From: an uncultured Prevotella sp.
GTDB taxonomy: Bacteria > Bacteroidota > Bacteroidia > Bacteroidales > Bacteroidaceae
Length of the DNA: 54,566 nt
Assembly (NCBI GenBank): GCA_944321295.1
Contig: CALUKU010000022.1
Coordinates: 1 to 54,566 of the forward strand
Direction: 5' to 3'
The stretch's first letter is position 1; every line of letters starts with the position of its first letter. Made by a program: the position numbers and the translations under genes. The notes beneath the pieces are model-generated. The model saw only the letters and a program-made list of their open reading frames with translations. It was not told the DNA's origin and did not search any database. Shown piece after piece: positions 1 to 54,566 of the stretch.

Positions 1-338
1 CTTCCGTTGCTCCTGCGGCGGCGTTCGCCCATCTCGCCCGGTTCTGGCATGCCCATCGGCCTGCGCTCGCCAGTGCGTCCGTAACTCTCGCCGCTTCGGT
101 CGCCGTATTCGGTACGGAAGCCCATGCTGCCCTCAAGTTTCTCTTTCACCGTCTTCATGGCCTTTTCGTAACCGTGCTGGCAACCTTCCTCGTAGCCCTG
201 CTTGTAGGCTTCCTCAGCCTCGCCGCCCCTCATGCCGAAACTGCGGCGGTACTCTTCACGCGGATAATCTTCACGGCCACGCTCGTATTCCTCGCCGTAA
301 CCTCCGCGTCCTTCCTCTATTATCTCCCAACTTCTCAT
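1..338 (-). CDS. Hypothetical Arg/Glu/Gly-rich phage protein (partial, C-terminus off the window)
   Basis: Reading leftward from an ATG at 338, the frame stays open to base 1, giving at least 112 residues. It begins MRSWEIIEEGRGGYGEEYER and is very rich in Gly, Glu, Arg and Tyr, with a helical middle (EEAYKQGYEEGCQHGYEKAM) and an Arg-rich region near the window edge. The ATG overlaps the stop of the upstream gene in an ATGA arrangement, so it is translationally coupled and the last visible gene of the leftward operon. I do not recognise a family. The composition suggests a low-complexity, possibly nucleic-acid or capsid associated protein, but no function can be assigned. Confidence 0.7.
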   Translation of the reverse strand, partial: MRSWEIIEEGRGGYGEEYERGREDYPREEYRRSFGMRGGEAEEAYKQGYEEGCQHGYEKAMKTVKEKLEGSMGFRTEYGDRSGESYGRTGERRPMGMPEPGEMGERRRRSNG

Positions 339-862
339 TTTCCTTCTGTTTTCTGAGTTCCAGAACCTTCGGGCTTGTTCACAGCTCCGCACATCCGCGC
401 TATCTGTCCCATCAGTGCGTCAATCTTCTGTTCAAGACCTTGTATCCTCTGTTCCTGCTCCTGCTTGGCGGCAATCTCCGGGTTCAGCGTGTTCAACATC
501 TTGTCACAGCATGCTATCACGTTTTTATGATATTCTATGCTGTTCAGTATGTCAAGACTCTTCTGCCTCATCATTGCCACCTCGCTGTTTATCGCGTCGC
601 GTGAGCATGACACTATTATGTTGCCGTTGTCATCAACGTCGGCATTGGCTTTCAGGTCTTTCAACGGTACTTGCTGTCCGCCTATGTTGACCATTACGTC
701 AACAACGGTTTCCACCTGTGGGAATTGTCCCATGGGTGTAGGTGTCATTGGATATTTCGCTCTCGGTGCCGTGACATTCGTCACTGTTCCATACTCTACA
801 TACGGATTACCGTCCTTGTGCAAAAGATATATTTGCGAATTTACTCTTAGGTTCTGAAACAT
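335..862 (-). CDS. Hypothetical phage protein with C-terminal coiled coil
   Basis: 175 residues. The N-terminal ~85 residues are beta-rich and contain LLHKDGNPYVEYGTV and a proline-rich PMTPTPMGQFPQVE stretch. Residues ~90-155 are helical with heptad-like character (EQEQRIQGLEQKIDALMGQI), consistent with oligomerisation. It sits in the leftward phage operon between a beta-rich 128-residue protein and the Arg/Glu/Gly-rich protein whose start it overlaps by 4 bases. No catalytic motif or signal peptide is seen. I recognise the general type as a small structural or accessory protein of gut Bacteroidales phages, but know no function. Confidence 0.75.
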   Translation of the reverse strand: MFQNLRVNSQIYLLHKDGNPYVEYGTVTNVTAPRAKYPMTPTPMGQFPQVETVVDVMVNIGGQQVPLKDLKANADVDDNGNIIVSCSRDAINSEVAMMRQKSLDILNSIEYHKNVIACCDKMLNTLNPEIAAKQEQEQRIQGLEQKIDALMGQIARMCGAVNKPEGSGTQKTEGK

Positions 863-896
863 GGTTCTTTGTTTTTGTGTTGATTAACTCATATTT

Positions 897-1283
897 TTAC
901 GCTCCAGCCGCAGCCGTCGTCGGCCTGTAGCCTCCGTTGACAAGATACAGCTCGTTGGTGTAGCGGTTGTAGTGTATCTCGTAGATACCTGCACCCGATA
1001 TGTTTGCCACCGTCACGGGCGTGCCTTCCGTTTCCATAAGCGGCAGCGACACTCCGTTCGAGCTGATGTTTATCGGTAGCGTTCCCGTGGTGCCTGCCGG
1101 TATCGCCGTGCGCAGGTTCAGGAAGAACGAGCCTACATAGTTGCGCCTGTACAGCGAATGGTTGGGCAGTTCAATCGTCACCGCGTCAGTTCCTACCGTA
1201 ACACCTGCGCTCGGTATGGTGTTGTAGTTGTTGCGGCCAAGCGACGGGAAGTTGAAAGGAAGTCCAAAGAAAAATTCCCACAT
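897..1283 (-). CDS. Hypothetical beta-rich phage protein
   Basis: 128 residues starting MWEFFFGLPFNF, then a chain rich in Thr, Val, Gly and Asn with alternating hydrophobics, ending in an Ala-rich tail (TTAAAGA). The pattern suggests an all-beta structural protein such as a decoration or fibre-head component. It lies 19 bases downstream of the glycine-rich membrane-type protein and 34 bases upstream of the 175-residue coiled-coil protein, in one leftward transcription unit. No family is recognised and no enzyme motif is visible. Confidence 0.7.
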   Translation of the reverse strand: MWEFFFGLPFNFPSLGRNNYNTIPSAGVTVGTDAVTIELPNHSLYRRNYVGSFFLNLRTAIPAGTTGTLPINISSNGVSLPLMETEGTPVTVANISGAGIYEIHYNRYTNELYLVNGGYRPTTAAAGA

Positions 1284-1302
1284 AGTCGCCTCCTTTCCTT
1301 GC

Positions 1303-2271
1303 TTAACCCCAGAAACCGTTACCGTAACTGCATCCGCAACCGTAACCTGCGTAACCGCCAGCTGCCGCTCCGAATGCCGCAGCCTTGTATAAGTCAGTAT
1401 TTACTGCCGTAACGGTTGGATAAGGTACTGAAATCGTAGGAGGCAAGCTACACTTTACTTTTTCAACATCGCTCTGCAATGCCTGCAATGCGGCAACGAT
1501 AGGTGCGTTCTGCTGTGCCACGCTTGCCATTATCGCCTGTGTCTGATGCTCGTTGTTGAGCTGTGCGGCCAGTGTCGCGCTCTTCTGACGCTCTGCGTCG
1601 AGCTTGTCCTGAAGCACACGGGTCTCGGCTGCGTCGAGCTTGGCGAGTATGGCTTGTGTCTGTGCCTGTGTTGCGGCCTGAAGGTCACGGGTGTTGTCGT
1701 TCATCTCACGTGTCAGGGTGTTCATGTTCTGACAGTTCTGCAACTGTGTTGCCGCACCCTGACGCTCCACAGCCTGAAGGATGTTGCAGCAGCAGGTTGA
1801 CAGCTGGTTTACGATGCCGTTGTCACCGCTTTGGATGGCGTTGATAATCTGCGTGCCGGTCAGGCCGATGCTGTTCTGGATGTTGCACAGTGCGCTTTCG
1901 ATTTGCTGGCTTGAGCAGTTCAGTGTCGATGCAATCTGTTGGATTGCGCTGGCGTTGCCTTGAATGGCTTGCATTAGCAGCTCACGTCCTGCGTTGCCTG
2001 CAAGCTCTGCCGGAAGTCCGTTGCCGCCGCGTCCGCCGAAGCCTCCGAAACCGCCGTTGTTCCACCCGAAGATGCTTGCCACGATGGCAAGGTAAATCAC
2101 TCCCCAGATGCCGTTCTGGCCACCGAAGCCACCATTGCCGTTCATCAGTGCCAGTACGTTAGGATCTACTCCACGGTAGCCACCCAGCATGCCAGGCAGC
2201 ATGGCTGTGACATCGAGTTTGCTTCCGCCACCGGTGCCACCGTCCGAATTGAAAACATAAGTTCTGTCCAT
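1303..2271 (-). CDS. Glycine/alanine-rich phage protein with one hydrophobic segment
   Basis: The open frame extends upstream to 2463, but the ATG at 2271 (MDRTYVFNSDGG) is chosen because the upstream extension is atypical Lys/Ile/Phe-rich sequence overlapping the previous gene. This gives 322 residues. Order: a Gly-rich N-terminus, a hydrophobic segment (GIWGVIYLAIVASIFGW, about residues 52-68), a Gly-rich FGGFGGRGG stretch, a long Gln/Asn/Ala-rich helical region with a Cys-containing STCCCNILQ motif, and a Gly/Ala/Tyr-rich end with two Cys. The helical middle should form a coiled coil. Similar glycine-rich membrane-type proteins occur in gut phage structural operons (from memory); function unknown. 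Confidence 0.75.
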   Translation of the reverse strand: MDRTYVFNSDGGTGGGSKLDVTAMLPGMLGGYRGVDPNVLALMNGNGGFGGQNGIWGVIYLAIVASIFGWNNGGFGGFGGRGGNGLPAELAGNAGRELLMQAIQGNASAIQQIASTLNCSSQQIESALCNIQNSIGLTGTQIINAIQSGDNGIVNQLSTCCCNILQAVERQGAATQLQNCQNMNTLTREMNDNTRDLQAATQAQTQAILAKLDAAETRVLQDKLDAERQKSATLAAQLNNEHQTQAIMASVAQQNAPIVAALQALQSDVEKVKCSLPPTISVPYPTVTAVNTDLYKAAAFGAAAGGYAGYGCGCSYGNGFWG

Positions 2272-2425
2272 AAAGTTTAGTTTAGTTTTTGTGTTGGTGC
2301 CAGCACCATTGCTGACATTGCAAAGGTGGCAATAAATCACGGCTTTGCAAAAAGTTTGTTTCCTATAAAAAAGAAAGGGCTTCTTGTTTGCGAGAAGTCC
2401 TTTCGTAGTAATGGGAAATAATCTG

Positions 2426-2641
2426 TTATTTCTTATATCTCGTATGATTGAGTATATAAGCAATGGTTTTTATGCACAGTCCTGTGCGTTCATGAATTAT
2501 ATCATAGATATAACTTTTTGCGACTGCATTTTTCAGATGGCCAAGTTCCGATACAACTTGTAAATAAATCTCGTGAACATGATTGTCCCTAATAATCGTG
2601 CTTGGCCGCCTGTTGTCCGTAGCCTTGCCCATTAAGTTCAT
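2426..2641 (-). CDS. Small basic phage protein, possible DNA-binding
   Basis: 71 residues, basic and helical, ending IAYILNHTRYKK. The region IYDIIHERTGLCIKTIAYIL has the helix-turn-helix-like spacing of a small DNA-binding protein, but this is only a visual impression. Its ATG at 2641 overlaps the stop of the upstream anchored protein (ATGA), so it is part of the leftward operon. A second in-frame ATG three codons later is an alternative start. It follows the lysis genes; no known lysis or structural family is recognised. Confidence 0.6.
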   Translation of the reverse strand: MNLMGKATDNRRPSTIIRDNHVHEIYLQVVSELGHLKNAVAKSYIYDIIHERTGLCIKTIAYILNHTRYKK

Positions 2642-3123
2642 AGATTAAATAATCTGTAATAAATACCCACGCCTATGAATGGCGTAGTTCCTTTTGTTCC
2701 GTAACCGTAACCGCCCACAAGGCCAATGCCCCAGCGTACCGGCTTCTCCGTGATAGTTTTATAAACTGTCTTTCTGTATATGTTGATACTGTCAAGGTTA
2801 GGACGGAAGCCGCTTACCCATGCCGTATAAGTGCTGTCTTCGTATTTCTTTTGAGTGATTGGCAGAATGACATTCACACTGTCATGCACAAGCGTGTCCT
2901 TGTATATAAGGCTGTCACGCACCGTATCGCTCACGGCAGGTAGCTTGACCGTCTCATATCTGACGACGAGGCTGTCTTTCGCTACCGGCTTGTAATAAGG
3001 TATAGTGTCGGTAACCGTAACGGTTGAGGTTGCTTTCGGCTTCTCAACGGCAAGCATACCTAACACAAAGCCTATCACAAGACCGACAAGCAGCACTGCC
3101 ATGTATTTTGCTATTCCGCCCAT
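2638..3123 (-). CDS. Membrane-anchored small phage protein, Rz/spanin-like by position
   Basis: 161 residues with one N-terminal transmembrane segment (MAVLLVGLVIGFVLGMLAV, about 8-26) and an exported-looking remainder rich in Thr/Val/Asp, with repeated D-T/S-V-x-D motifs (TVTDTIPYY, SDTVRDSLIYKDTLVHDSV), ending in a Gly/Tyr-rich strand-forming region. It starts 2 bases after the amidase gene ends and follows holin and amidase, the usual place for a spanin. Proteins of this build (one TM plus DSLxxxDT repeats) are common in Bacteroidetes phages. The spanin role is inferred only from position and topology; no lipobox partner is seen. Confidence 0.65.
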   Translation of the reverse strand: MGGIAKYMAVLLVGLVIGFVLGMLAVEKPKATSTVTVTDTIPYYKPVAKDSLVVRYETVKLPAVSDTVRDSLIYKDTLVHDSVNVILPITQKKYEDSTYTAWVSGFRPNLDSINIYRKTVYKTITEKPVRWGIGLVGGYGYGTKGTTPFIGVGIYYRLFNL

Positions 3124-3125
3124 GA

Positions 3126-3581
3126 TTATATGTCTTTATATTCAGGTATTGCATCAAAACAAGGGCATTCCTTTATCCTTTCCCAAGAATCAACTTTGCC
3201 GTTTTGGTTTGTATCAGGGCTTATGTCCCTGTGTCCTAAAATCTGCGCTTCGGGATAACGTTTGCGTAGCACCTTCAGCAAATCAATAAGTGATTTTTTC
3301 TGCTCTGGCGTGCGGTTGTCCACGCTCTTGCCGCTGTTATCAATACCGCCGACATAAGCCACGTTTATTGCCGTGCTGTTATAGTTCTTCACTCCGTTGC
3401 TCACGAACTGCTCGCCCAACAGCTGGGTGATTGTCCCGTCAGCCTGTATCACATAGTGATAACCCGGATATTTCCAGCCTTTTCTCTTGAACTCCGCACG
3501 TAAATCGTCAACGGTCTGCCGCTGACTTCCTGCCGTGCAATGCACAAAAATTCTTTTAATGCTTCTCATTATCTTTTGCAT
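3126..3581 (-). CDS. N-acetylmuramoyl-L-alanine amidase, phage endolysin
   Basis: 151 residues, a single amidase_2/PGRP-type domain that cleaves the bond between muramic acid and the peptide stem. Visible signatures: IFVHCTAG near the N-terminus (first zinc His at about residue 14), YPGYHYVIQADGTI, NSTAINVAYVGG, and ILGHRDISPDTNQNGKVDSW with the second zinc His, followed by KECPCFD with the expected third Cys ligand. The length matches single-domain phage amidases and no signal peptide is present, so release depends on the adjacent holin. The start at 3581 overlaps the holin gene by 26 bases; an internal ATG at 3569 is an equally good start. Confidence 0.93.
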   Translation of the reverse strand: MQKIMRSIKRIFVHCTAGSQRQTVDDLRAEFKRKGWKYPGYHYVIQADGTITQLLGEQFVSNGVKNYNSTAINVAYVGGIDNSGKSVDNRTPEQKKSLIDLLKVLRKRYPEAQILGHRDISPDTNQNGKVDSWERIKECPCFDAIPEYKDI

Positions 3582-4032
3582 TTAAGTTTTGTATTATTTT
3601 ATCAATTATCTCATGACCCTGTTTAGCAGTTGTCGCGTGTATTATTTGCTTAACTATGTCTGGTATATCTGCGGCATGAGTTTTTTTACGCCGACTGTTT
3701 TCAATCACTGATTTTCCTTCAATAATTACTACTGCTATCGTTGCAAGAATTGTAACAAATGGTATTTTATAAAAAGGCAATAAACTTCCAAGCATGTCAA
3801 ACATAAGTGCAAAGAACATTACCCTTACGTAGTCACCCATTTTTGTTATAGTTCTACGAAAACCATGTGATATCAGTTTTTCACCTAAGGCTTTAGCTGT
3901 ATCAGTACCACTCCAAAAGTCTATTAAGCATGCTATTACCATAAATGTCCAGCATATAAGGACTATTATGGTTCGTATTGCTACGTAGTATTCCAGGGCA
4001 GCAAAATTTTGAGTTTCAATAAGGTTGAGCAT
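3556..4032 (-). CDS. Phage holin, holin-4-like family
   Basis: 158 residues. Hydrophobic segments: TIIVLICWTFMVIACLIDFW (about 22-41), a second around VMFFALMFDMLGSLLPFY, and a third IPFVTILATIAVVIIEG. The pattern IDFWSGTDTAKALG followed by a Lys/Arg-containing stretch and GDYVRV resembles holin-4-type holins, and the charged C-terminal tail is typical. It directly precedes and overlaps the amidase gene, forming a holin-endolysin cassette. The gene is noticeably AT-richer than the capsid genes, like the distal part of the fibre gene beside it, which suggests the fibre tip and lysis module exchange together. Confidence 0.85.
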   Translation of the reverse strand: MLNLIETQNFAALEYYVAIRTIIVLICWTFMVIACLIDFWSGTDTAKALGEKLISHGFRRTITKMGDYVRVMFFALMFDMLGSLLPFYKIPFVTILATIAVVIIEGKSVIENSRRKKTHAADIPDIVKQIIHATTAKQGHEIIDKIIQNLNAKDNEKH

Positions 4033-4117
4033 AATTATACGAATTTTTTCCAGTCAATTTTGATTGCTTTTTTGTTAAACTTTAAATTAGTATTTAACAG
4101 ATTACTAATTCGTTCAT

Positions 4118-7100
4118 TTATGAATTTAAAATGCTTATATTATTTAGACAGCTATAACTACTTTTGGTTATATTGTTACTAAATGCTGCTGCGTTTTGTC
4201 CATCTGTTCCAAAGACAGCATTTCCTATAAACTCTGCAACAACTGGCTGACTATTATAAGCCGAAAGAATTTTGATAGCTTTTGCGTCAACACCTTTTAC
4301 TATACAATTAATCATAGTAAACTTATTACCAACTGGATTTACTACATTGCCATTATGTCCCCATACTGTACCATATGGTGTTGCTTGTTCACAAATCATT
4401 TCGCAATTTACTAGCTTGATTTCATAATTATTTCGAGTACCAAAACCGATGCAAGAGCCTCCGTGTGTATTTATCAATTTGCAATTGTTAATTTCGCAAA
4501 TACCTCCATCTGTATCGAAATCCAAATGCAAACAATAAGCAACATTGTATCCAGGTTTACCCGAGTAGTCCTCATCAGAAGAAATGAATGTAAGATTAGC
4601 AATATATATATTGCCTGCAAGTCTTAGACAAGCACTATCATAATTAGGATAATCATCCACAGCGTAATAACCATAGGTGTTCTTAATGATGCAATTGCTC
4701 TTATCTGTTCCAATTATTGAAACATATCTGTTTGATGGAGTGTACCAAGGAGTTTCATAAAGCTGCTTTGGCATTGTATAAATACCAGTACGTACAATAA
4801 GCGTAATTGGATTGCTTGCACTATCATTGATTATAGCGAGAGCTTCGGCTAATGATTCGAAATCACCATTCCCACTTTTGTCAATATAAAACGTTCGCCT
4901 TGTGCTGATTTTGTAGACTTTAAGGAGAAGTGGGACGTTGTTTCCGCTCCACGCTCTAATATAATTAACTCCGCTTGGAATAGTGATAGCCTTAGTTATT
5001 AGTGTTTCATTTGACGGAATTAATACGATCATATTATTTCCTAACGTATCAGAATAACCACACATTAATGGGAATTGTGTACCTGTCCATTTACCACTAT
5101 AATATACTTTCTGTCCTTCAACTACGGGTATATATTCAGTACATTTATTTTCGTTTTCGCTTGTAGCAACGAACTCTCCATTAGCATTTAGATGACCATC
5201 AAGTGTGCCATTATATATTGTTGATACTGGTGTGATTTTCTCTTCAAGTAGACCAATTCTTTCATTAATTGTTGCCTCGTCTTGCTCTATAACAAATGAC
5301 GATAGTTGAGTAATGTCAAAGCCGCTATCATTTACAAGAGAAATTCTTATATATCCATCAGTATCAGGAGTTACTTCTGTAAGCGAGGTAAAGAACCCTC
5401 CTAACATTTTAACAAAAACTTTGTTTGAATCGTAAAGGTCAACTTTTATTTTTATACCACTTACATAGATAAGATTTAACTTTATATCTTTTTTAACCGG
5501 AATAAAGAAATTGCTATAAATATACTTAGGATAATCGTTATACTGAATAGTTGTTCCATCAATATATATCCATCCGTATTTCCAAGGGAATTTAGAAATA
5601 TCATATTTTCTCAAATATAGGTCTATATTTTCTTCGTCACTTGTTGATAATAATGATGAAAGGTTTGATAATTTTTCATGTAAACCCTTGTGAGTAATAG
5701 TCACATCTTCATTATTGATTAGTGAAATATCTCCCCACGCTCTTATATATTTTATACCGCTTGGTATAATAATCGCTTTAGTAATTGCTGTGCTTGATTC
5801 TGATTTTAATAATGAAACCGCCCCAGTAGAAATGTCAGTATAACCAACTACGAGAGGAAAAGCTGAGCTAATCCAGCCTCCTCTATATATTACAACCTCA
5901 TACTCGCTAACTTTTATATATCCTGTGCATCTGTTTGTTAGATTTGGTGTAGATACAAATTCACCATTATCATTTAAATACCCCTTATATTCAGCTTTTA
6001 CTACTTCCTCCACATCATAAAGTATTCCATGAATAGCCTCTGTAGTAACCTTTTGACTTATTACTGCATTTTCATTCTCTCCAAATTCCTGCGCAATATG
6101 CGCCTTGACTACATCCGTTTTCTCTACATCCGTTCCCGTCCACGCCCCAGCTGCATGGTCTACCTTGAAAGTGTAGAGCAGACCGTTGTAGTTCACAACG
6201 TCCCCTGCAGAGTAAGCCTTTTGGTCGGAGAATGTTTCGTACTCGTCAAGGCTTGTGTTCGCGTTGAGGTTTGAAACATCCTCTTTAAGAGTATCTATGT
6301 CATTCTGGTTGTCAGATGAATACACCTGCTTCCACTCTCCCCACGTGCCCACGGGAATATCCGATGTGCCGCCCTCTACAAGGTGGTAGCTGCGCATGTA
6401 CCTGAATGTCTTGTCGTCCGAGTGTCCGCCCGTCAATGCGCCATTCTCGACAATGTAATGCGTCTCGAAAACCTCAGTAACCATGTGCCCGTTGTTGTCG
6501 GAGAATACTTCCATGATGCCGACGCTCTTGTTGGAGCTGATAACATTATACCTTGTGGGAATGGTTGCAAGAGCCAGCTTTGCGATTGTCTGTGCGTCAA
6601 AGTCTATCGCCGATAAATCTATCTTGTTCAGGATTGCATCGGTCACCGCCTTCTGCGACATCACGGCGTTCTCACTGTCGCCAAGCTCATTGACGATGCC
6701 GGCTGTTATTGATGTAAATGTACCTGAATTACGCCATGAAACAACCCTTTCATAAAGTTCATATTGGTTCTCAATCTCTGACTGAACCAATGCAAAGATA
6801 TTGTCGCCCCTGTTTACTATGTCGTCTTTTTCTACATATATCTCCGCAAGGTTTGCAAGCAAATTCCAACTTCCATTTACGTATTTGTAAACAAGGTAGT
6901 TGTCAGTAGATTTCTTGATTAATATTATCTCGTTGTTCTCTGCTGACTGCGGAAGCTCCGTGTCGCCCTGATATACTTTAGTTATTGTTGCACTCTTAGC
7001 CCAGTCTGTAACGGTGTTTACATAAACCTGATAGTAAGGTTTTGTCTGTTCGACATCATCATCGCCATAAATAGGACCTACTCCGTACATGTCGCCAACC

Positions 7101-8161
7101 AAAGCGTTTTTAGGCAACTTGTCTGCTGATGTTACATAGCCTTTAATATAAAGTTTGTTATTAAACTTGTCACTTAATGCCCACCACGATTTGCCATTAT
7201 CTGTGCTTTGCTCAATACGGTTATTATTCCACCTTATAAGTGGAGTTACTCCGTCCTTGCCGTTTTCTCCATCAAGACCGTCTGCGCCGTTTACACCATC
7301 AACGCCGTCTCTTCCTTTTAGAGACAAAAGCCATTCTTCAACACTGCCTTCATATCCGCCTTCAACAGCCAACTCATAAGCTGATTTACCATTGGAACCT
7401 GGCGCGCCTTGCGGCCCTCTGAACTCTCCGACGTCTTTATATTTGCCTTCAAGAGTATCACCGCCGGTGCCTACATAGATGTATAATTTTGTCCCAATAA
7501 TATATCCTGTACTTTCATCACCCTGCTGTGGCAGATTGTCAATGCTTTCAACAGATACATAACTGCTCAATTTACCGGCTTTCAGGCTTTCAAGCCATTC
7601 TTCAACACTGCCCTGGAATCCATTAACAACCGCCACCTCGTATGCGGACAGGCCGGAGAGGCTGAGCGTGACGGGCTGCATCGCTATTATCGCTTCTATG
7701 CCGCTGCCATCAGGAGCGTCAACCTCCGCAGTATGCGACACGAGGCGTACAAACCTGTATTGGTCGCACACCGCCTGTCCGCCCTCGTTCTTATGTGCAT
7801 ACAGCATTATGTCATAGTCGCCCGTGGCAAACTGCCTGTCGGCGGTCCACATGGCTATGAGCGTGTTATCCTCAATATGATAGGGTAGCAGCACGGGAGC
7901 CGTAGGGCAATGCGGATGGGGCCTGCACGGCTGGCAGTGCTCCTTGCCGTCGCCGATATCGGGTAGACAGTCCACGCCTCCGTTCATCATCACGGTTACT
8001 TCCTTCCTGCTGTTCTCGTCAGCATAGTTGTGTGTGTCGATAATCTTAGCACTCGGACGCACTTCCACCGTCAAGTCCAAGTCTTTCAGCTTCTCCACGT
8101 CGCCGCTAAGCACTATCGGCCATTCTATCCTTATGTCGTTTCCTATCCTTATTGACTTCAT
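4118..8161 (-). CDS. Receptor-binding tail fibre/tailspike with beta-helix C-terminus
   Basis: 1347 residues. Order: an N-terminal beta domain (1-150) likely to attach to the particle, with a Cys/His/Pro-rich loop (CQPCRPHPHCP); two 'SAYELAVxxGFxGSVEEWLxSLK' segments; a short collagen-like Gly-X-Y run (about 285-305); linker modules with the repeated phrase GDSENAVMSQKAVTDAI / GENENAVISQKVTTEAI; two homologous carbohydrate-binding-like modules (both contain LNxNGEFV and IPSGxxYIRAW); and a pectate-lyase-like right-handed beta helix from about residue 1110 (FYIDKSGNGDFESLAEAL). It probably binds, and may cut, a capsule or polysaccharide on the host. The coding sequence turns AT-rich downstream of about residue 690, suggesting an exchanged distal half. 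Confidence 0.88.
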   Translation of the reverse strand: MKSIRIGNDIRIEWPIVLSGDVEKLKDLDLTVEVRPSAKIIDTHNYADENSRKEVTVMMNGGVDCLPDIGDGKEHCQPCRPHPHCPTAPVLLPYHIEDNTLIAMWTADRQFATGDYDIMLYAHKNEGGQAVCDQYRFVRLVSHTAEVDAPDGSGIEAIIAMQPVTLSLSGLSAYEVAVVNGFQGSVEEWLESLKAGKLSSYVSVESIDNLPQQGDESTGYIIGTKLYIYVGTGGDTLEGKYKDVGEFRGPQGAPGSNGKSAYELAVEGGYEGSVEEWLLSLKGRDGVDGVNGADGLDGENGKDGVTPLIRWNNNRIEQSTDNGKSWWALSDKFNNKLYIKGYVTSADKLPKNALVGDMYGVGPIYGDDDVEQTKPYYQVYVNTVTDWAKSATITKVYQGDTELPQSAENNEIILIKKSTDNYLVYKYVNGSWNLLANLAEIYVEKDDIVNRGDNIFALVQSEIENQYELYERVVSWRNSGTFTSITAGIVNELGDSENAVMSQKAVTDAILNKIDLSAIDFDAQTIAKLALATIPTRYNVISSNKSVGIMEVFSDNNGHMVTEVFETHYIVENGALTGGHSDDKTFRYMRSYHLVEGGTSDIPVGTWGEWKQVYSSDNQNDIDTLKEDVSNLNANTSLDEYETFSDQKAYSAGDVVNYNGLLYTFKVDHAAGAWTGTDVEKTDVVKAHIAQEFGENENAVISQKVTTEAIHGILYDVEEVVKAEYKGYLNDNGEFVSTPNLTNRCTGYIKVSEYEVVIYRGGWISSAFPLVVGYTDISTGAVSLLKSESSTAITKAIIIPSGIKYIRAWGDISLINNEDVTITHKGLHEKLSNLSSLLSTSDEENIDLYLRKYDISKFPWKYGWIYIDGTTIQYNDYPKYIYSNFFIPVKKDIKLNLIYVSGIKIKVDLYDSNKVFVKMLGGFFTSLTEVTPDTDGYIRISLVNDSGFDITQLSSFVIEQDEATINERIGLLEEKITPVSTIYNGTLDGHLNANGEFVATSENENKCTEYIPVVEGQKVYYSGKWTGTQFPLMCGYSDTLGNNMIVLIPSNETLITKAITIPSGVNYIRAWSGNNVPLLLKVYKISTRRTFYIDKSGNGDFESLAEALAIINDSASNPITLIVRTGIYTMPKQLYETPWYTPSNRYVSIIGTDKSNCIIKNTYGYYAVDDYPNYDSACLRLAGNIYIANLTFISSDEDYSGKPGYNVAYCLHLDFDTDGGICEINNCKLINTHGGSCIGFGTRNNYEIKLVNCEMICEQATPYGTVWGHNGNVVNPVGNKFTMINCIVKGVDAKAIKILSAYNSQPVVAEFIGNAVFGTDGQNAAAFSNNITKSSYSCLNNISILNS

Positions 8162-8193
8162 ACCGCCCGCTTTAATTTTTAATTGTTAATTTT

Positions 8194-9000
8194 TCAATAG
8201 CTTATCTCTCCCCGGTTCTCAAACCTTGACGTCGCCGTCCACCACGCATACACCATGTCGTCATATACAACCTTGCCCAGCTGTTTAATCTCTTCGTTAC
8301 CTATGTTCGGCGTATATCCTAACGGCAGTGCCGCAGCCACGGCGCGAGGCTCTTCCGCGCTCGCCGTAAACTGCACCTTCCTTGCTTTTGTGCTTAATAT
8401 GTCGTATGTGTCCTCCGAAGGCGTCACCTCGATGTTCTCGTTGTCGAAGCAATACAGCATTGTCACGCTCGGTTTCTCGTCGCCTACTATTATCTGCATC
8501 GGCGTCGCGCCGGCAAGCGTCCTTACTCGTGCGTTGATTATCTTGCGTATATCCCTTTTCGCCTCGTTCTGCAGCTCCTGTTGCTCCGCGGCCCGTGCCG
8601 GCACGGTGTACCTGAACCATTCCGTCATGGCCTTCGCCACGATGTATGCGTGTATCATCTGTCCCAGGCTCTCGCATCCGGCAAGGTTGAAGTTTATAGG
8701 CATCATCAGTGTAATAGTCACGTCCTTGCCGTCAAGGATGTAGTTGTCCGACGTGTGCGACGTGTTCCATACGTATTGCCCGCACATCGTCACCACCTCG
8801 GCCAAGCCCTGCGACATCGCCCTTTTCAGCAGGCTCATGTCCTCGTCGCCAAGCGTTATCTCGCTCTCCAGCCTGTCTGCCGCCGTTGTATTGTCAACAC
8901 CCAGCTTGGCAAGCCTCGCCATCCTGTATGCCTTGTCCTGCACGTCTTTGTTTATCGACGTCCAGTCGAGCGTCACCGTTATCTTATGCTTCTTTATCAT
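8194..9000 (-). CDS. Hypothetical phage structural protein (connector-like)
   Basis: 268 residues: a helical N-terminus (WTSINKDVQDKAYRMARLAK), a middle with GQYVWNTSHTSDNYILDGKDVTITLMMP and a helical stretch (VAKAMTEWFRYTVPARAAEQQELQNEAKRD is longer but similar throughout), and a mixed C-terminal part with YVYDDMVYAWW-like aromatic content. It lies between the receptor-binding fibre and a connector-like gene, where head-to-tail connector or stopper proteins are expected. No family is recognised with certainty; position is the main evidence for a structural role. Confidence 0.65.
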   Translation of the reverse strand: MIKKHKITVTLDWTSINKDVQDKAYRMARLAKLGVDNTTAADRLESEITLGDEDMSLLKRAMSQGLAEVVTMCGQYVWNTSHTSDNYILDGKDVTITLMMPINFNLAGCESLGQMIHAYIVAKAMTEWFRYTVPARAAEQQELQNEAKRDIRKIINARVRTLAGATPMQIIVGDEKPSVTMLYCFDNENIEVTPSEDTYDILSTKARKVQFTASAEEPRAVAAALPLGYTPNIGNEEIKQLGKVVYDDMVYAWWTATSRFENRGEISY

Positions 9001-9032
9001 CCGATTACGAATTCTGCATTATGAATTGTGCA

Positions 9033-9725
9033 TTATGCATTGATTTCCTTCTGCGCCAGCGTGTTCATCAGGTTCATCATGTCTGCATTGCCGTATGTCG
9101 CCGCCACAAGGGCCGCCGTTTTCAGCACCACAGCCCTATATATGCCTTGCTCAATCTCATACGTCGTATTAGGCTCATCCGGCTCATTGGGCTTATCACA
9201 TCTTTTAATATATGCCAGCTCCGCCGTCGCCTCCGTACTGTCGCATGAAAAGAATTGTATAACGTTCTTTCCCGTGGACGTGTCCGTCGCAATCGCTATG
9301 TTCGGCCTTGACGGGTTGCCTCTTACTCCTTTCCACCTGCTGAACATCTGGTGATACAGCGCGCTGTCGACGGCTATCGTTGTGGTGACTGCGTGTGTCC
9401 AGTCCGACATCTTAAACAACACCATCCGCAGGTAATCGTCGGGTAGGGGAACTTCGCCGATCATCTTCTCCTCGTCAATCCATTTTATGGGCCAGCTCTC
9501 GCCGCTCGCCATGCGTGCTGGTTCCAGCTTCGACAACGGCGCGACGCTTCTCACGGCGTTCACCCCGTCCGCTATCTTGGATTTGATTATCTCCTCCATC
9601 TCCAGCGTGTCCGGGTCGAACGTGTTGCCGTCGCTGTCTGTGAATGGCGCAACGCTCGTGTTCTCGTCCATCGCCACCCTTACGTCCCTTATTATCGTCG
9701 CCTCGCTTACCTGCATCGTAGCCAA
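9033..9725 (-). CDS. Putative head-tail adaptor/connector protein
   Basis: 230 residues. The core PLPDDYLRMVLFKMSDW is typical of adaptor proteins in Bacteroidetes short-tailed phages (proline-aspartate turn, then an amphipathic strand with Trp). The C-terminal helix is alanine-rich and ends TLAQKEINA. The segment DKPNEPDEPN is encoded by a 9-bp tandem repeat (9168-9198), so part of the reading frame derives from a repeat that elsewhere in this phage is intergenic. It sits two genes below the capsid-like gene in the leftward operon. The adaptor role is inferred from context and pattern, not from a certain family match. Confidence 0.6.
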   Translation of the reverse strand: MATMQVSEATIIRDVRVAMDENTSVAPFTDSDGNTFDPDTLEMEEIIKSKIADGVNAVRSVAPLSKLEPARMASGESWPIKWIDEEKMIGEVPLPDDYLRMVLFKMSDWTHAVTTTIAVDSALYHQMFSRWKGVRGNPSRPNIAIATDTSTGKNVIQFFSCDSTEATAELAYIKRCDKPNEPDEPNTTYEIEQGIYRAVVLKTAALVAATYGNADMMNLMNTLAQKEINA

Positions 9726-9746
9726 ATATGATTTGTAAAAGTATCT

Positions 9747-10160
9747 TTAAGCCTCCCTATGGGGAGGTTTGGTGGGGCTGAATATTATCTTCACCCCGTT
9801 GGCCTCGCCTGCGCTTATCGCCGCCTCCTGCGTCTTTATGTTGCTCCTCACAACTCCGAACTTGTCGGCAAGGTAACTCTTCGCGTCGGCCAGCGTCAGG
9901 AAGCTCATCTCCACCAGTTCCTTCTTGTCATAGCCTTTCTCCCTCTCCAGTGGAGAGGGTTGGGGTGAGGCTTCTTCCGTACTTTCAAGGTAAAACTTAC
10001 TCTTGAACCACGGGTGCCGCTCAATGCCTTTCTGCAGCTCCTCGTCGTCGGTTATGTAATACGCCCTGCCGTTCGTAGTGGCGTGGAACGCTATGCGCCT
10101 CATGCCCACTGAGAAGTGCGGCACAGTGTACCTGCTCACATATGTCTTTATCTTACTCAT
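9747..10160 (-). CDS. Small phage protein carrying an in-frame repeat insertion
   Basis: 137 residues. N-terminal beta segment (YVSRYTVPHFSVGMRRIAFH), then ITDDEELQKGIERHPWF as seen in small head-associated phage proteins, and a C-terminal LADAKSYLADKFGVVRSNIKT helix-extended-helix-like stretch. Residues about 63-74 (ASPQPSPLEREK) are encoded by a copy of the GC-rich hairpin repeat, and the last residues (SPTKPPHREA) come from a second copy overlapping the stop. The protein has therefore absorbed two repeat copies without loss of frame. It lies 102 bases downstream of the capsid-like gene. A head or neck role is likely from position; no function is known. Confidence 0.65.
   Translation of the reverse strand: MSKIKTYVSRYTVPHFSVGMRRIAFHATTNGRAYYITDDEELQKGIERHPWFKSKFYLESTEEASPQPSPLEREKGYDKKELVEMSFLTLADAKSYLADKFGVVRSNIKTQEAAISAGEANGVKIIFSPTKPPHREA
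9749..9780. repeat. GC-rich hairpin repeat, copy at a gene 3' end
   Basis: aagcctccctatggggaggt continues as ttggtggggctg. It overlaps the stop region of the 137-residue gene and supplies its last codons. One of about nine copies of the cctccc...gggagg...ggggctt family in this window. Confidence 0.75.
9935..9973. repeat. GC-rich hairpin repeat, in-frame copy
   Basis: A ccctctccagtggagagggt core continuing as tggggtgaggctt, located inside the 137-residue phage gene, where it encodes ASPQPSPLEREK without breaking the frame. Confidence 0.8.
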
Positions 10161-10174
10161 AATATCTTTTGATA

Positions 10175-10257
10175 ATCCCTCCCAGCCTCCTTACAAGGGG
10201 CAAAGTTTTGCTAAGCTAATCTTAAGCCTCCCCTTACAGGGAGGTTGGGAGGGGCTG
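10175..10257. repeat. GC-rich hairpin repeats, two adjacent copies
   Basis: A divergent copy (10175-10206) and a good copy (10222-10257, cctccccttacagggaggtt core) fill the gap between the capsid-like gene and the next gene. Confidence 0.65.
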
Positions 10258-10262
10258 TTTTT

Positions 10263-11708
10263 TTAGTCACCTTCGGGTTTCGGCGCAATCTGTACCCTCG
10301 CGTGCGCCCTTGCGTTCTTGAGCACGAGGCAGCTCACCTCCTGCAACACTTCCGCCGTCGAGTTCCTTATACCTGCCTTCTTAAGGTCAAGCTTGCTCTT
10401 ATCGAACGACAGGAAGATGCGCTTCTCCAAGTAGCCGTCCTCAAGCGCAAAGCCGTAGTCCGACATTCCCGCCTGGTCGAACAGCTCGTGATGTATGAGC
10501 AGCACCTCGCCGAAATCGGTCTTGAACGACGTGAACCTCAAATCCCATATTGCCACTGTTTCCTTTGCGCGGAAACGCTCGCTCTTTATCTTCGATATTG
10601 CGGCCACCAAGTCCGAACCGGCGAACAGAACCTTGCGCTTGGTCGAGGCAACGCCGATAAACAGGTCTTTCGAGAAGTCCACAAGGTCGCTCTCGTCGAT
10701 TACGAGTTTTGCCGTGTCGCCCGTGCCTTCCCAGTGGCCCAGCGTGATGTCCTTGCCGGCCATCCACCAAATGCCCTTCGTAAAGTACGTGAGCTGCTGT
10801 TTCTTCGATGCGTGGGCTATTACGGCCTTTGCGCCGAACAGCGAGCTGAGTTCGCGGGTTACCTTGAAGTCATACACTGCCTCTTCGTCCAAGTCGGAGA
10901 ACGTCCAGTTGGCCTCGTTCTGCCACATGCGCTCGAACGTCGACTGCTCCACCTGAAGCATGTAGTTCTGGCAATACTGCTCCTCGGCCGTCGGCAGGTT
11001 GGTGAACATGCCCGTCTGTGCGTCAAACTCCGAGCAGGCCTTGCCCATGCGCAGCAGGCGCGTGCCCTTGGCTATCACCGGCAGCCATATCGGCGTGTTG
11101 GTCGCGCTGTCCATGTTTCCGTTCACGGCGAACACCGACAGGTCGCCCGTCTTCTCGTCAACGCCGATTACCTTCAGCATAAGGTCGGGCTTCAGGTCGC
11201 CGCTCTGGTATGCCACGCCCTTGTCGTTCGTAATGGCCGCTACGCCCACTACGCGTATCGTGTCATCCTCGGTAAAGAGGTTAACGTCATCTACTTTTAT
11301 CGTAACGCGGTCGCCTGTCGCCTGTGCCGTGGTAGCTTCCTTAAGTGTCGTGTACAGAGGACGAGTGCCCACGCTGTAATACTTCGTCACCATCGACCTT
11401 ATGTGCCGTCCGCCCTTGCCGCGCGTTATCTGCTCCAGCGGCGTCGACATCGGTCGTATCTTCATTATCTTGGTGTCTAAGTCGGTTACGTGGAAGTCCT
11501 CGTCCGCATATCCCTCGGTATGGGTCACCGAGCTTGCGCCCGAGTTCTTAACGTCGTCAACCGACTCTACACCGTCGCCGGCCGTCGTCTTTCCTGCGTC
11601 GGGCAGGTCTGATGCCGCGGCGGCCATAATCACGTTGCCCGTTGCTCCCGTCAGCGTGGCAACAACAGTGAGCATGAAGCCCACAATCAAACTTAAATAC
11701 TTTTTCAT
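10263..11708 (-). CDS. Putative major capsid protein with hydrophobic N-terminal segment
   Basis: 481 residues from the ATG at 11708 (MKKYLSLIVG); an ATG three codons upstream is possible. The C-terminal half carries a capsid-like pattern: FTSFKTDFGEVLLIHHELFD, YLEKRIFLSFDKSKLDLK, GIRNSTAEVLQEVSCLVLKN and AHARVQI. It resembles HK97-fold capsids of the SU10/crAss-like type (from memory). It follows a scaffold-like gene, the normal gene order. Unusually, residues 1-33 look like a signal peptide or membrane segment (KKYLSLIVGFMLTVVATL, then GATGNVIMAAAASD). A phage protein of another kind exported to the envelope is the main alternative, but the C-terminal pattern and gene order favour capsid. 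Confidence 0.7.
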   Translation of the reverse strand: MKKYLSLIVGFMLTVVATLTGATGNVIMAAAASDLPDAGKTTAGDGVESVDDVKNSGASSVTHTEGYADEDFHVTDLDTKIMKIRPMSTPLEQITRGKGGRHIRSMVTKYYSVGTRPLYTTLKEATTAQATGDRVTIKVDDVNLFTEDDTIRVVGVAAITNDKGVAYQSGDLKPDLMLKVIGVDEKTGDLSVFAVNGNMDSATNTPIWLPVIAKGTRLLRMGKACSEFDAQTGMFTNLPTAEEQYCQNYMLQVEQSTFERMWQNEANWTFSDLDEEAVYDFKVTRELSSLFGAKAVIAHASKKQQLTYFTKGIWWMAGKDITLGHWEGTGDTAKLVIDESDLVDFSKDLFIGVASTKRKVLFAGSDLVAAISKIKSERFRAKETVAIWDLRFTSFKTDFGEVLLIHHELFDQAGMSDYGFALEDGYLEKRIFLSFDKSKLDLKKAGIRNSTAEVLQEVSCLVLKNARAHARVQIAPKPEGD

Positions 11709-11754
11709 CTCTCTCATATTTTTAATTGTTCATTTTTAATTTTTCATTTTTAAT

Positions 11755-11788
11755 AGCTCCTCCCCTTGGGGAGGTCAGGTGGGGCTTT
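11755..11788. repeat. GC-rich hairpin repeat between scaffold-like and capsid-like genes
   Basis: An agctcctccccttggggagg core, then tcaggtggggcttt. It ends at the stop of the scaffold-like gene. Confidence 0.75.
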
Positions 11789-12581
11789 AGTATTTCTCCC
11801 TCTTTGCGCTCTCCCACGGGTCGCTTCGCGTCGCGTTTGCAAGGAAGCCGTCCTTCGGCCTCGTCCTTGCCTGTCCGCCTCCAGGTATCATCGGCATACC
11901 GTCGCCCTTGCCCTTGCGCATCTTCTCACGTATGTGCTGCGTGCGCCCCGTAGCCTCGCCGTTCTCTTCTGCGGCCGCCACGTCCTTGTCATAGTTAAGG
12001 CCCTTATAGGCAAAGTCAAGCATGTCCGTCGTGATTATACCGGCCAGCAGGTTCCCGAACTGAGCGTTGATGAAATCACGTATGGTGTCCAGCTGCTCCG
12101 CATTTACGCCGTGAGCCTCCGCCCAGTTCTCTATCGTATCGCCCGACTGGTCTACGTTCTGCTCGAACTCTGCCTGCAGCTTGTCGTTTTCCTTTATCCT
12201 TGCGGCGTGCTCGTCCAGCGCGTCGGCAAAAGCCTTCACGTTCTCGGGCGTCGGGTCGTTCACCGCTTCCTTGAACAGGTCGCCGAAGTGTTCCATCAAC
12301 GCTACGCCCATCTGTTTTTTGCCGTCCAGCAGGTCGTTCATGAAGTAGGCGGCGTTCGGGTTTTCAAGAAACATGTTGTTCAGTTTCTCGTTGTCGGCGC
12401 GATAGCGGTTCAGTTCCTCGTCGCGGCTGTTGTACTCGTCGTCAAGTGCGGCGTAGTAAGCCTCCTCGTCGTCCATGTTCACGTCGGGATGTCTTGTCGC
12501 AAATCTCTCCCTGAACGTGTCCCTGCGGCTTTTCCGCTGTTCCTGCGCAGTATTCCCGTTATTGTCTTTCGTTTCTGCCAT
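11787..12581 (-). CDS. Putative scaffolding protein
   Basis: 264 residues, strongly acidic and almost entirely helical, with abundant Glu/Asp/Lys/Gln and few hydrophobics except a short ITTDMLDFAYKGLNYDKD segment. The N-terminus (NNGNTAQEQRKSRRDTFRER) is charged; the C-terminus is basic and Pro/Gly-rich (GMPMIPGGGQARTRPKDG), a common place for the capsid-binding end of scaffolds. It is the first gene of the leftward operon and immediately precedes the capsid-like gene, the classical scaffold-capsid order. No protease domain is visible. Function is inferred from position and composition. Confidence 0.65.
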   Translation of the reverse strand: MAETKDNNGNTAQEQRKSRRDTFRERFATRHPDVNMDDEEAYYAALDDEYNSRDEELNRYRADNEKLNNMFLENPNAAYFMNDLLDGKKQMGVALMEHFGDLFKEAVNDPTPENVKAFADALDEHAARIKENDKLQAEFEQNVDQSGDTIENWAEAHGVNAEQLDTIRDFINAQFGNLLAGIITTDMLDFAYKGLNYDKDVAAAEENGEATGRTQHIREKMRKGKGDGMPMIPGGGQARTRPKDGFLANATRSDPWESAKREKY

Positions 12582-12885
12582 ATATTTATTTTTTAGTTTA
12601 CAAGTTCACAGTCACAAGCATACATGCCTTGTCACTTGTATGCTGACTGCTCGTCGCTGACTGTTTGCTGACAAATTTATCCGCTTTTATTATTTTTGCC
12701 TGTATATCTGCGCAACTCGGCAAAATATTTTGTATTTTTGCATCAGCACATTTTTACATCCTTAATGTTTATGGCTTCCGCGCAGTCGGCGGCAGCCTGT
12801 ATTGGTTTCGCCTATCAGGCTCATAGGTCTTATCATCTCCTCCCTTTGGGTAGGTCGGGTGGGGCTTCATTTTTTGTCATTAAGG
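12582..12885. promoter_or_regulatory. Divergent intergenic region between the two phage operons
   Basis: This gap separates the leftward morphogenesis operon from the rightward terminase operon and must hold both promoters. On the plus strand TATTTTTG (12733-12740) fits the Bacteroidetes -7 element TAnnTTTG; on the minus strand TAAATTTG (12679-12672) fits as well. Neither has a convincing TTTG at the usual distance. The gap also contains cacttgt/ctgactgctcgtc-type short repeats (about 12602-12670), a GGCTCATAG-type 9-bp repeat (12808-12834) and a GC-rich hairpin repeat (12836-12868) ending just before the next start codon. Confidence 0.45.
12836..12868. repeat. GC-rich hairpin repeat upstream of the terminase operon
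   Basis: tctcctccctttgggtaggt continues as cgggtggggcttc, 18 bases before the start codon at 12886. Confidence 0.75.
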
Positions 12886-13341
12886 ATGCGCAACAAGGAC
12901 GACCGCAACGAGTTTAAGGAACAGCAGGACGCTGAAATAATGGACGCTTACCGCCGTATATTCAAGATTTACGGCGGCAAGGTTGACGTGCACACGCTCT
13001 ACAAAATGGTGGCGTTCGCCCCGGCCAGCCGTTTCTTTGTTTCACCTCGTCAGGCTTACCGCGTCATCATACGCATGATGGCCGGCCAGCCGATAACAAA
13101 CATGCGCCTCTCCAACCAGCGCATGTACCTCGAAATCTACCGCCGCGTCCAAGAGGAGTTGTCACAGCTCTCCCACAATTCCCAGCCCTCCCAGTCCTCC
13201 CTGAAATCAGTTATTGAGAAAATTGTCTGCCAGCCCGCTCCTGAAATGTACGTAGGAATACGCCAAATATCATTCATCATAAGCAAGGAGAAACGCAAAT
13301 GTTACGAAGAAAGAAAACGAAGATTGCGGCATTGCTTCTAA
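12886..13341 (+). CDS. Small phage protein upstream of terminase, candidate small terminase subunit
   Basis: The frame opens at 12802, but the upstream part is read from repeat sequence, so the ATG at 12886 (MRNKDDRNEFKEQQ) is chosen; 151 residues. It is basic and helical: a charged N-terminus, YRRIFKIYGGKVDVHTLYKM, VSPRQAYRVIIRMMAG (resembling a helix-turn-helix turn) and a Lys/Arg-rich tail. Residues LSQLSHNSQPSQSS come from a 9-11 bp tandem repeat at about 13160-13200. It is the first gene of the operon that leads to the large terminase, the place where a small terminase subunit is expected, but an intervening rhomboid gene breaks the usual adjacency. No firm family match. Confidence 0.6.
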   Translation: MRNKDDRNEFKEQQDAEIMDAYRRIFKIYGGKVDVHTLYKMVAFAPASRFFVSPRQAYRVIIRMMAGQPITNMRLSNQRMYLEIYRRVQEELSQLSHNSQPSQSSLKSVIEKIVCQPAPEMYVGIRQISFIISKEKRKCYEERKRRLRHCF

Positions 13342-13937
13342 GCCTTGCCATGTTCATATTGCTTTTCACCGACATTTCACCTTACGATGTCGGCATATAT
13401 GTCAGCAGACAAGCTTGTAGTGACAAGCCCACAGTAACAAGTAGTCAAGCCAATTTGACTTGCCGCTTGTCTGCTGACTGCTCGTCTGCTTGTCACTTGT
13501 CACTGAGAAACTGGTCTGCTCGTAACTTTACTTACCACTTCTTCCACGTGGGCGCCCTGCACCTATTCCTCAACCTGTGGTGTTTCCTTTCCTGTGTTTT
13601 CCTCGCTGACATGTCGGCCGGAAGGCTCTTTGCGGCTTATCTTATAGCCTGCACCGCCCCCGCCTTGTCGCCCGTGCCTACCGTCGGTTTCTCGGGCGTG
13701 TGCTTCGCCATCCTCGGTTTCGTCATGTGGCAGTCTAAAAACAAGCTGGAGTATAACGCCTACGTACTGCTCGGCGTTGTTCTGCCCCTTGTCGTCGTCC
13801 CCCACGCTCTCAACAACCTTCTCCACCTTTACTGCTACGCCGTCGCCGTAATCCTCGGCGCACTGCAACGTCTGCGCCGCCTAACCGTATTCGGCTTATT
13901 TGTCCCATTTGGCTTATTCGTCTTATCTGATTTATAA
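13299..13937 (+). CDS. Phage-encoded rhomboid-family intramembrane serine protease
   Basis: 212 residues with five or six hydrophobic segments. All rhomboid signatures are visible: HVGALHLFLN (H83, H88, N92, the H-x4-H-x3-N motif of the second core helix), GFSG with Ser132 (the nucleophile motif GxSG) after PVPTV, and H176 in the last core helix (NNLLHLYCYAVAVILG). The family cleaves transmembrane helices of other membrane proteins. The loop between TM1 and TM2 (about residues 36-75) is low complexity and encoded by direct repeats of cttgtc/ctgctcgt type; the C-terminal FGLFVPFGLFVLSDL is encoded by a 9-bp tandem repeat. It overlaps the preceding gene by 43 bases and lies 36 bases before terL, so it belongs to the phage operon. 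Confidence 0.85.
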   Translation: MLRRKKTKIAALLLSLAMFILLFTDISPYDVGIYVSRQACSDKPTVTSSQANLTCRLSADCSSACHLSLRNWSARNFTYHFFHVGALHLFLNLWCFLSCVFLADMSAGRLFAAYLIACTAPALSPVPTVGFSGVCFAILGFVMWQSKNKLEYNAYVLLGVVLPLVVVPHALNNLLHLYCYAVAVILGALQRLRRLTVFGLFVPFGLFVLSDL

Positions 13938-13973
13938 CAAAGTTCGGCGAAGGCCAATTATGCATTGTGCATT

Positions 13974-16049
13974 ATGAATTATGAATTAAATGACATCCTC
14001 CAGGAAGACGACCGCCGCCTTGCCGCAATCGCCGCTCCGTTCAACCCCGTCACCGGCGAGGGTTCCATCGGCGAGCGCGTCGAGGTGAGGATTAAGGACA
14101 TGCCGTCCACGCCCGTGATGTGGCTGCCTGTGGAGATGATGGATAATGAGTTCATAAAGCAGCTGCTTGCCGCCAAGACAATCAAGAACTTCATGCGCCG
14201 CAAGCGGTGGGAGTACAACGAGGAGAACATCGACTACGTAATCGAGGCGTTTATCCGCGTCCGCATACAGTACGACTTTCCCTTTTGGGCGGCGTTGTTC
14301 GTCATCATACAGGACAAAATATCGGGCCGCCTCGTCAAGTTCATTCTCAACCGCCCCCAACGCCAGCTTATATCCATGCTTGAGGACATGCGCAAGGCCG
14401 GTATGCCTATACGCCTCGTACTCCTAAAAGCCCGTCAGTGGGGCGGCTCCACCGCCGTGCAAATCTACATGGCTTGGCTCCAGCTCGTGCTGACCGTAGG
14501 CCACAGCTCGGCCATTGTCGCCCACCAGAAGAAGGCGTCTTACGGCGTGCGCAATATGCTCAAGCGTCTTATCGAGCATTATCCCGTGCGCCTCGTCCAC
14601 GCCCTTGGCGAGGGCTACAAGCCGGGCGAGCCCATCATCACGGGCACGCCTTCGCCAAACGTCATAAGCATTAAGTCGCGCCAGTGCGAGGTCGAGGTAG
14701 GCTCCGCCGAAAACCCCGACTCGGAACGCTCTGCCAACACTTACTTGGTGCATCTTACCGAGGTGGCGTTTTGGAAGTCAACCGAGAACAAAGAGCCAGG
14801 TGATATAGTGCGTTCCGTCTGCTCGGGAGTGCTGCTCCAGCCGCTCACGCTCATTGTCTACGAGAGCACGGCCAATGGCACGGGCAACTTCTTTCAGGAG
14901 GAGTACGACGCTGCCAAGAGCGGCGAGAGCAATTTCCGCGCGCTCTTCATTGCATGGTGGCAAATCGAGATGTACTCTCTTCCGTTCAAGGACGAGGACG
15001 AGCGTTCCGACTTCGCCGTGTGGCTGTACAAGAACCGAATGGGCGCCAACGTGCCCGACAACCGCCACGAGCCGGGCAAGTATCTTTGGAGGCTCTTCGA
15101 GATGGGCGCGACGCTTGAGGCCATACACTGGTATGTCGTCAAGCGTTCGGAGTACCACTCCCACGCAGGCATGGCCGCCGAGTTCCCATCCGACGACATC
15201 GAGGCGTTTGTCAATTCAGGCAAGCGCATCTTCGACATCTACCTTGTCGAGAAGTTTAAGGACGCCTGTCGTCCGCCCCTCGCCGTCGGCGACGTGGTAG
15301 GCTGTGAGCGCAGCGGTAAGGACTGCCTCAAAGGTCTTAAGTTCGTGGAGGACAACCAAGGACTGCTTTGGGTTTGGGAGTTCCCCGAGAAGTTTCCCGG
15401 CGAGAAGGTCATGTACCGTTATCTCGTCACCGTCGACATCGGCGGACGCTCCGACGACTCCGACTTCTCCGTCATTTCCGTTATCGACCGCTACGACATG
15501 ATGGAGGGCGGACTGCCGCAAATCGTGGCCCAGTGGTACGGGCACATCGACCATGACTTGCTGGCGTGGAAAGCCGCGCAAATCGCCGCCTTTTATGATG
15601 ATGCGCTGCTCGTCATTGAGAGCAACACCCTTGAAACGAAGGACAAGAACCGCTACGTCAACGGCGATCAGTCGTCCTTCATCCTCAACGAGCTGAAAGA
15701 GGTGTACAACAACCTTTACGCCCGTAAGTCAACCGACACCAGCAGCGTGAAGGAGGGCGCGGAGGTCAAGTATGGCTTCCACACCAACGTAAAGACTAAG
15801 GGCGACATCATCTCGCTACTCATCGAGGTCGTCCGCGAGCACCTTTACATCGAGCGCGACAAGCGTTGCCTCGACGAATACCTTACCTACGAGGAGCATG
15901 ACGGCTCGTTCGACGCCATCGAAGGCAAGCACGACGACCTGCTCATGACGCGCGCCATCGGCCTGTGGGTCTGCTACAAGGAAATGCCGCGTCCTTACTT
16001 CGTCAAAATCGGCTCGCAGAACTACGTCGCCGCCGCCAACGTCCCGTAA
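13974..16049 (+). CDS. Terminase large subunit
   Basis: 691 residues from the ATG at 13974 (MNYELNDILQ); a TTG three codons upstream is less likely. It is the packaging motor. ATPase domain: Walker-A-like LLKARQWGGST at about 151-160, where Gly replaces the usual Lys before Ser/Thr and an upstream Lys (K152) may substitute; TYLVHLTEVAFW as the Walker B/catalytic Glu region (E263). RNase H-like nuclease: VTVDIGGRSDDSDFSVI (D488), LLVIESNTLET (E549) and GKHDDLLMTRAIGL (D654/D655), the expected three acidic positions. The length fits large terminases of Bacteroidetes phages. It follows the rhomboid gene and precedes an unknown 125-residue gene. Confidence 0.92.
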   Translation: MNYELNDILQEDDRRLAAIAAPFNPVTGEGSIGERVEVRIKDMPSTPVMWLPVEMMDNEFIKQLLAAKTIKNFMRRKRWEYNEENIDYVIEAFIRVRIQYDFPFWAALFVIIQDKISGRLVKFILNRPQRQLISMLEDMRKAGMPIRLVLLKARQWGGSTAVQIYMAWLQLVLTVGHSSAIVAHQKKASYGVRNMLKRLIEHYPVRLVHALGEGYKPGEPIITGTPSPNVISIKSRQCEVEVGSAENPDSERSANTYLVHLTEVAFWKSTENKEPGDIVRSVCSGVLLQPLTLIVYESTANGTGNFFQEEYDAAKSGESNFRALFIAWWQIEMYSLPFKDEDERSDFAVWLYKNRMGANVPDNRHEPGKYLWRLFEMGATLEAIHWYVVKRSEYHSHAGMAAEFPSDDIEAFVNSGKRIFDIYLVEKFKDACRPPLAVGDVVGCERSGKDCLKGLKFVEDNQGLLWVWEFPEKFPGEKVMYRYLVTVDIGGRSDDSDFSVISVIDRYDMMEGGLPQIVAQWYGHIDHDLLAWKAAQIAAFYDDALLVIESNTLETKDKNRYVNGDQSSFILNELKEVYNNLYARKSTDTSSVKEGAEVKYGFHTNVKTKGDIISLLIEVVREHLYIERDKRCLDEYLTYEEHDGSFDAIEGKHDDLLMTRAIGLWVCYKEMPRPYFVKIGSQNYVAAANVP

Positions 16050-16075
16050 GACAATGAGGATTACAGCCTAATTAG

Positions 16076-16145
16076 CCTCGGCTCATCCGGCCAATCCGGC
16101 TTATTCAGTTTACTCCCAATCCTCCCAGTTCTCCCAATTCTCCCA
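16076..16145. repeat. 9-bp tandem repeats of two types after terL
   Basis: ggctcatcc/ggccaatcc/ggcttattc units are followed by ctcccaatc/ctcccagtt/ctcccaatt/ctcccagac units, all with a 9-base period, filling the gap between terL and the next gene. Confidence 0.8.
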
Positions 16146-16180
16146 GACAACCCATTAATCAATCTAAAAAAACAAAGAAT

Positions 16181-16558
16181 ATGAAACAACAACAAACAAA
16201 CCGAAACCTGTCCCTCCCACGTCGGGGGAGTAGGAGGGGGCTTTTGAAACTTCTCAAAGCCCGCATCGCTTATTACTACGCCAAACTGAAGGCCGAGCAA
16301 CTAAACAAGTTCACCGGCCGCCGTTACTTCGTCCTCATGACCGACAACGGCAAGCTTATGGTAATGGACAAGACCATTTTCTACAAACTGCGCAAGCGAG
16401 GCCACATGCCAAGGCAAATACAGCCGCATATGCTCCAACGCATCTCCGTCTACTATACCGCAGGCATGTACAAAGGCCGCCTTTCGCCCTGCATGGCCGA
16501 AAAATCCGCCCTCATCAAAATGCGCCGCTACCTCAACTACATTCGCAACCTAAATTAA
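16181..16558 (+). CDS. Small basic phage protein
   Basis: 125 residues, very basic (many Arg/Lys/Tyr). The N-terminal LSLPRRGSRRGLLK is encoded by a GC-rich hairpin repeat (about 16207-16243), so the original start may be further in. The body includes GRRYFVLMTDNGKLMVMDKTIFYKL and YTAGMYKGRLSPCMAEK. The high charge suggests nucleic acid or phospholipid contact, but no family is recognised. It is the last gene of the rightward terminase operon and ends at a strong hairpin terminator shared with the convergent integrase. Confidence 0.6.
   Translation: MKQQQTNRNLSLPRRGSRRGLLKLLKARIAYYYAKLKAEQLNKFTGRRYFVLMTDNGKLMVMDKTIFYKLRKRGHMPRQIQPHMLQRISVYYTAGMYKGRLSPCMAEKSALIKMRRYLNYIRNLN
16207..16243. repeat. 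GC-rich hairpin repeat inside the N-terminus of a phage gene
   Basis: A ccctcccacgtcgggggagt core followed by aggagggggctttt. It encodes LSLPRRGSRRGLLK in the 125-residue protein. Confidence 0.7.
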
Positions 16559-16560
16559 AA

Positions 16561-16601
16561 AAAAGCGGGTGTGCAACCATTCAATCTGCACACCCGCTTT
16601 T
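16561..16601. terminator. Bidirectional terminator between phage operon and integrase
   Basis: A perfect 15-bp stem, aaaagcgggtgtgca (16561-16575) and its complement (16587-16601), with an 11-base loop. A-tract and T-tract flanks let it work in both directions, suiting the convergent genes ending at 16558 and 16676. Confidence 0.9.
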
Positions 16602-16645
16602 CTGTCTTTTTATCAATCCACGCTTCTTGTCACCCTCGGCGTATC

Positions 16646-16681
16646 AGGCCAATCAGGCTCATTCGGCTTATTAGTTTAAAT
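16646..16681. repeat. 9-bp tandem repeat at the integrase stop
   Basis: aggccaatc/aggctcatt/cggcttatt units touch the 3' end of the integrase gene; same family as those at 9168, 12808, 13887 and 16076. Confidence 0.75.
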
Positions 16682-17920
16682 TGGATTTTTCGCTTTTATA
16701 AAATCTATAACTTTCCTGTTGGCCGCATCCACCTTCTTGCTGTCTGTATTAATGTAAACCATCGTAACTTTGTTGCCTATCGAATGTCCCAACGCCTGCG
16801 AAATTACGTCAACCGGGATATTGCAGTCATTATAAGCTATCGTCGCCCATGAATGGCGCGCCCAATACGATGACAAAAAGTCCCAATATGGCTTATACTT
16901 TATTTTCTGCTTATGATGGGGATCAACCTCCCATGTACCGAAAGTTTTTAACGCCTTGTTAAATCTGGACGTAAAGTTTGTGTGATCTTTGTACCTGTCT
17001 GCAATATCCAATAAATGTGTTTTGCCTTTTCTTTTCTTTAGTATCTCCATGGCTTCTGGTTCTATCTTTATTGAATATATCTTCTTTGTCTTGCTTCTGA
17101 TATAAACAATTCTTCCGTTCTGCATATTCTTGTCTGTCAGTTTGAACAGGTCTACAATGTTTATGCCTATCAGATAGAAGATTAGCATAAACACATCACG
17201 GTATTCCTCCTGCCAAGGAAGTAGCGGCATGGTGGCTATAGTTCTGATGTCTTCTGCGGACAAACTACGTTTCATTGTCTGTGTCGAACGTATCTTGAAT
17301 TTCCTAAATGGATACAAGTCCGTTAGCTCTTCGTCAAGCGCATAGTTGAACACAGCTCTTATGTTCCTAAGATGTATGCTCCTCGCATTTTGAGCTGGTG
17401 AACGTTCTGCCATATAATCATTAAACTCGTTCAGCCATTTCACACTCACGTCCTCAAAGTCCAGACGTTCGGCCATGTCCGTAAATTCACATATACGTTT
17501 CCATGTGGTATCATATATCATCCTTGTCCGTCCTTGCTTAGTTTCAAGGAATTTCTTATATCCTAACGCAAAGCTTCCGTTCCTCTCCTTCTTTTCCTTT
17601 TTACCGTCAAGCCGTTCAAGGATGATGTTCTTTATCTCCGTAATAGTAAGTTTCCGCAACAGTACCTCATTCTCTTCGGATATTCGGCTTATCATTTCCT
17701 GAACGGCATAATACCTGTCTGATATGGCCTTGTCAAAATACGCCTTTTGCGGACAACGCATCACAGCCTGCTTTGACTTGTCCCATAAAGAAGGTGATAT
17801 TTTAATCCCGACAGGTATCAAGGCTGACTTGCCATGACTGGTAAGTGACAACATCATATTAACCGGCGCATCACCGACAGACCGCCGTGTATCCAAATAT
17901 GGCTTTATTGTTATCTTCAT
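16676..17920 (-). CDS. Site-specific tyrosine recombinase (prophage integrase)
   Basis: The start is the ATG at 17920 (MKITIKPYLDTRR); longer frames upstream run through intergenic sequence. 414 residues. The N-terminal arm-binding domain (1-110) begins with the strand typical of Bacteroidetes integrases; the SAM-like core-binding domain spans about 115-210; the catalytic domain spans 215-414. Catalytic positions: N254 stands where Arg I is expected (LIGINIVDLFKL), K277-K280 is the beta-hairpin Lys, R355 lies in YWARHSWAT (with Tyr in place of the first His of HxxR), H379 in LGHS and nucleophile Y389. Loss of Arg I is known for some Bacteroides recombinases such as IntDOT. It lies beside the tRNA 3' half, as expected for the element's integrase. 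Confidence 0.92.
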   Translation of the reverse strand: MKITIKPYLDTRRSVGDAPVNMMLSLTSHGKSALIPVGIKISPSLWDKSKQAVMRCPQKAYFDKAISDRYYAVQEMISRISEENEVLLRKLTITEIKNIILERLDGKKEKKERNGSFALGYKKFLETKQGRTRMIYDTTWKRICEFTDMAERLDFEDVSVKWLNEFNDYMAERSPAQNARSIHLRNIRAVFNYALDEELTDLYPFRKFKIRSTQTMKRSLSAEDIRTIATMPLLPWQEEYRDVFMLIFYLIGINIVDLFKLTDKNMQNGRIVYIRSKTKKIYSIKIEPEAMEILKKRKGKTHLLDIADRYKDHTNFTSRFNKALKTFGTWEVDPHHKQKIKYKPYWDFLSSYWARHSWATIAYNDCNIPVDVISQALGHSIGNKVTMVYINTDSKKVDAANRKVIDFIKAKNPI

Positions 17921-17950
17921 TTCAATGATTTTTCTTTTCCTTCTGCTTAC

Positions 17951-17995
17951 TTGTACAGAAAAATGTGCAGGTATTGTGCAGGTATTTCCGTACAA
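17951..17995. promoter_or_regulatory. Candidate integrase arm-type sites
   Basis: Upstream of the integrase start are two head-to-tail copies of tgtgcaggtat (17964-17974 and 17975-17985), flanked by an inverted TTGTAC (17951-17956) and GTACAA (17990-17995). Direct repeats between int and the attachment core are typical of integrase arm sites; this is inference from layout. Confidence 0.45.
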
Positions 17996-18066
17996 ATATA
18001 CGCAAAAAAGCACAAAAATAGACAAAACCAACGGCTGTTTTTCTCTTAAATAAAACAAAACAAAAA

Positions 18067-18101
18067 GGGTTGAAAACAGCTAAATAACTGATTTTCAACC
18101 C
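18067..18101. terminator. Hairpin between integrase promoter and attachment site
   Basis: Arms gggttgaaaacag (18067-18079) and ctgattttcaaccc (18088-18101) form a stem with an 8-base loop. It may terminate transcription of the adjacent tRNA/lipoprotein side, or be part of the phage attachment region. Confidence 0.5.
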
Positions 18102-18110
18102 CTTATGCTT

Positions 18111-18154
18111 TGGTCGGGATGACTGGACTCGAACCAGCGACCTCACGCCCCCAC
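18111..18154 (-). pseudogene. tRNA-Pro-like 3' half, probable attachment core
   Basis: On the minus strand this reads a T-arm (GCTGG TTCGAGT CCAGT), a 3' acceptor strand CATCCCG, discriminator A and encoded CCA, preceded by AGGTC as variable loop and GCGTG as the 3' half of an anticodon stem. CATCCCG matches the 5' CGGGATG of tRNA-Pro, so tRNA-Pro is the best guess. No D-arm or 5' acceptor lies upstream; instead the lipoprotein frame runs in. Similarity to a tRNA appears to start in the anticodon loop, a common integrase crossover point, so this is most likely an attachment core rather than a functional tRNA. Confidence 0.75.
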
Positions 18155-18355
18155 GGCGCCGCCCACGACGGCTCCGCCCGCCAAGCCGATAAGCGTGCCC
18201 ACGTCGCTCCCGCGCGGACCGCCCGTTATTCCGCCTATGGCCGAGCCTATGACCGAGCCGAACGTTGCGCCCGTCATGGCTCCGCTGCCTGTGTATGTGG
18301 TGCAGCCGCTGAGCAACATCACCGCGCACAGCGACAAGATGACATGTCTTTTCAT
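18143..18355 (-). CDS. Glycine-zipper lipoprotein, probably truncated
   Basis: 70 residues: a signal peptide with lipobox LLSGC (Cys18), then TTYTGSGAMTGATFGSVIGSAIGGITGG and a second GTLIGLAGGAVVGGAVGA, i.e. the GxxxG repeats of a glycine-zipper domain that packs in or on a membrane. Family members I know continue beyond this point with a charged tail. Here the stop TGA lies inside the tRNA-like 3' half, so the last codons come from that sequence. The gene was likely shortened by recombination at the attachment site, or it is an element-borne gene ending there. An AT-rich start region and the 22-bp dyad array lie upstream. Confidence 0.65.
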   Translation of the reverse strand: MKRHVILSLCAVMLLSGCTTYTGSGAMTGATFGSVIGSAIGGITGGPRGSDVGTLIGLAGGAVVGGAVGA

Positions 18356-18579
18356 AACCGCCTCCTTATTTTATTGCAGGCAAAGTTACTGATTATATCG
18401 GTAAACGGGCGTGTAAAAACCTCTAAATATGATAGGGGAACCCCTAAATTAAGTGAAGAGTGCGGCCCTGGCGGGGCAATAAGCTGACGCCCGCGCCCGC
18501 CCGCCTTGCCCCGTGTTGCCGCCCGTTCTTTCCGTGGTTTTGCGCCGCCGTCGTAACACGTTGATATCCAACGTGTTGC

Positions 18580-18660
18580 AAAAGCTTGCCTTTTGAGGCA
18601 CAAGAGGTAAGCTTTTACGACGCAATAGGTAACCTTTCGCATTGTAAAAGGTGGCCTCTT
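18580..18660. repeat. 22-bp-phased dyad array, locus 1
   Basis: Four 15-bp dyads of the form aaaagg-nnn-ccttt at 18580-18594, 18602-18616, 18624-18638 and 18646-18660. Their centres (18587, 18609, 18631, 18653) are exactly 22 bases apart. A further palindrome, acacgttg-atatc-caacgtgt, is centred at 18566, and a catcc...ggatg hairpin follows. The array lies between the lipoprotein start and the peptidase promoter. See the finding on these arrays. Confidence 0.85.
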
Positions 18661-18736
18661 GGGGTCATCCGCAAATCTGTTTGGATGCAATGATACGCTT
18701 ATGAGCGGTCACGTGCTAAATAACGCATCCCTAAGG

Positions 18737-18845
18737 TAGGGACATAATTTATTATGTCCGCACGCCACGGAGGGGCGTATCCTTAGAGCGTCACTAATAA
18801 AATACGTTTCTTCGAAACGTGCGGACATAATAAATTATGTCCCTA
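18737..18845. repeat. MITE-like element A, copy 1 (perfect 28-bp terminal inverted repeats)
   Basis: A 109-bp element whose ends are perfect 28-bp inverted repeats (18737-18764 and 18818-18845). Each end contains the palindrome GGACATAATTTATTATGTCC. The interior holds a second palindrome, CGTTTCTTCGAAACG. There is no coding capacity. A second copy lies in inverse orientation at 37504-37604, and similarity between the two loci extends outward to about 18662 and 37682. Confidence 0.85.
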
Positions 18846-18852
18846 CAAAGTT

Positions 18853-18987
18853 CTGCGCCTTTTATTGTTGTTTGAATGTAAGATTGAATTTACATCCAAT
18901 GAAATTGCGGATGAACCTGGTTTGTCGCAGGCGGAAAAGGTGTTACGGATGCGCATTTTACAAGTTTTAAGAGAAATGGAGGCATAA
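18853..18987 (+). pseudogene. C-terminal fragment of a degraded gene
   Basis: A frame ending TAA at 18985-18987 reads IEFTSNEIADEPGLSQAEKV followed by LRMRILQVLREMEA, a soluble helical sequence with coding character. No start codon is found, and the frame runs back into the MITE-like element that ends at 18845. It looks like the tail of a gene cut by that element. The parent gene is not recognised. Confidence 0.4.
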
Positions 18988-19026
18988 TTTGGCGGCATAA
19001 TGTAATGTTTTGTCAATAAAAAAGAC

Positions 19027-19034
19027 TATTTTTG
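19027..19034 (+). promoter_or_regulatory. -7 element for the C1B peptidase gene
   Basis: TATTTTTG fits TAnnTTTG and lies 25 bases before the ATG. A TTTG occurs at 19009-19012 but only 14 bases away, shorter than the usual 19, so the upstream element is uncertain. Confidence 0.45.
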
Positions 19035-19059
19035 CCCGCAGAAAATAAATCTAATCAAA

Positions 19060-20475
19060 ATGACGACTACAAGAACTTACATTATGTCGGGCTTGCTGCT
19101 TGCGGCCTTGTCGCTGCCGTGCCATGCAAAGACCGACGACGGAGGCATATCAAAGGATATGCTCACAGAGATTAAGCAGGCCCAGCAGCGCACGCCGGCC
19201 GACCGCGCCTTGTTCAACGCCTTGGCCGCCAACAGCATTGACGCGCTGGCCGTCAACCAGGCCAACAAGGGCCCCGTTGACTCTTACTTCAGCGTGGAAA
19301 CGCCGCAGCAGAGCATACACGACCAGAAGCAGAGCGGACGCTGCTGGATGTTCAGCGGCTTCAACGTGATGCGTTCGGCCTTCGCGCAGCGTACTGATTC
19401 GCTCGTCGTAGACCTGTCGCACGACTATCTGTTCTTCTGGGACCAGCTGGAGAAGTCGAACCTCTTCCTGCAGGGCGTCATCGACTGCGCCGACAAGCCC
19501 ATCGACGACGAGCGTGTGCGCTTCTTCTTCAAGAGCCCCATTAACGACGGCGGTACTTACTGCGGCGTAGTTGACCTCGTGGCGAAATACGGACTCGTGC
19601 CTTCTGAGATAATGCCCGAAACTTATTCGAGCGACAACACGTCAAAGGTGGCAAGCCTGCTGAAGTCGAAGCTGCGCGAGTTCGGTCTGCAGCTGCGCGA
19701 CATGGTGGCAAAAGGCAAGAGCAAGGCCGACGTCAAGGCCGAGAAGACGCGCATGCTCGCCACCGTTTACCGCATGCTGGCGCTTACCATGGGCGAGCCT
19801 CCTACGGAGTTCACCTATGCCTTCAAGAACAAGGACGGACGCACCGTGACCGAGGCTAAGAAGTACAACCCCGTGACGTTCGCCGCCGAGATACTTGACG
19901 GCAAGCCGCTCAAAGGCTCGTTCATAATGGTGATGAACGACCCGCGCCGCGAGTATTACAAGACTTACGAGATTGAATATGACCGCCACACGTATGACGG
20001 CACTAACTGGAAATACCTCAACCTGCCGATGGAAGACATCGCCAAGATGGCCATCGCCTCGCTGAAGGACGGCATAAAGCTTTACAGCTCGTATGACGTG
20101 GCTAAGTTCCTCGACCGCAAGCGCGGTTATTGCGACATTAATAATTACGACTACGGCTCGCTATTCGGCACGACGTTCGGCATGGACAAGGCTCAGCGCA
20201 TCATGACATACGACAGCGGCTCGACCCACGCCATGACCCTCACGGCCGTCGACCTTGACAAGGACGGCAAGCCGGTGATGTGGAAGGTGGAGAACAGCTG
20301 GGGCCCCGACTACGGCCACAAGGGCTGTCTCGTGATGACCGACGAATGGTTCAACGAGTTCATGTTCCGCCTCGTTATCGACAAGAAGTACGTTCCCGCA
20401 GACATTATGAAGCAGTATGAGCAGAAGCCCGTCATGGTTATGCCCGAGGATCCGCTCTTCCTGCCGGACGAATAG
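19060..20475 (+). CDS. Secreted papain-like cysteine peptidase, C1B (bleomycin hydrolase/aminopeptidase C) type
   Basis: 471 residues. The N-terminal signal peptide ends at about residue 23 (LLLAALSLPCHAKTDD). The catalytic triad is visible: Cys95 in QSGRCWMFSGFNVMRS, His390 in GSTHAMTLTAVD and Asn412 in KVENSWGPDYGHKG, the C1B order and spacing. Family members trim peptides from the N-terminus as oligomers, with the C-terminus in the active site; this one is predicted to act in the periplasm. A mature length of about 450 residues matches the family. It is monocistronic, with a perfect hairpin terminator downstream (20541-20590) and a GC-rich repeat just after the stop. Confidence 0.92.
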   Translation: MTTTRTYIMSGLLLAALSLPCHAKTDDGGISKDMLTEIKQAQQRTPADRALFNALAANSIDALAVNQANKGPVDSYFSVETPQQSIHDQKQSGRCWMFSGFNVMRSAFAQRTDSLVVDLSHDYLFFWDQLEKSNLFLQGVIDCADKPIDDERVRFFFKSPINDGGTYCGVVDLVAKYGLVPSEIMPETYSSDNTSKVASLLKSKLREFGLQLRDMVAKGKSKADVKAEKTRMLATVYRMLALTMGEPPTEFTYAFKNKDGRTVTEAKKYNPVTFAAEILDGKPLKGSFIMVMNDPRREYYKTYEIEYDRHTYDGTNWKYLNLPMEDIAKMAIASLKDGIKLYSSYDVAKFLDRKRGYCDINNYDYGSLFGTTFGMDKAQRIMTYDSGSTHAMTLTAVDLDKDGKPVMWKVENSWGPDYGHKGCLVMTDEWFNEFMFRLVIDKKYVPADIMKQYEQKPVMVMPEDPLFLPDE

Positions 20476-20479
20476 AAAC

Positions 20480-20513
20480 CAACCTCCATCCCTCCGGAAG
20501 GGAGGGGGTTGAT
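20480..20513. repeat. GC-rich hairpin repeat downstream of the C1B peptidase
   Basis: ccaacctccatccctccgga continues as agggagggggttga: a chromosomal copy, 5 bases after the stop codon. Confidence 0.7.
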
Positions 20514-20540
20514 GTGTTTCGCTGTTTTTCTTGATATTTA

Positions 20541-20590
20541 TAAAATGAACGTGGGAGAAAGCCAAATTACTTTCTCCCACGTTCATTTTA
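20541..20590. terminator. Bidirectional terminator between peptidase and ddh
   Basis: A perfect 21-bp stem, taaaatgaacgtgggagaaa plus g (20541-20561) against its complement (20570-20590), with an 8-base loop and A/T-rich ends on both sides, between convergent genes. Confidence 0.92.
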
Positions 20591-20635
20591 TTTTGTATGT
20601 CAGCAAAACGTTGACGTTACCCGCAAAAGCATTTT

Positions 20636-20672
20636 AAGCTCCCTCCATTCGGGAGGGTTGGGGTGGGGCTTT
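20636..20672. repeat. GC-rich hairpin repeat at the ddh stop
   Basis: aagctccctccattcgggag continues as ggttggggtggggcttt: a chromosomal copy running up to the ddh stop codon. Confidence 0.75.
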
Positions 20673-21570
20673 ACACCAGGTGTGCCACCCATTCGTCCCT
20701 ATCGCCGGGCAGGAGGTCGACAACCGGTATTTCAATCATGGTGTAGCAGCCTGGCTGCTGGCGCATTGATGCGCGTGCTACGTTGACGAGCACCTGCGCG
20801 GTGAGCGCGGGGTTGTTAATGCTCATGTTGAACTCGAAGCGCTGGTTCTGCGTCTTTCCGCTCACGCCCTTGCGCACGAGGTTCACTCCGTGGCCCATAT
20901 CCTTAACGGCGTCGACGCTCGGCACCTCGATGACATATGTTTCGTCGGAAGCGAAGTAGGGGTCGGCCTTTACGGCTTTCGTCACTTCCTCGAGGCTTGC
21001 GCCGTCTTCCAGCTCAACGTAAACCATGCGGCGGTGTATGCCTTCGCCCTTGGGGATGGTTACGGAGAGCGCGTTCTTCACGCCGGCTTTTGAGCGCACG
21101 CACACAGAGTGGCCCATGCTCATGCCGGGGCCGAAGTTCGTATAGCTGAGTCCTTTGGGCGCGAGGCTCTCAAGCAGCGTGCGTACCACGCTGTCCGAGC
21201 CCGGGTCCCATCCGGCCGATATTATCGCCACGCGGCCGTGCTCCTTGCAAATCTTCATGAGGTTTGCGCGGTATTGGCTTATGCCCGTGTGGATGTCATA
21301 GCTGTCAACCGTGTTAATGCCCAGCGGAAGGATTTTTGCAGCATACTCCTCACAGCTTCTTGTCGGCGTCGCGAGTATCGCCACGTCAACGTCTTTCAGC
21401 TCGGTTATGTCCTTAACGACGTCATATTGCGCCAGTTCGGCGGGCTTGTTCTCGGCACCGTGGCGCCTTACGATGCCCGCAATCTCGAAGTCTTCAGCGG
21501 CTTCGAGCGCCTCAACGGTGAACTTACCGATGTTGCCGTAGCCTACTACGGCCGCTCTAATCTTCTTCAT
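20671..21570 (-). CDS. ddh: meso-diaminopimelate D-dehydrogenase
   Basis: 299 residues. It catalyses NADP-dependent interconversion of tetrahydrodipicolinate and meso-diaminopimelate, a one-step branch of lysine and peptidoglycan precursor synthesis. An N-terminal Rossmann motif GYGNIG is at 10-15. Family signatures follow: ATPTRSCEEYA, VDSYDIHTGISQYR, AIISAGWDPGSDSVVRTL, YTNFGPGMSMGHSV and, near the C-terminus, NPALTAQVLVNVARASMRQ. The length is the family norm. It is monocistronic on the minus strand; a -7 element TATCTTTG is at 21617-21610. The stop codon touches a GC-rich hairpin repeat (20636-20672). Confidence 0.96.
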   Translation of the reverse strand: MKKIRAAVVGYGNIGKFTVEALEAAEDFEIAGIVRRHGAENKPAELAQYDVVKDITELKDVDVAILATPTRSCEEYAAKILPLGINTVDSYDIHTGISQYRANLMKICKEHGRVAIISAGWDPGSDSVVRTLLESLAPKGLSYTNFGPGMSMGHSVCVRSKAGVKNALSVTIPKGEGIHRRMVYVELEDGASLEEVTKAVKADPYFASDETYVIEVPSVDAVKDMGHGVNLVRKGVSGKTQNQRFEFNMSINNPALTAQVLVNVARASMRQQPGCYTMIEIPVVDLLPGDRDEWVAHLV

Positions 21571-21609
21571 ATTCTAACAAATGTTTAATTGGTCTGTTGC
21601 TTTTGCGTG

Positions 21610-21617
21610 CAAAGATA
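21610..21617 (-). promoter_or_regulatory. -7 element for ddh
   Basis: On the minus strand TATCTTTG, a perfect TAnnTTTG, lies 40 bases upstream of the ddh start codon. No clear TTTG is seen 19 bases further upstream. Confidence 0.55.
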
Positions 21618-21748
21618 ATGTAAAATAGGTAAATAATAGCATTTTTGTTATTATAACAAATGTAAAATAAGACAATTGTAGCGGTATGCGCCTGCGCATT
21701 GTCAAATGTATTTACTTTACGTAATTGGATGTTTAACCTTATTTAAGC

Positions 21749-21786
21749 TTTCGGGGGGGGTAAATTAGAACTTTTTTATATATTTG
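21749..21786 (+). promoter_or_regulatory. Promoter-like sequence with G8 tract in the spacer
   Basis: TATATTTG at 21779-21786 fits a -7 element. Upstream, a TTTC (21749-21752) resembling the -33 box is followed at once by eight G (21753-21760), giving a 26-base spacer instead of about 19. Length change of the G tract would alter the spacing. A perfect palindrome AAAGCAAGGCCTTGCTTT follows about 30 bases later. Confidence 0.45.
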
Positions 21787-21933
21787 CAACCGACAAATAT
21801 ATTAATCAACATTAAAGCAAGGCCTTGCTTTCACGGCAGGCTTTTTCGGCGTCTGCAGCGCGGAGCGGTGCCCGTAATCGGAGAACCAACATAAACAAAT
21901 ATATATAACACGAACATTGGAAGTGCAGTTTTT

Positions 21934-21984
21934 TATGCCGTAACGTCGGTGCCGTCATGGGATAGGGCGCGGCGTTACGGCATA
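21934..21984. repeat. Inverted repeat in the 21571-22324 gap
   Basis: tatgccgtaacg (21934-21945) and its perfect complement (21973-21984) could form a 12-bp stem. The 750-base gap around it contains no convincing gene; a 93-codon minus-strand frame there has no family features. Confidence 0.5.
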
Positions 21985-22177
21985 ATGATGTGTTGCCGTC
22001 GGGTGTTGGCATGAGTTGTGCGGTGTGTCGCCCGGGCGTCATATGAGTGTCGACGTTTACCGTTTTGTGTGTTTCATTGTTATTAAATGCCACATTATTG
22101 TCCTTATTTTCGGTGATAAACGGATTTGTGTTAATATAATTTAACCATTGTATAAATCTGCCATTAAATATTTTTTA

Positions 22178-22185
22178 TACTTTTG
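22178..22185 (+). promoter_or_regulatory. -7 element for the lipoprotein/DUF5723-like operon
   Basis: TACTTTTG fits TAnnTTTG. It lies about 140 bases before the first start codon, in very AT-rich sequence, implying a leader of about 130 bases. No clear -33 TTTG is seen. Confidence 0.4.
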
Positions 22186-22324
22186 CAAAAAAATTAATTT
22201 TAAAAAGTTTAAGCCAACATTAATAAATTAAAATAAGTCTGTTTTGCGTCCGAGCGTATGAATTTGTCATACGTGTGGAAGTGTTAAGAATGTAAATGTA
22301 CAACTTAATTATAAAATATGACTA

Positions 22325-24085
22325 ATGGATTTTAATCGTTTTAAATCTTTCTTCCTGCCTTGCGTGGCAATGGCGGGAATGTTCGCGTTGTCGGGTTGCA
22401 CTGACAGTGACTACGACTTCAACGAAATTGACGCGACGATGGGCTTCGGAAGCGACGGACTTACGCTTCCCGTTAACTCCACCGACACAATCAAGCTGGC
22501 TGACGTGCTCGAACTTGACGGCAGCGATTGCGTCGTTGAGAAATCTAACGGCGACTATGTTTTCGAGCAGACGGGCGAAACGGTCGACCCCGTATACCCT
22601 GAGATTGACAAGATTACGGTGTCTAAATGGGGAGAGCCGCAGGAAGGCGAAATCGTGCTTAAGGTTGTGCCCATACCCGGTGGCACGGGCTTTACGATAT
22701 CAGCCGAGGGCGACGCCCAGACGTTTACTTATTCGGGCGACAAGCCCGCCGAGGTGAAGAGCCTTTCATATGTAGGCACTGACGCCACGATGCGCCTTAC
22801 GGTCAGCTTCCCGGCGGAGTTGAGCAGCGCAGTAAGCTCAATCAGCAACCTTACGATGCAACTGCCTGCTTATATGGATATAAGCAATGTGACTGCGTCG
22901 ACCGCGTGCACCGTCAGCGGCTCTACGCTCGTGTTCGCCAATATTCCGACAAGCAGGAACCTTACGGTTTCGGCCAATATAACAGGTCTTGACTTCAAGG
23001 CTTCAGACAAGTCGCTCGGCAGCGTAGCCATAGCCGGCGACAAGGTCGACATGTCAGGCACGATACGTGTTGCCGTAACGGCCACCGTTAACGGAGGAGC
23101 CGGCGTGACGGCTGTCGACGGCGCTAGGATACGCAGCTCTTTCACGATGGACGACATTGTAGTTGAGAACGCCAGGGGCGTATTCGACCCTGAAATCAAC
23201 CTTGACGATCTCGGCAGCGTCGACATAACCGGTGTGCCCGAATTCCTTACCGACGGCGACGTGTGGGTTGACCTTTACAACCCTGTAATCAACCTCTCGG
23301 TGTCTAATGATATGGCCGTAGGGGGCGTAATAAGCGGTACGATAACATCGTATAAGGACGGAGTCAAGCTTAAGAGCATTGACGTTAGCGACATACCCGT
23401 CAAACCGTCGGGCACCACCAAGGTGTGCATCTGCCGCAGGAAGGACGGTATCAACATCGCCGAGTATGACGTCGTGCGCGATTACGCAGACCTGTCAGAG
23501 CTGATAAGGGAAATCCCCGACAGGATAACTTTCTCTGCGAGCGCACGTGCCGATGCGTCAAAGGAAAGCACGTTCGAGCTTGGCCGTCAGTACACCGTCC
23601 AGCCTGAATACTCGTTCACGGCCCCGATCATGTTCGACCAGAACGCAAGCATCGTTTATAAGGATACCATCGACGGATGGCATGAGGACATCGAGGACTT
23701 CGAACTTGCCGAAGGCTCTTACATCAACCTTACCACTACGATTGAAAACCGCGTGCCGGCTTACCTCAACGTAGACGTAACACCCATCGACGTTGACGGC
23801 AACGCAATGGGCAGCGACGAGATATCCGTAGAAGTAAGCAACAGCGTGCTGGCTTCGGGCGACGGCGAGAACTCTACCGAAACGCCGCTCTCAGTAGACA
23901 TCAAGCAGAACAAGGACGGTGCGCTCAGCCGTCTTGACGGCCTCGTGTTCCACGTGTCGGCCAAGGCTTCGGAGGACGGCCAGAAGCCTGTTACAGGCGT
24001 TACGCTCAACGCCCGCAAGCACTTCCTCATAGCGCGTGACATCAAAGTGAAATTCGTAGGAACCGTCATCGGCGACTTCAACTAA
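22325..24085 (+). CDS. Large surface lipoprotein of unknown function
   Basis: 586 residues. Signal peptide with lipobox ALSGC (Cys25), followed by acidic residues (TDSDYDFNEID), which in Bacteroidetes is compatible with surface export. The rest is beta-rich with immunoglobulin-like strand patterns (for example VSFPAELSSAVSSISNLTMQ and VDLYNPVINLSVSND), suggesting several stacked beta domains. No catalytic motif is visible. It is followed after only 14 bases by a predicted outer-membrane barrel gene, so the two products probably form a pair in the outer membrane. The coding sequence has the GC level of the chromosome. I do not know the family. Confidence 0.75.
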   Translation: MDFNRFKSFFLPCVAMAGMFALSGCTDSDYDFNEIDATMGFGSDGLTLPVNSTDTIKLADVLELDGSDCVVEKSNGDYVFEQTGETVDPVYPEIDKITVSKWGEPQEGEIVLKVVPIPGGTGFTISAEGDAQTFTYSGDKPAEVKSLSYVGTDATMRLTVSFPAELSSAVSSISNLTMQLPAYMDISNVTASTACTVSGSTLVFANIPTSRNLTVSANITGLDFKASDKSLGSVAIAGDKVDMSGTIRVAVTATVNGGAGVTAVDGARIRSSFTMDDIVVENARGVFDPEINLDDLGSVDITGVPEFLTDGDVWVDLYNPVINLSVSNDMAVGGVISGTITSYKDGVKLKSIDVSDIPVKPSGTTKVCICRRKDGINIAEYDVVRDYADLSELIREIPDRITFSASARADASKESTFELGRQYTVQPEYSFTAPIMFDQNASIVYKDTIDGWHEDIEDFELAEGSYINLTTTIENRVPAYLNVDVTPIDVDGNAMGSDEISVEVSNSVLASGDGENSTETPLSVDIKQNKDGALSRLDGLVFHVSAKASEDGQKPVTGVTLNARKHFLIARDIKVKFVGTVIGDFN

Positions 24086-24099
24086 CCATCAAACACCTA

Positions 24100-25515
24100 A
24101 TGAAAATGAAACTGACACATATAAGATACGCGGCCGTCGCCCTTATGCTTGCGACTGCCGGCGGAGCAGCGGCGCAGGGGCTCAACTCGGCCTACTTCAC
24201 TGACGACTATAAGTTCCGCCACGACATGAACCCCGCCTTCGGCAACGAGCAGAACTACGTATCCGTGCCGGTGCTGGGCAACATCAACGTCAACCTGCAC
24301 GGCAACTTCGGATACCAGGACGTGGTGATGCACAACCCCATGTTCCCGGCCTCAAGCTCTAAGAAGATGACGACGTTCATGAACCCGTACATCTCAGCCG
24401 ACAAGGCCCTCGACGGCTTCAGCAAGGGCAACAACCGCATCATCGGCGACGTGGGCATAACCATCCTCTCGGGCGGCTTCAAGGCCTTCGGCGGTTATAA
24501 CACCATTGAGATCAGCTCGAAGACGTCGTTCGGCATGTCGCTGCCTTACGAGCTGTTCGAGTTTGCCAAGAACACGGGCAACAAGACTTACGACATGGGC
24601 GACGTCAACGCCCACGCCATGTCATACGCCGAGCTGGCCTTAGGCCACTCGCGCCAGATTAACGAGAAGCTGCGCGTGGGCGCCAAGCTGAAGTTCCTCT
24701 TCGGTCTTGGCCGCGCCGACCTCAAGCTGCAGAACCTCAAGGCCGACCTCGCCGGCGAGAACAAGTGGACCGTTTCGGGCCAGGCCGTGGCCGACGTTTC
24801 GATGAAGGGCTTCACTTACCTCTCTACTACCGACGAATATAACAATCCCGACAACGGCACTTACGATAAGATCGACGACGTTGACGTTGACGGCTTCGGC
24901 CTCGGCGGCTTCGGTATGGCCGTAGACCTCGGTGCCGTTTATCAGATTGACGACGATTGGCGCGTCAGCGCGTCGGTGCTCGACCTCGGCTTCATCAGCT
25001 GGAGCGAGAACGCCCAGGCCGTCAACCGCTCTGACGAGTTCGTCTTCGACGGCTTCCACGACATCTCGGTCAACGACGGCGTCGGCGTGCCTTTTGAGGA
25101 CCAGACCGACAACTACGGCGACCAGATAACCGACTTCATCAACCTGCGCGACAACGGCAACAAGGGCGGCCGCACCACCGGCATAGGCGCTACGCTCAAC
25201 TTCGGCGCCGAGTATAACCTGCCCGTTTACCGCAAGATTACCTTCGGCCTGCTCAGCAGCACCCGCATCAAGGGCGCCTACACATGGACCGAAGGCCGCC
25301 TCAGCGCCAACTGGACTCCGCTGAAGTGGCTCGACGGCGGCGTAAACTTCGCCGTAAACAGCTTCACGGCCAGCATGGGCTGGGTGCTCAACATCCATCC
25401 GAAGGGCTACAACTTCTTCATTGGCATGGACCATCTGCTCGGCAAGACGAGCAAGGAGTTCATCCCCCTCAGCTCTAACGCAAGCCTGAACCTCGGTATG
25501 AGCATTACGTGGTAA
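24100..25515 (+). CDS. Predicted outer-membrane barrel protein, DUF5723-like
   Basis: 471 residues. Signal peptide (AAVALMLATAGGAAAQ, cleavage near residue 26), then GLNSAYFTDDYKFRHDMNPAFG, which I associate with DUF5723-type Bacteroidetes proteins. The rest alternates polar and hydrophobic residues with many Gly/Tyr/Asn, the pattern of an outer-membrane beta barrel, and ends in a strand with a terminal aromatic (LNLGMSITW). It may transport a hydrophobic ligand or support surface assembly, but no substrate is known. It is probably translated from the same message as the upstream lipoprotein (14-base gap). A hairpin terminator follows. Confidence 0.75.
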   Translation: MKMKLTHIRYAAVALMLATAGGAAAQGLNSAYFTDDYKFRHDMNPAFGNEQNYVSVPVLGNINVNLHGNFGYQDVVMHNPMFPASSSKKMTTFMNPYISADKALDGFSKGNNRIIGDVGITILSGGFKAFGGYNTIEISSKTSFGMSLPYELFEFAKNTGNKTYDMGDVNAHAMSYAELALGHSRQINEKLRVGAKLKFLFGLGRADLKLQNLKADLAGENKWTVSGQAVADVSMKGFTYLSTTDEYNNPDNGTYDKIDDVDVDGFGLGGFGMAVDLGAVYQIDDDWRVSASVLDLGFISWSENAQAVNRSDEFVFDGFHDISVNDGVGVPFEDQTDNYGDQITDFINLRDNGNKGGRTTGIGATLNFGAEYNLPVYRKITFGLLSSTRIKGAYTWTEGRLSANWTPLKWLDGGVNFAVNSFTASMGWVLNIHPKGYNFFIGMDHLLGKTSKEFIPLSSNASLNLGMSITW

Positions 25516-25550
25516 TGCCCCGCCGCGCAAAATAATACATTTTTTACGAT

Positions 25551-25598
25551 AAACGACAACCGGAGGCCTGCCAAGCGGCGGCTTCCGGTTGTCGTTTT
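25551..25598 (+). terminator. Terminator after the lipoprotein/barrel operon
   Basis: aaacgacaaccggaggcc pairs with ggcttccggttgtcgtttt (25580-25598), with one mismatch-type position, followed by T-rich sequence. Confidence 0.75.
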
Positions 25599-25660
25599 GT
25601 TATTTGTCCGCTGGTTGACCCAAATTCCGTATTAACCGATAAGCAAATCGGCAGGTTTCC

Positions 25661-25741
25661 GAAAGGCGGCCTTTCGGCTTGTAATAGGCGGCCTTTTAAA
25701 GGCTAAAAGGTTACCTTTCGCACGCTGAAAGGTAACCTTTT
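25661..25741. repeat. 22-bp-phased dyad array, locus 2
   Basis: Four 15-bp dyads at 25661-25675, 25683-25697, 25705-25719 and 25727-25741 (gaaaggcggcctttc, aataggcggcctttt, aaaaggttacctttc, gaaaggtaacctttt). The centres are exactly 22 bases apart. It lies downstream of the barrel gene terminator and upstream of the C10 protease promoter. Confidence 0.88.
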
Positions 25742-25848
25742 GAAAATGTAAAGATTATTTGCCGTCATGCGTTTTTTGCCGTTTAATCGTAGCATGTGTT
25801 AATTTATTTGCGATAATTGTGGATTTATTAAAAATATTTTACTTAAAA

Positions 25849-25880
25849 TTTGGAACTTATATTTAGTTTTGCTATCTTTG
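25849..25880 (+). promoter_or_regulatory. Promoter of the C10 protease operon
   Basis: TTTG at 25849-25852, a 20-base spacer, then TATCTTTG at 25873-25880; this fits the Bacteroidetes -33/-7 consensus. The start codon is 45 bases downstream. Confidence 0.75.
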
Positions 25881-25924
25881 GACAAAATTATAATCTTGTT
25901 TATTAACCTTTAAAATCGACGCAT

Positions 25925-27130
25925 ATGAAAAAGTTTTATTTATTATTAGGGTTAGTGACATCTCTGTTTGTTTCGTGTTCGACAGATGTTGTTGATGAAG
26001 TTGTAGATAGCTCAAACAATTCTTATGTTGTCAATGATGCAGGTCATAAGATTACTGAGAGTGAAGCTTTGGACATTGCAAACCGTTTCTTGAAGTCTAC
26101 ACGTTCAAGTTCTGATTTTAATGTAAGTTATGTATTGGATAAAGGAAAAACTCTAACGAGGGCTGTTGGTGTTTCAGATACGTTAGCTTATATTTTGAAT
26201 AGAGCTGACGATAATGGTTTTATTGTTATTGCAACTGACGATAGGGTGAATCCTGTATTGGCTTTCTCTGAAGAGGGTAAGTTTGAGTATGAGGAAAGTT
26301 ACGATGACATCGTGTATGCAAATTTTGTCAGCAAGATTGATGACTATATGGCAACAATTGACGAAAATGATACCGCTGTCGCCGTTCAATATGATATTTT
26401 AGAAAGTTGTGTTAGTGAATTACCAAGAGCTGCAACTTCTTGGAGCCAGTTTTCGCCATATGATAAGTATGTAATAGAGGAACATCCTAATTGTCCCGTT
26501 GGTTGTGTTGCCGTTGCTTGTGGGCAAGTAATGCTTTATGGAAAAAGCAGTTTGGAATATCATGGTGAGGTTTATAATTTCTCTTCTATTAGAAACGCTC
26601 TTGAAAAACAAGAAAAAGAGCTTGAGGGGAATGTTTATTCGACAAGAATTGTAGGACCTCCCGCTGAAATAAGTTATGATGAAGCTATTGATAAGGTTGC
26701 TAAAATGTTGTATTGGATAGGTAAAGATGTTCATATGTCTTATAGTCCAGCAAAAAGTGGCACAGATAGTAAATATGCTTATGAATTGGTCAAAAGTTTA
26801 GGTTACAAATTATCTACAGATGGGCTTACTAATTTTGTAGATACAACTGTGATGAGGCATATTGTAAATGGGGATATAGTTTATATAAAAGGAACAGACA
26901 TTAATGCAGGGGCTGGACATGCTTGGATTATTGATGGTGGATATTTCTGTTGGGCAAATGAAGAGAAAGGTGTGATGAATACTCCGTATCTTCATTGTGA
27001 ATGGGGATGGAATGGAGAACATAATGGATATTATCTCGGAAGAGTTATATCTGTAACAGATCGGTATTTGTTTTCTGTAAATGGTTATAGATTTACACAG
27101 CTTGAATATTTTGCAGTAGGTAAGAATTAA
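25925..27130 (+). CDS. Streptopain-family (C10) cysteine protease lipoprotein with Spi-like prodomain
   Basis: 401 residues. Signal peptide with a lipobox-like SLFVSC (Cys18). Residues ~40-165 form a Spi-type inhibitory prodomain (ESEALDIANRFL, AYILNRADDNGFIVIATDDRVNPVLAFSEEG). The catalytic domain from ~170 shows Cys194 in CPVGCVAVACGQVM, His332 in GAGHAWIIDGGYF and the Trp loop CEWGWNGEHNGYYLG, as in SpeB and interpain A. Such proteases are secreted and cleaved for activation. The gene is strikingly AT-rich compared with its neighbours, including its own operon partner, which suggests recent acquisition. The next gene starts 12 bases after the stop, so the two are probably co-transcribed. 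Confidence 0.93.
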   Translation: MKKFYLLLGLVTSLFVSCSTDVVDEVVDSSNNSYVVNDAGHKITESEALDIANRFLKSTRSSSDFNVSYVLDKGKTLTRAVGVSDTLAYILNRADDNGFIVIATDDRVNPVLAFSEEGKFEYEESYDDIVYANFVSKIDDYMATIDENDTAVAVQYDILESCVSELPRAATSWSQFSPYDKYVIEEHPNCPVGCVAVACGQVMLYGKSSLEYHGEVYNFSSIRNALEKQEKELEGNVYSTRIVGPPAEISYDEAIDKVAKMLYWIGKDVHMSYSPAKSGTDSKYAYELVKSLGYKLSTDGLTNFVDTTVMRHIVNGDIVYIKGTDINAGAGHAWIIDGGYFCWANEEKGVMNTPYLHCEWGWNGEHNGYYLGRVISVTDRYLFSVNGYRFTQLEYFAVGKN

Positions 27131-27142
27131 AAATGTGAGAGT

Positions 27143-28267
27143 ATGAGAAAAGGATGGTATTTATTGGTTTGTCTGTTTGTTACGCTTTGCGCATGTACGA
27201 ATGACGCGGACGATATGTATGGAATGGACGGGAACGTGCGTAGCGGCGAAGTGGAGGAACGGATAGAGCTGTCGGCCACGGAAGTTGCGCTTGACTATTT
27301 TGGCAGAACGGTGGTTGTAGACGCTGAAGGCACAGGATGGTGGATAAGCGGCATTGAGCTTGACGGCAAGATGGCTTACGAGCCTACGCAGGACGAGCTT
27401 GACAAGCTGGCTGAAACCGGAAGTCTTAAGCTGACATGCGACTGGCTCACGATAATGTGCAGGGACAATAAGATAATGATAAGCGCTATGGAAAACGGCT
27501 GCGAGGAGAGGACTTTCAAGATACACCTTCAGTCGGGCGACAATGCCGGCGCCATAACCGGACATCAGTCGGCAGCTCCGTTGGAGGGTCCGTGGCCTAA
27601 TCCGTTACGCTTGTCGATCAAGGATGTTACGCTTGACGAGTATGGCAGAATGGTGTATGTAGACACCGAAAGCAAAGGGTGGTGGATATACGGCATTGAG
27701 GTTGACGGCAAGATGGTTTGCCAACCTACTTCAACCGAAATGAAGAGGCTTGCTGAAACCGGAAGTTTCAATGTGACATGTGACTGGCTCACGGTGATGT
27801 GCAGGGACAATAGGATAATGATAAGCGCCAAGAAAAATAATAACGATGAAAGAAAATTCAAGATATACCTTCAGGACTGCAACTATTCTGACGCCGTAAC
27901 CGGAAGTCAGGATGCGGTTTCACCGACAGGTCCGTGGCCAGACAAAATACACCTGTCAGCTAAGTACGTGACGCTTGACGCAGATGGCAGTGCGGTGTAT
28001 GTAGACGCCGAATGTAAAGGATGGTATATATACGGCATTGAGGTTGACGGCAAGGTGGTTTGCCAGCCTACTTCAATCGAGATGAAGAAGCTTGCTGAAA
28101 CCGGAGAGTTCAATGTGACATGTGATTGGCTCACGGTGGTGTGCAAGGACAATAGGATAATGATGAGCGCCGATCAAAACCGTGACGAGGAGAGGACTTT
28201 CAAGATACTCCTTCAGCAAGGCGACAATACTTCCGCCATAACAGGACGCCAGGAGGCAGCCTTTTAA
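27143..28267 (+). CDS. Lipoprotein of three tandem ~114-residue BACON-like repeats, partner of the C10 protease
   Basis: 374 residues. Lipoprotein signal (LFVTLCAC, Cys18), then three homologous repeats at about 41-154, 155-268 and 269-374. Each runs LSxxxVTLDxxG, VYVDxxxKGWWIYGIEVDGK, a helix with LAETG, TCDWLTVMCRDNRIMISA, ERxFKIxLQ and AITGxQ, joined by GPWP linkers. The CDWLTV...NRIMISA...ER part resembles BACON-type beta domains. Each repeat has two conserved Cys in the CDWLTVxC motif. In Bacteroides fragilis, C10 proteases can have small inhibitor genes co-transcribed beside them; this position suggests an inhibitor, anchor or substrate-presenting role, which is inference. Confidence 0.8.
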   Translation: MRKGWYLLVCLFVTLCACTNDADDMYGMDGNVRSGEVEERIELSATEVALDYFGRTVVVDAEGTGWWISGIELDGKMAYEPTQDELDKLAETGSLKLTCDWLTIMCRDNKIMISAMENGCEERTFKIHLQSGDNAGAITGHQSAAPLEGPWPNPLRLSIKDVTLDEYGRMVYVDTESKGWWIYGIEVDGKMVCQPTSTEMKRLAETGSFNVTCDWLTVMCRDNRIMISAKKNNNDERKFKIYLQDCNYSDAVTGSQDAVSPTGPWPDKIHLSAKYVTLDADGSAVYVDAECKGWYIYGIEVDGKVVCQPTSIEMKKLAETGEFNVTCDWLTVVCKDNRIMMSADQNRDEERTFKILLQQGDNTSAITGRQEAAF

Positions 28268-28339
28268 GTAGGCTGTTGGGCGAGTAGGTCTTCCCGTCGA
28301 CCCATATTTCAGGCGTATCGCATTGTGATATTTGTTAAT

Positions 28340-28436
28340 ACGTGAGTTCGGTATAATGAAAGCGCCCTCTTCCAAGTGAGCCTCACTTGGAAGAGGGCGC
28401 TTTCATTACGTATCTTAAATTATACCGAATTCACGT
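28340..28436. repeat. MITE-like element B with 26-bp perfect stem
   Basis: A 97-bp element with 17-bp ends acgtgagttcggtataa (28340-28356) and ttataccgaattcacgt (28420-28436), one mismatch apart as inverted repeats. Inside, 28355-28380 pairs perfectly with 28382-28407, leaving one unpaired base, so it can extrude a cruciform or act as a terminator for the upstream operon. A related larger element is at 37267-37503. Confidence 0.85.
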
Positions 28437-28473
28437 TAAACTTATATCAACCTTACATTATTTTAAGTGTGCC

Positions 28474-28590
28474 TTAAAACCTCACAACCGTAAAACATCA
28501 TAACCTTAAAACCTCAAAACCTCAAAAAAAAACTATTGTCCGTTAACTCCGGCGAGTGAAACGAGCCTAACTCCTGTTAACTCCCGATAA
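28474..28590. repeat. Short tandem repeats upstream of ruvA
   Basis: Runs of aaaacctca-like units (28474-28530), then gttaactcc/gataactcc-like units (about 28540-28590) with periods of 9-11 bases. They lie between the C10 operon and ruvA and have no coding features. Confidence 0.6.
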
Positions 28591-28603
28591 CTCCTTTTTT
28601 ACA

Positions 28604-28641
28604 TAAGACAACACTGCTCCCGGGGCGTTGCGTGTTGTCTT
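28604..28641. terminator. Terminator-like hairpin upstream of ruvA
   Basis: aagacaacac and gtgttgtctt form a perfect 10-bp stem around a 17-base loop, flanked by T-rich sequence on both sides. Confidence 0.55.
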
Positions 28642-28722
28642 TTGGGTTAAAATGCGCCTTGTGCGCAATAAAAGCGGCCGCGGCTCGTTTTAGATAATGT
28701 GTAATTGTAATTTTTCCTACTG

Positions 28723-29328
28723 ATGATTGAATATATAAGGGGCGAACTGGTCGACCTCACTCCGGCTTACGCCGTGGTTGAAGCGGCCGGCGTAGGCTAC
28801 GGACTCAACATAACCCTCAACACATATACAGCCATACAGGGCAAGAAGGACGTGCGCCTGCATGTCTTCGAGAGCATACGCGAAGACGCCTACACGCTGT
28901 ACGGTTTTGCGTCGAAGGAGGAGCGCGAGATGTTCCTGCTGCTCATCACGGTGTCGGGCGTAGGCGCCAACACGGCGCGTATGATACTCTCCGAGATGAC
29001 GCCGGCGGAGCTTTGCGGCGTGATTTCGCAGGGAAACGAGAAAATCCTGAAGACCGTAAAGGGCATTGGCCTGCGCACGGCGCAGCGCATAATAGTAGAC
29101 CTGAAGGATAAGATTGCCGCGCTCGGCATGGCCGAGGAGCTGCCCGCGCAGACGGGACAGGCCGCCGTGCAGGTGGATAAGGAGGTTAAGGACGAGGCCG
29201 TGGGCGCGCTTACCATGCTCGGTTTCGCCCCGGCGCCGTCGGCCAAGGTCGTCATAGCCATATTGAAGGAGCAGCCGGGCCTGCCCGTAGAGCAGGTGGT
29301 GAAGCTCGCGCTGAAGCAGATAAAGTGA
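28723..29328 (+). CDS. ruvA: Holliday junction branch migration protein RuvA
   Basis: 201 residues, the usual length. N-terminal OB fold ([20 protein letters not shown]), [43 protein letters not shown] with the first helix-hairpin-helix, a second one in [24 protein letters not shown], then the flexible linker and the C-terminal RuvB-contacting domain ([21 protein letters not shown]). RuvA tetramers hold the Holliday junction for the RuvB motor. It lies 121 bases upstream of sprA; ruvA-sprA adjacency is, to my knowledge, common in Bacteroidetes and has no known functional reason. Confidence 0.97.
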
Positions 29329-29449
29329 TAAACTGAAGAATGAATAATGAATAATGGAGTGGTGATGGCTATTGTGGCGTTTAGTTTAAGTGACGTCCGT
29401 CCCGTTGTTCGCTTTTCGTAATCACATATTTATATAATAATTCTCGCCA

Positions 29450-32400
29450 ATGAGGAAGATAATTTACGGACTTTTGATGATGTTGCTTGCCGTCAGCGCG
29501 GCGAGCTACGCCCTGTCCGTGCCTTATCTCCAGAGCGAGGTGACCGGCCGCCATGCGGCTCAGGACAGCATAAAGGCGCAGCCCGACGTGGTGGTGGAGG
29601 ACGACACCATACCCGACTCGCTGCTGCATCCGCGCTGGAAGATACAGCGCACCACGCCCGTTACGCATGACGACCTTGACACCTATCCCGCCGACCTGTC
29701 GTTCCCGGAGAACATCAAGCAGGAGGTGGTCTACAACGACACGCTCAACCGTTACTACATAGGCTCGAAGATGGGCGACAGCTACCTCTCGACGCCTATC
29801 GTGATGACTCCCGAGGAATACCGCAAGTGGAGCGAGCGCAAGGAGTTTGACCGCTTTTTCCGCCAGAAGAACGACACGCTCATAAAGGAAGGCGGCAAGG
29901 ATAAGTTCTCGTTTACCGACATGCACTTCGACCTCGGACCCGCCGAGAAGATATTCGGTCCCGGCGGCGTGCGCATAAGGACGCAGGGAACGGCCGAGCT
30001 GCGCTTCGGCGCCACGCTGAAGAACATCGACAACCCGTCGCTGCCGATACGCAACCGCAAGACAACGACGATGGACTTCGACGAGAAAATAAACCTCAGC
30101 GTGAACGGCCGCGTGGGCGACAAGGTGAACATGAACCTCAACTACAACACCGACGCTACGTTCGACTTCGACTCGCAGAACCTCAAGCTGAAGTATGAGG
30201 GCAAGGAAGACGAGATTATAAAGCTCGTAGAGGGCGGCAACGTGTCGTTCCCCAGCAACTCGTCGCTCGTCACGGGCGCTACGTCGCTCTTCGGTATCCG
30301 CACCGACCTGCAGTTCGGCAAGCTGTCGCTGCAGACCGTCGTGTCGCAGAAGAAGTCGTCGACGAAGAACGTTTCGTCGAAGGGCGGCAAGCAGCTCACC
30401 CCGTTCGAGTTTGACGTCACCGACTATGAGGAGAACCGCCACTTCTTCCTCTCGAAGTATTTTAAGGACAAGTATAACGACGCAATGTCGCGCCTGCCCA
30501 ACCTTATGACCGGCGTCACCATCAACCGCGTTGAGATTTGGGTGACCAACAAGACCGGAACCACCACCAACTCGCGCGACATAGTCGCCTTCACCGACCT
30601 CGGTGAGAACACCTCCGTCAGCAACCCCATGTGGGCAGTGACGGGCCAGGCCGTGCCCGGCAACAACGCCAACACCGAATATTCTACGATAGTCAACAGT
30701 TATGCCGACGCGCGCGACATCAACCTCACCAGCTCGGTGCTCGACGCAATACCTGGCTTCGACGGCGGAACCGACTATGAGAAGCTTGAAAGCGCACGCC
30801 TGCTGTCAAGCTCGGAGTACACGCTCAACTCGGCCTTGGGCTACGTGTCGCTCAAGTCTACGCTGCAGACCGACCAGGTGCTGGCCGTGGCCTACGAGTA
30901 CACTTACGGCGGCATGACCTATCAGGTTGGAGAGTTCGCCTCAGACATACAGGACGTCAACCAGGCGTTGTTCGTAAAGTCGCTTAAGAACACCAGCAAC
31001 AACCCCAGCCAAGGCAACTGGGACTTGATGATGAAGAACGTGTATTACCTGGCCTCGTCGATAGAGAAAGACAAGTTCCGTCTTAACGTCAAGTACCAGA
31101 GCGACACCACCGGCGTTTACCTTTCTTATATACCCGAGCAGCAGGTGAAGGAGCAGCCTATCATCAAGCTGATAGGCGCCGACCGCCTTGATAATAACAA
31201 CAAGGCCAACAGCAACGGCTACTTCGACTATGTAGAGGGATACACCGTCAGCAACGGCCGTGTGTTCTTCCCGAAGGCCGAGCCTTTCGGAGCCGACATG
31301 TATGAGGCTCTTACGAGCAAGGGCGTACCTGCCGAGATAGCCGAAAAATACAGTTACACTGAACTTTACGACTCTACAAAGACAACCGCCAAGCAGATAA
31401 CCGAGAAGAACAAATACCAGATTAGCGGACAGTTCCGAGGCACGCTGGCCAATGTCATCTCGCTCGGAGCTTACAACGTGCCGCAAGGTTCGGTCGTTGT
31501 TACGGCAGGAGGCGTCACCCTTACCGAAGGCTCCGACTATACCGTAGACTATTCAGCGGGCGAGGTCACCATCCTCAACCAAAGCATTATCGACGCCGGA
31601 ACGACCGTGAACGTTTCGCTTGAGAGCAACACCGACTATGCCCAGGAGCGTAAGACGTTCCTCGGTTTGAACTGGCAGTATGACTTCTCGAAGAACTTCC
31701 AGATAAGCGGTACGCTGCAACACCTATCCGAACAGGCGCTGACGACAAAGGTGACGATGGGCTCGGAGCCGCTCAACAACACCCTTTGGGGCTTGAACAT
31801 CAACTGGAAGCACGAGAGCCAATGGCTCACCAACATGCTCGACAAACTGCCTTTCCTGCACTGTACGCAGCCTTCGCAGATTTCGTTCTCGGGAGAGTTC
31901 GCACAGCTTATTGCCGGTCAGGCGAGCGGCGTGCAGGACAACGCGTCGTATATTGACGACTTCGAGAACACCAAGAACGCCATCGACGTGTCCACGCCGA
32001 CGTCGTGGGTGCTCTCGAGCGTGCCCTCGATGTTCCCCGAACAGAGCGACAAGACGACATTGAGGAGCGGCTACAACCGTGCGCTGATGGCATGGTACAC
32101 CATCGACCCGCTGTTCACCCGCCGCAGTTCGTCGCTCACGCCGTCGCACATCAAGAGCGACCTCGACCAGCTCAGCAACTATTACGTGCGCGAGGTGTAC
32201 ACAAGGGAGCTGTTCCCCAACCGCAACGACAATACGTACAGCGGCGCCACGTCAACACTCTCAATACTCAACCTGGCCTATTATCCGGAGGAACGCGGCC
32301 CGTATAACTTCAACCCGAACCTCAACTACGACGGAATCCTGCAGAATCCCGAGCAGCATTGGGGCGGAATGATGAGGAAGCTGGACACCAGCGACTTTGA

Positions 32401-35400
32401 AACGGCCAACATCGAGTATATCGAATTCTGGTTGCTCGACCCCTTCATTTATTCTAACGAGCAGCCTGACGCCAACCAGTACGGCGGCGACCTGTACATC
32501 AACCTTGGCGAAGTGAGCGAAGACATCCTGCGCGACGGCCGCAAGTTCTATGAGAGCGGCATGTCGGTTGACGGCACGGAGAACTACACCACCACGCAGT
32601 GGGGTAAGATACCGACGCAGGCAACCACGACTTACGCCTTTGCCACAACAAATGGTTCGCGCGAATTGCAGGACGTAGGCTACAATGGTCTGACCGACGC
32701 GGAGGAGCGTGAGTTCGGCCCTTACCAAGAGTTCCTTACCGCCATACAGGGCAAGGTGTCGCCGGCGCAGCTCGACTCGATAATGAACGACCCTGCAAAT
32801 GACAACTACCACTATTTCCGCGGCTCTGACTTCGACCGCATAGAGGCGTCAATCCTGCGCCGTTACAAGCGCATCAACAATCCGCAGGGCAACTCTCCCG
32901 ACAGCGACGACCGCACCGAGAGTTACGACACGTCATACAAGACGACGCCCGACGTGGAGGATATTAACCAAGACTACACCCTCAACGAATACGAGCGTTA
33001 TTTCCAATACCGCATAAGCATGCGCCCTGAAGACTTTGTCGTTGGGCAGAATTACATCGTCGACAAGCGCGAAACTTCTCCGACGCTGCGCAACGGTGAT
33101 GAGGGCCATGCCACGTGGTACCAGTTCCGCATACCGCTTGAGGACTTCGAGGAGAACGTAGGCTCGATAAGCGACTTCACGTCGATACGCTTCATGCGAA
33201 TGTTCCTTACCAACTTCAAGAAGCCCATCGTGCTCCGCTTTGCCACGCTGGACCTCGTGCGCGGCGAATGGCGCATGTACGAGCAGGCGCTCAGCAACAC
33301 TTCAGGCGAAAGCGGCACAATGTCGGTAAGCGCGGTGAACATCGAGGAGAACAACGACAAGAGCCCCGTTAACTACATCCTGCCGCCGGGCATAACCCGC
33401 GAGCAAGACCCCACCCAGCCGCAGCTGGCCGAGGAGAACGAGCAGGCGTTGAGCTTCACCGTCAGCAACTTCTCTACGGGCGAGGCCAAGGCCGTGTATA
33501 AGAACACTACGCTCGACCTGCGCCAGTACAAACGCCTGCAGATGTTCGTGCACGCCAACGCCTTCGAGCAGAACACGACTAACCTTGCTGACAACCAGCT
33601 GGCCGTGTTCATCCGCCTCGGAAGCGACTACCGCAATAACTATTACGAGTATGAAATACCCCTTTCGCTGACGCCGCCGGGACAATACGGCCGCTATTCG
33701 GTGGAGGAGGCGAGGACAGTGTGGCCCGAAGAGAACATGCTCGACATCCCGCTGAACGTCTTTACCCAACTGAAGAAGGCCCGCAACATAGCCAAGTCGC
33801 AAGGCCTCGCATCGTATTCGGCCGTTTACAGCAGCTACGACGCCGACAAGCCGAACAACAAGATAAGCATTGTGGGCAACCCTACGCTGGGCGAGGTGAA
33901 GACGATGATGATAGGCGTGCGCAACCTTTCGGGCGAAATCAAGTCGGGCGAGGTGTGGGTCAACGAGTTGAGGCTTAAGGAGTATGACAGCAGCGGAGGC
34001 TGGGCTGCCCAGGGCACGCTGAACGTCCGCCTGTCAGACATCGGCACGCTGAACGCCACGGGTAAGATTGTCACCGACGGTTTCGGCGGCATTGAGGACG
34101 GTGTGGCCGAGCGTTCGCAGGACGACTATAAGACTTACAGCTTCACGGCGAACGTCGAGCTTGGCAAGTTCTTCCCCGACAAGGCAAAGGTTACGGCGCC
34201 CCTGTATTACTCGGTGACGAAGGAGGAAACCCGCCCGAAATACAATCCGCTCGACACCGACATGCTGCTTGACGACGCGCTCGAGTCTACCACCGACAGC
34301 CATGAGCGCGACTCGATAGAAAGCATTGCCGTGACGAAGACGACAAACACCAACTTCTCGCTGTCGAACGTGCGCTTCGGCATACAGACCAAGCGTCATC
34401 CCATGCCGTACGACCCCGCCAACTTCTCGTTCAGTTACAGCCACAGCCACAGCCATTCGAGCGGCGAAACCACCGTCTACGAGAAGGAAGACAACTGGCG
34501 CGGCTCGCTTAACTACAGCTATACGCCGGTGTACAAGCCTCTCGAACCGTTCAAGAAGCTGATTAAGAGCAAGAGCAAATGGTTCACCATACTTAAGAGT
34601 TTCGGCCTTAACTGGCTGCCGCAGAACATCACGTTCAACACCGAGATGACCCGCAACTACTACGAGCTGCAGGAACGCGACATGGAGAGCACCGAGGGCA
34701 ACCAGCTCCCTCTGACGTTCAGCGAGCAGTTCCTGTGGGACAGGTCGTTCTCGTTGCGCTGGGACTTGACCAAGAACCTGCACATGAACTTCAGCAGCGC
34801 AACCAACGCCGAGATAGAAGAGCCGTACACGCCGGTTAACAAAGACCTCTATCCTGACCAGTATTCGGCCTGGAAAGACTCCGTGTGGACGAGCATAAAG
34901 GACTTCGGCCGTCCGCTTGACTATAACCAGACGTTCACGGCCTCTTACCAGCTGCCGCTGAACCTTATTCCGATATTCGACTGGGTTTCGGCCGACGGCA
35001 ACTATAACGCCACTTACAACTGGACGCGCGGAACCGACCTTGAGGACGGAACGTCGCTCGGCAACGCCATCACGGTGAACCGCTCGTACAACGTAAACGG
35101 GACGTTCAACCTGGAGCGCCTCTACAACCATGTGCCCTTCCTGAAGAAAGCGAACGACCGTTTCAATAAGACATCACGCTCTACGCGTTCGGCCAACGCC
35201 CGCAACACAGCCCGGCGCAAGCTTGCCAAGGCCAAAGGCACCGAGAAAGACGACAAGCAGAACGCCAAGGAGCAGAAGGAACTGCCAAAGAACAAGCGCA
35301 GCTTCGAGAAGGAGATAGTGCTCTTGCCCGACACGACCGTCACCGTGGCGCACGGCAAGAAAAGCAAGCGCATCATGGTTAGCGCCAAGACTAAGGACGG

Positions 35401-37000
35401 CAAGGCTTTCAAGCTGAAGTATAAGAAGCTTGACGACAACCGCATACGCATAACCTCGAAGGTTGACACGGCCACGGCCTTGAAGCTTACCGTGACGGCG
35501 AAGCCGCCCGTTGACGAAACCAAGTGGTACAAGGCCGCACAGTGCGTGGCCCGCGGACTCATGCTCGTGCGCAACGTAAGCTTCTCTTACCGCAACCAGT
35601 ACAGCATGTATCTGCCCGGCTTTATGCCCGAGATCGGCGACGTCTTTGGCCAGCGCAGCGGCGGCGTAATGTCGCCGGGACTCGACTTCGCGTTCGGTTT
35701 CGTCGACGACGGATACGTCAACAAGGCCGCCGACCGCGGCTGGCTGCTCATGAACGACAGCGTTGCCACGCCCGCCACGAGCAGCCTTACCGAGGACCTG
35801 CAGCTGCGCATGACGCTCGAACCGGTGAAGAACCTTAAGATAGACGTCAACGCCAGCCGCACCGAAACCAAGTCGAAGAGCATACAATACATGTACGCCG
35901 GCATGCCGACCACGCAGAGCGGAACGCTCACGATGACGACGATAAGCCTCGGCAGCGCCTTCGAGGGCATGGGCAATGCCGGCAACGGCTACCACTCGGC
36001 TACGTTCGAGAAGTTCTGCAAGTCGCTCGACGGCTTCCGCGACCGCGTTGAGGCGCAGTATGCCAACGCCGTATATCCCGCCGGCACGTCGCTCGCGGGC
36101 CAGAAGTTCAACCCCGCCAACGGCGCCGTCAGCAAGTATAGCGCCGACGTCATGGTGCCCGCGTTCCTCTCGGCCTACACCAGCATGGGCGGCAACTCGC
36201 TGAGCATATTCCCCGCCTTGTCGCGCCTGCTGCCCAACTGGACGCTGCGTTACAGCGGCCTGGGCCAGTTGCCGTGGTTCCGCGACGTGTTCAAGAGCGT
36301 CAACATCAACCACTCTTACAAGAGCATTTACGCCGTAGGCTCTTACAGCTCGTACAGCTCTTACATGGAGTACATGAACGGCCTCGGCTTCATCAACGAC
36401 GCCACCACGGGCAACCCCATGCCCAGCAGCATGTTCAACGTGAGCACCGTCAGCATAAACGAGGCCTTCTCGCCGCTGATTGGCATAGACGTTACGATGA
36501 ACAACAACCTGACGTGCAAGGTGGAATACCGCAAGACGCGCGTGCTCAACCTGAGCATGACGAGCATACAGGTGAACGAGGCCACGAGCAACGACTTCGT
36601 TGTGGGCGTAGGCTACAAGATTAACAACTTCAAGCTGTTCGGCGGACGCCGTCGCCGCCGTGTGCGCTCAAGCAACAGGGGTGATGATAAAAGCAACGCT
36701 TCGACGACTACTACCACGCGCACAAGCTCAGGCTTCAACACCGACCTCAACCTGCGCCTCGACCTGTCTTACCGCAAGCAGGCGTCAATCTGCCGCGACA
36801 TAGCCACGATGACCAGTTCGGCCAGCAGCGGCAACACGGCCTTCAAGCTTTCGTTCTCGGCCGACTACACGCTGTCGCGCCTGCTGACGATGAGCTTCTA
36901 TTACGACCGTCAGACCAACACGCCGTTGCTCTCGTCGAGCAGTTATCCTACCACGACGCAGGACTTCGGCCTCAGCCTCAAGTTCTCGCTCACGCGATGA
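29450..37000 (+). CDS. sprA: Type IX secretion system outer-membrane translocon SprA/Sov
   Basis: 2516 residues, close to the P. gingivalis Sov size. Signal peptide in the first ~23 residues (MMLLAVSAASYALS). Recognisable SprA segments: EYRKWSERKEFDRFFRQKN, ELRFGATLKNIDNPSLPIRN, TQPSQISFSGEFAQLIAG, YIDDFENTKNAIDVSTPTSW, IEYIEFWLLDPF and KSGEVWVNELRL. SprA forms a very large outer-membrane barrel through which folded proteins bearing C-terminal type IX signals leave the cell. A basic Lys/Arg-rich insertion lies at about 1903-1950. Two candidate cargo proteins with such signals occur in this window (45354 and 49793). The rest of the machinery is not in the window. Confidence 0.97.
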   Translation: MRKIIYGLLMMLLAVSAASYALSVPYLQSEVTGRHAAQDSIKAQPDVVVEDDTIPDSLLHPRWKIQRTTPVTHDDLDTYPADLSFPENIKQEVVYNDTLNRYYIGSKMGDSYLSTPIVMTPEEYRKWSERKEFDRFFRQKNDTLIKEGGKDKFSFTDMHFDLGPAEKIFGPGGVRIRTQGTAELRFGATLKNIDNPSLPIRNRKTTTMDFDEKINLSVNGRVGDKVNMNLNYNTDATFDFDSQNLKLKYEGKEDEIIKLVEGGNVSFPSNSSLVTGATSLFGIRTDLQFGKLSLQTVVSQKKSSTKNVSSKGGKQLTPFEFDVTDYEENRHFFLSKYFKDKYNDAMSRLPNLMTGVTINRVEIWVTNKTGTTTNSRDIVAFTDLGENTSVSNPMWAVTGQAVPGNNANTEYSTIVNSYADARDINLTSSVLDAIPGFDGGTDYEKLESARLLSSSEYTLNSALGYVSLKSTLQTDQVLAVAYEYTYGGMTYQVGEFASDIQDVNQALFVKSLKNTSNNPSQGNWDLMMKNVYYLASSIEKDKFRLNVKYQSDTTGVYLSYIPEQQVKEQPIIKLIGADRLDNNNKANSNGYFDYVEGYTVSNGRVFFPKAEPFGADMYEALTSKGVPAEIAEKYSYTELYDSTKTTAKQITEKNKYQISGQFRGTLANVISLGAYNVPQGSVVVTAGGVTLTEGSDYTVDYSAGEVTILNQSIIDAGTTVNVSLESNTDYAQERKTFLGLNWQYDFSKNFQISGTLQHLSEQALTTKVTMGSEPLNNTLWGLNINWKHESQWLTNMLDKLPFLHCTQPSQISFSGEFAQLIAGQASGVQDNASYIDDFENTKNAIDVSTPTSWVLSSVPSMFPEQSDKTTLRSGYNRALMAWYTIDPLFTRRSSSLTPSHIKSDLDQLSNYYVREVYTRELFPNRNDNTYSGATSTLSILNLAYYPEERGPYNFNPNLNYDGILQNPEQHWGGMMRKLDTSDFETANIEYIEFWLLDPFIYSNEQPDANQYGGDLYINLGEVSEDILRDGRKFYESGMSVDGTENYTTTQWGKIPTQATTTYAFATTNGSRELQDVGYNGLTDAEEREFGPYQEFLTAIQGKVSPAQLDSIMNDPANDNYHYFRGSDFDRIEASILRRYKRINNPQGNSPDSDDRTESYDTSYKTTPDVEDINQDYTLNEYERYFQYRISMRPEDFVVGQNYIVDKRETSPTLRNGDEGHATWYQFRIPLEDFEENVGSISDFTSIRFMRMFLTNFKKPIVLRFATLDLVRGEWRMYEQALSNTSGESGTMSVSAVNIEENNDKSPVNYILPPGITREQDPTQPQLAEENEQALSFTVSNFSTGEAKAVYKNTTLDLRQYKRLQMFVHANAFEQNTTNLADNQLAVFIRLGSDYRNNYYEYEIPLSLTPPGQYGRYSVEEARTVWPEENMLDIPLNVFTQLKKARNIAKSQGLASYSAVYSSYDADKPNNKISIVGNPTLGEVKTMMIGVRNLSGEIKSGEVWVNELRLKEYDSSGGWAAQGTLNVRLSDIGTLNATGKIVTDGFGGIEDGVAERSQDDYKTYSFTANVELGKFFPDKAKVTAPLYYSVTKEETRPKYNPLDTDMLLDDALESTTDSHERDSIESIAVTKTTNTNFSLSNVRFGIQTKRHPMPYDPANFSFSYSHSHSHSSGETTVYEKEDNWRGSLNYSYTPVYKPLEPFKKLIKSKSKWFTILKSFGLNWLPQNITFNTEMTRNYYELQERDMESTEGNQLPLTFSEQFLWDRSFSLRWDLTKNLHMNFSSATNAEIEEPYTPVNKDLYPDQYSAWKDSVWTSIKDFGRPLDYNQTFTASYQLPLNLIPIFDWVSADGNYNATYNWTRGTDLEDGTSLGNAITVNRSYNVNGTFNLERLYNHVPFLKKANDRFNKTSRSTRSANARNTARRKLAKAKGTEKDDKQNAKEQKELPKNKRSFEKEIVLLPDTTVTVAHGKKSKRIMVSAKTKDGKAFKLKYKKLDDNRIRITSKVDTATALKLTVTAKPPVDETKWYKAAQCVARGLMLVRNVSFSYRNQYSMYLPGFMPEIGDVFGQRSGGVMSPGLDFAFGFVDDGYVNKAADRGWLLMNDSVATPATSSLTEDLQLRMTLEPVKNLKIDVNASRTETKSKSIQYMYAGMPTTQSGTLTMTTISLGSAFEGMGNAGNGYHSATFEKFCKSLDGFRDRVEAQYANAVYPAGTSLAGQKFNPANGAVSKYSADVMVPAFLSAYTSMGGNSLSIFPALSRLLPNWTLRYSGLGQLPWFRDVFKSVNINHSYKSIYAVGSYSSYSSYMEYMNGLGFINDATTGNPMPSSMFNVSTVSINEAFSPLIGIDVTMNNNLTCKVEYRKTRVLNLSMTSIQVNEATSNDFVVGVGYKINNFKLFGGRRRRRVRSSNRGDDKSNASTTTTTRTSSGFNTDLNLRLDLSYRKQASICRDIATMTSSASSGNTAFKLSFSADYTLSRLLTMSFYYDRQTNTPLLSSSSYPTTTQDFGLSLKFSLTR

Positions 37001-37094
37001 CGCCGCCCCGCGGGCGCTTTTCTTCCGTCGCAGATGGCCGTTTTAAAGGTCTTAATCATACGGTCTGTAAATCATTGATTTCCAATATGTTTGC

Positions 37095-37175
37095 AATAGG
37101 CCGCCTTTTGGACTCCAAAAGGCGGCCTATTGTCGTTTAAAAGGTTACCTTTTGCATCGTAAAAAGCCGCCTATT
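37095..37175. repeat. 22-bp-phased dyad array, locus 3
   Basis: Dyads at 37095-37109, 37117-37131, 37139-37153 and 37161-37175; centres 37102, 37124, 37146 and 37168, exactly 22 apart. Upstream TTGATTTCCAATATGTTTG matches TTGATATCCAACGTGTTG before locus 1, and downstream a tcattccgca...tttggatg stretch matches the same part of locus 1. Confidence 0.88.
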
Positions 37176-37266
37176 TAGGCTCATTCCGCAGTTTTGTTTG
37201 GATGTTTTTAATAAGCAGATGATTAAAGTATTGAAAAGAACTCCGCCCTTGTAGGGGCGTAATTTA

Positions 37267-37503
37267 ACGTGAGTTTGGTATAAGGAAGACCCACTCTCAT
37301 GTGGATATGAACACCCTCGTCCAAGTGAGGCGCTCGGTAATCGTCATCCCGGACTTGATCCGGGAACCAGTCGTATGCCGCAACGTTGTCATGAGAGGGT
37401 GCTTTCATTCTGGTTCCCGGATCAAGTCCGGGATGAACGATTACCGACTGCTTGGATTGGAAGAGGGTGTATTCATACGTATGTTCTTATACCAAATTTA
37501 CGT
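37267..37503. repeat. MITE-like element B', 237 bp, with nested hairpin insertion
   Basis: The ends acgtgagtttggtataa (37267-37283) and ttataccaaatttacgt (37487-37503) match element B. The interior carries a second inverted repeat, cggtaatcgtcatcccggac onwards (37335-37370), pairing with 37410-37446 almost perfectly. This is the widespread catcccggacttgatccggg type and looks like one repeat inserted inside another. Confidence 0.8.
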
Positions 37504-37604
37504 TAATTTATTATGTCCGCACGTTTCGAAGAAACGTATTTTAGTAGTGACACTCTAAGGATACGCCCCTCCGTGGCGTGCGGACATAATAAATTATGTC
37601 CCTA
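37504..37604. repeat. MITE-like element A, copy 2, inverted and 5'-truncated
   Basis: It matches the reverse complement of 18737-18845 with few changes. The right end (37577-37604) is complete and identical to the 28-bp terminal repeat, while the left end lacks its first bases where it meets element B'. Similarity continues to about 37682. Confidence 0.85.
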
Positions 37605-37831
37605 CTTTAAGGATGCGTTATTTAGCTCGTGACAGCCCATAAGCGTATCATATGCATCCAACAGGTTTGCTGATGACCCGCCTGTCATTGGTTATGTATA
37701 TTCTGTTTAACCACAATCGGTGTAAGTCTTTATGTCGAACTCACGAGGATTTAATGATTTTTATGTACGTGTTTTCGTTCCTGTGAGGCATAAGTGTTAA
37801 TTTTGCCGCTCAATGATTTCCATTCAAGATT

Positions 37832-39688
37832 ATGGCAGATAAGAAATACGAAACAAAGGAAAAGCTTACGTCTTATTACGCTTCGCGCGTTGAGGCCCTG
37901 TCGGCCGTTATCGCAAGGCTCAAGGGCAAGAACCGCGCTTACGTGGCGGCGGAGCTGCTGACGTTCGGTCTTGCGGTGGCGTCGGCCGTGCTTTATTGCG
38001 CCGACGGCTTCCTTACGGCTCCGCTCGTGGCCGCCGTGGCCATGTTGGCGGCATACGCCTTGGTGCGCAGGGCCGACGTTCGCAACGGCCGGCGTATTGA
38101 CGCCAACGAGTGCCTGCGTTCGGTTTACGGGAAAGAGCTGAAATACATGTCGGGCGACTACGCCTGCTTCGACGACGGCAGCCGTTATGCCGACCCGCAT
38201 CACGCCTTCGCTTTCGATATGGACGTGTTCGGCCACGACTCGCTTTACAACCGTGTCAGCCGCGTGGTCACCACGGGCGGAGCCGACGTGCTGGCCTCGT
38301 GGTTGGGCAGTCTGCTGCCCGGGCGGGCCGAGGTCGGGCGCCGCCGCGAGGCCGTAGACGAGCTTGCCGGCATGGAAGAGTGGCGCGCGGCGTTCCTTGC
38401 CGAGGGGCAGGGGCGGCGCAAGTCGGGCGCGGCAGGAGGCGGCACGATAGACTCGGGCGCCATACTTGCCGCCGTGAACGAGGTCGTGGCTATGGACATT
38501 GCCCCCGCGGCCTCGCGCCCTTACGCCCTCGTGGCGGCATGGACGACCATCGTATGCTTCGCCGCGCTCATAGTAATGGCCGTGGCGGGCGTGGTGCCGG
38601 CCGCGGCGGCGCTGCTGTGGGGCGTGGTGCAGATGTTCGTTGTGATAGGGCTTAACAGCCGGTCGATACGCAAGATAAGCCGCGCCGCCGAGAAGCTGCA
38701 CGCCCATCTGCGGGCGTACATCAGCCTGATGCGCCATATCGACGGCGCGCGCTTCGAGAGCGCCGAGCTTAAGCAGCTGCAGGCCTCGCTGGCCGAGGGC
38801 GGCCACGGCGCGCTTGAATCGTTCGGCCGCCTGTCTGACATACTTGACAGCCTCGACCGCCGAGGCAATTTCATAGGCCTCGTCCTGTTCAACATGTTCG
38901 CCCTGAGCGACTTTTTCCTCGTCAGGCGGTTCCTCTCGTGGCAGGGTGCTTACATGGAGAGCATAGCCCGCTGGGTTGACTGTGTGAGCTGCGTGGACGC
39001 CCTCGTGTCGATGGGCACGTTCCGCTTCAACGAGCCGCGCGCCGTTGAGGCCGAGGTAACCGACGACGCCGTGATAGTTTACGACGCCAAGGGGCTTTAC
39101 CATCCCTTCCTCGGCGACAAGGCCGTGCGCAACGACTTCACCATAGGCGACGGCGAATATTACATCGTGACCGGAGCCAACATGGCCGGCAAGAGCACCT
39201 TCCTGCGCTCAATCGGCGTCAATTACCTGCTCGCAATGAACGGCATGCCCGTGTTTGCCGAGCGCCTGCGCGTGTCGGCTTTCGGCCTGTTCAGCAGCAT
39301 GCGCACGTCCGACGACCTTAGCCGCGGCATAAGCTATTTCAACGCCGAGCTGTTGCGCCTGCGCCAGCTGCTCGACTGCTGCCGGCATGAGCGGCGCACG
39401 CTAATCATTCTTGACGAGATACTGAAGGGCACCAACTCGCTCGACAAGCTCAACGGCTCGCGACTCTTCCTGCAGGCCGTGTCACGGCTGCCCGTGTCGG
39501 GCGTCATAGCCACGCACGACCTCGAGCTGTCGAAAATGGCCGACGAGGCTCCAGAGCGCTTCCACAACTGGTGTTTCGAGATAGAGCTGGCCGACAACAT
39601 CACCTATAACTATAAGATTACGCCCGGCGTTGCGCGCAACCAGAACGCCACGTTCCTGCTCAAGGGAATATTGGACAGCGATGAGTAA
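37832..39688 (+). CDS. Membrane-tethered MutS-family ATPase
   Basis: 618 residues. The C-terminal ~200 residues are a MutS ATPase domain: Walker A TGANMAGKST (from about residue 446), SSMRTSDDLSRGISYFNAEL, Walker B LIILDEILKGTN (about 524-535) and IATHDLELSKMA. The mismatch-recognition domain of MutS1 and the Smr nuclease of MutS2 are absent. Two pairs of hydrophobic segments, about 36-77 and 229-273, predict membrane anchoring, and the part between contains helical lever-like sequence. Proteins of this build are frequent in Bacteroidetes, but I know of no assigned role. Monocistronic; the start lies about 230 bases after element A. Confidence 0.85.
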   Translation: MADKKYETKEKLTSYYASRVEALSAVIARLKGKNRAYVAAELLTFGLAVASAVLYCADGFLTAPLVAAVAMLAAYALVRRADVRNGRRIDANECLRSVYGKELKYMSGDYACFDDGSRYADPHHAFAFDMDVFGHDSLYNRVSRVVTTGGADVLASWLGSLLPGRAEVGRRREAVDELAGMEEWRAAFLAEGQGRRKSGAAGGGTIDSGAILAAVNEVVAMDIAPAASRPYALVAAWTTIVCFAALIVMAVAGVVPAAAALLWGVVQMFVVIGLNSRSIRKISRAAEKLHAHLRAYISLMRHIDGARFESAELKQLQASLAEGGHGALESFGRLSDILDSLDRRGNFIGLVLFNMFALSDFFLVRRFLSWQGAYMESIARWVDCVSCVDALVSMGTFRFNEPRAVEAEVTDDAVIVYDAKGLYHPFLGDKAVRNDFTIGDGEYYIVTGANMAGKSTFLRSIGVNYLLAMNGMPVFAERLRVSAFGLFSSMRTSDDLSRGISYFNAELLRLRQLLDCCRHERRTLIILDEILKGTNSLDKLNGSRLFLQAVSRLPVSGVIATHDLELSKMADEAPERFHNWCFEIELADNITYNYKITPGVARNQNATFLLKGILDSDE

Positions 39689-39743
39689 AATTTGACATAT
39701 GTCAATAAAACACGGTATTAAGGCGTTTTGTAAAATAAAATCA

Positions 39744-39773
39744 TTGCAAGTGTCAGGAAAAGTCGTACCTTTG
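39744..39773 (+). promoter_or_regulatory. Promoter of the small RNA candidate
   Basis: TACCTTTG (39766-39773) is a perfect -7 element; ATTG/TTG at about 39743-39746 lies 19 bases upstream as an imperfect -33. Confidence 0.65.
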
Positions 39774-39779
39774 CATCGT

Positions 39780-39840
39780 GTTTTTCATAGTATTAGATTT
39801 AAGGTTAACAAGGTTGGAGTACAGCGGTACTCCTTTTTTT
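39780..39840 (+). ncRNA. Candidate small RNA (~60 nt) with own promoter and terminator
   Basis: Downstream of a good promoter is a short non-coding stretch (tcatagtattagatttaagg, then ttaacaaggtt), ending in the hairpin ggagtac-agcg-gtactcc followed by seven T (39816-39840). The sequence block feels familiar from intergenic regions of other Bacteroidales, which would suggest a conserved small RNA, but I cannot name an Rfam family. The transcript would end about 250 bases before fba, which has its own promoter, so it is not simply an fba leader. Its start is inferred from the -7 position. Confidence 0.6.
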
Positions 39841-40009
39841 ATGCCTTAATGTCAGGGCGCCGCCCGCCCGCGCGTTCTTTTTCACATCGAAAAGAGCCTG
39901 TCGGTTGGCATTTTGTAAGATTAACATGCCAAAACGTTTAAACGCGGCTTTATAATGTGAAATTAATCTGAAAATTCACGGATTTGCAACCTAAAAGTGA
40001 CACCAAAGT

Positions 40010-40040
40010 TTTGCGTGGCGGAAAGATTTTATTATCTTTG
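40010..40040 (+). promoter_or_regulatory. Promoter of fba
   Basis: TTTG (40010-40013), a 19-base spacer, TATCTTTG (40033-40040): an exact match to the Bacteroidetes consensus, 49 bases before the start codon. Confidence 0.85.
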
Positions 40041-40089
40041 CGGTGTTGTAATATTTGTTTAATCATAACAACATAAATTTATTTGTAAT

Positions 40090-41100
40090 ATGGTAAGTTA
40101 TAAGACACTTGGCTTGGTGAACACCCGTGAGATGTTTGCAAGGGCCATCAACGGCGGTTACGCCATCCCCGCGTTCAACTTCAACAACATGGAGCAGTTG
40201 CAGGCTATCATCAAGGCTTCTTCAGAGTTGAAGTCGCCCGTCATCCTGCAGGTATCAAAGGGCGCGCGTAACTATGCTAACCAGACTTTGCTTAGGTATA
40301 TGGCTCAAGGTGCGGTGGAATACGCTAAGGAATTGGGATGCAACCATCCTGAAATCGTGCTCCATCTCGACCACGGTGACAGCTTCGAGCTTTGCAAGAG
40401 CTGCGTCGACATGGGCTTCTCGTCGGTTATGATTGACGGTTCGTCGCTGCCTTACGACGAAAACGTAGAGCTGACGAAGAAGGTTGTTGACTACGCCCAC
40501 CAGTATGACGTTACCGTTGAGGGCGAGCTCGGCGTTCTCGCAGGTGTTGAGGACGAGGTCGCATCGGAGGAGTCACACTACACGAAGCCTGAGGAGGTTA
40601 TCGACTTCACGAGCAAGACCGGCGTTGACTCTCTCGCAATATCTATCGGCACAAGCCACGGAGCTTACAAGTTCAAGCCCGAGCAGTGTACCCGCGACCC
40701 GAAGACGGGACGCCTCGTTCCGCCGCCGTTGGCATTCGACGTGCTCGACGAGATAATGAAGAAGCTGCCCGGATTCCCCATCGTGCTTCACGGATCTTCA
40801 TCTGTTCCGCAGGAATATGTCGACATCATCAACAAGTACGGCGGCAAGCTGCCCGACGCCGTCGGCATACCCGAGGAGCAGCTGCGCAAGGCTGCGAAGA
40901 GCGCCGTCTGCAAGATCAACATCGACTCTGACTCTCGTCTGGCCTTCACCGCTGCCGTGCGCAAGGTGTTCGCAGAGAAGCCCGCAGAGTTCGACCCGCG
41001 TAAGTACTGCGGACCCGCACGCGACCTCATGGAGGAGATGTACAAGCATAAGATTACCGACGTGCTCGGCTCTGACAACAAGTTGGCACAGCTCGACTAA
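40090..41100 (+). CDS. fba: Class II fructose-1,6-bisphosphate aldolase
   Basis: 336 residues. It cleaves fructose 1,6-bisphosphate to dihydroxyacetone phosphate and glyceraldehyde 3-phosphate using zinc. Visible signatures: YAIPAFNFNNMEQLQAII, VLHLDHGDSFELCKSCVDMGFSSVMIDGSS with the catalytic Asp94 and zinc His95, VEGELGVLAGVEDEV, SIGTSHGAYKF with a zinc His, VLHGSSSVPQ and KINIDSDSRLAF. Length and motifs match the class IIA/IIB bacterial enzymes. Codon use is strongly biased as in highly expressed genes. Monocistronic with a consensus promoter and a strong terminator. Confidence 0.97.
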   Translation: MVSYKTLGLVNTREMFARAINGGYAIPAFNFNNMEQLQAIIKASSELKSPVILQVSKGARNYANQTLLRYMAQGAVEYAKELGCNHPEIVLHLDHGDSFELCKSCVDMGFSSVMIDGSSLPYDENVELTKKVVDYAHQYDVTVEGELGVLAGVEDEVASEESHYTKPEEVIDFTSKTGVDSLAISIGTSHGAYKFKPEQCTRDPKTGRLVPPPLAFDVLDEIMKKLPGFPIVLHGSSSVPQEYVDIINKYGGKLPDAVGIPEEQLRKAAKSAVCKINIDSDSRLAFTAAVRKVFAEKPAEFDPRKYCGPARDLMEEMYKHKITDVLGSDNKLAQLD

Positions 41101-41141
41101 TGCGGCTTAGATGGTTTGGCAATTTGTAAGAAAACATTCAG

Positions 41142-41176
41142 GCGGCGCGCTCCTTTTCGGGGCGCGCCGCTTTTTT
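41142..41176 (+). terminator. Terminator of fba
   Basis: gcggcgcgc (41142-41150) and gcgcgccgc (41162-41170) form a GC-only stem followed by six T. Confidence 0.9.
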
Positions 41177-41274
41177 ATGGCTTTGCGGCAGGTTCGCCGG
41201 TCTGGCGTTCGGTTTACTATTAATAAGCAAAACTGCGTTTTGTTGTGACAAAAATCATTGTTTGTGCCGTTTTG

Positions 41275-41307
41275 TTTGCGTTCTGTCAGATTTTTGTGTT
41301 ACCTTTG
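41275..41307 (+). promoter_or_regulatory. Promoter of the O-acetylhomoserine sulfhydrylase gene
   Basis: TTTG at 41275-41278, a 21-base spacer, TACCTTTG at 41300-41307. It lies inside the upstream open frame, which is why the start codon at 41381 is preferred over 41258. Confidence 0.75.
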
Positions 41308-41380
41308 CATCCATGCGTATCGTTATCGGCGCATGTGCCATGACACGCTTTGCATGGCGCAAACACTAAAACAATTTAAA

Positions 41381-42667
41381 ATGGAAAAGAAACTTAAAGC
41401 TTCTACGCTCTGCGTGCGCGGAGGTTGGAAACCAAAGAACGGCGAGCCCGTGCAGCCGCCGATAGTGCAGTGTACGACGTTCAAGTATGACGACAGCGAC
41501 GAGATGGGCATGCTCTTCGACCTGAAAAAGGAAGGATACTTCTACACCCGTCTGCAAAACCCTACCAGCGACGCTGTGGCCGCCAAGATAGCCGCCCTTG
41601 AGGGAGGCGTGGGCGCAATGCTTACATCGTCGGGCCAGGCTGCCAATTTCTATGCAATGCTTAACATCTGCGGCGCCGGCGACCATTTCGTCGCCTCTAA
41701 CGAGATTTACGGCGGCACGTTCAACCTCTTCGGCGTGACGATGAAGAAGCTCGGCATAGACTGCACCTTCGTGAGTCCCGAGGCGAGCGAGGACGAGCTG
41801 CAGAAGGCCTTCCGCCCGAACACGAAGGCACTCTTCGGCGAAACGATTTCAAATCCCGGGTGCAAGGTGCTTGATATAGAGAAGTTCGCGCGCGTGGCAC
41901 ATAAGAACGGCGTGCCGCTCATCATCGACAACACGTTCGCTACGCCTATCAATTGCCGTCCGTTTGAATGGGGTTGCGACATCGTCATCCATTCAACCAC
42001 TAAGTACATGGACGGACACGCCTCTCAGGTGGGCGGATGCGTGGTAGACAGCGGCAATTTCGACTGGGACGCGCATGCCGACAAGTTCCCTGGGCTTACC
42101 ACTCCCGACGAGTCGTACCACGGACTGACGTACACCAAGGCGTTCGGCAAGATGGCTTACATGACAAAGCTCGTGGCGCAGCTTATGCGCGACCTCGGCT
42201 CTACGCCGTCGCCGCAGAACTCGTTCCTGCTCAACCTCGGGCTTGAAACACTGCACCTGCGCGTGCAGCGCCATTGCGCTAACGCCCAGAGAGTGGCCGA
42301 ATTCCTGCATGACGACCCGCGCGTGGCTTGGGTCCGCTATTGCGGACTGAAGGACGACCCCGACTATGAGCTTGGGCGCAAGTATCTGCCCGACGGCTCG
42401 TGCGGAGTTGTCGGCTTCGGCCTGAAGGGCGGGCGCGACACCGCCGTCAAGTTCATGGATTCGCTCAAGCTTGTCCACATAGCCACACACGTGGCCGACT
42501 CGCGCTCGTGCGTGCTCCATCCGGCAAGCCATACGCACCGCCAGCTGAGCGACGAGCAGCTGCGCGAGGCAGGCATAGCGCCGGACTTCATACGCTTCTC
42601 GGTCGGAATAGAGGACATTGATGACATCATCGACGACCTGAAGCAGGCCCTGGCGCAGCTCGGCTGA
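41381..42667 (+). CDS. metY: O-acetylhomoserine sulfhydrylase-like PLP enzyme
   Basis: 428 residues from the ATG at 41381 (MEKKLKASTLCVRGG); the longer frame would start before the promoter. A Cys/Met-metabolism PLP-dependent fold: the N-terminus with the PPIVQCTTF loop, YTRLQNPTSDAVAAKIAALEGG, TSSGQAANFYAML, IIDNTFATPINCRPFEWGCDI and the PLP lysine K208 in HSTTKYMDGH, then SHTHRQLSDEQL near the end. The general layout fits O-acetylhomoserine sulfhydrylase, making homocysteine from O-acetylhomoserine and sulfide; cystathionine or methionine gamma-lyase are alternatives because specificity cannot be read from the sequence. No riboswitch fits in the short leader. Confidence 0.8.
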   Translation: MEKKLKASTLCVRGGWKPKNGEPVQPPIVQCTTFKYDDSDEMGMLFDLKKEGYFYTRLQNPTSDAVAAKIAALEGGVGAMLTSSGQAANFYAMLNICGAGDHFVASNEIYGGTFNLFGVTMKKLGIDCTFVSPEASEDELQKAFRPNTKALFGETISNPGCKVLDIEKFARVAHKNGVPLIIDNTFATPINCRPFEWGCDIVIHSTTKYMDGHASQVGGCVVDSGNFDWDAHADKFPGLTTPDESYHGLTYTKAFGKMAYMTKLVAQLMRDLGSTPSPQNSFLLNLGLETLHLRVQRHCANAQRVAEFLHDDPRVAWVRYCGLKDDPDYELGRKYLPDGSCGVVGFGLKGGRDTAVKFMDSLKLVHIATHVADSRSCVLHPASHTHRQLSDEQLREAGIAPDFIRFSVGIEDIDDIIDDLKQALAQLG

Positions 42668-42696
42668 CGCTTACATATTAAATATGTGACGGTTTT

Positions 42697-42782
42697 TGGC
42701 GGCGCGGCCGCCGGAAATATTCCTTGATTTTCACGTGTTGTGAATGTTTATGCAATCAGGAATTTTCCGGCGGCCGCGCTTG
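42697..42782. terminator. Long imperfect hairpin after metY
   Basis: gcgcggccgccggaaat-att-ccttgatt pairs with aatcagg-aattttccggcggccgcgct across a 23-base loop, about 28 bp of stem with small bulges. It is a probable terminator in either direction. Confidence 0.7.
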
Positions 42783-42892
42783 TCGTAAGCGTGACGTTCC
42801 GTCCTGTTTGCGCAAACAGAAAATATTATAACCGCCCAACTGTGAAAAAGTACAAAAAGCAAGAACCGCAAGGCAAATATTCGGCTTTTTCC

Positions 42893-42923
42893 TTTGGAGT
42901 TACATTTGAAAGTCCTATATTTG
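42893..42923 (+). promoter_or_regulatory. Promoter of gdhA
   Basis: TTTG (42893-42896), a 19-base spacer, TATATTTG (42916-42923), 45 bases before the start codon; consensus match. Confidence 0.85.
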
Positions 42924-42967
42924 CAGAAGAAAAATGACATAATGTTAGTTTAACTAAAACTCATACT

Positions 42968-44305
42968 ATGGAAGTTGAAAAAATTATGCAAGACCTGGAG
43001 CAGAAGCATCCGGGAGAATCAGAGTATTTGCAGGCCGTAAGGGAAGTGCTGCTCTCAATCGTTGACGTGTACAACCAGCATCCCGAATTCGAGAAGGCTA
43101 AGCTCATCGAGCGTCTCGTTGAGCCGGAGCGCGTTATTACGTTCCGTGTGCCTTGGGTTGACGACAATGGTGAAGTACATGTGAACATCGGTTATCGTGT
43201 TCAGTTCAACAGCGCCATCGGCCCGTACAAAGGCGGTCTGCGCTTCCACCCGTCTGTAAACCTCTCAATCCTGAAGTTCCTCGGCTTCGAGCAGACTTTC
43301 AAGAATGCGCTTACTACTCTGCCTATGGGCGGCGGCAAGGGCGGTTCAGACTTCTCTCTGCGCGGTCGCAGCGACGCTGAGGTTATGCGTTTCTGCCAGG
43401 CTTTCATGACAGAACTTTATCGTCACATCGGTCCCGACGAGGACGTTCCCGCTGGCGACATCGGCGTTGGAACACGCGAAATCGGCTACCTCTTCGGTAT
43501 GTACAAGAAACTGAAGCACCAGTTCCAGGGCGTGCTCACCGGCAAGGGCCTTGAGTGGGGTGGTTCTAAGATACGTCCTGAGGCAACAGGCTTCGGCGCT
43601 CTCTACTTCGTTAACCAGATGCTCCAGACCCACGGATATGACATCAAGGGCAAGACTGTCGCAATCAGCGGATTCGGTAACGTTGCTTGGGGTGCTGCCA
43701 CTAAGGCTACCGAGCTTGGCGCTAAGGTTATCACAATCTCTGGTCCTGACGGCTACATCTACGATCCCGAAGGTATCAGCGGCGAGAAGATCGATTACAT
43801 GCTCGAGCTTCGTGCCAGCGGCAACGACGTTTGCGCTCCTTATGCTGACAAGTTCCCCGGCTCTAAGTTCGTTGCAGGCAAGAAGCCTTGGGAAGTTAAG
43901 TGTGACATCGCACTGCCTTGCGCTACCCAGAACGAGGTTAGCGGTGCTGACGCTGACATGCTTTTGGCTAACAAGCCTATCTGTATCGCCGAAGTTTCTA
44001 ACATGGGTTGCTCTGAGGAGGCTGTTCAGAAGTTCATGGCTGCTAAGCAGCTCTTCGCTCCCGGCAAGGCTGTTAACGCAGGTGGCGTAGCTACTTCAGG
44101 TCTTGAGATGACTCAGAACTCTATCCGTCTGAGCTGGAGCGAGGCTGAGGTTGACGAGAAACTCCATCAGATTATGCACAACATCCACGAGCAGTGCGTT
44201 AAGTACGGACGTGAGAGCAACGACTATGTTGATTACGTTAAGGGCGCAAACATTGCCGGCTTCATGAAGGTTGCCAACGCAATGATGGCTCAGGGTATTG
44301 TTTAA
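42968..44305 (+). CDS. gdhA: NADP-type glutamate dehydrogenase
   Basis: 445 residues. It makes glutamate from 2-oxoglutarate and ammonium, the main nitrogen entry point in Bacteroidales. Visible: YRVQFNSAIGPYKGGLRFHP, LTTLPMGGGKGGSDF with the catalytic lysine region, VPAGDIGVGTREIGYLFG, TGKGLEWGGSKIRPEATGFG, the Rossmann motif GFGNVAWGA and LPCATQNEVSG. The 445-residue length is typical of hexameric NADP-linked enzymes, but cofactor choice is inferred. Codon use is biased toward highly expressed codons with more T-ending codons than flanking genes. RlpA follows 14 bases after the stop and may be co-transcribed. Confidence 0.96.
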   Translation: MEVEKIMQDLEQKHPGESEYLQAVREVLLSIVDVYNQHPEFEKAKLIERLVEPERVITFRVPWVDDNGEVHVNIGYRVQFNSAIGPYKGGLRFHPSVNLSILKFLGFEQTFKNALTTLPMGGGKGGSDFSLRGRSDAEVMRFCQAFMTELYRHIGPDEDVPAGDIGVGTREIGYLFGMYKKLKHQFQGVLTGKGLEWGGSKIRPEATGFGALYFVNQMLQTHGYDIKGKTVAISGFGNVAWGAATKATELGAKVITISGPDGYIYDPEGISGEKIDYMLELRASGNDVCAPYADKFPGSKFVAGKKPWEVKCDIALPCATQNEVSGADADMLLANKPICIAEVSNMGCSEEAVQKFMAAKQLFAPGKAVNAGGVATSGLEMTQNSIRLSWSEAEVDEKLHQIMHNIHEQCVKYGRESNDYVDYVKGANIAGFMKVANAMMAQGIV

Positions 44306-44319
44306 TCTTAAAGTGTAGA

Positions 44320-44847
44320 GTGATATTTAGAACATTTCTTATAGCACTTTTCATGCTTACTGGCTGTACCTTCCTCCTGGCTCAGGAGAAAGGTATGGCC
44401 AGTTATTATTCTAACAGGTTGCATGGCCGCCGCATGAGCGACGGTTCGAGATATCATCGCGACAGCCTTACATGCGCCCACAAGCGTTATCCGCTCGGCA
44501 CAATGTTAAAGGTCACCAACCTTAAGAGCAACCGGAGCGTTGTGGTGAAGGTGACAGACAGGTGCAGCAGCCGCAGGATAATCGACCTCTCGTATGCCGC
44601 CGCCAAAGAATTGCGCATGATATCGTCGGGCGTAGCTATGGTAAGGGTCGAGAAGTATGAGCCACCTTTGGGTATTCCGTTCAGACCGTCGGACGCCATC
44701 GACATTCCCGAACTTGACTTCGAGATAACCGCCGGGGATGACGACATAACGCCGATATGGATGAGAACCGACGACGAGCGTGAGGCGAAACATGAAATTA
44801 AGGCGCAGTCGAGAAGTGAACGGAGAAAACGTAATGCGCATAAGTGA
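44320..44847 (+). CDS. rlpA: RlpA-like septal lytic transglycosylase domain protein
   Basis: 175 residues starting at GTG 44320. A signal peptide with LTGC at residues 13-16 (a possible lipobox) or cleavage after LLAQ. The double-psi beta-barrel domain is clear: GMASYYSNRLHGRRMSDGSRY, LTCAHKRYPLGTMLKVTNLKSNRSVVVKVTDRC, RIIDLSYAAAKELRM and VRVEKYEP. These domains cut denuded glycan strands at the septum. No SPOR domain is present; instead an acidic segment and a Lys/Arg-rich C-terminal tail follow. It lies directly downstream of gdhA and ends before a terminator at 44904. Confidence 0.88.
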   Translation: MIFRTFLIALFMLTGCTFLLAQEKGMASYYSNRLHGRRMSDGSRYHRDSLTCAHKRYPLGTMLKVTNLKSNRSVVVKVTDRCSSRRIIDLSYAAAKELRMISSGVAMVRVEKYEPPLGIPFRPSDAIDIPELDFEITAGDDDITPIWMRTDDEREAKHEIKAQSRSERRKRNAHK

Positions 44848-44903
44848 CTTCGGTTATTAGTGATAACGGCCGAACGTATTGATATGAAATCAGAAAAACA
44901 ATT

Positions 44904-44933
44904 GTTCATGCCCAAATGGCATGAACTTTTTTT
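44904..44933 (+). terminator. Terminator of gdhA-rlpA
   Basis: gttcatgcc and ggcatgaac form a 9-bp stem with a 5-base loop, followed by seven T. Confidence 0.88.
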
Positions 44934-45028
44934 ATGTGCACTTAATGCATGAAGGCATTGTATTATTCATGTCCGTAAGTTCATCCGCCTGTTGTGTTGA
45001 TGGTTTCATGCAGCGTAAAATGCCTTTA

Positions 45029-45084
45029 ACCCAAATCTGTATTAGACTTCAGACATATACGTTCTAATGACCGATTTGGGTTTA
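45029..45084. repeat. Imperfect inverted repeat in the 44848-45353 gap
   Basis: aacccaaatctgtattagac and gttctaatgaccgatttggg form an interrupted dyad. A related half-copy (cccaaattccgtattaacc) occurs at 25619-25637. Apart from this and the terminator, I see nothing else in the gap except the promoter-like TAACTTTG at 45305. Confidence 0.5.
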
Positions 45085-45278
45085 ACCGCGATAACGTATT
45101 AGGCTGCATTGTTTCCGTTCGGCGTTAATCATGATGATGAATGTAAAAGGGTGAATGTCTGTCATGCGCCAGAACGTCGGATGAACCATTGCTATGTTTG
45201 CAATGTACGTAAAAATCAGTATTGTGTATTGTAATATTTCTGTGATTTTTATGTACAAAATGTTATAAAATGACGATA

Positions 45279-45312
45279 TTTGTTGTGATTTTAAAATATA
45301 TTTTTAACTTTG
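45279..45312 (+). promoter_or_regulatory. Promoter of the large type IX cargo gene
   Basis: TTTG (45279-45282), a 22-base spacer, TAACTTTG (45305-45312), 42 bases before the ATG. Confidence 0.65.
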
Positions 45313-45353
45313 CAAACGAGTATATTCCGAATAATAACCAATAACCATATATC

Positions 45354-47834
45354 ATGAAAACAAGAAACCTTAATTTTTTATCAAACAGAAGATTTGCCGC
45401 CGTGTTAGCCATGGTGGCAACGGCGCTCATTGCCTATGCGCAAGAGGCTGTCGTGCCGTCGATAGAAAATGTGACGCAACGCACGGCGGTGATTAATGCA
45501 AGGACAAACGCAGAGGGTACGAACGTGAAAGCCCGCGGACTGCAAATAAGTGAGTATGTTAATGGTGGCGACTATGCATGGGAAACCATCGACTATGCCG
45601 GAGGTGACGAATTATACACTTACAGGAAAGAAGGATTACGGGTAGACACTTGGTATGCGGTACGTTCATTCGTCGTTCCGGAAAACGGTGATACAATCTT
45701 CAGCGGTAATGAGCTGTTCAGCACGAAGAACATTGAAATCTTCACGGACAGCGTCGTGAGCATAAGCCAGACAAAGGCTGTGCTTTACGGCCGTATATCA
45801 AAGGGCGACGACACGGCCAACAGCTGGCGTTACCATGTGTACAAATACAACCCCGGATATTGGGAAGGCAGCGACTACATACGCGGGAGTTATTCCTTAT
45901 ATGAGGAATTTCCCATCGCGTCGACCGACACTTTTGTCGTAGTGCCGCTTGACGGACTTGAGAACGGAACCATCTTCGGCGCCGCACTCTCTGCATGTAA
46001 CAGCAAGGGGGAAAGGGTTATGTCGCATACATACAAATATGAGGATCAGCGGGATTTCGTTAAGACCATGCTTGACGAGGGCTCTTCGCCCATAAAGTCA
46101 TACACAAACGACGGTTGGGCTTATGCAAACACGGGCGAATTTCTAATAGCAAACAGCAGTTCCGACTTGACGATAAAAGTAAACCTGCCTGCCCCGGTAG
46201 TATTGTGTTTTGACTGGGAGATAAAAGGTGAAAAGAAATGGTTTGATAAAGTTACATACATGAACTTGTATGTCGACGACATGAAAAGCTCTAAAAGATC
46301 TATAACTCCCGAACACGTAGACGAATATACCACCGAACACATAACCTATCATCTTGATCCCGGAGAGCATACAATTCTTTGGACTGCCAATGAAGCCAAG
46401 GACATGGGTGCTATAATCCGTAACATTAAGTTCGGCGACGATTACCAGTATTTCACCACGAAAGAGTTTCTGTCAAACTTACGTTCAGGCACAACGGCCG
46501 TCACGGCTACGTTGTCGGCAAACGTATTGCAGGCTGAAGATTGTGAAGTCGTTGAATACGGATTTGAGTATAGGCTTCGCGACGGCGGCGGCGAATTCGT
46601 CGCGATACCCTGTGAAGTGAACGAAAACCAACGCATAAGCACCAAGGTGACCGGCCTTACGCCGGATACGGAGTATGAATATCGCGGATACGTGAAGACG
46701 AGCGACGGGAAAAAACATTATACGCCAATATACGTTTTATACACATTCGCATCATACGCCCATGCTACGGTCGACCCTATGCAGACGTCGGCCATGCTGA
46801 CCGTCGAGTTTGAAATTAACGGCGCAACGGTCATAGGAACGGGAATAGAATACGGAGTATCGGACAACTACGGTACGCTTGTCGAGAACTTGTCTGAAGA
46901 AATGCTGCTGACCGAACTTAATCCCGGCACTGAATATTATTACAGGCTATATGTTGACACCGAGGAAGGCGGACGTGTTTACCGTACGGGTACGTTCACC
47001 ACGAAGGAAATCACCTTGACGACGCTGCCCGTCAGCAACATCTCTAACCGCTCGGCTACGTTCAACGGCACCGTGGAGTGTGACACCTGCAGCAGTGCCG
47101 TGATAGGATTCCAGTGGAAGACGATGACCGGATGGCTGAGCGACCCGAGGTTTACCGAGGGCGTTCTGACAGGTGAAGGCGGCGTGGCGCTGGGTCTTAC
47201 CGACGGCATGCTTAAGGCAGACACTGACTACCAGTACCGCACGGCGGTGAAATACAAGGACAAGTTCTATTATTCCGACTGGCAGACGTTCCGCACCGAG
47301 CTTGAGTTCGTGGCATGGCCGCCCACGGTCGGCACCATGTACCGCACCGACAGCGACAGCAACCGCATAGTGCTTTGCGGATACATCGTGCCCGGAAGCG
47401 AGGCTGTGACCGAGTACGGATATGAATATTGGCGCGCGGAAACAAGGACGAGAGCCGCCGACGTGACGCGCGTCGTCACCGGCCCTGACATGGTTTATAC
47501 GCTTGACCTGACACAGCTCGAGGCCGGCGATTATTGCATACGCGCTTACGCAAAGACCGCCAGCGGAACGCAATACGGCGAAACGCTGACGTTCAGCGTC
47601 GACGTAATGTCGGGAATATCGTCGGTCGGCACGTCGCTGCCGGTCTGCCGCGCCGCTGACGGCAAGCTGTTGATAGCCAACGCCGAGGGCATGAGGTATT
47701 ACGTAGCCGACCTGTCGGGACGAATCGTCGCAGCAGGCACCTGCGCATCGTCAACCGAGAGCGTAAGCCTTGGCGATGGAATTTACGTCGTCCGCATTGA
47801 CGGCGGCCATGTCTTCAAGGTGATGGTAAGATAA
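45354..47834 (+). CDS. Large secreted protein with fibronectin-like modules and type IX sorting tail
   Basis: 826 residues. Signal peptide (AAVLAMVATALIAYAQ, cut near residue 30). The mature part holds repeated beta modules of fibronectin III style: each has 'VxxxTAxxxxxVxxxG...GxEY...GLxPxTxYxYRxYVxTxxG' (for example VTGLTPDTEYEYRGYVKTSDG and LNPGTEYYYRLYVDTEEGG). A distinct beta-sandwich domain lies at about 255-370 (WEIKGEKKWFDKVTY, LDPGEHTILWTA). The last ~60 residues fit a type IX sorting domain: GMRYYVADLSGRIVAAG ... GIYVVRIDGGHVFKVMVR. It is predicted to be exported through SprA and attached to the surface. Ligand unknown. A strong terminator follows. Confidence 0.88.
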   Translation: MKTRNLNFLSNRRFAAVLAMVATALIAYAQEAVVPSIENVTQRTAVINARTNAEGTNVKARGLQISEYVNGGDYAWETIDYAGGDELYTYRKEGLRVDTWYAVRSFVVPENGDTIFSGNELFSTKNIEIFTDSVVSISQTKAVLYGRISKGDDTANSWRYHVYKYNPGYWEGSDYIRGSYSLYEEFPIASTDTFVVVPLDGLENGTIFGAALSACNSKGERVMSHTYKYEDQRDFVKTMLDEGSSPIKSYTNDGWAYANTGEFLIANSSSDLTIKVNLPAPVVLCFDWEIKGEKKWFDKVTYMNLYVDDMKSSKRSITPEHVDEYTTEHITYHLDPGEHTILWTANEAKDMGAIIRNIKFGDDYQYFTTKEFLSNLRSGTTAVTATLSANVLQAEDCEVVEYGFEYRLRDGGGEFVAIPCEVNENQRISTKVTGLTPDTEYEYRGYVKTSDGKKHYTPIYVLYTFASYAHATVDPMQTSAMLTVEFEINGATVIGTGIEYGVSDNYGTLVENLSEEMLLTELNPGTEYYYRLYVDTEEGGRVYRTGTFTTKEITLTTLPVSNISNRSATFNGTVECDTCSSAVIGFQWKTMTGWLSDPRFTEGVLTGEGGVALGLTDGMLKADTDYQYRTAVKYKDKFYYSDWQTFRTELEFVAWPPTVGTMYRTDSDSNRIVLCGYIVPGSEAVTEYGYEYWRAETRTRAADVTRVVTGPDMVYTLDLTQLEAGDYCIRAYAKTASGTQYGETLTFSVDVMSGISSVGTSLPVCRAADGKLLIANAEGMRYYVADLSGRIVAAGTCASSTESVSLGDGIYVVRIDGGHVFKVMVR

Positions 47835-47866
47835 AGCATTTTCATACACCACATTCCCTATATAAT

Positions 47867-47911
47867 GCCGGGGTTGCGTCTTCTCCGTTAAGACGCAGCC
47901 CCGGCGTTTTT
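47867..47911. terminator. Terminator after the type IX cargo gene
   Basis: gccggggttgcgtctt (47867-47882) pairs perfectly with aagacgcagccccggc (47890-47905), followed by T-rich sequence; it also faces the convergent hxlR-type gene. Confidence 0.92.
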
Positions 47912-47964
47912 TCAGCGTCCCCCATGGACGGGAAACAGCCTGGTCCGAAAAGCTTAAATAACAT

Positions 47965-48339
47965 TTAGTTATCCTTAAGCAGATACCTGTTCCTGTCGGT
48001 CTGTATGTCGTCCATGTTGTTTTTTGCCCAGTCGATAAGATTGTCAATCAGCGGAATGAGAGTCATGCCGCGTTCGGTCAGGCTGTATTCCACCCTTGGC
48101 GGCACTTCGGCATACACCCTGCGGGCCACAAGGCCGTCGGCCTCGAGCACCTTCAGTACGGTCGAGAGCATCTTCTTCGATATGTCGGGTATGTATAATT
48201 TTAGTCCGTTGAAGCGCAACACGCCGTGCCGTTCAAGGGTGAACAGCACAAGCATAGACCATTTGTCGCCAATCCTTGACAGCACGTTCCTTATCGGGCA
48301 GTCAGGAAAAAGGGCGCTCTGTGATTCAATCTTTGTCAT
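47965..48339 (-). CDS. HxlR-family winged-helix transcriptional regulator
   Basis: 124 residues. Typical HxlR pattern: the N-terminal Cys-containing CPIRNVLSRIGDKWSMLVLFTL, LRFNGLKLYIPDISKKMLSTVLKVLEADGLVARRVY with the recognition helix, EVPPRVEYSLTERGMTLIPLIDNLIDWAKNN. The conserved Cys (in CPIRNVL) is the position that senses redox or electrophiles in several relatives. It is divergent from a cupin gene whose promoter lies 240 bases away, a common arrangement for a regulator and its target. Ligand unknown. Confidence 0.92.
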   Translation of the reverse strand: MTKIESQSALFPDCPIRNVLSRIGDKWSMLVLFTLERHGVLRFNGLKLYIPDISKKMLSTVLKVLEADGLVARRVYAEVPPRVEYSLTERGMTLIPLIDNLIDWAKNNMDDIQTDRNRYLLKDN

Positions 48340-48577
48340 AAAGAAACCATTATTAGTCTACAAAAGTAACTAATAATGATGTAAAAACGAAACCATTGAT
48401 GGTTAAACATTGTAAAACACGGTCGCGCAACACGTTGTAATACAGTAAAAGTAACGTCGGCGTAACCAGGTTCCATTCAGCTTACTTCTTGCGTAAAACG
48501 CTGTAAAACAATACCTTTGCATAAAATAAAGCTGCACTCGGGAACTGAAAGTGAACTTTCTTTCTTCTCGTTTGCGC

Positions 48578-48585
48578 TATCTTTG
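48578..48585 (+). promoter_or_regulatory. -7 element of the cupin gene
   Basis: TATCTTTG, a perfect TAnnTTTG, 41 bases before the chosen ATG at 48626. It argues against the longer frame starting at 48551. Confidence 0.65.
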
Positions 48586-48625
48586 CGCCAAGATAAACAA
48601 CCATAAACCATTAAAACAAAAGAAG

Positions 48626-49096
48626 ATGAAAGAACTGAAAGTATTAAGTGAAGGAACAAACTTCACGGCCGTTTCGGCCGGAGAATTCGGCAAGTTGAAC
48701 GATTTTGAGTTGCCCATGGGCCCCGGCGTTACCGTCAAGGGCAAGGTGTTCGCGGGCGCGGCGCTCAAGTCTACGGGCATGGAGATGTCGCTGCAGGTGA
48801 TGGCGCCGGGGCAGGCGAGCCCCTTCGTGCATGCCCACAAGACGCACGAGGAGCTTTACGTGATAATCCGGGGCGAGGGCGAGTTCCGCATTGACGACAG
48901 CCTCTTCGCCGTGGCCGAGGGCAGCCTCGTGCGCGTGGCTCCGGCCGGACGGCGCGCCCTGCGCAACACGGGCGCTACGGACATGGTGGTGATGTGCATC
49001 CAGTATAAGGCCGACAGCTTCGGCGAGGGCGACACGCCCATGGGCGACGGCGTTATACTCGACGGCGAAGCGTTCCCCGACGGCTTGTCGCGCTGA
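48626..49096 (+). CDS. Cupin-domain protein
   Basis: 156 residues from the ATG at 48626; the upstream frame crosses the promoter. A single cupin barrel: motif 1 SPFVHAHKTHEELYVIIRGEGEF (two His plus Glu for metal binding) and motif 2 VRVAPAGRRALRNTG, where the usual motif-2 His is replaced by Arg. Cupins of this size bind a metal or small ligand and often act as isomerases or dioxygenases; the activity cannot be predicted. It is divergent from the HxlR regulator, which probably controls it. No signal peptide, so cytoplasmic. Confidence 0.85.
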   Translation: MKELKVLSEGTNFTAVSAGEFGKLNDFELPMGPGVTVKGKVFAGAALKSTGMEMSLQVMAPGQASPFVHAHKTHEELYVIIRGEGEFRIDDSLFAVAEGSLVRVAPAGRRALRNTGATDMVVMCIQYKADSFGEGDTPMGDGVILDGEAFPDGLSR

Positions 49097-49233
49097 CGTC
49101 GGTTGAGGCCCGGTTTTAACCCAAGCCGCCCTTAAGACTTTTGCCGTATTACCCGCTTGCGCAGAGCGTGCGTAATCGTCTTATTGTCAGCATGTTGGCC
49201 GCCATGGAGCGCCATGTTGCCGGCAAGCTTTGC

Positions 49234-49314
49234 AAAACGCCGCCTTTCAGCACGTGAAAGGCGGCGTTTTGCACGCTAAAAGGTTACCTTTTACGCCTTA
49301 ATAGGCCACCTTTT
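49234..49314. repeat. 22-bp-phased dyad array, locus 4
   Basis: Dyads at 49234-49248, 49256-49270, 49278-49292 and 49300-49314; centres 49241, 49263, 49285 and 49307, exactly 22 apart. A palindrome TTGCCGGCAA (49217-49226) lies just upstream. It lies between the cupin gene and the promoter of the leucine-rich repeat gene. Confidence 0.88.
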
Positions 49315-49355
49315 ACATCCGCGCAGGTTATTAATGCGACATTTGTTGAAAAATT

Positions 49356-49387
49356 TTTGCTGTTATCTATATTTATCATTACTTTTG
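49356..49387 (+). promoter_or_regulatory. Promoter of the BspA-like gene
   Basis: TTTG (49356-49359), a 20-base spacer, TACTTTTG (49380-49387). The start codon is about 400 bases downstream. Confidence 0.65.
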
Positions 49388-49394
49388 TATCGCT

Positions 49395-49792
49395 ATACAT
49401 GTTTAAGCCCGATAATGGGCGGGAATCGTGTTGGCGGACATTTTCGAAAAGGCGTTTACTATGTTGACGCTTTGTTCTTGACCCTTTTGGAATCTGGCAG
49501 TTTCAACTCTCGTCAAAGACGCAAAGCAACGGTAGATGCCTATGTTGATGTGGTATATCCATTCCATAGGTAGACAGCCATCATTGTATGGTTGCTTGCC
49601 TGTATGGTATATACATATCGGCGTGGGCTTCAGCGTTGCTCGTTCTGACGAGAAGGGCAATGCCAGAGCCTCAAAGGGTGGAACGAGCATACTGGTAAGT
49701 TTCCACGCTTTTTTTGTTTATGTACCCATTAATCAACCTTTATCATCCATCATGCCTTTTCGGAAACAGAAGGCGACAAAAAACTAAAGACT
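49395..49792 (+). promoter_or_regulatory. Long leader (~400 nt) upstream of the BspA-like gene
   Basis: No convincing gene lies in this stretch. It contains several dyads: GTTGACGCTTTG with CGTCAAAGACGCAAAGC (about 49463-49527), and GCTCGTTC (from about 49637) with GAACGAGC (about 49682-49689), plus the repeated phrase tggtatatcc / tggtatatac. These suggest a structured RNA leader. Its mechanism is unknown; no known riboswitch is recognised. Confidence 0.4.
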
Positions 49793-51325
49793 ATGAATTT
49801 TGGAAAATTAAAAGCATTATCTGTTGCATTAATGTTATTGTCGTCATGGATTAGTGTGTCAGCTTATGACTTTGGGGTAAACGGCCTTTATTACCGTATT
49901 GTGTCATTTGACGACCTGACCTGCTCGGTTGTTCCTGGTGACAAGCAATATTCAGGCGACATAGTTATCCCAGACCGTGTTACATACAATAATCGTGAAC
50001 TAACCGTTACACAGATTGACCCAAGCGCTTTTTACATGCACAAAAATGTGACAAGCGTAAAAATAGGTAACTCCGTAACAGTGATAGGTTCTAGAGCCTT
50101 TGCTGAATGTAGCTCATTAACAACGGTTGAAATAGGCTCGTCGGTAAAGACGATTGGAGGTTCCGCCTTTTTTAACTGTGACGCCCTTGTCAACGTGTCA
50201 ATGCCAAACTCTGTCGTTGACATTCAAAGTCTGGCATTTTGCTCTTGCGGCGCTTTGAGAAAGATTACTATTCCAAGCTCTGTCACAAGCATTGGTGAAC
50301 GTGCTTTTGCCGGCTGCGGGTTTTTGGAAGATATAACGCTCGGTAATTCTTTAGAGATAATTGGCAATGACACATTCAATGGGTGCACTAACTTGGAGAA
50401 GATTACAATTCCCAATTCCGTAAAAACGATAGGGGATAATGCTTTTTATAATTGTAGTAATTTGAAGGAGATAAGTCTTGGCAGTTCTGTTGAGGAAATC
50501 GGCAGTAACGCATTTGCGTTGTGTGCCATCACCGAAATAGTCATACCTAAATCAGTGAAATCTATAGACGGGGGTGCCTTTTCGGCTTGTAGCGATTTAA
50601 AGAAGCTGACGATAGAAGACGGTGAAACTCAGTTGTGGTTGGATTATAATTATTATCATATCAGTTCGAGTCCTTTTGAGCAGAATGTTATTGAAGGGAT
50701 GTTCTACGATTGTCCTCTTGAAACAGTGTACGTCGGTAGGAATTTTGACGTATACTCACCTGCCAATATGGCGTTCAAAGATATTGAAACCATCACGGAC
50801 GCCGTAATCGGAAACAACGTAACAATTATGAATGGTAGTATGTTCAGAAACTGCACAAACTTAACAAATCTCACAATTGGCAGTTCTGTAGCTGAAATCA
50901 GACAATCTGCATTAGAGGGATGCAGCAACATTAAAAAGATACAGGCATTAAATCCGATACCGCCTGTGATAAATACCACAAATCAAGATTGCTTCTCAAA
51001 CTCAACATTCATTGACGCAATTGTATATGTCCCCAAAGGTTCGCTTTCTGCTTATCAAAACGCAGACGTTTGGAAGAAGTTTTGGAATTTGCAAGAAACC
51101 GAAACGTCAGGAATATTTAATGTAAATAATGAACGCCCGCAAAACATCTGGGTTGAGAACGGTAATATCATTATTGATAAGACAGACGGAAACGTAACAA
51201 TATATAATGCCTCTGGAGAGGTCATACGTACCGTTAATTCGAAATCACGTGTAGAAATCCCCGTACATGCGAAAGGTGTCTACATTGTCAAGACAAAAGA
51301 CAATACCGTAAAGGTCGCCTTATGA
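49793..51325 (+). CDS. BspA-like leucine-rich repeat surface protein with type IX sorting tail
   Basis: 510 residues. Signal peptide (LSVALMLLSSWISVSAYD, cut near residue 24). A solenoid of about 14 BspA-type LRR_5 repeats of ~23 residues follows, e.g. VTVIGSRAFAECSSLTTVEI and VKTIGDNAFYNCSNLKEISL. After residue ~440 comes a C-terminal type IX sorting domain: DGNVTIYNASGEVIRTVN ... AKGVYIVKTKDNTVKVAL. BspA proteins bind host matrix proteins or other bacteria. Coding sequence is AT-richer than the chromosome average, like the C10 protease gene. It is preceded by a long leader and followed by a hairpin terminator. Confidence 0.93.
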   Translation: MNFGKLKALSVALMLLSSWISVSAYDFGVNGLYYRIVSFDDLTCSVVPGDKQYSGDIVIPDRVTYNNRELTVTQIDPSAFYMHKNVTSVKIGNSVTVIGSRAFAECSSLTTVEIGSSVKTIGGSAFFNCDALVNVSMPNSVVDIQSLAFCSCGALRKITIPSSVTSIGERAFAGCGFLEDITLGNSLEIIGNDTFNGCTNLEKITIPNSVKTIGDNAFYNCSNLKEISLGSSVEEIGSNAFALCAITEIVIPKSVKSIDGGAFSACSDLKKLTIEDGETQLWLDYNYYHISSSPFEQNVIEGMFYDCPLETVYVGRNFDVYSPANMAFKDIETITDAVIGNNVTIMNGSMFRNCTNLTNLTIGSSVAEIRQSALEGCSNIKKIQALNPIPPVINTTNQDCFSNSTFIDAIVYVPKGSLSAYQNADVWKKFWNLQETETSGIFNVNNERPQNIWVENGNIIIDKTDGNVTIYNASGEVIRTVNSKSRVEIPVHAKGVYIVKTKDNTVKVAL

Positions 51326-51351
51326 CTTCAGGCCCGTTATTTTGAATGAAG

Positions 51352-51400
51352 AATCCACGTATATGTTTTTTCGCCGGTTAAACATATATGTGGATTTTTC
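51352..51400. terminator. Terminator after the BspA-like gene
   Basis: aatccacgtatatgttt (51352-51368) pairs with aaacatatatgtggatt (51380-51396) with one mismatch, then T-rich sequence. Confidence 0.85.
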
Positions 51401-51658
51401 ATTATTATATATTGAAAACAACCGCCTGTCTTGTGCCAATGCGCCGGCGCCTGTCCTGTAAAATGCGCCAAAATGTCACTTCGGTTGACACATTTTCGCC
51501 GTTGGCACATGTTTTGTTGAATGTTGGGTGACTTTAAGTGTAGTTGCAAGGAAAGGAGGTTGACAGGGCTTAAGGTTTACGCCGAAAGCCTTAAAACCTC
51601 ACGACCGAAGGCCGCACGAACATATTAACAACAGAAAATAACAAAAAAAGATACAATT

Positions 51659-53587
<1,929 letters not shown>

Positions 53588-53619
53588 TTCCGATAAGTAA
53601 ATACATACTAAATCGCAAG

Positions 53620-53655
53620 CAAAAGCGTGCAGCTCAATGAGTTGCACGCTTTTTG
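53620..53655 (+). terminator. Terminator of dnaK
   Basis: caaaagcgtgcagctc and gagttgcacgctttttg form a stem with one G-T-type position and a 4-base loop, ending in T5. Confidence 0.85.
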
Positions 53656-53800
53656 CGTTTATGGGGTTCTTGGTTTCTATGCCTTTTTTACGCCCTTTTT
53701 TATCTCTTATTTGCGACATATTTGCGACAAGACAAAAAAGTAGATAATGTGGGACAAAATCCTACTAATCTCGACTAATACATACTTAAAAGTAGAAAAT

Positions 53801-54364
53801 ATGCCAACAATCGGATTTGAAATCAAAAGGAAGTGTAAGGTCTGCGGCAAAGTCTTTGTCGCAAAGACTCTCGACAGCTACTACTGTTCGCGCAAGTGCA
53901 GCAATGTAGCGTGGAAGCGTAAAAGGGATGAGAAGCTAAAGAACGCAAGGCTGGAAGCTATTGCCCAACTGGTTCCTGACATCAGAGAGTACATATCGGT
54001 CAAAGAAGCCGTTGCCATGTTCGGCGTAGAGCGTAGCACGCTGTATCGGCTTATTAAAGAGGGACGAGTTCCGGCTATCAACATTGGCGAGAGACTGACG
54101 CGCATCAAGCGTTCCGACATGGAACGGCTGTTCTTAAGTAGGCCTGAGAGTGCGGTTGAAAAAGAGAAGCCTGCTCCCAAACTCTACAGCATGGAGCCGG
54201 AGGACTGCTATACCATCACTGAAGTCTGCGAGAAATATCACATCAATGACAGTTCCGTATGGGCTCATGTGCGGAAATACTCCATCCCTTCCCGACAAAT
54301 AGGGAATTATGTGTATGTACCCAAACAAGAAATAGATAACCTTTATAAATCAGAGATAGAATGA
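53801..54364 (+). CDS. Excisionase-type double helix-turn-helix protein with zinc-finger-like N-terminus
   Basis: 187 residues from the ATG at 53801 (MPTIGFEIKRKCKVCG); the frame extends upstream but with poor sequence. An N-terminal CKVCGKVFVAKTLDSYYCSRKC forms a C4-type zinc-binding motif. Two HTH_17/excisionase-like domains follow: YISVKEAVAMFGVERSTLYR with LIKEGRVPAINIGERLTRIK, and CYTITEVCEKYHINDSSVWA with PSRQIGNYVYVPKQEIDNLY. It probably regulates or directs the recombination of the adjacent integrase, whose ATG overlaps its stop (ATGA). Confidence 0.85.
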   Translation: MPTIGFEIKRKCKVCGKVFVAKTLDSYYCSRKCSNVAWKRKRDEKLKNARLEAIAQLVPDIREYISVKEAVAMFGVERSTLYRLIKEGRVPAINIGERLTRIKRSDMERLFLSRPESAVEKEKPAPKLYSMEPEDCYTITEVCEKYHINDSSVWAHVRKYSIPSRQIGNYVYVPKQEIDNLYKSEIE

Positions 54365-54566
54365 AGAAAGCATTGCCTAACACCAAAGTGACCGTCAAGC
54401 TCAGAAGGTCGAGATACAAGGAAGAGTGGTATTTGATTATCGAATCATATCCAGTGTACAAACGTGGCTCAAACAGAGCAAGCCGAGTGGTAGAGTCAAT
54501 CAATCGGACTATATCCACACCCATTTGGGATAAGTCATCCATCGCACGAATTCTGCCGGATGGCAG
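54361..54566 (+). CDS. Site-specific integrase, N-terminal part (cut by window edge)
   Basis: 68 residues are visible from the ATG at 54361: MKKALPNTKVTVKLRRSRYK, EEWYLIIESYPVYKRG, VVESINRTISTPIWDKSS. The strand-rich N-terminus with a 'W(Y/S)LIIE(S/A)YP' pattern and the 'TPIWDK' phrase matches the arm-binding domain of Bacteroidetes tyrosine recombinases. The catalytic domain is outside the window. Translational coupling to the HTH gene by a 4-base overlap supports the assignment. Confidence 0.75.
   Translation, partial: MKKALPNTKVTVKLRRSRYKEEWYLIIESYPVYKRGSNRASRVVESINRTISTPIWDKSSIARILPDG

What the first reader, a model, noticed from the sequence alone, without database searches (positions are those of the whole stretch)
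18580..49314. Four intergenic arrays of four 15-bp dyads with an exact 22-base period
At 18580-18660, 25661-25741, 37095-37175 and 49234-49314 there are exactly four dyads each, of form aaaagg-nnn-ccttt. In all sixteen units the centre-to-centre distance is 22 bases, i.e. two helical turns, although the unit sequences differ between copies (ttacc, taacc, gcggcc, ggtggcc cores) and the 7-base spacers are unrelated. A further palindrome lies just upstream of each array (centres near 18566, 25643, 49221; TTGATTTCC-type at locus 3), and loci 1 and 3 share flanks. Strict phasing with diverged spacers implies selection for protein binding on one DNA face, or for a chain of four RNA hairpins. None occur in the prophage; three follow the 3' end of a plus-strand gene.
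Basis: seen in the sequence. Interest (0 to 1): 0.85.

Follow-up and report, generated by a model that had tools for sequence, protein, structure and literature searches.

The report
Evenly spaced four-unit DNA palindrome arrays
Some bacteria related to Prevotella carry many short DNA blocks between their genes, each built of four palindromic units 22 letters apart and often spread at surprisingly regular distances along the chromosome, which suggests an unrecognised chromosome-organising signal or an unusually disciplined mobile repeat.

Summary
The four arrays belong to a chromosomal family in Prevotella-type bacteria, about 245 copies in this genome (extrapolated from 38 in 400 kb). In 804 kb of three genomes, 94 arrays fit a 22-base period and none any other period from 16 to 29; 91 of 94 have at most four scoring units. 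Unit cores differ between species, but the frame does not. Covariation is strongest between units 1+2 and 3+4 (two 35-nt hairpins), weaker within the small dyads; the linker between hairpins is just as rigid. Arrays are intergenic, indifferent to transcription, as common between divergent genes as expected, nearly strand-symmetric, and recur at orthologous sites with replaced cores. They are spaced unusually evenly in five of seven stretches (CV 0.30-0.54 against 0.69-0.81 expected), but not in P. bivia nor one G000 stretch. They lack REP tags, do not track Y1 transposases, are not placed like terminators, and match no Rfam family in the window. Best reading: double-stranded DNA docking platforms for a protein bound on one helix face, perhaps marking intervals of about 10 kb. 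A mobile repeat with target immunity is a close rival. The protein is unknown.

The parts
18553..18579 (+). End palindrome 'A' of array 1 (GTAAC-n3-YTG...CAR-n3-GTTRC)
   Evidence: read directly; model hit 18548-18665 +
18581..18659 (+). Array 1: units 18581-18593, 18603-18615, 18625-18637, 18647-18659; hairpins 18581-18615 and 18625-18659
   Evidence: E 8.4e-24
25636..25651 (+). Partial end palindrome upstream of array 2 (CCGAT-n6-ATCGG)
   Evidence: read directly
25662..25740 (+). Array 2: units 25662-25674, 25684-25696, 25706-25718, 25728-25740; stronger hairpin is units 3+4
   Evidence: E 6e-21; the site downstream of a DUF5723 gene also holds an array in 5 of 12 other genomes read there
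37068..37094 (+). End palindrome 'A' of array 3, imperfect
   Evidence: read directly
37096..37174 (+). Array 3: units 37096-37108, 37118-37130, 37140-37152, 37162-37174
   Evidence: E 3e-23
49207..49233 (+). Weak end palindrome upstream of array 4
   Evidence: read directly
49235..49313 (+). Array 4: units 49235-49247, 49257-49269, 49279-49291, 49301-49313; 19-bp perfect hairpin over units 1+2
   Evidence: E 7.3e-20; beside a cupin-family gene that also has an array on its 3' side in 3 other genomes of the sample

Best explanation
Each array is a fixed-length (79-bp core, about 110-120 bp with its end palindrome) double-stranded DNA docking platform. A host protein, probably a dimer that oligomerises, is inferred to read the repeated motif TTTYRC-nnn-GYRAAA centred on the 9-base spacers every 22 bp (about two turns, hence one helix face), while the 13-base cores between them are freer and drift in concert within a species. 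The complementarity of units 1+2 and 3+4 is inferred to reflect dimer symmetry and/or the copying process that homogenises cores. Because arrays sit between genes regardless of transcription and are spaced more evenly than chance (mean 6-12 kb in the dense genomes), the inferred job is chromosome organisation: anchoring or bounding intervals of roughly 10 kb. Shown by computation: frame, unit number, covariation pattern, similar conservation of all three spacers, gene context, shared orthologous sites, even spacing in most stretches. Inferred: the protein, its binding mode and the organising role.
For: Period 22 only, 94 arrays against 0 at other periods, and spacing-neutral 122 against 3 off-phase, which includes the unit 2-3 linker that belongs to neither hairpin. 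All three spacers are about equally conserved, 5.1, 4.5 and 4.9 bits, although only two can be hairpin loops. Little strand preference: G-T against A-C mispairs 236:181 in hairpin 1 and 279:260 in hairpin 2 over 187 arrays. Context close to background, and orientation to co-directional genes 32:22. Comparable orthologous gaps between G004 and G068: 4 both, 3 one only, 15 neither, Fisher p=0.009; orientation kept in 8 of 9 hand-picked orthologous pairs, while mean core identity is 0.56 against 0.53 for all G004-G068 pairs. Even spacing: CV 0.36, 0.30, 0.54, 0.51 and 0.34 against nulls 0.69-0.81 in five stretches, p from below 1/4000 to 0.008; the G004 C1 stretch was fetched afterwards to test the idea and agreed.
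Against: No binding protein was identified and no neighbouring gene is shared by more than 4 genomes of the sample. Arrays are patchy: model hits in 18 of 36 same-genus genomes, so the genus can do without them. Even spacing fails in P. bivia (12 arrays, CV 0.93, p=0.74), one of the two stretches fetched as a test, and in G000 C2 (CV 0.69, p=0.37); it weakens to p=0.09 in G004 C1 when only gaps of 300 bases or more are used. The window against G004 and G068 gave only 4 comparable gaps each and no shared array. Hairpin covariation is not needed for a plain protein site. Species-wide replacement of cores implies a copying process, which favours a mobile or converting repeat. Hairpin 1 has a slight G-T excess.
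Confidence: 0.42

Rival explanations
1. A miniature mobile (MITE/BIME-like) repeat moved in trans by an unknown enzyme that recognises the two hairpins. Fixed length is the substrate requirement, even spacing comes from target immunity or loss of close copies, and species-specific cores come from turnover and gene conversion.
For: High copy, intergenic, patchy in the genus. G068 140393 and 143452 share 101 bases (-12 to +88, 7 mismatches) but differ in most of A and in flanks. G004 126285 and 134211 share units 3 and 4 with their spacer but differ in units 1 and 2 (by eye). Hairpin covariation. At the DUF5723 site, unit 4 of G072 differs wholesale from that of G068 while units 1 and 2 are identical (by eye).
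Against: Y1 transposase genes occur in 11 of 18 array-positive and 10 of 18 array-negative same-genus genomes (hand tally). The single Y1 match in G000 is followed by a GTAG REPIN, not an array. One viral contig only. Sites are shared between species, with orientation kept in 8 of 9 pairs. Few close copies: 33 shared segments of score 34 or more among 130 arrays.
Confidence: 0.38
2. A transcribed RNA element or bidirectional terminator made of two hairpins.
For: All four window arrays fold better than shuffles on both strands, z -4.0 to -6.4. At the DUF5723 site, several species without an array carry another inverted repeat instead (by eye). Slight G-T excess in hairpin 1.
Against: 25 of 91 placed arrays lie between divergent genes (background 55 of 294 gaps) and orientation is not clearly biased, 32:22. 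The linker between hairpins is as rigid as the hairpins. No Rfam match at the arrays at gathering thresholds. Near strand symmetry.
Confidence: 0.12
3. Four independent short-dyad operators for one transcription factor (a regulon).
For: Each unit is roughly palindromic and within-unit covariation exceeds shuffles.
Against: Tens to hundreds of sites per genome by extrapolation, no preference for promoters, and in co-directional gaps arrays lie nearer the upstream stop than the downstream start. Covariation is stronger between units than within.
Confidence: 0.06

Closest known systems
REP / BIME / REPIN elements (GTAG- and CGTC-tagged; PMC3733652, passages seen)
   Same: High-copy extragenic palindromic repeats forming hairpins, often as inverted dimers. 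BIMEs that bind gyrase or IHF are a functional parallel (recalled, no call).
   Different: No GTAG or CGTC tag, no association with Y1/RAYT genes, four slots at a fixed 22-base period, species-specific cores at shared sites, even spacing. GTAG-type and CGTC-type REPs exist beside them in the same genome.
ERIC, BOX and NEMIS-type intergenic repeats (recalled, no call)
   Same: Size of about 100-130 bp, intergenic, palindromic, without a known mover.
   Different: Those are families of related sequence; here the sequence is free to change while a frame of four 22-bp units is kept.
Tandem operator or partition arrays such as sopC and tubC (recalled, no call)
   Same: Regular helically phased repeats that bind a protein.
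   Different: Those occur once or a few times per replicon; these are many and dispersed.
HMP2_1065, an 80-bp palindromic candidate structured RNA near ruvA in Bacteroidetes (PMC8040213, passages seen)
   Same: Length, host phylum and neighbouring gene resemble the array site between the DUF5723 gene and what reads as ruvA (ruvA named by eye).
   Different: Its sequence was not seen, so identity is only a lead; that paper predicts it to be a Rho-independent terminator.

Membership tests
GTAG/CGTC-tagged REP | GTAG or CGTC tetranucleotide at one end | tested here: not met
   GTAG in 6 and CGTC in 15 of 94 arrays within 15 nt of an edge; median over 256 tetramers 14
GTAG REP/REPIN | gene for a Y1/RAYT transposase flanked by the repeat | tested here: not met
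   the single Y1 match in G000 is followed by a GTAG REPIN; presence does not track arrays, 11/18 against 10/18 (hand tally)
REP/BIME in the broad sense | many extragenic palindromic copies | tested here: met
   93 of 94 arrays outside called genes
Intrinsic terminator | lies downstream of genes, absent between divergent genes | tested here: not met
   25 of 91 placed arrays in divergent gaps, background 55 of 294
Known RNA family | match to an Rfam 15 model | tested here: not met
   window only, gathering thresholds: a single match, FopS at 39778-39843
CRISPR array | near-identical repeats with unique spacers of about 30 bases (recalled) | tested here: not met
   13-base units vary, spacers are 9 bases
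MITE / non-autonomous transposon | terminal inverted repeats and target-site duplication | tested here: inconclusive
   one-sided end palindrome A; three occupied/unoccupied orthologous gaps were printed but flanks were too diverged to find a duplication
Nucleoid-protein docking array | specific bound protein | not testable with these tools
   no binding data; only phasing, spacer conservation and even distribution

The most novel reading that the evidence does not exclude
A sequence-flexible but geometry-rigid chromosomal ruler: intergenic platforms of four 22-bp units, placed every 6-12 kb in dense genomes and kept at orthologous sites while their cores are rewritten species by species, recruit a still unknown nucleoid protein that divides the chromosome into units of about 10 kb.
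Probability: 0.25. Interest if true: 0.92.

Novelty: new variant of a known kind. Interest (0 to 1): 0.74.

Why it matters
Dispersed bacterial palindromes are usually read as decaying selfish debris (recalled). Here the 22-base frame is kept exactly while sequence changes, some sites persist between species, and copies are spread evenly in most stretches tested. If it is a docking array, it gives a mapped set of candidate domain boundaries in a widespread bacterial group and makes 'what sets domains of about 10 kb in bacteria' testable. If it is a mobile repeat, it is one with a strict substrate geometry and apparent self-avoidance.

Tried and rejected
RAYT-driven REP: rejected. Terminator: rejected as the main role because of divergent contexts. 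Four small RNA hairpins: disfavoured by covariation. A as a separate target site: solo A-like hits at the strictest cut total 24 against 15 in controls, and several of the examples printed sit beside weak or undetected arrays; at the middle cut there is an excess, 85 against 46, mostly from G000 C2 (25 against 0), so this is not fully closed. A generic hairpin-length scan was uninformative. A gene shared beside arrays: the widest neighbour clusters covered 4 genomes. Phage origin: one viral contig with the strict pair. Literature: eight searches gave no description of these arrays; the library is open-access PMC only, so prior description elsewhere is not excluded. Two papers were opened, as passages: PMC3733652 and PMC8040213; all others were seen as search listings.

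Weak points. The unit matrix was trained on G000 arrays found by the AAAGG pattern, so G004 and G068 are the cleaner test (63 neighbours at 22, 9 at 44, 1 at 23). G004, G068, G000 and P. bivia arrays are among the 77 that built model R1. Orientation was assigned by an EM fit that is uncertain for some arrays; G068 75798 may be flipped, which would make 7 of 9. The outer halves of units 1 and 4 also gave z 3.5. Genes were called by my own ORF and hexamer script. Genome-wide searches scored about 60 or 30 candidates per genome, so counts there are floors and absences may be false. That G010 is P. bivia is inferred from the shared contig length. In the even-spacing tests I retyped hit positions, one per array. 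Dropped: P. bivia hits with E 0.025-0.093 (three), L276:9965 (E 0.077), the 36-nt hit pair at L263:3190-3226 and the L220:12064-12143 pair (E 0.003-0.005), and the cut-off L091:1-41. Kept: L231:142-291 (E 0.003) and L098:17160 (E 0.007). Added: G000 C2 39930, cut by a stretch boundary. One matrix array (G000 C3 71746) has no model hit and was not in the second set. The same tests with the matrix-based arrays gave p 0.012, 0.35, 0.009, 0.005, 0.0075, 0.003 and 0.65.
Full report
The four arrays. At 18581, 25662, 37096 and 49235 there are four 13-base units each, spaced 22/22/22. The covariance model built later finds these four in the window (best E 8e-24 to 7e-20) and nothing else below E 0.05. 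They lie 7.1, 11.4 and 12.1 kb apart.

A genome-wide family. The window lies in a 2.58-Mb genome (G000). The strict two-unit pattern is found 84 times there and 0 times for the reversed control. Where printed, the Bacillota-titled contigs carry arrays, and the proteobacterium and Oscillospiraceae hits are lone two-unit palindromes (output cut; the Nomurabacteria locus was not examined). In contiguous stretches I count 16, 13 and 9 arrays in 200, 100 and 100 kb of G000, 44 in 400 kb and 29 in 197 kb of G004, 26 in 153 kb of G068 and 12 in 400 kb of P. bivia, by extrapolation about 245, 320, 475 and 75 per genome.

Frame. With a unit matrix, 94 arrays appear at period 22 in 804 kb and none at 16-21 or 23-29. 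Slots outside the four score above zero in 1-2% of arrays; 45 arrays have four scoring units, 35 three, 11 two and 3 five. With cores only and no spacing assumed, neighbours lie 22 bases apart 122 times, 44 apart 16 times, and 19, 23 and 34 once each; outside the training genome 63 at 22, 9 at 44 and 1 at 23.

What is paired. Among 94 oriented arrays, half-site complementarity exceeds shuffles by z above 3 for unit 1 with unit 2 (5.8 and 8.2) and unit 3 with unit 4 (5.5 and 3.0), and also for the outer halves of units 1 and 4 (3.5); no pair within a unit or between units 2 and 3 did so. On 77 aligned arrays from many species, 31 of 32 long-hairpin pairs show changes on both sides and the score is 0.320 against 0.201+-0.008; for units 2+3 it is 0.203 against 0.191+-0.010 (double-change cells 89 against 54.9+-12.6), and within units 0.214 against 0.166+-0.007. 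The plus-strand folds of the four window arrays show the unit 1+2 and/or 3+4 hairpins; the minus strand of array 1 folds otherwise. The three spacers share YRC-nnn-GYR and are about equally conserved. Mispairs show little strand preference. One end often carries a further palindrome, GTAAC-n3-YTG...CAR-n3-GTTAC, centred 21 bases before unit 1; it reaches 7 of 8 pairs in only 12 of 94 arrays, 9 of them at distance 21.

Context. 93 of 94 arrays lie outside called genes. Of 91 that could be placed, contexts are ++ 36, -- 18, -+ 25, +- 12, against 127, 76, 55 and 36 for gaps of at least 130 bases; orientation to co-directional genes is 32:22. Of 294 such gaps, 91 hold one array and none holds two.

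Evolution. The site after the DUF5723 gene holds an array in G000 (146 bases after the stop) and in 5 of 12 other genomes whose downstream sequence was read (G004, G075, G068, G072, G071); in those five it follows closely behind the stop codon, A end first, by eye. Between G004 and G068 (mean 83% protein identity over 49 reciprocal best hits), 22 comparable gaps give 4 both, 1 and 2 single, 15 neither, p=0.009; the window against either gave 4 comparable gaps and no shared array. Nine orthologous pairs picked by hand from the synteny map keep orientation in 8, with mean core identity 0.56 (one pair 0.76) against 0.53 for all cross pairs. Cores are species-typical: commonest GGCCGCC and GCTTACC in G000, GGCGGCA and CATGGCC in G004, GATGCCC and GGGCACC in G068, and different again in G012, G017 and G006, one array each seen. 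Copying occurs: two G068 arrays 3 kb apart share 101 bases including the core but not most of A.

Distribution. The model hits 18 of 36 same-genus genomes and 1 of 24 from other families of the order, the latter weak and unconvincing by eye. Drawn over the family it hits 18 of 121, namely 8 of the same genus and 10 of other genera with 1-5 hits each, both strands counted. Y1 transposase genes do not track arrays.

Even spacing. Against random placement in the same intergenic gaps, at most one per gap and weighted by length, the CV of inter-array distance is 0.36 (null 0.81, p below 1/4000), 0.69 (0.77, p=0.37) and 0.30 (0.69, p=0.005) in G000; 0.54 (0.79, p=0.008) and 0.34 (0.80, p below 1/4000) in G004; 0.51 (0.79, p=0.003) in G068; and 0.93 (0.83, p=0.74) in P. 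bivia. Combined p is about 5e-9 over all seven. The idea arose; G004 C1 and P. bivia were fetched afterwards as tests, and one agreed while the other did not. When gaps were limited to at least 200, 250 and 300 bases the G004 C1 result was p=0.001, 0.002 and 0.09. Target immunity or loss of close copies would also produce this.

Conclusion. The frame, spacer conservation, near strand symmetry, indifference to transcription and even spread point to a DNA-level function, most simply a phased protein platform. Hairpin covariation and concerted replacement of cores also require a copying process, so a mobile repeat with strict geometry is almost as likely. I file it as a new variant of extragenic palindromic repeats, because membership of the tagged REP families was tested and failed.

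Noticed in passing
window 18665-18914; also 37181-37204 onward: A separate MITE-like element with ends GGTTCATCCGCAAATCTGTTGGATG-type lies directly against unit 4 of arrays 1 and 3 and at several other arrays of G000; a GTAG REPIN (18736-18846) is nested inside. This explains the shared flanks of loci 1 and 3.
   Followed up: partly
window 37251-37605: GTAG-type halves around a CGTC-type palindrome pair (37343-37436), so both known REP super-families occur in one Prevotella-type genome.
   Followed up: no
L059 about 2270-2940 (G000 C2 about 6270-6940): The single Y1-transposase match in G000 is followed closely by a GTAG REPIN, like a REPtron.
   Followed up: partly
window 39778-39843: Rfam match to FopS, a Bacteroidetes family of paralogous sRNAs (77.3 bits).
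   Followed up: no
L256 (G088), L257 (G129), G004 C3 88764: Arrays in genomes of two other genera resemble one G004 array in flanks and units, suggesting a transferred or unusually conserved copy (by eye).
   Followed up: no
G068 C53 57196 and 127345; L134, L138, L160: A subfamily with another leading end (CTTACGGTTTTCACTTGCTTCCGGCAAGT-type) and, in several, a TTTGAAAC trailing end (by eye).
   Followed up: no
window 27269-28260: 342-bp tandem repeat, 2.9 copies, next to a Peptidase_C10-type gene at 25925-27130.
   Followed up: no
L255: The only viral-collection contig with the strict pair holds a four-unit array; it may be host DNA.
   Followed up: no
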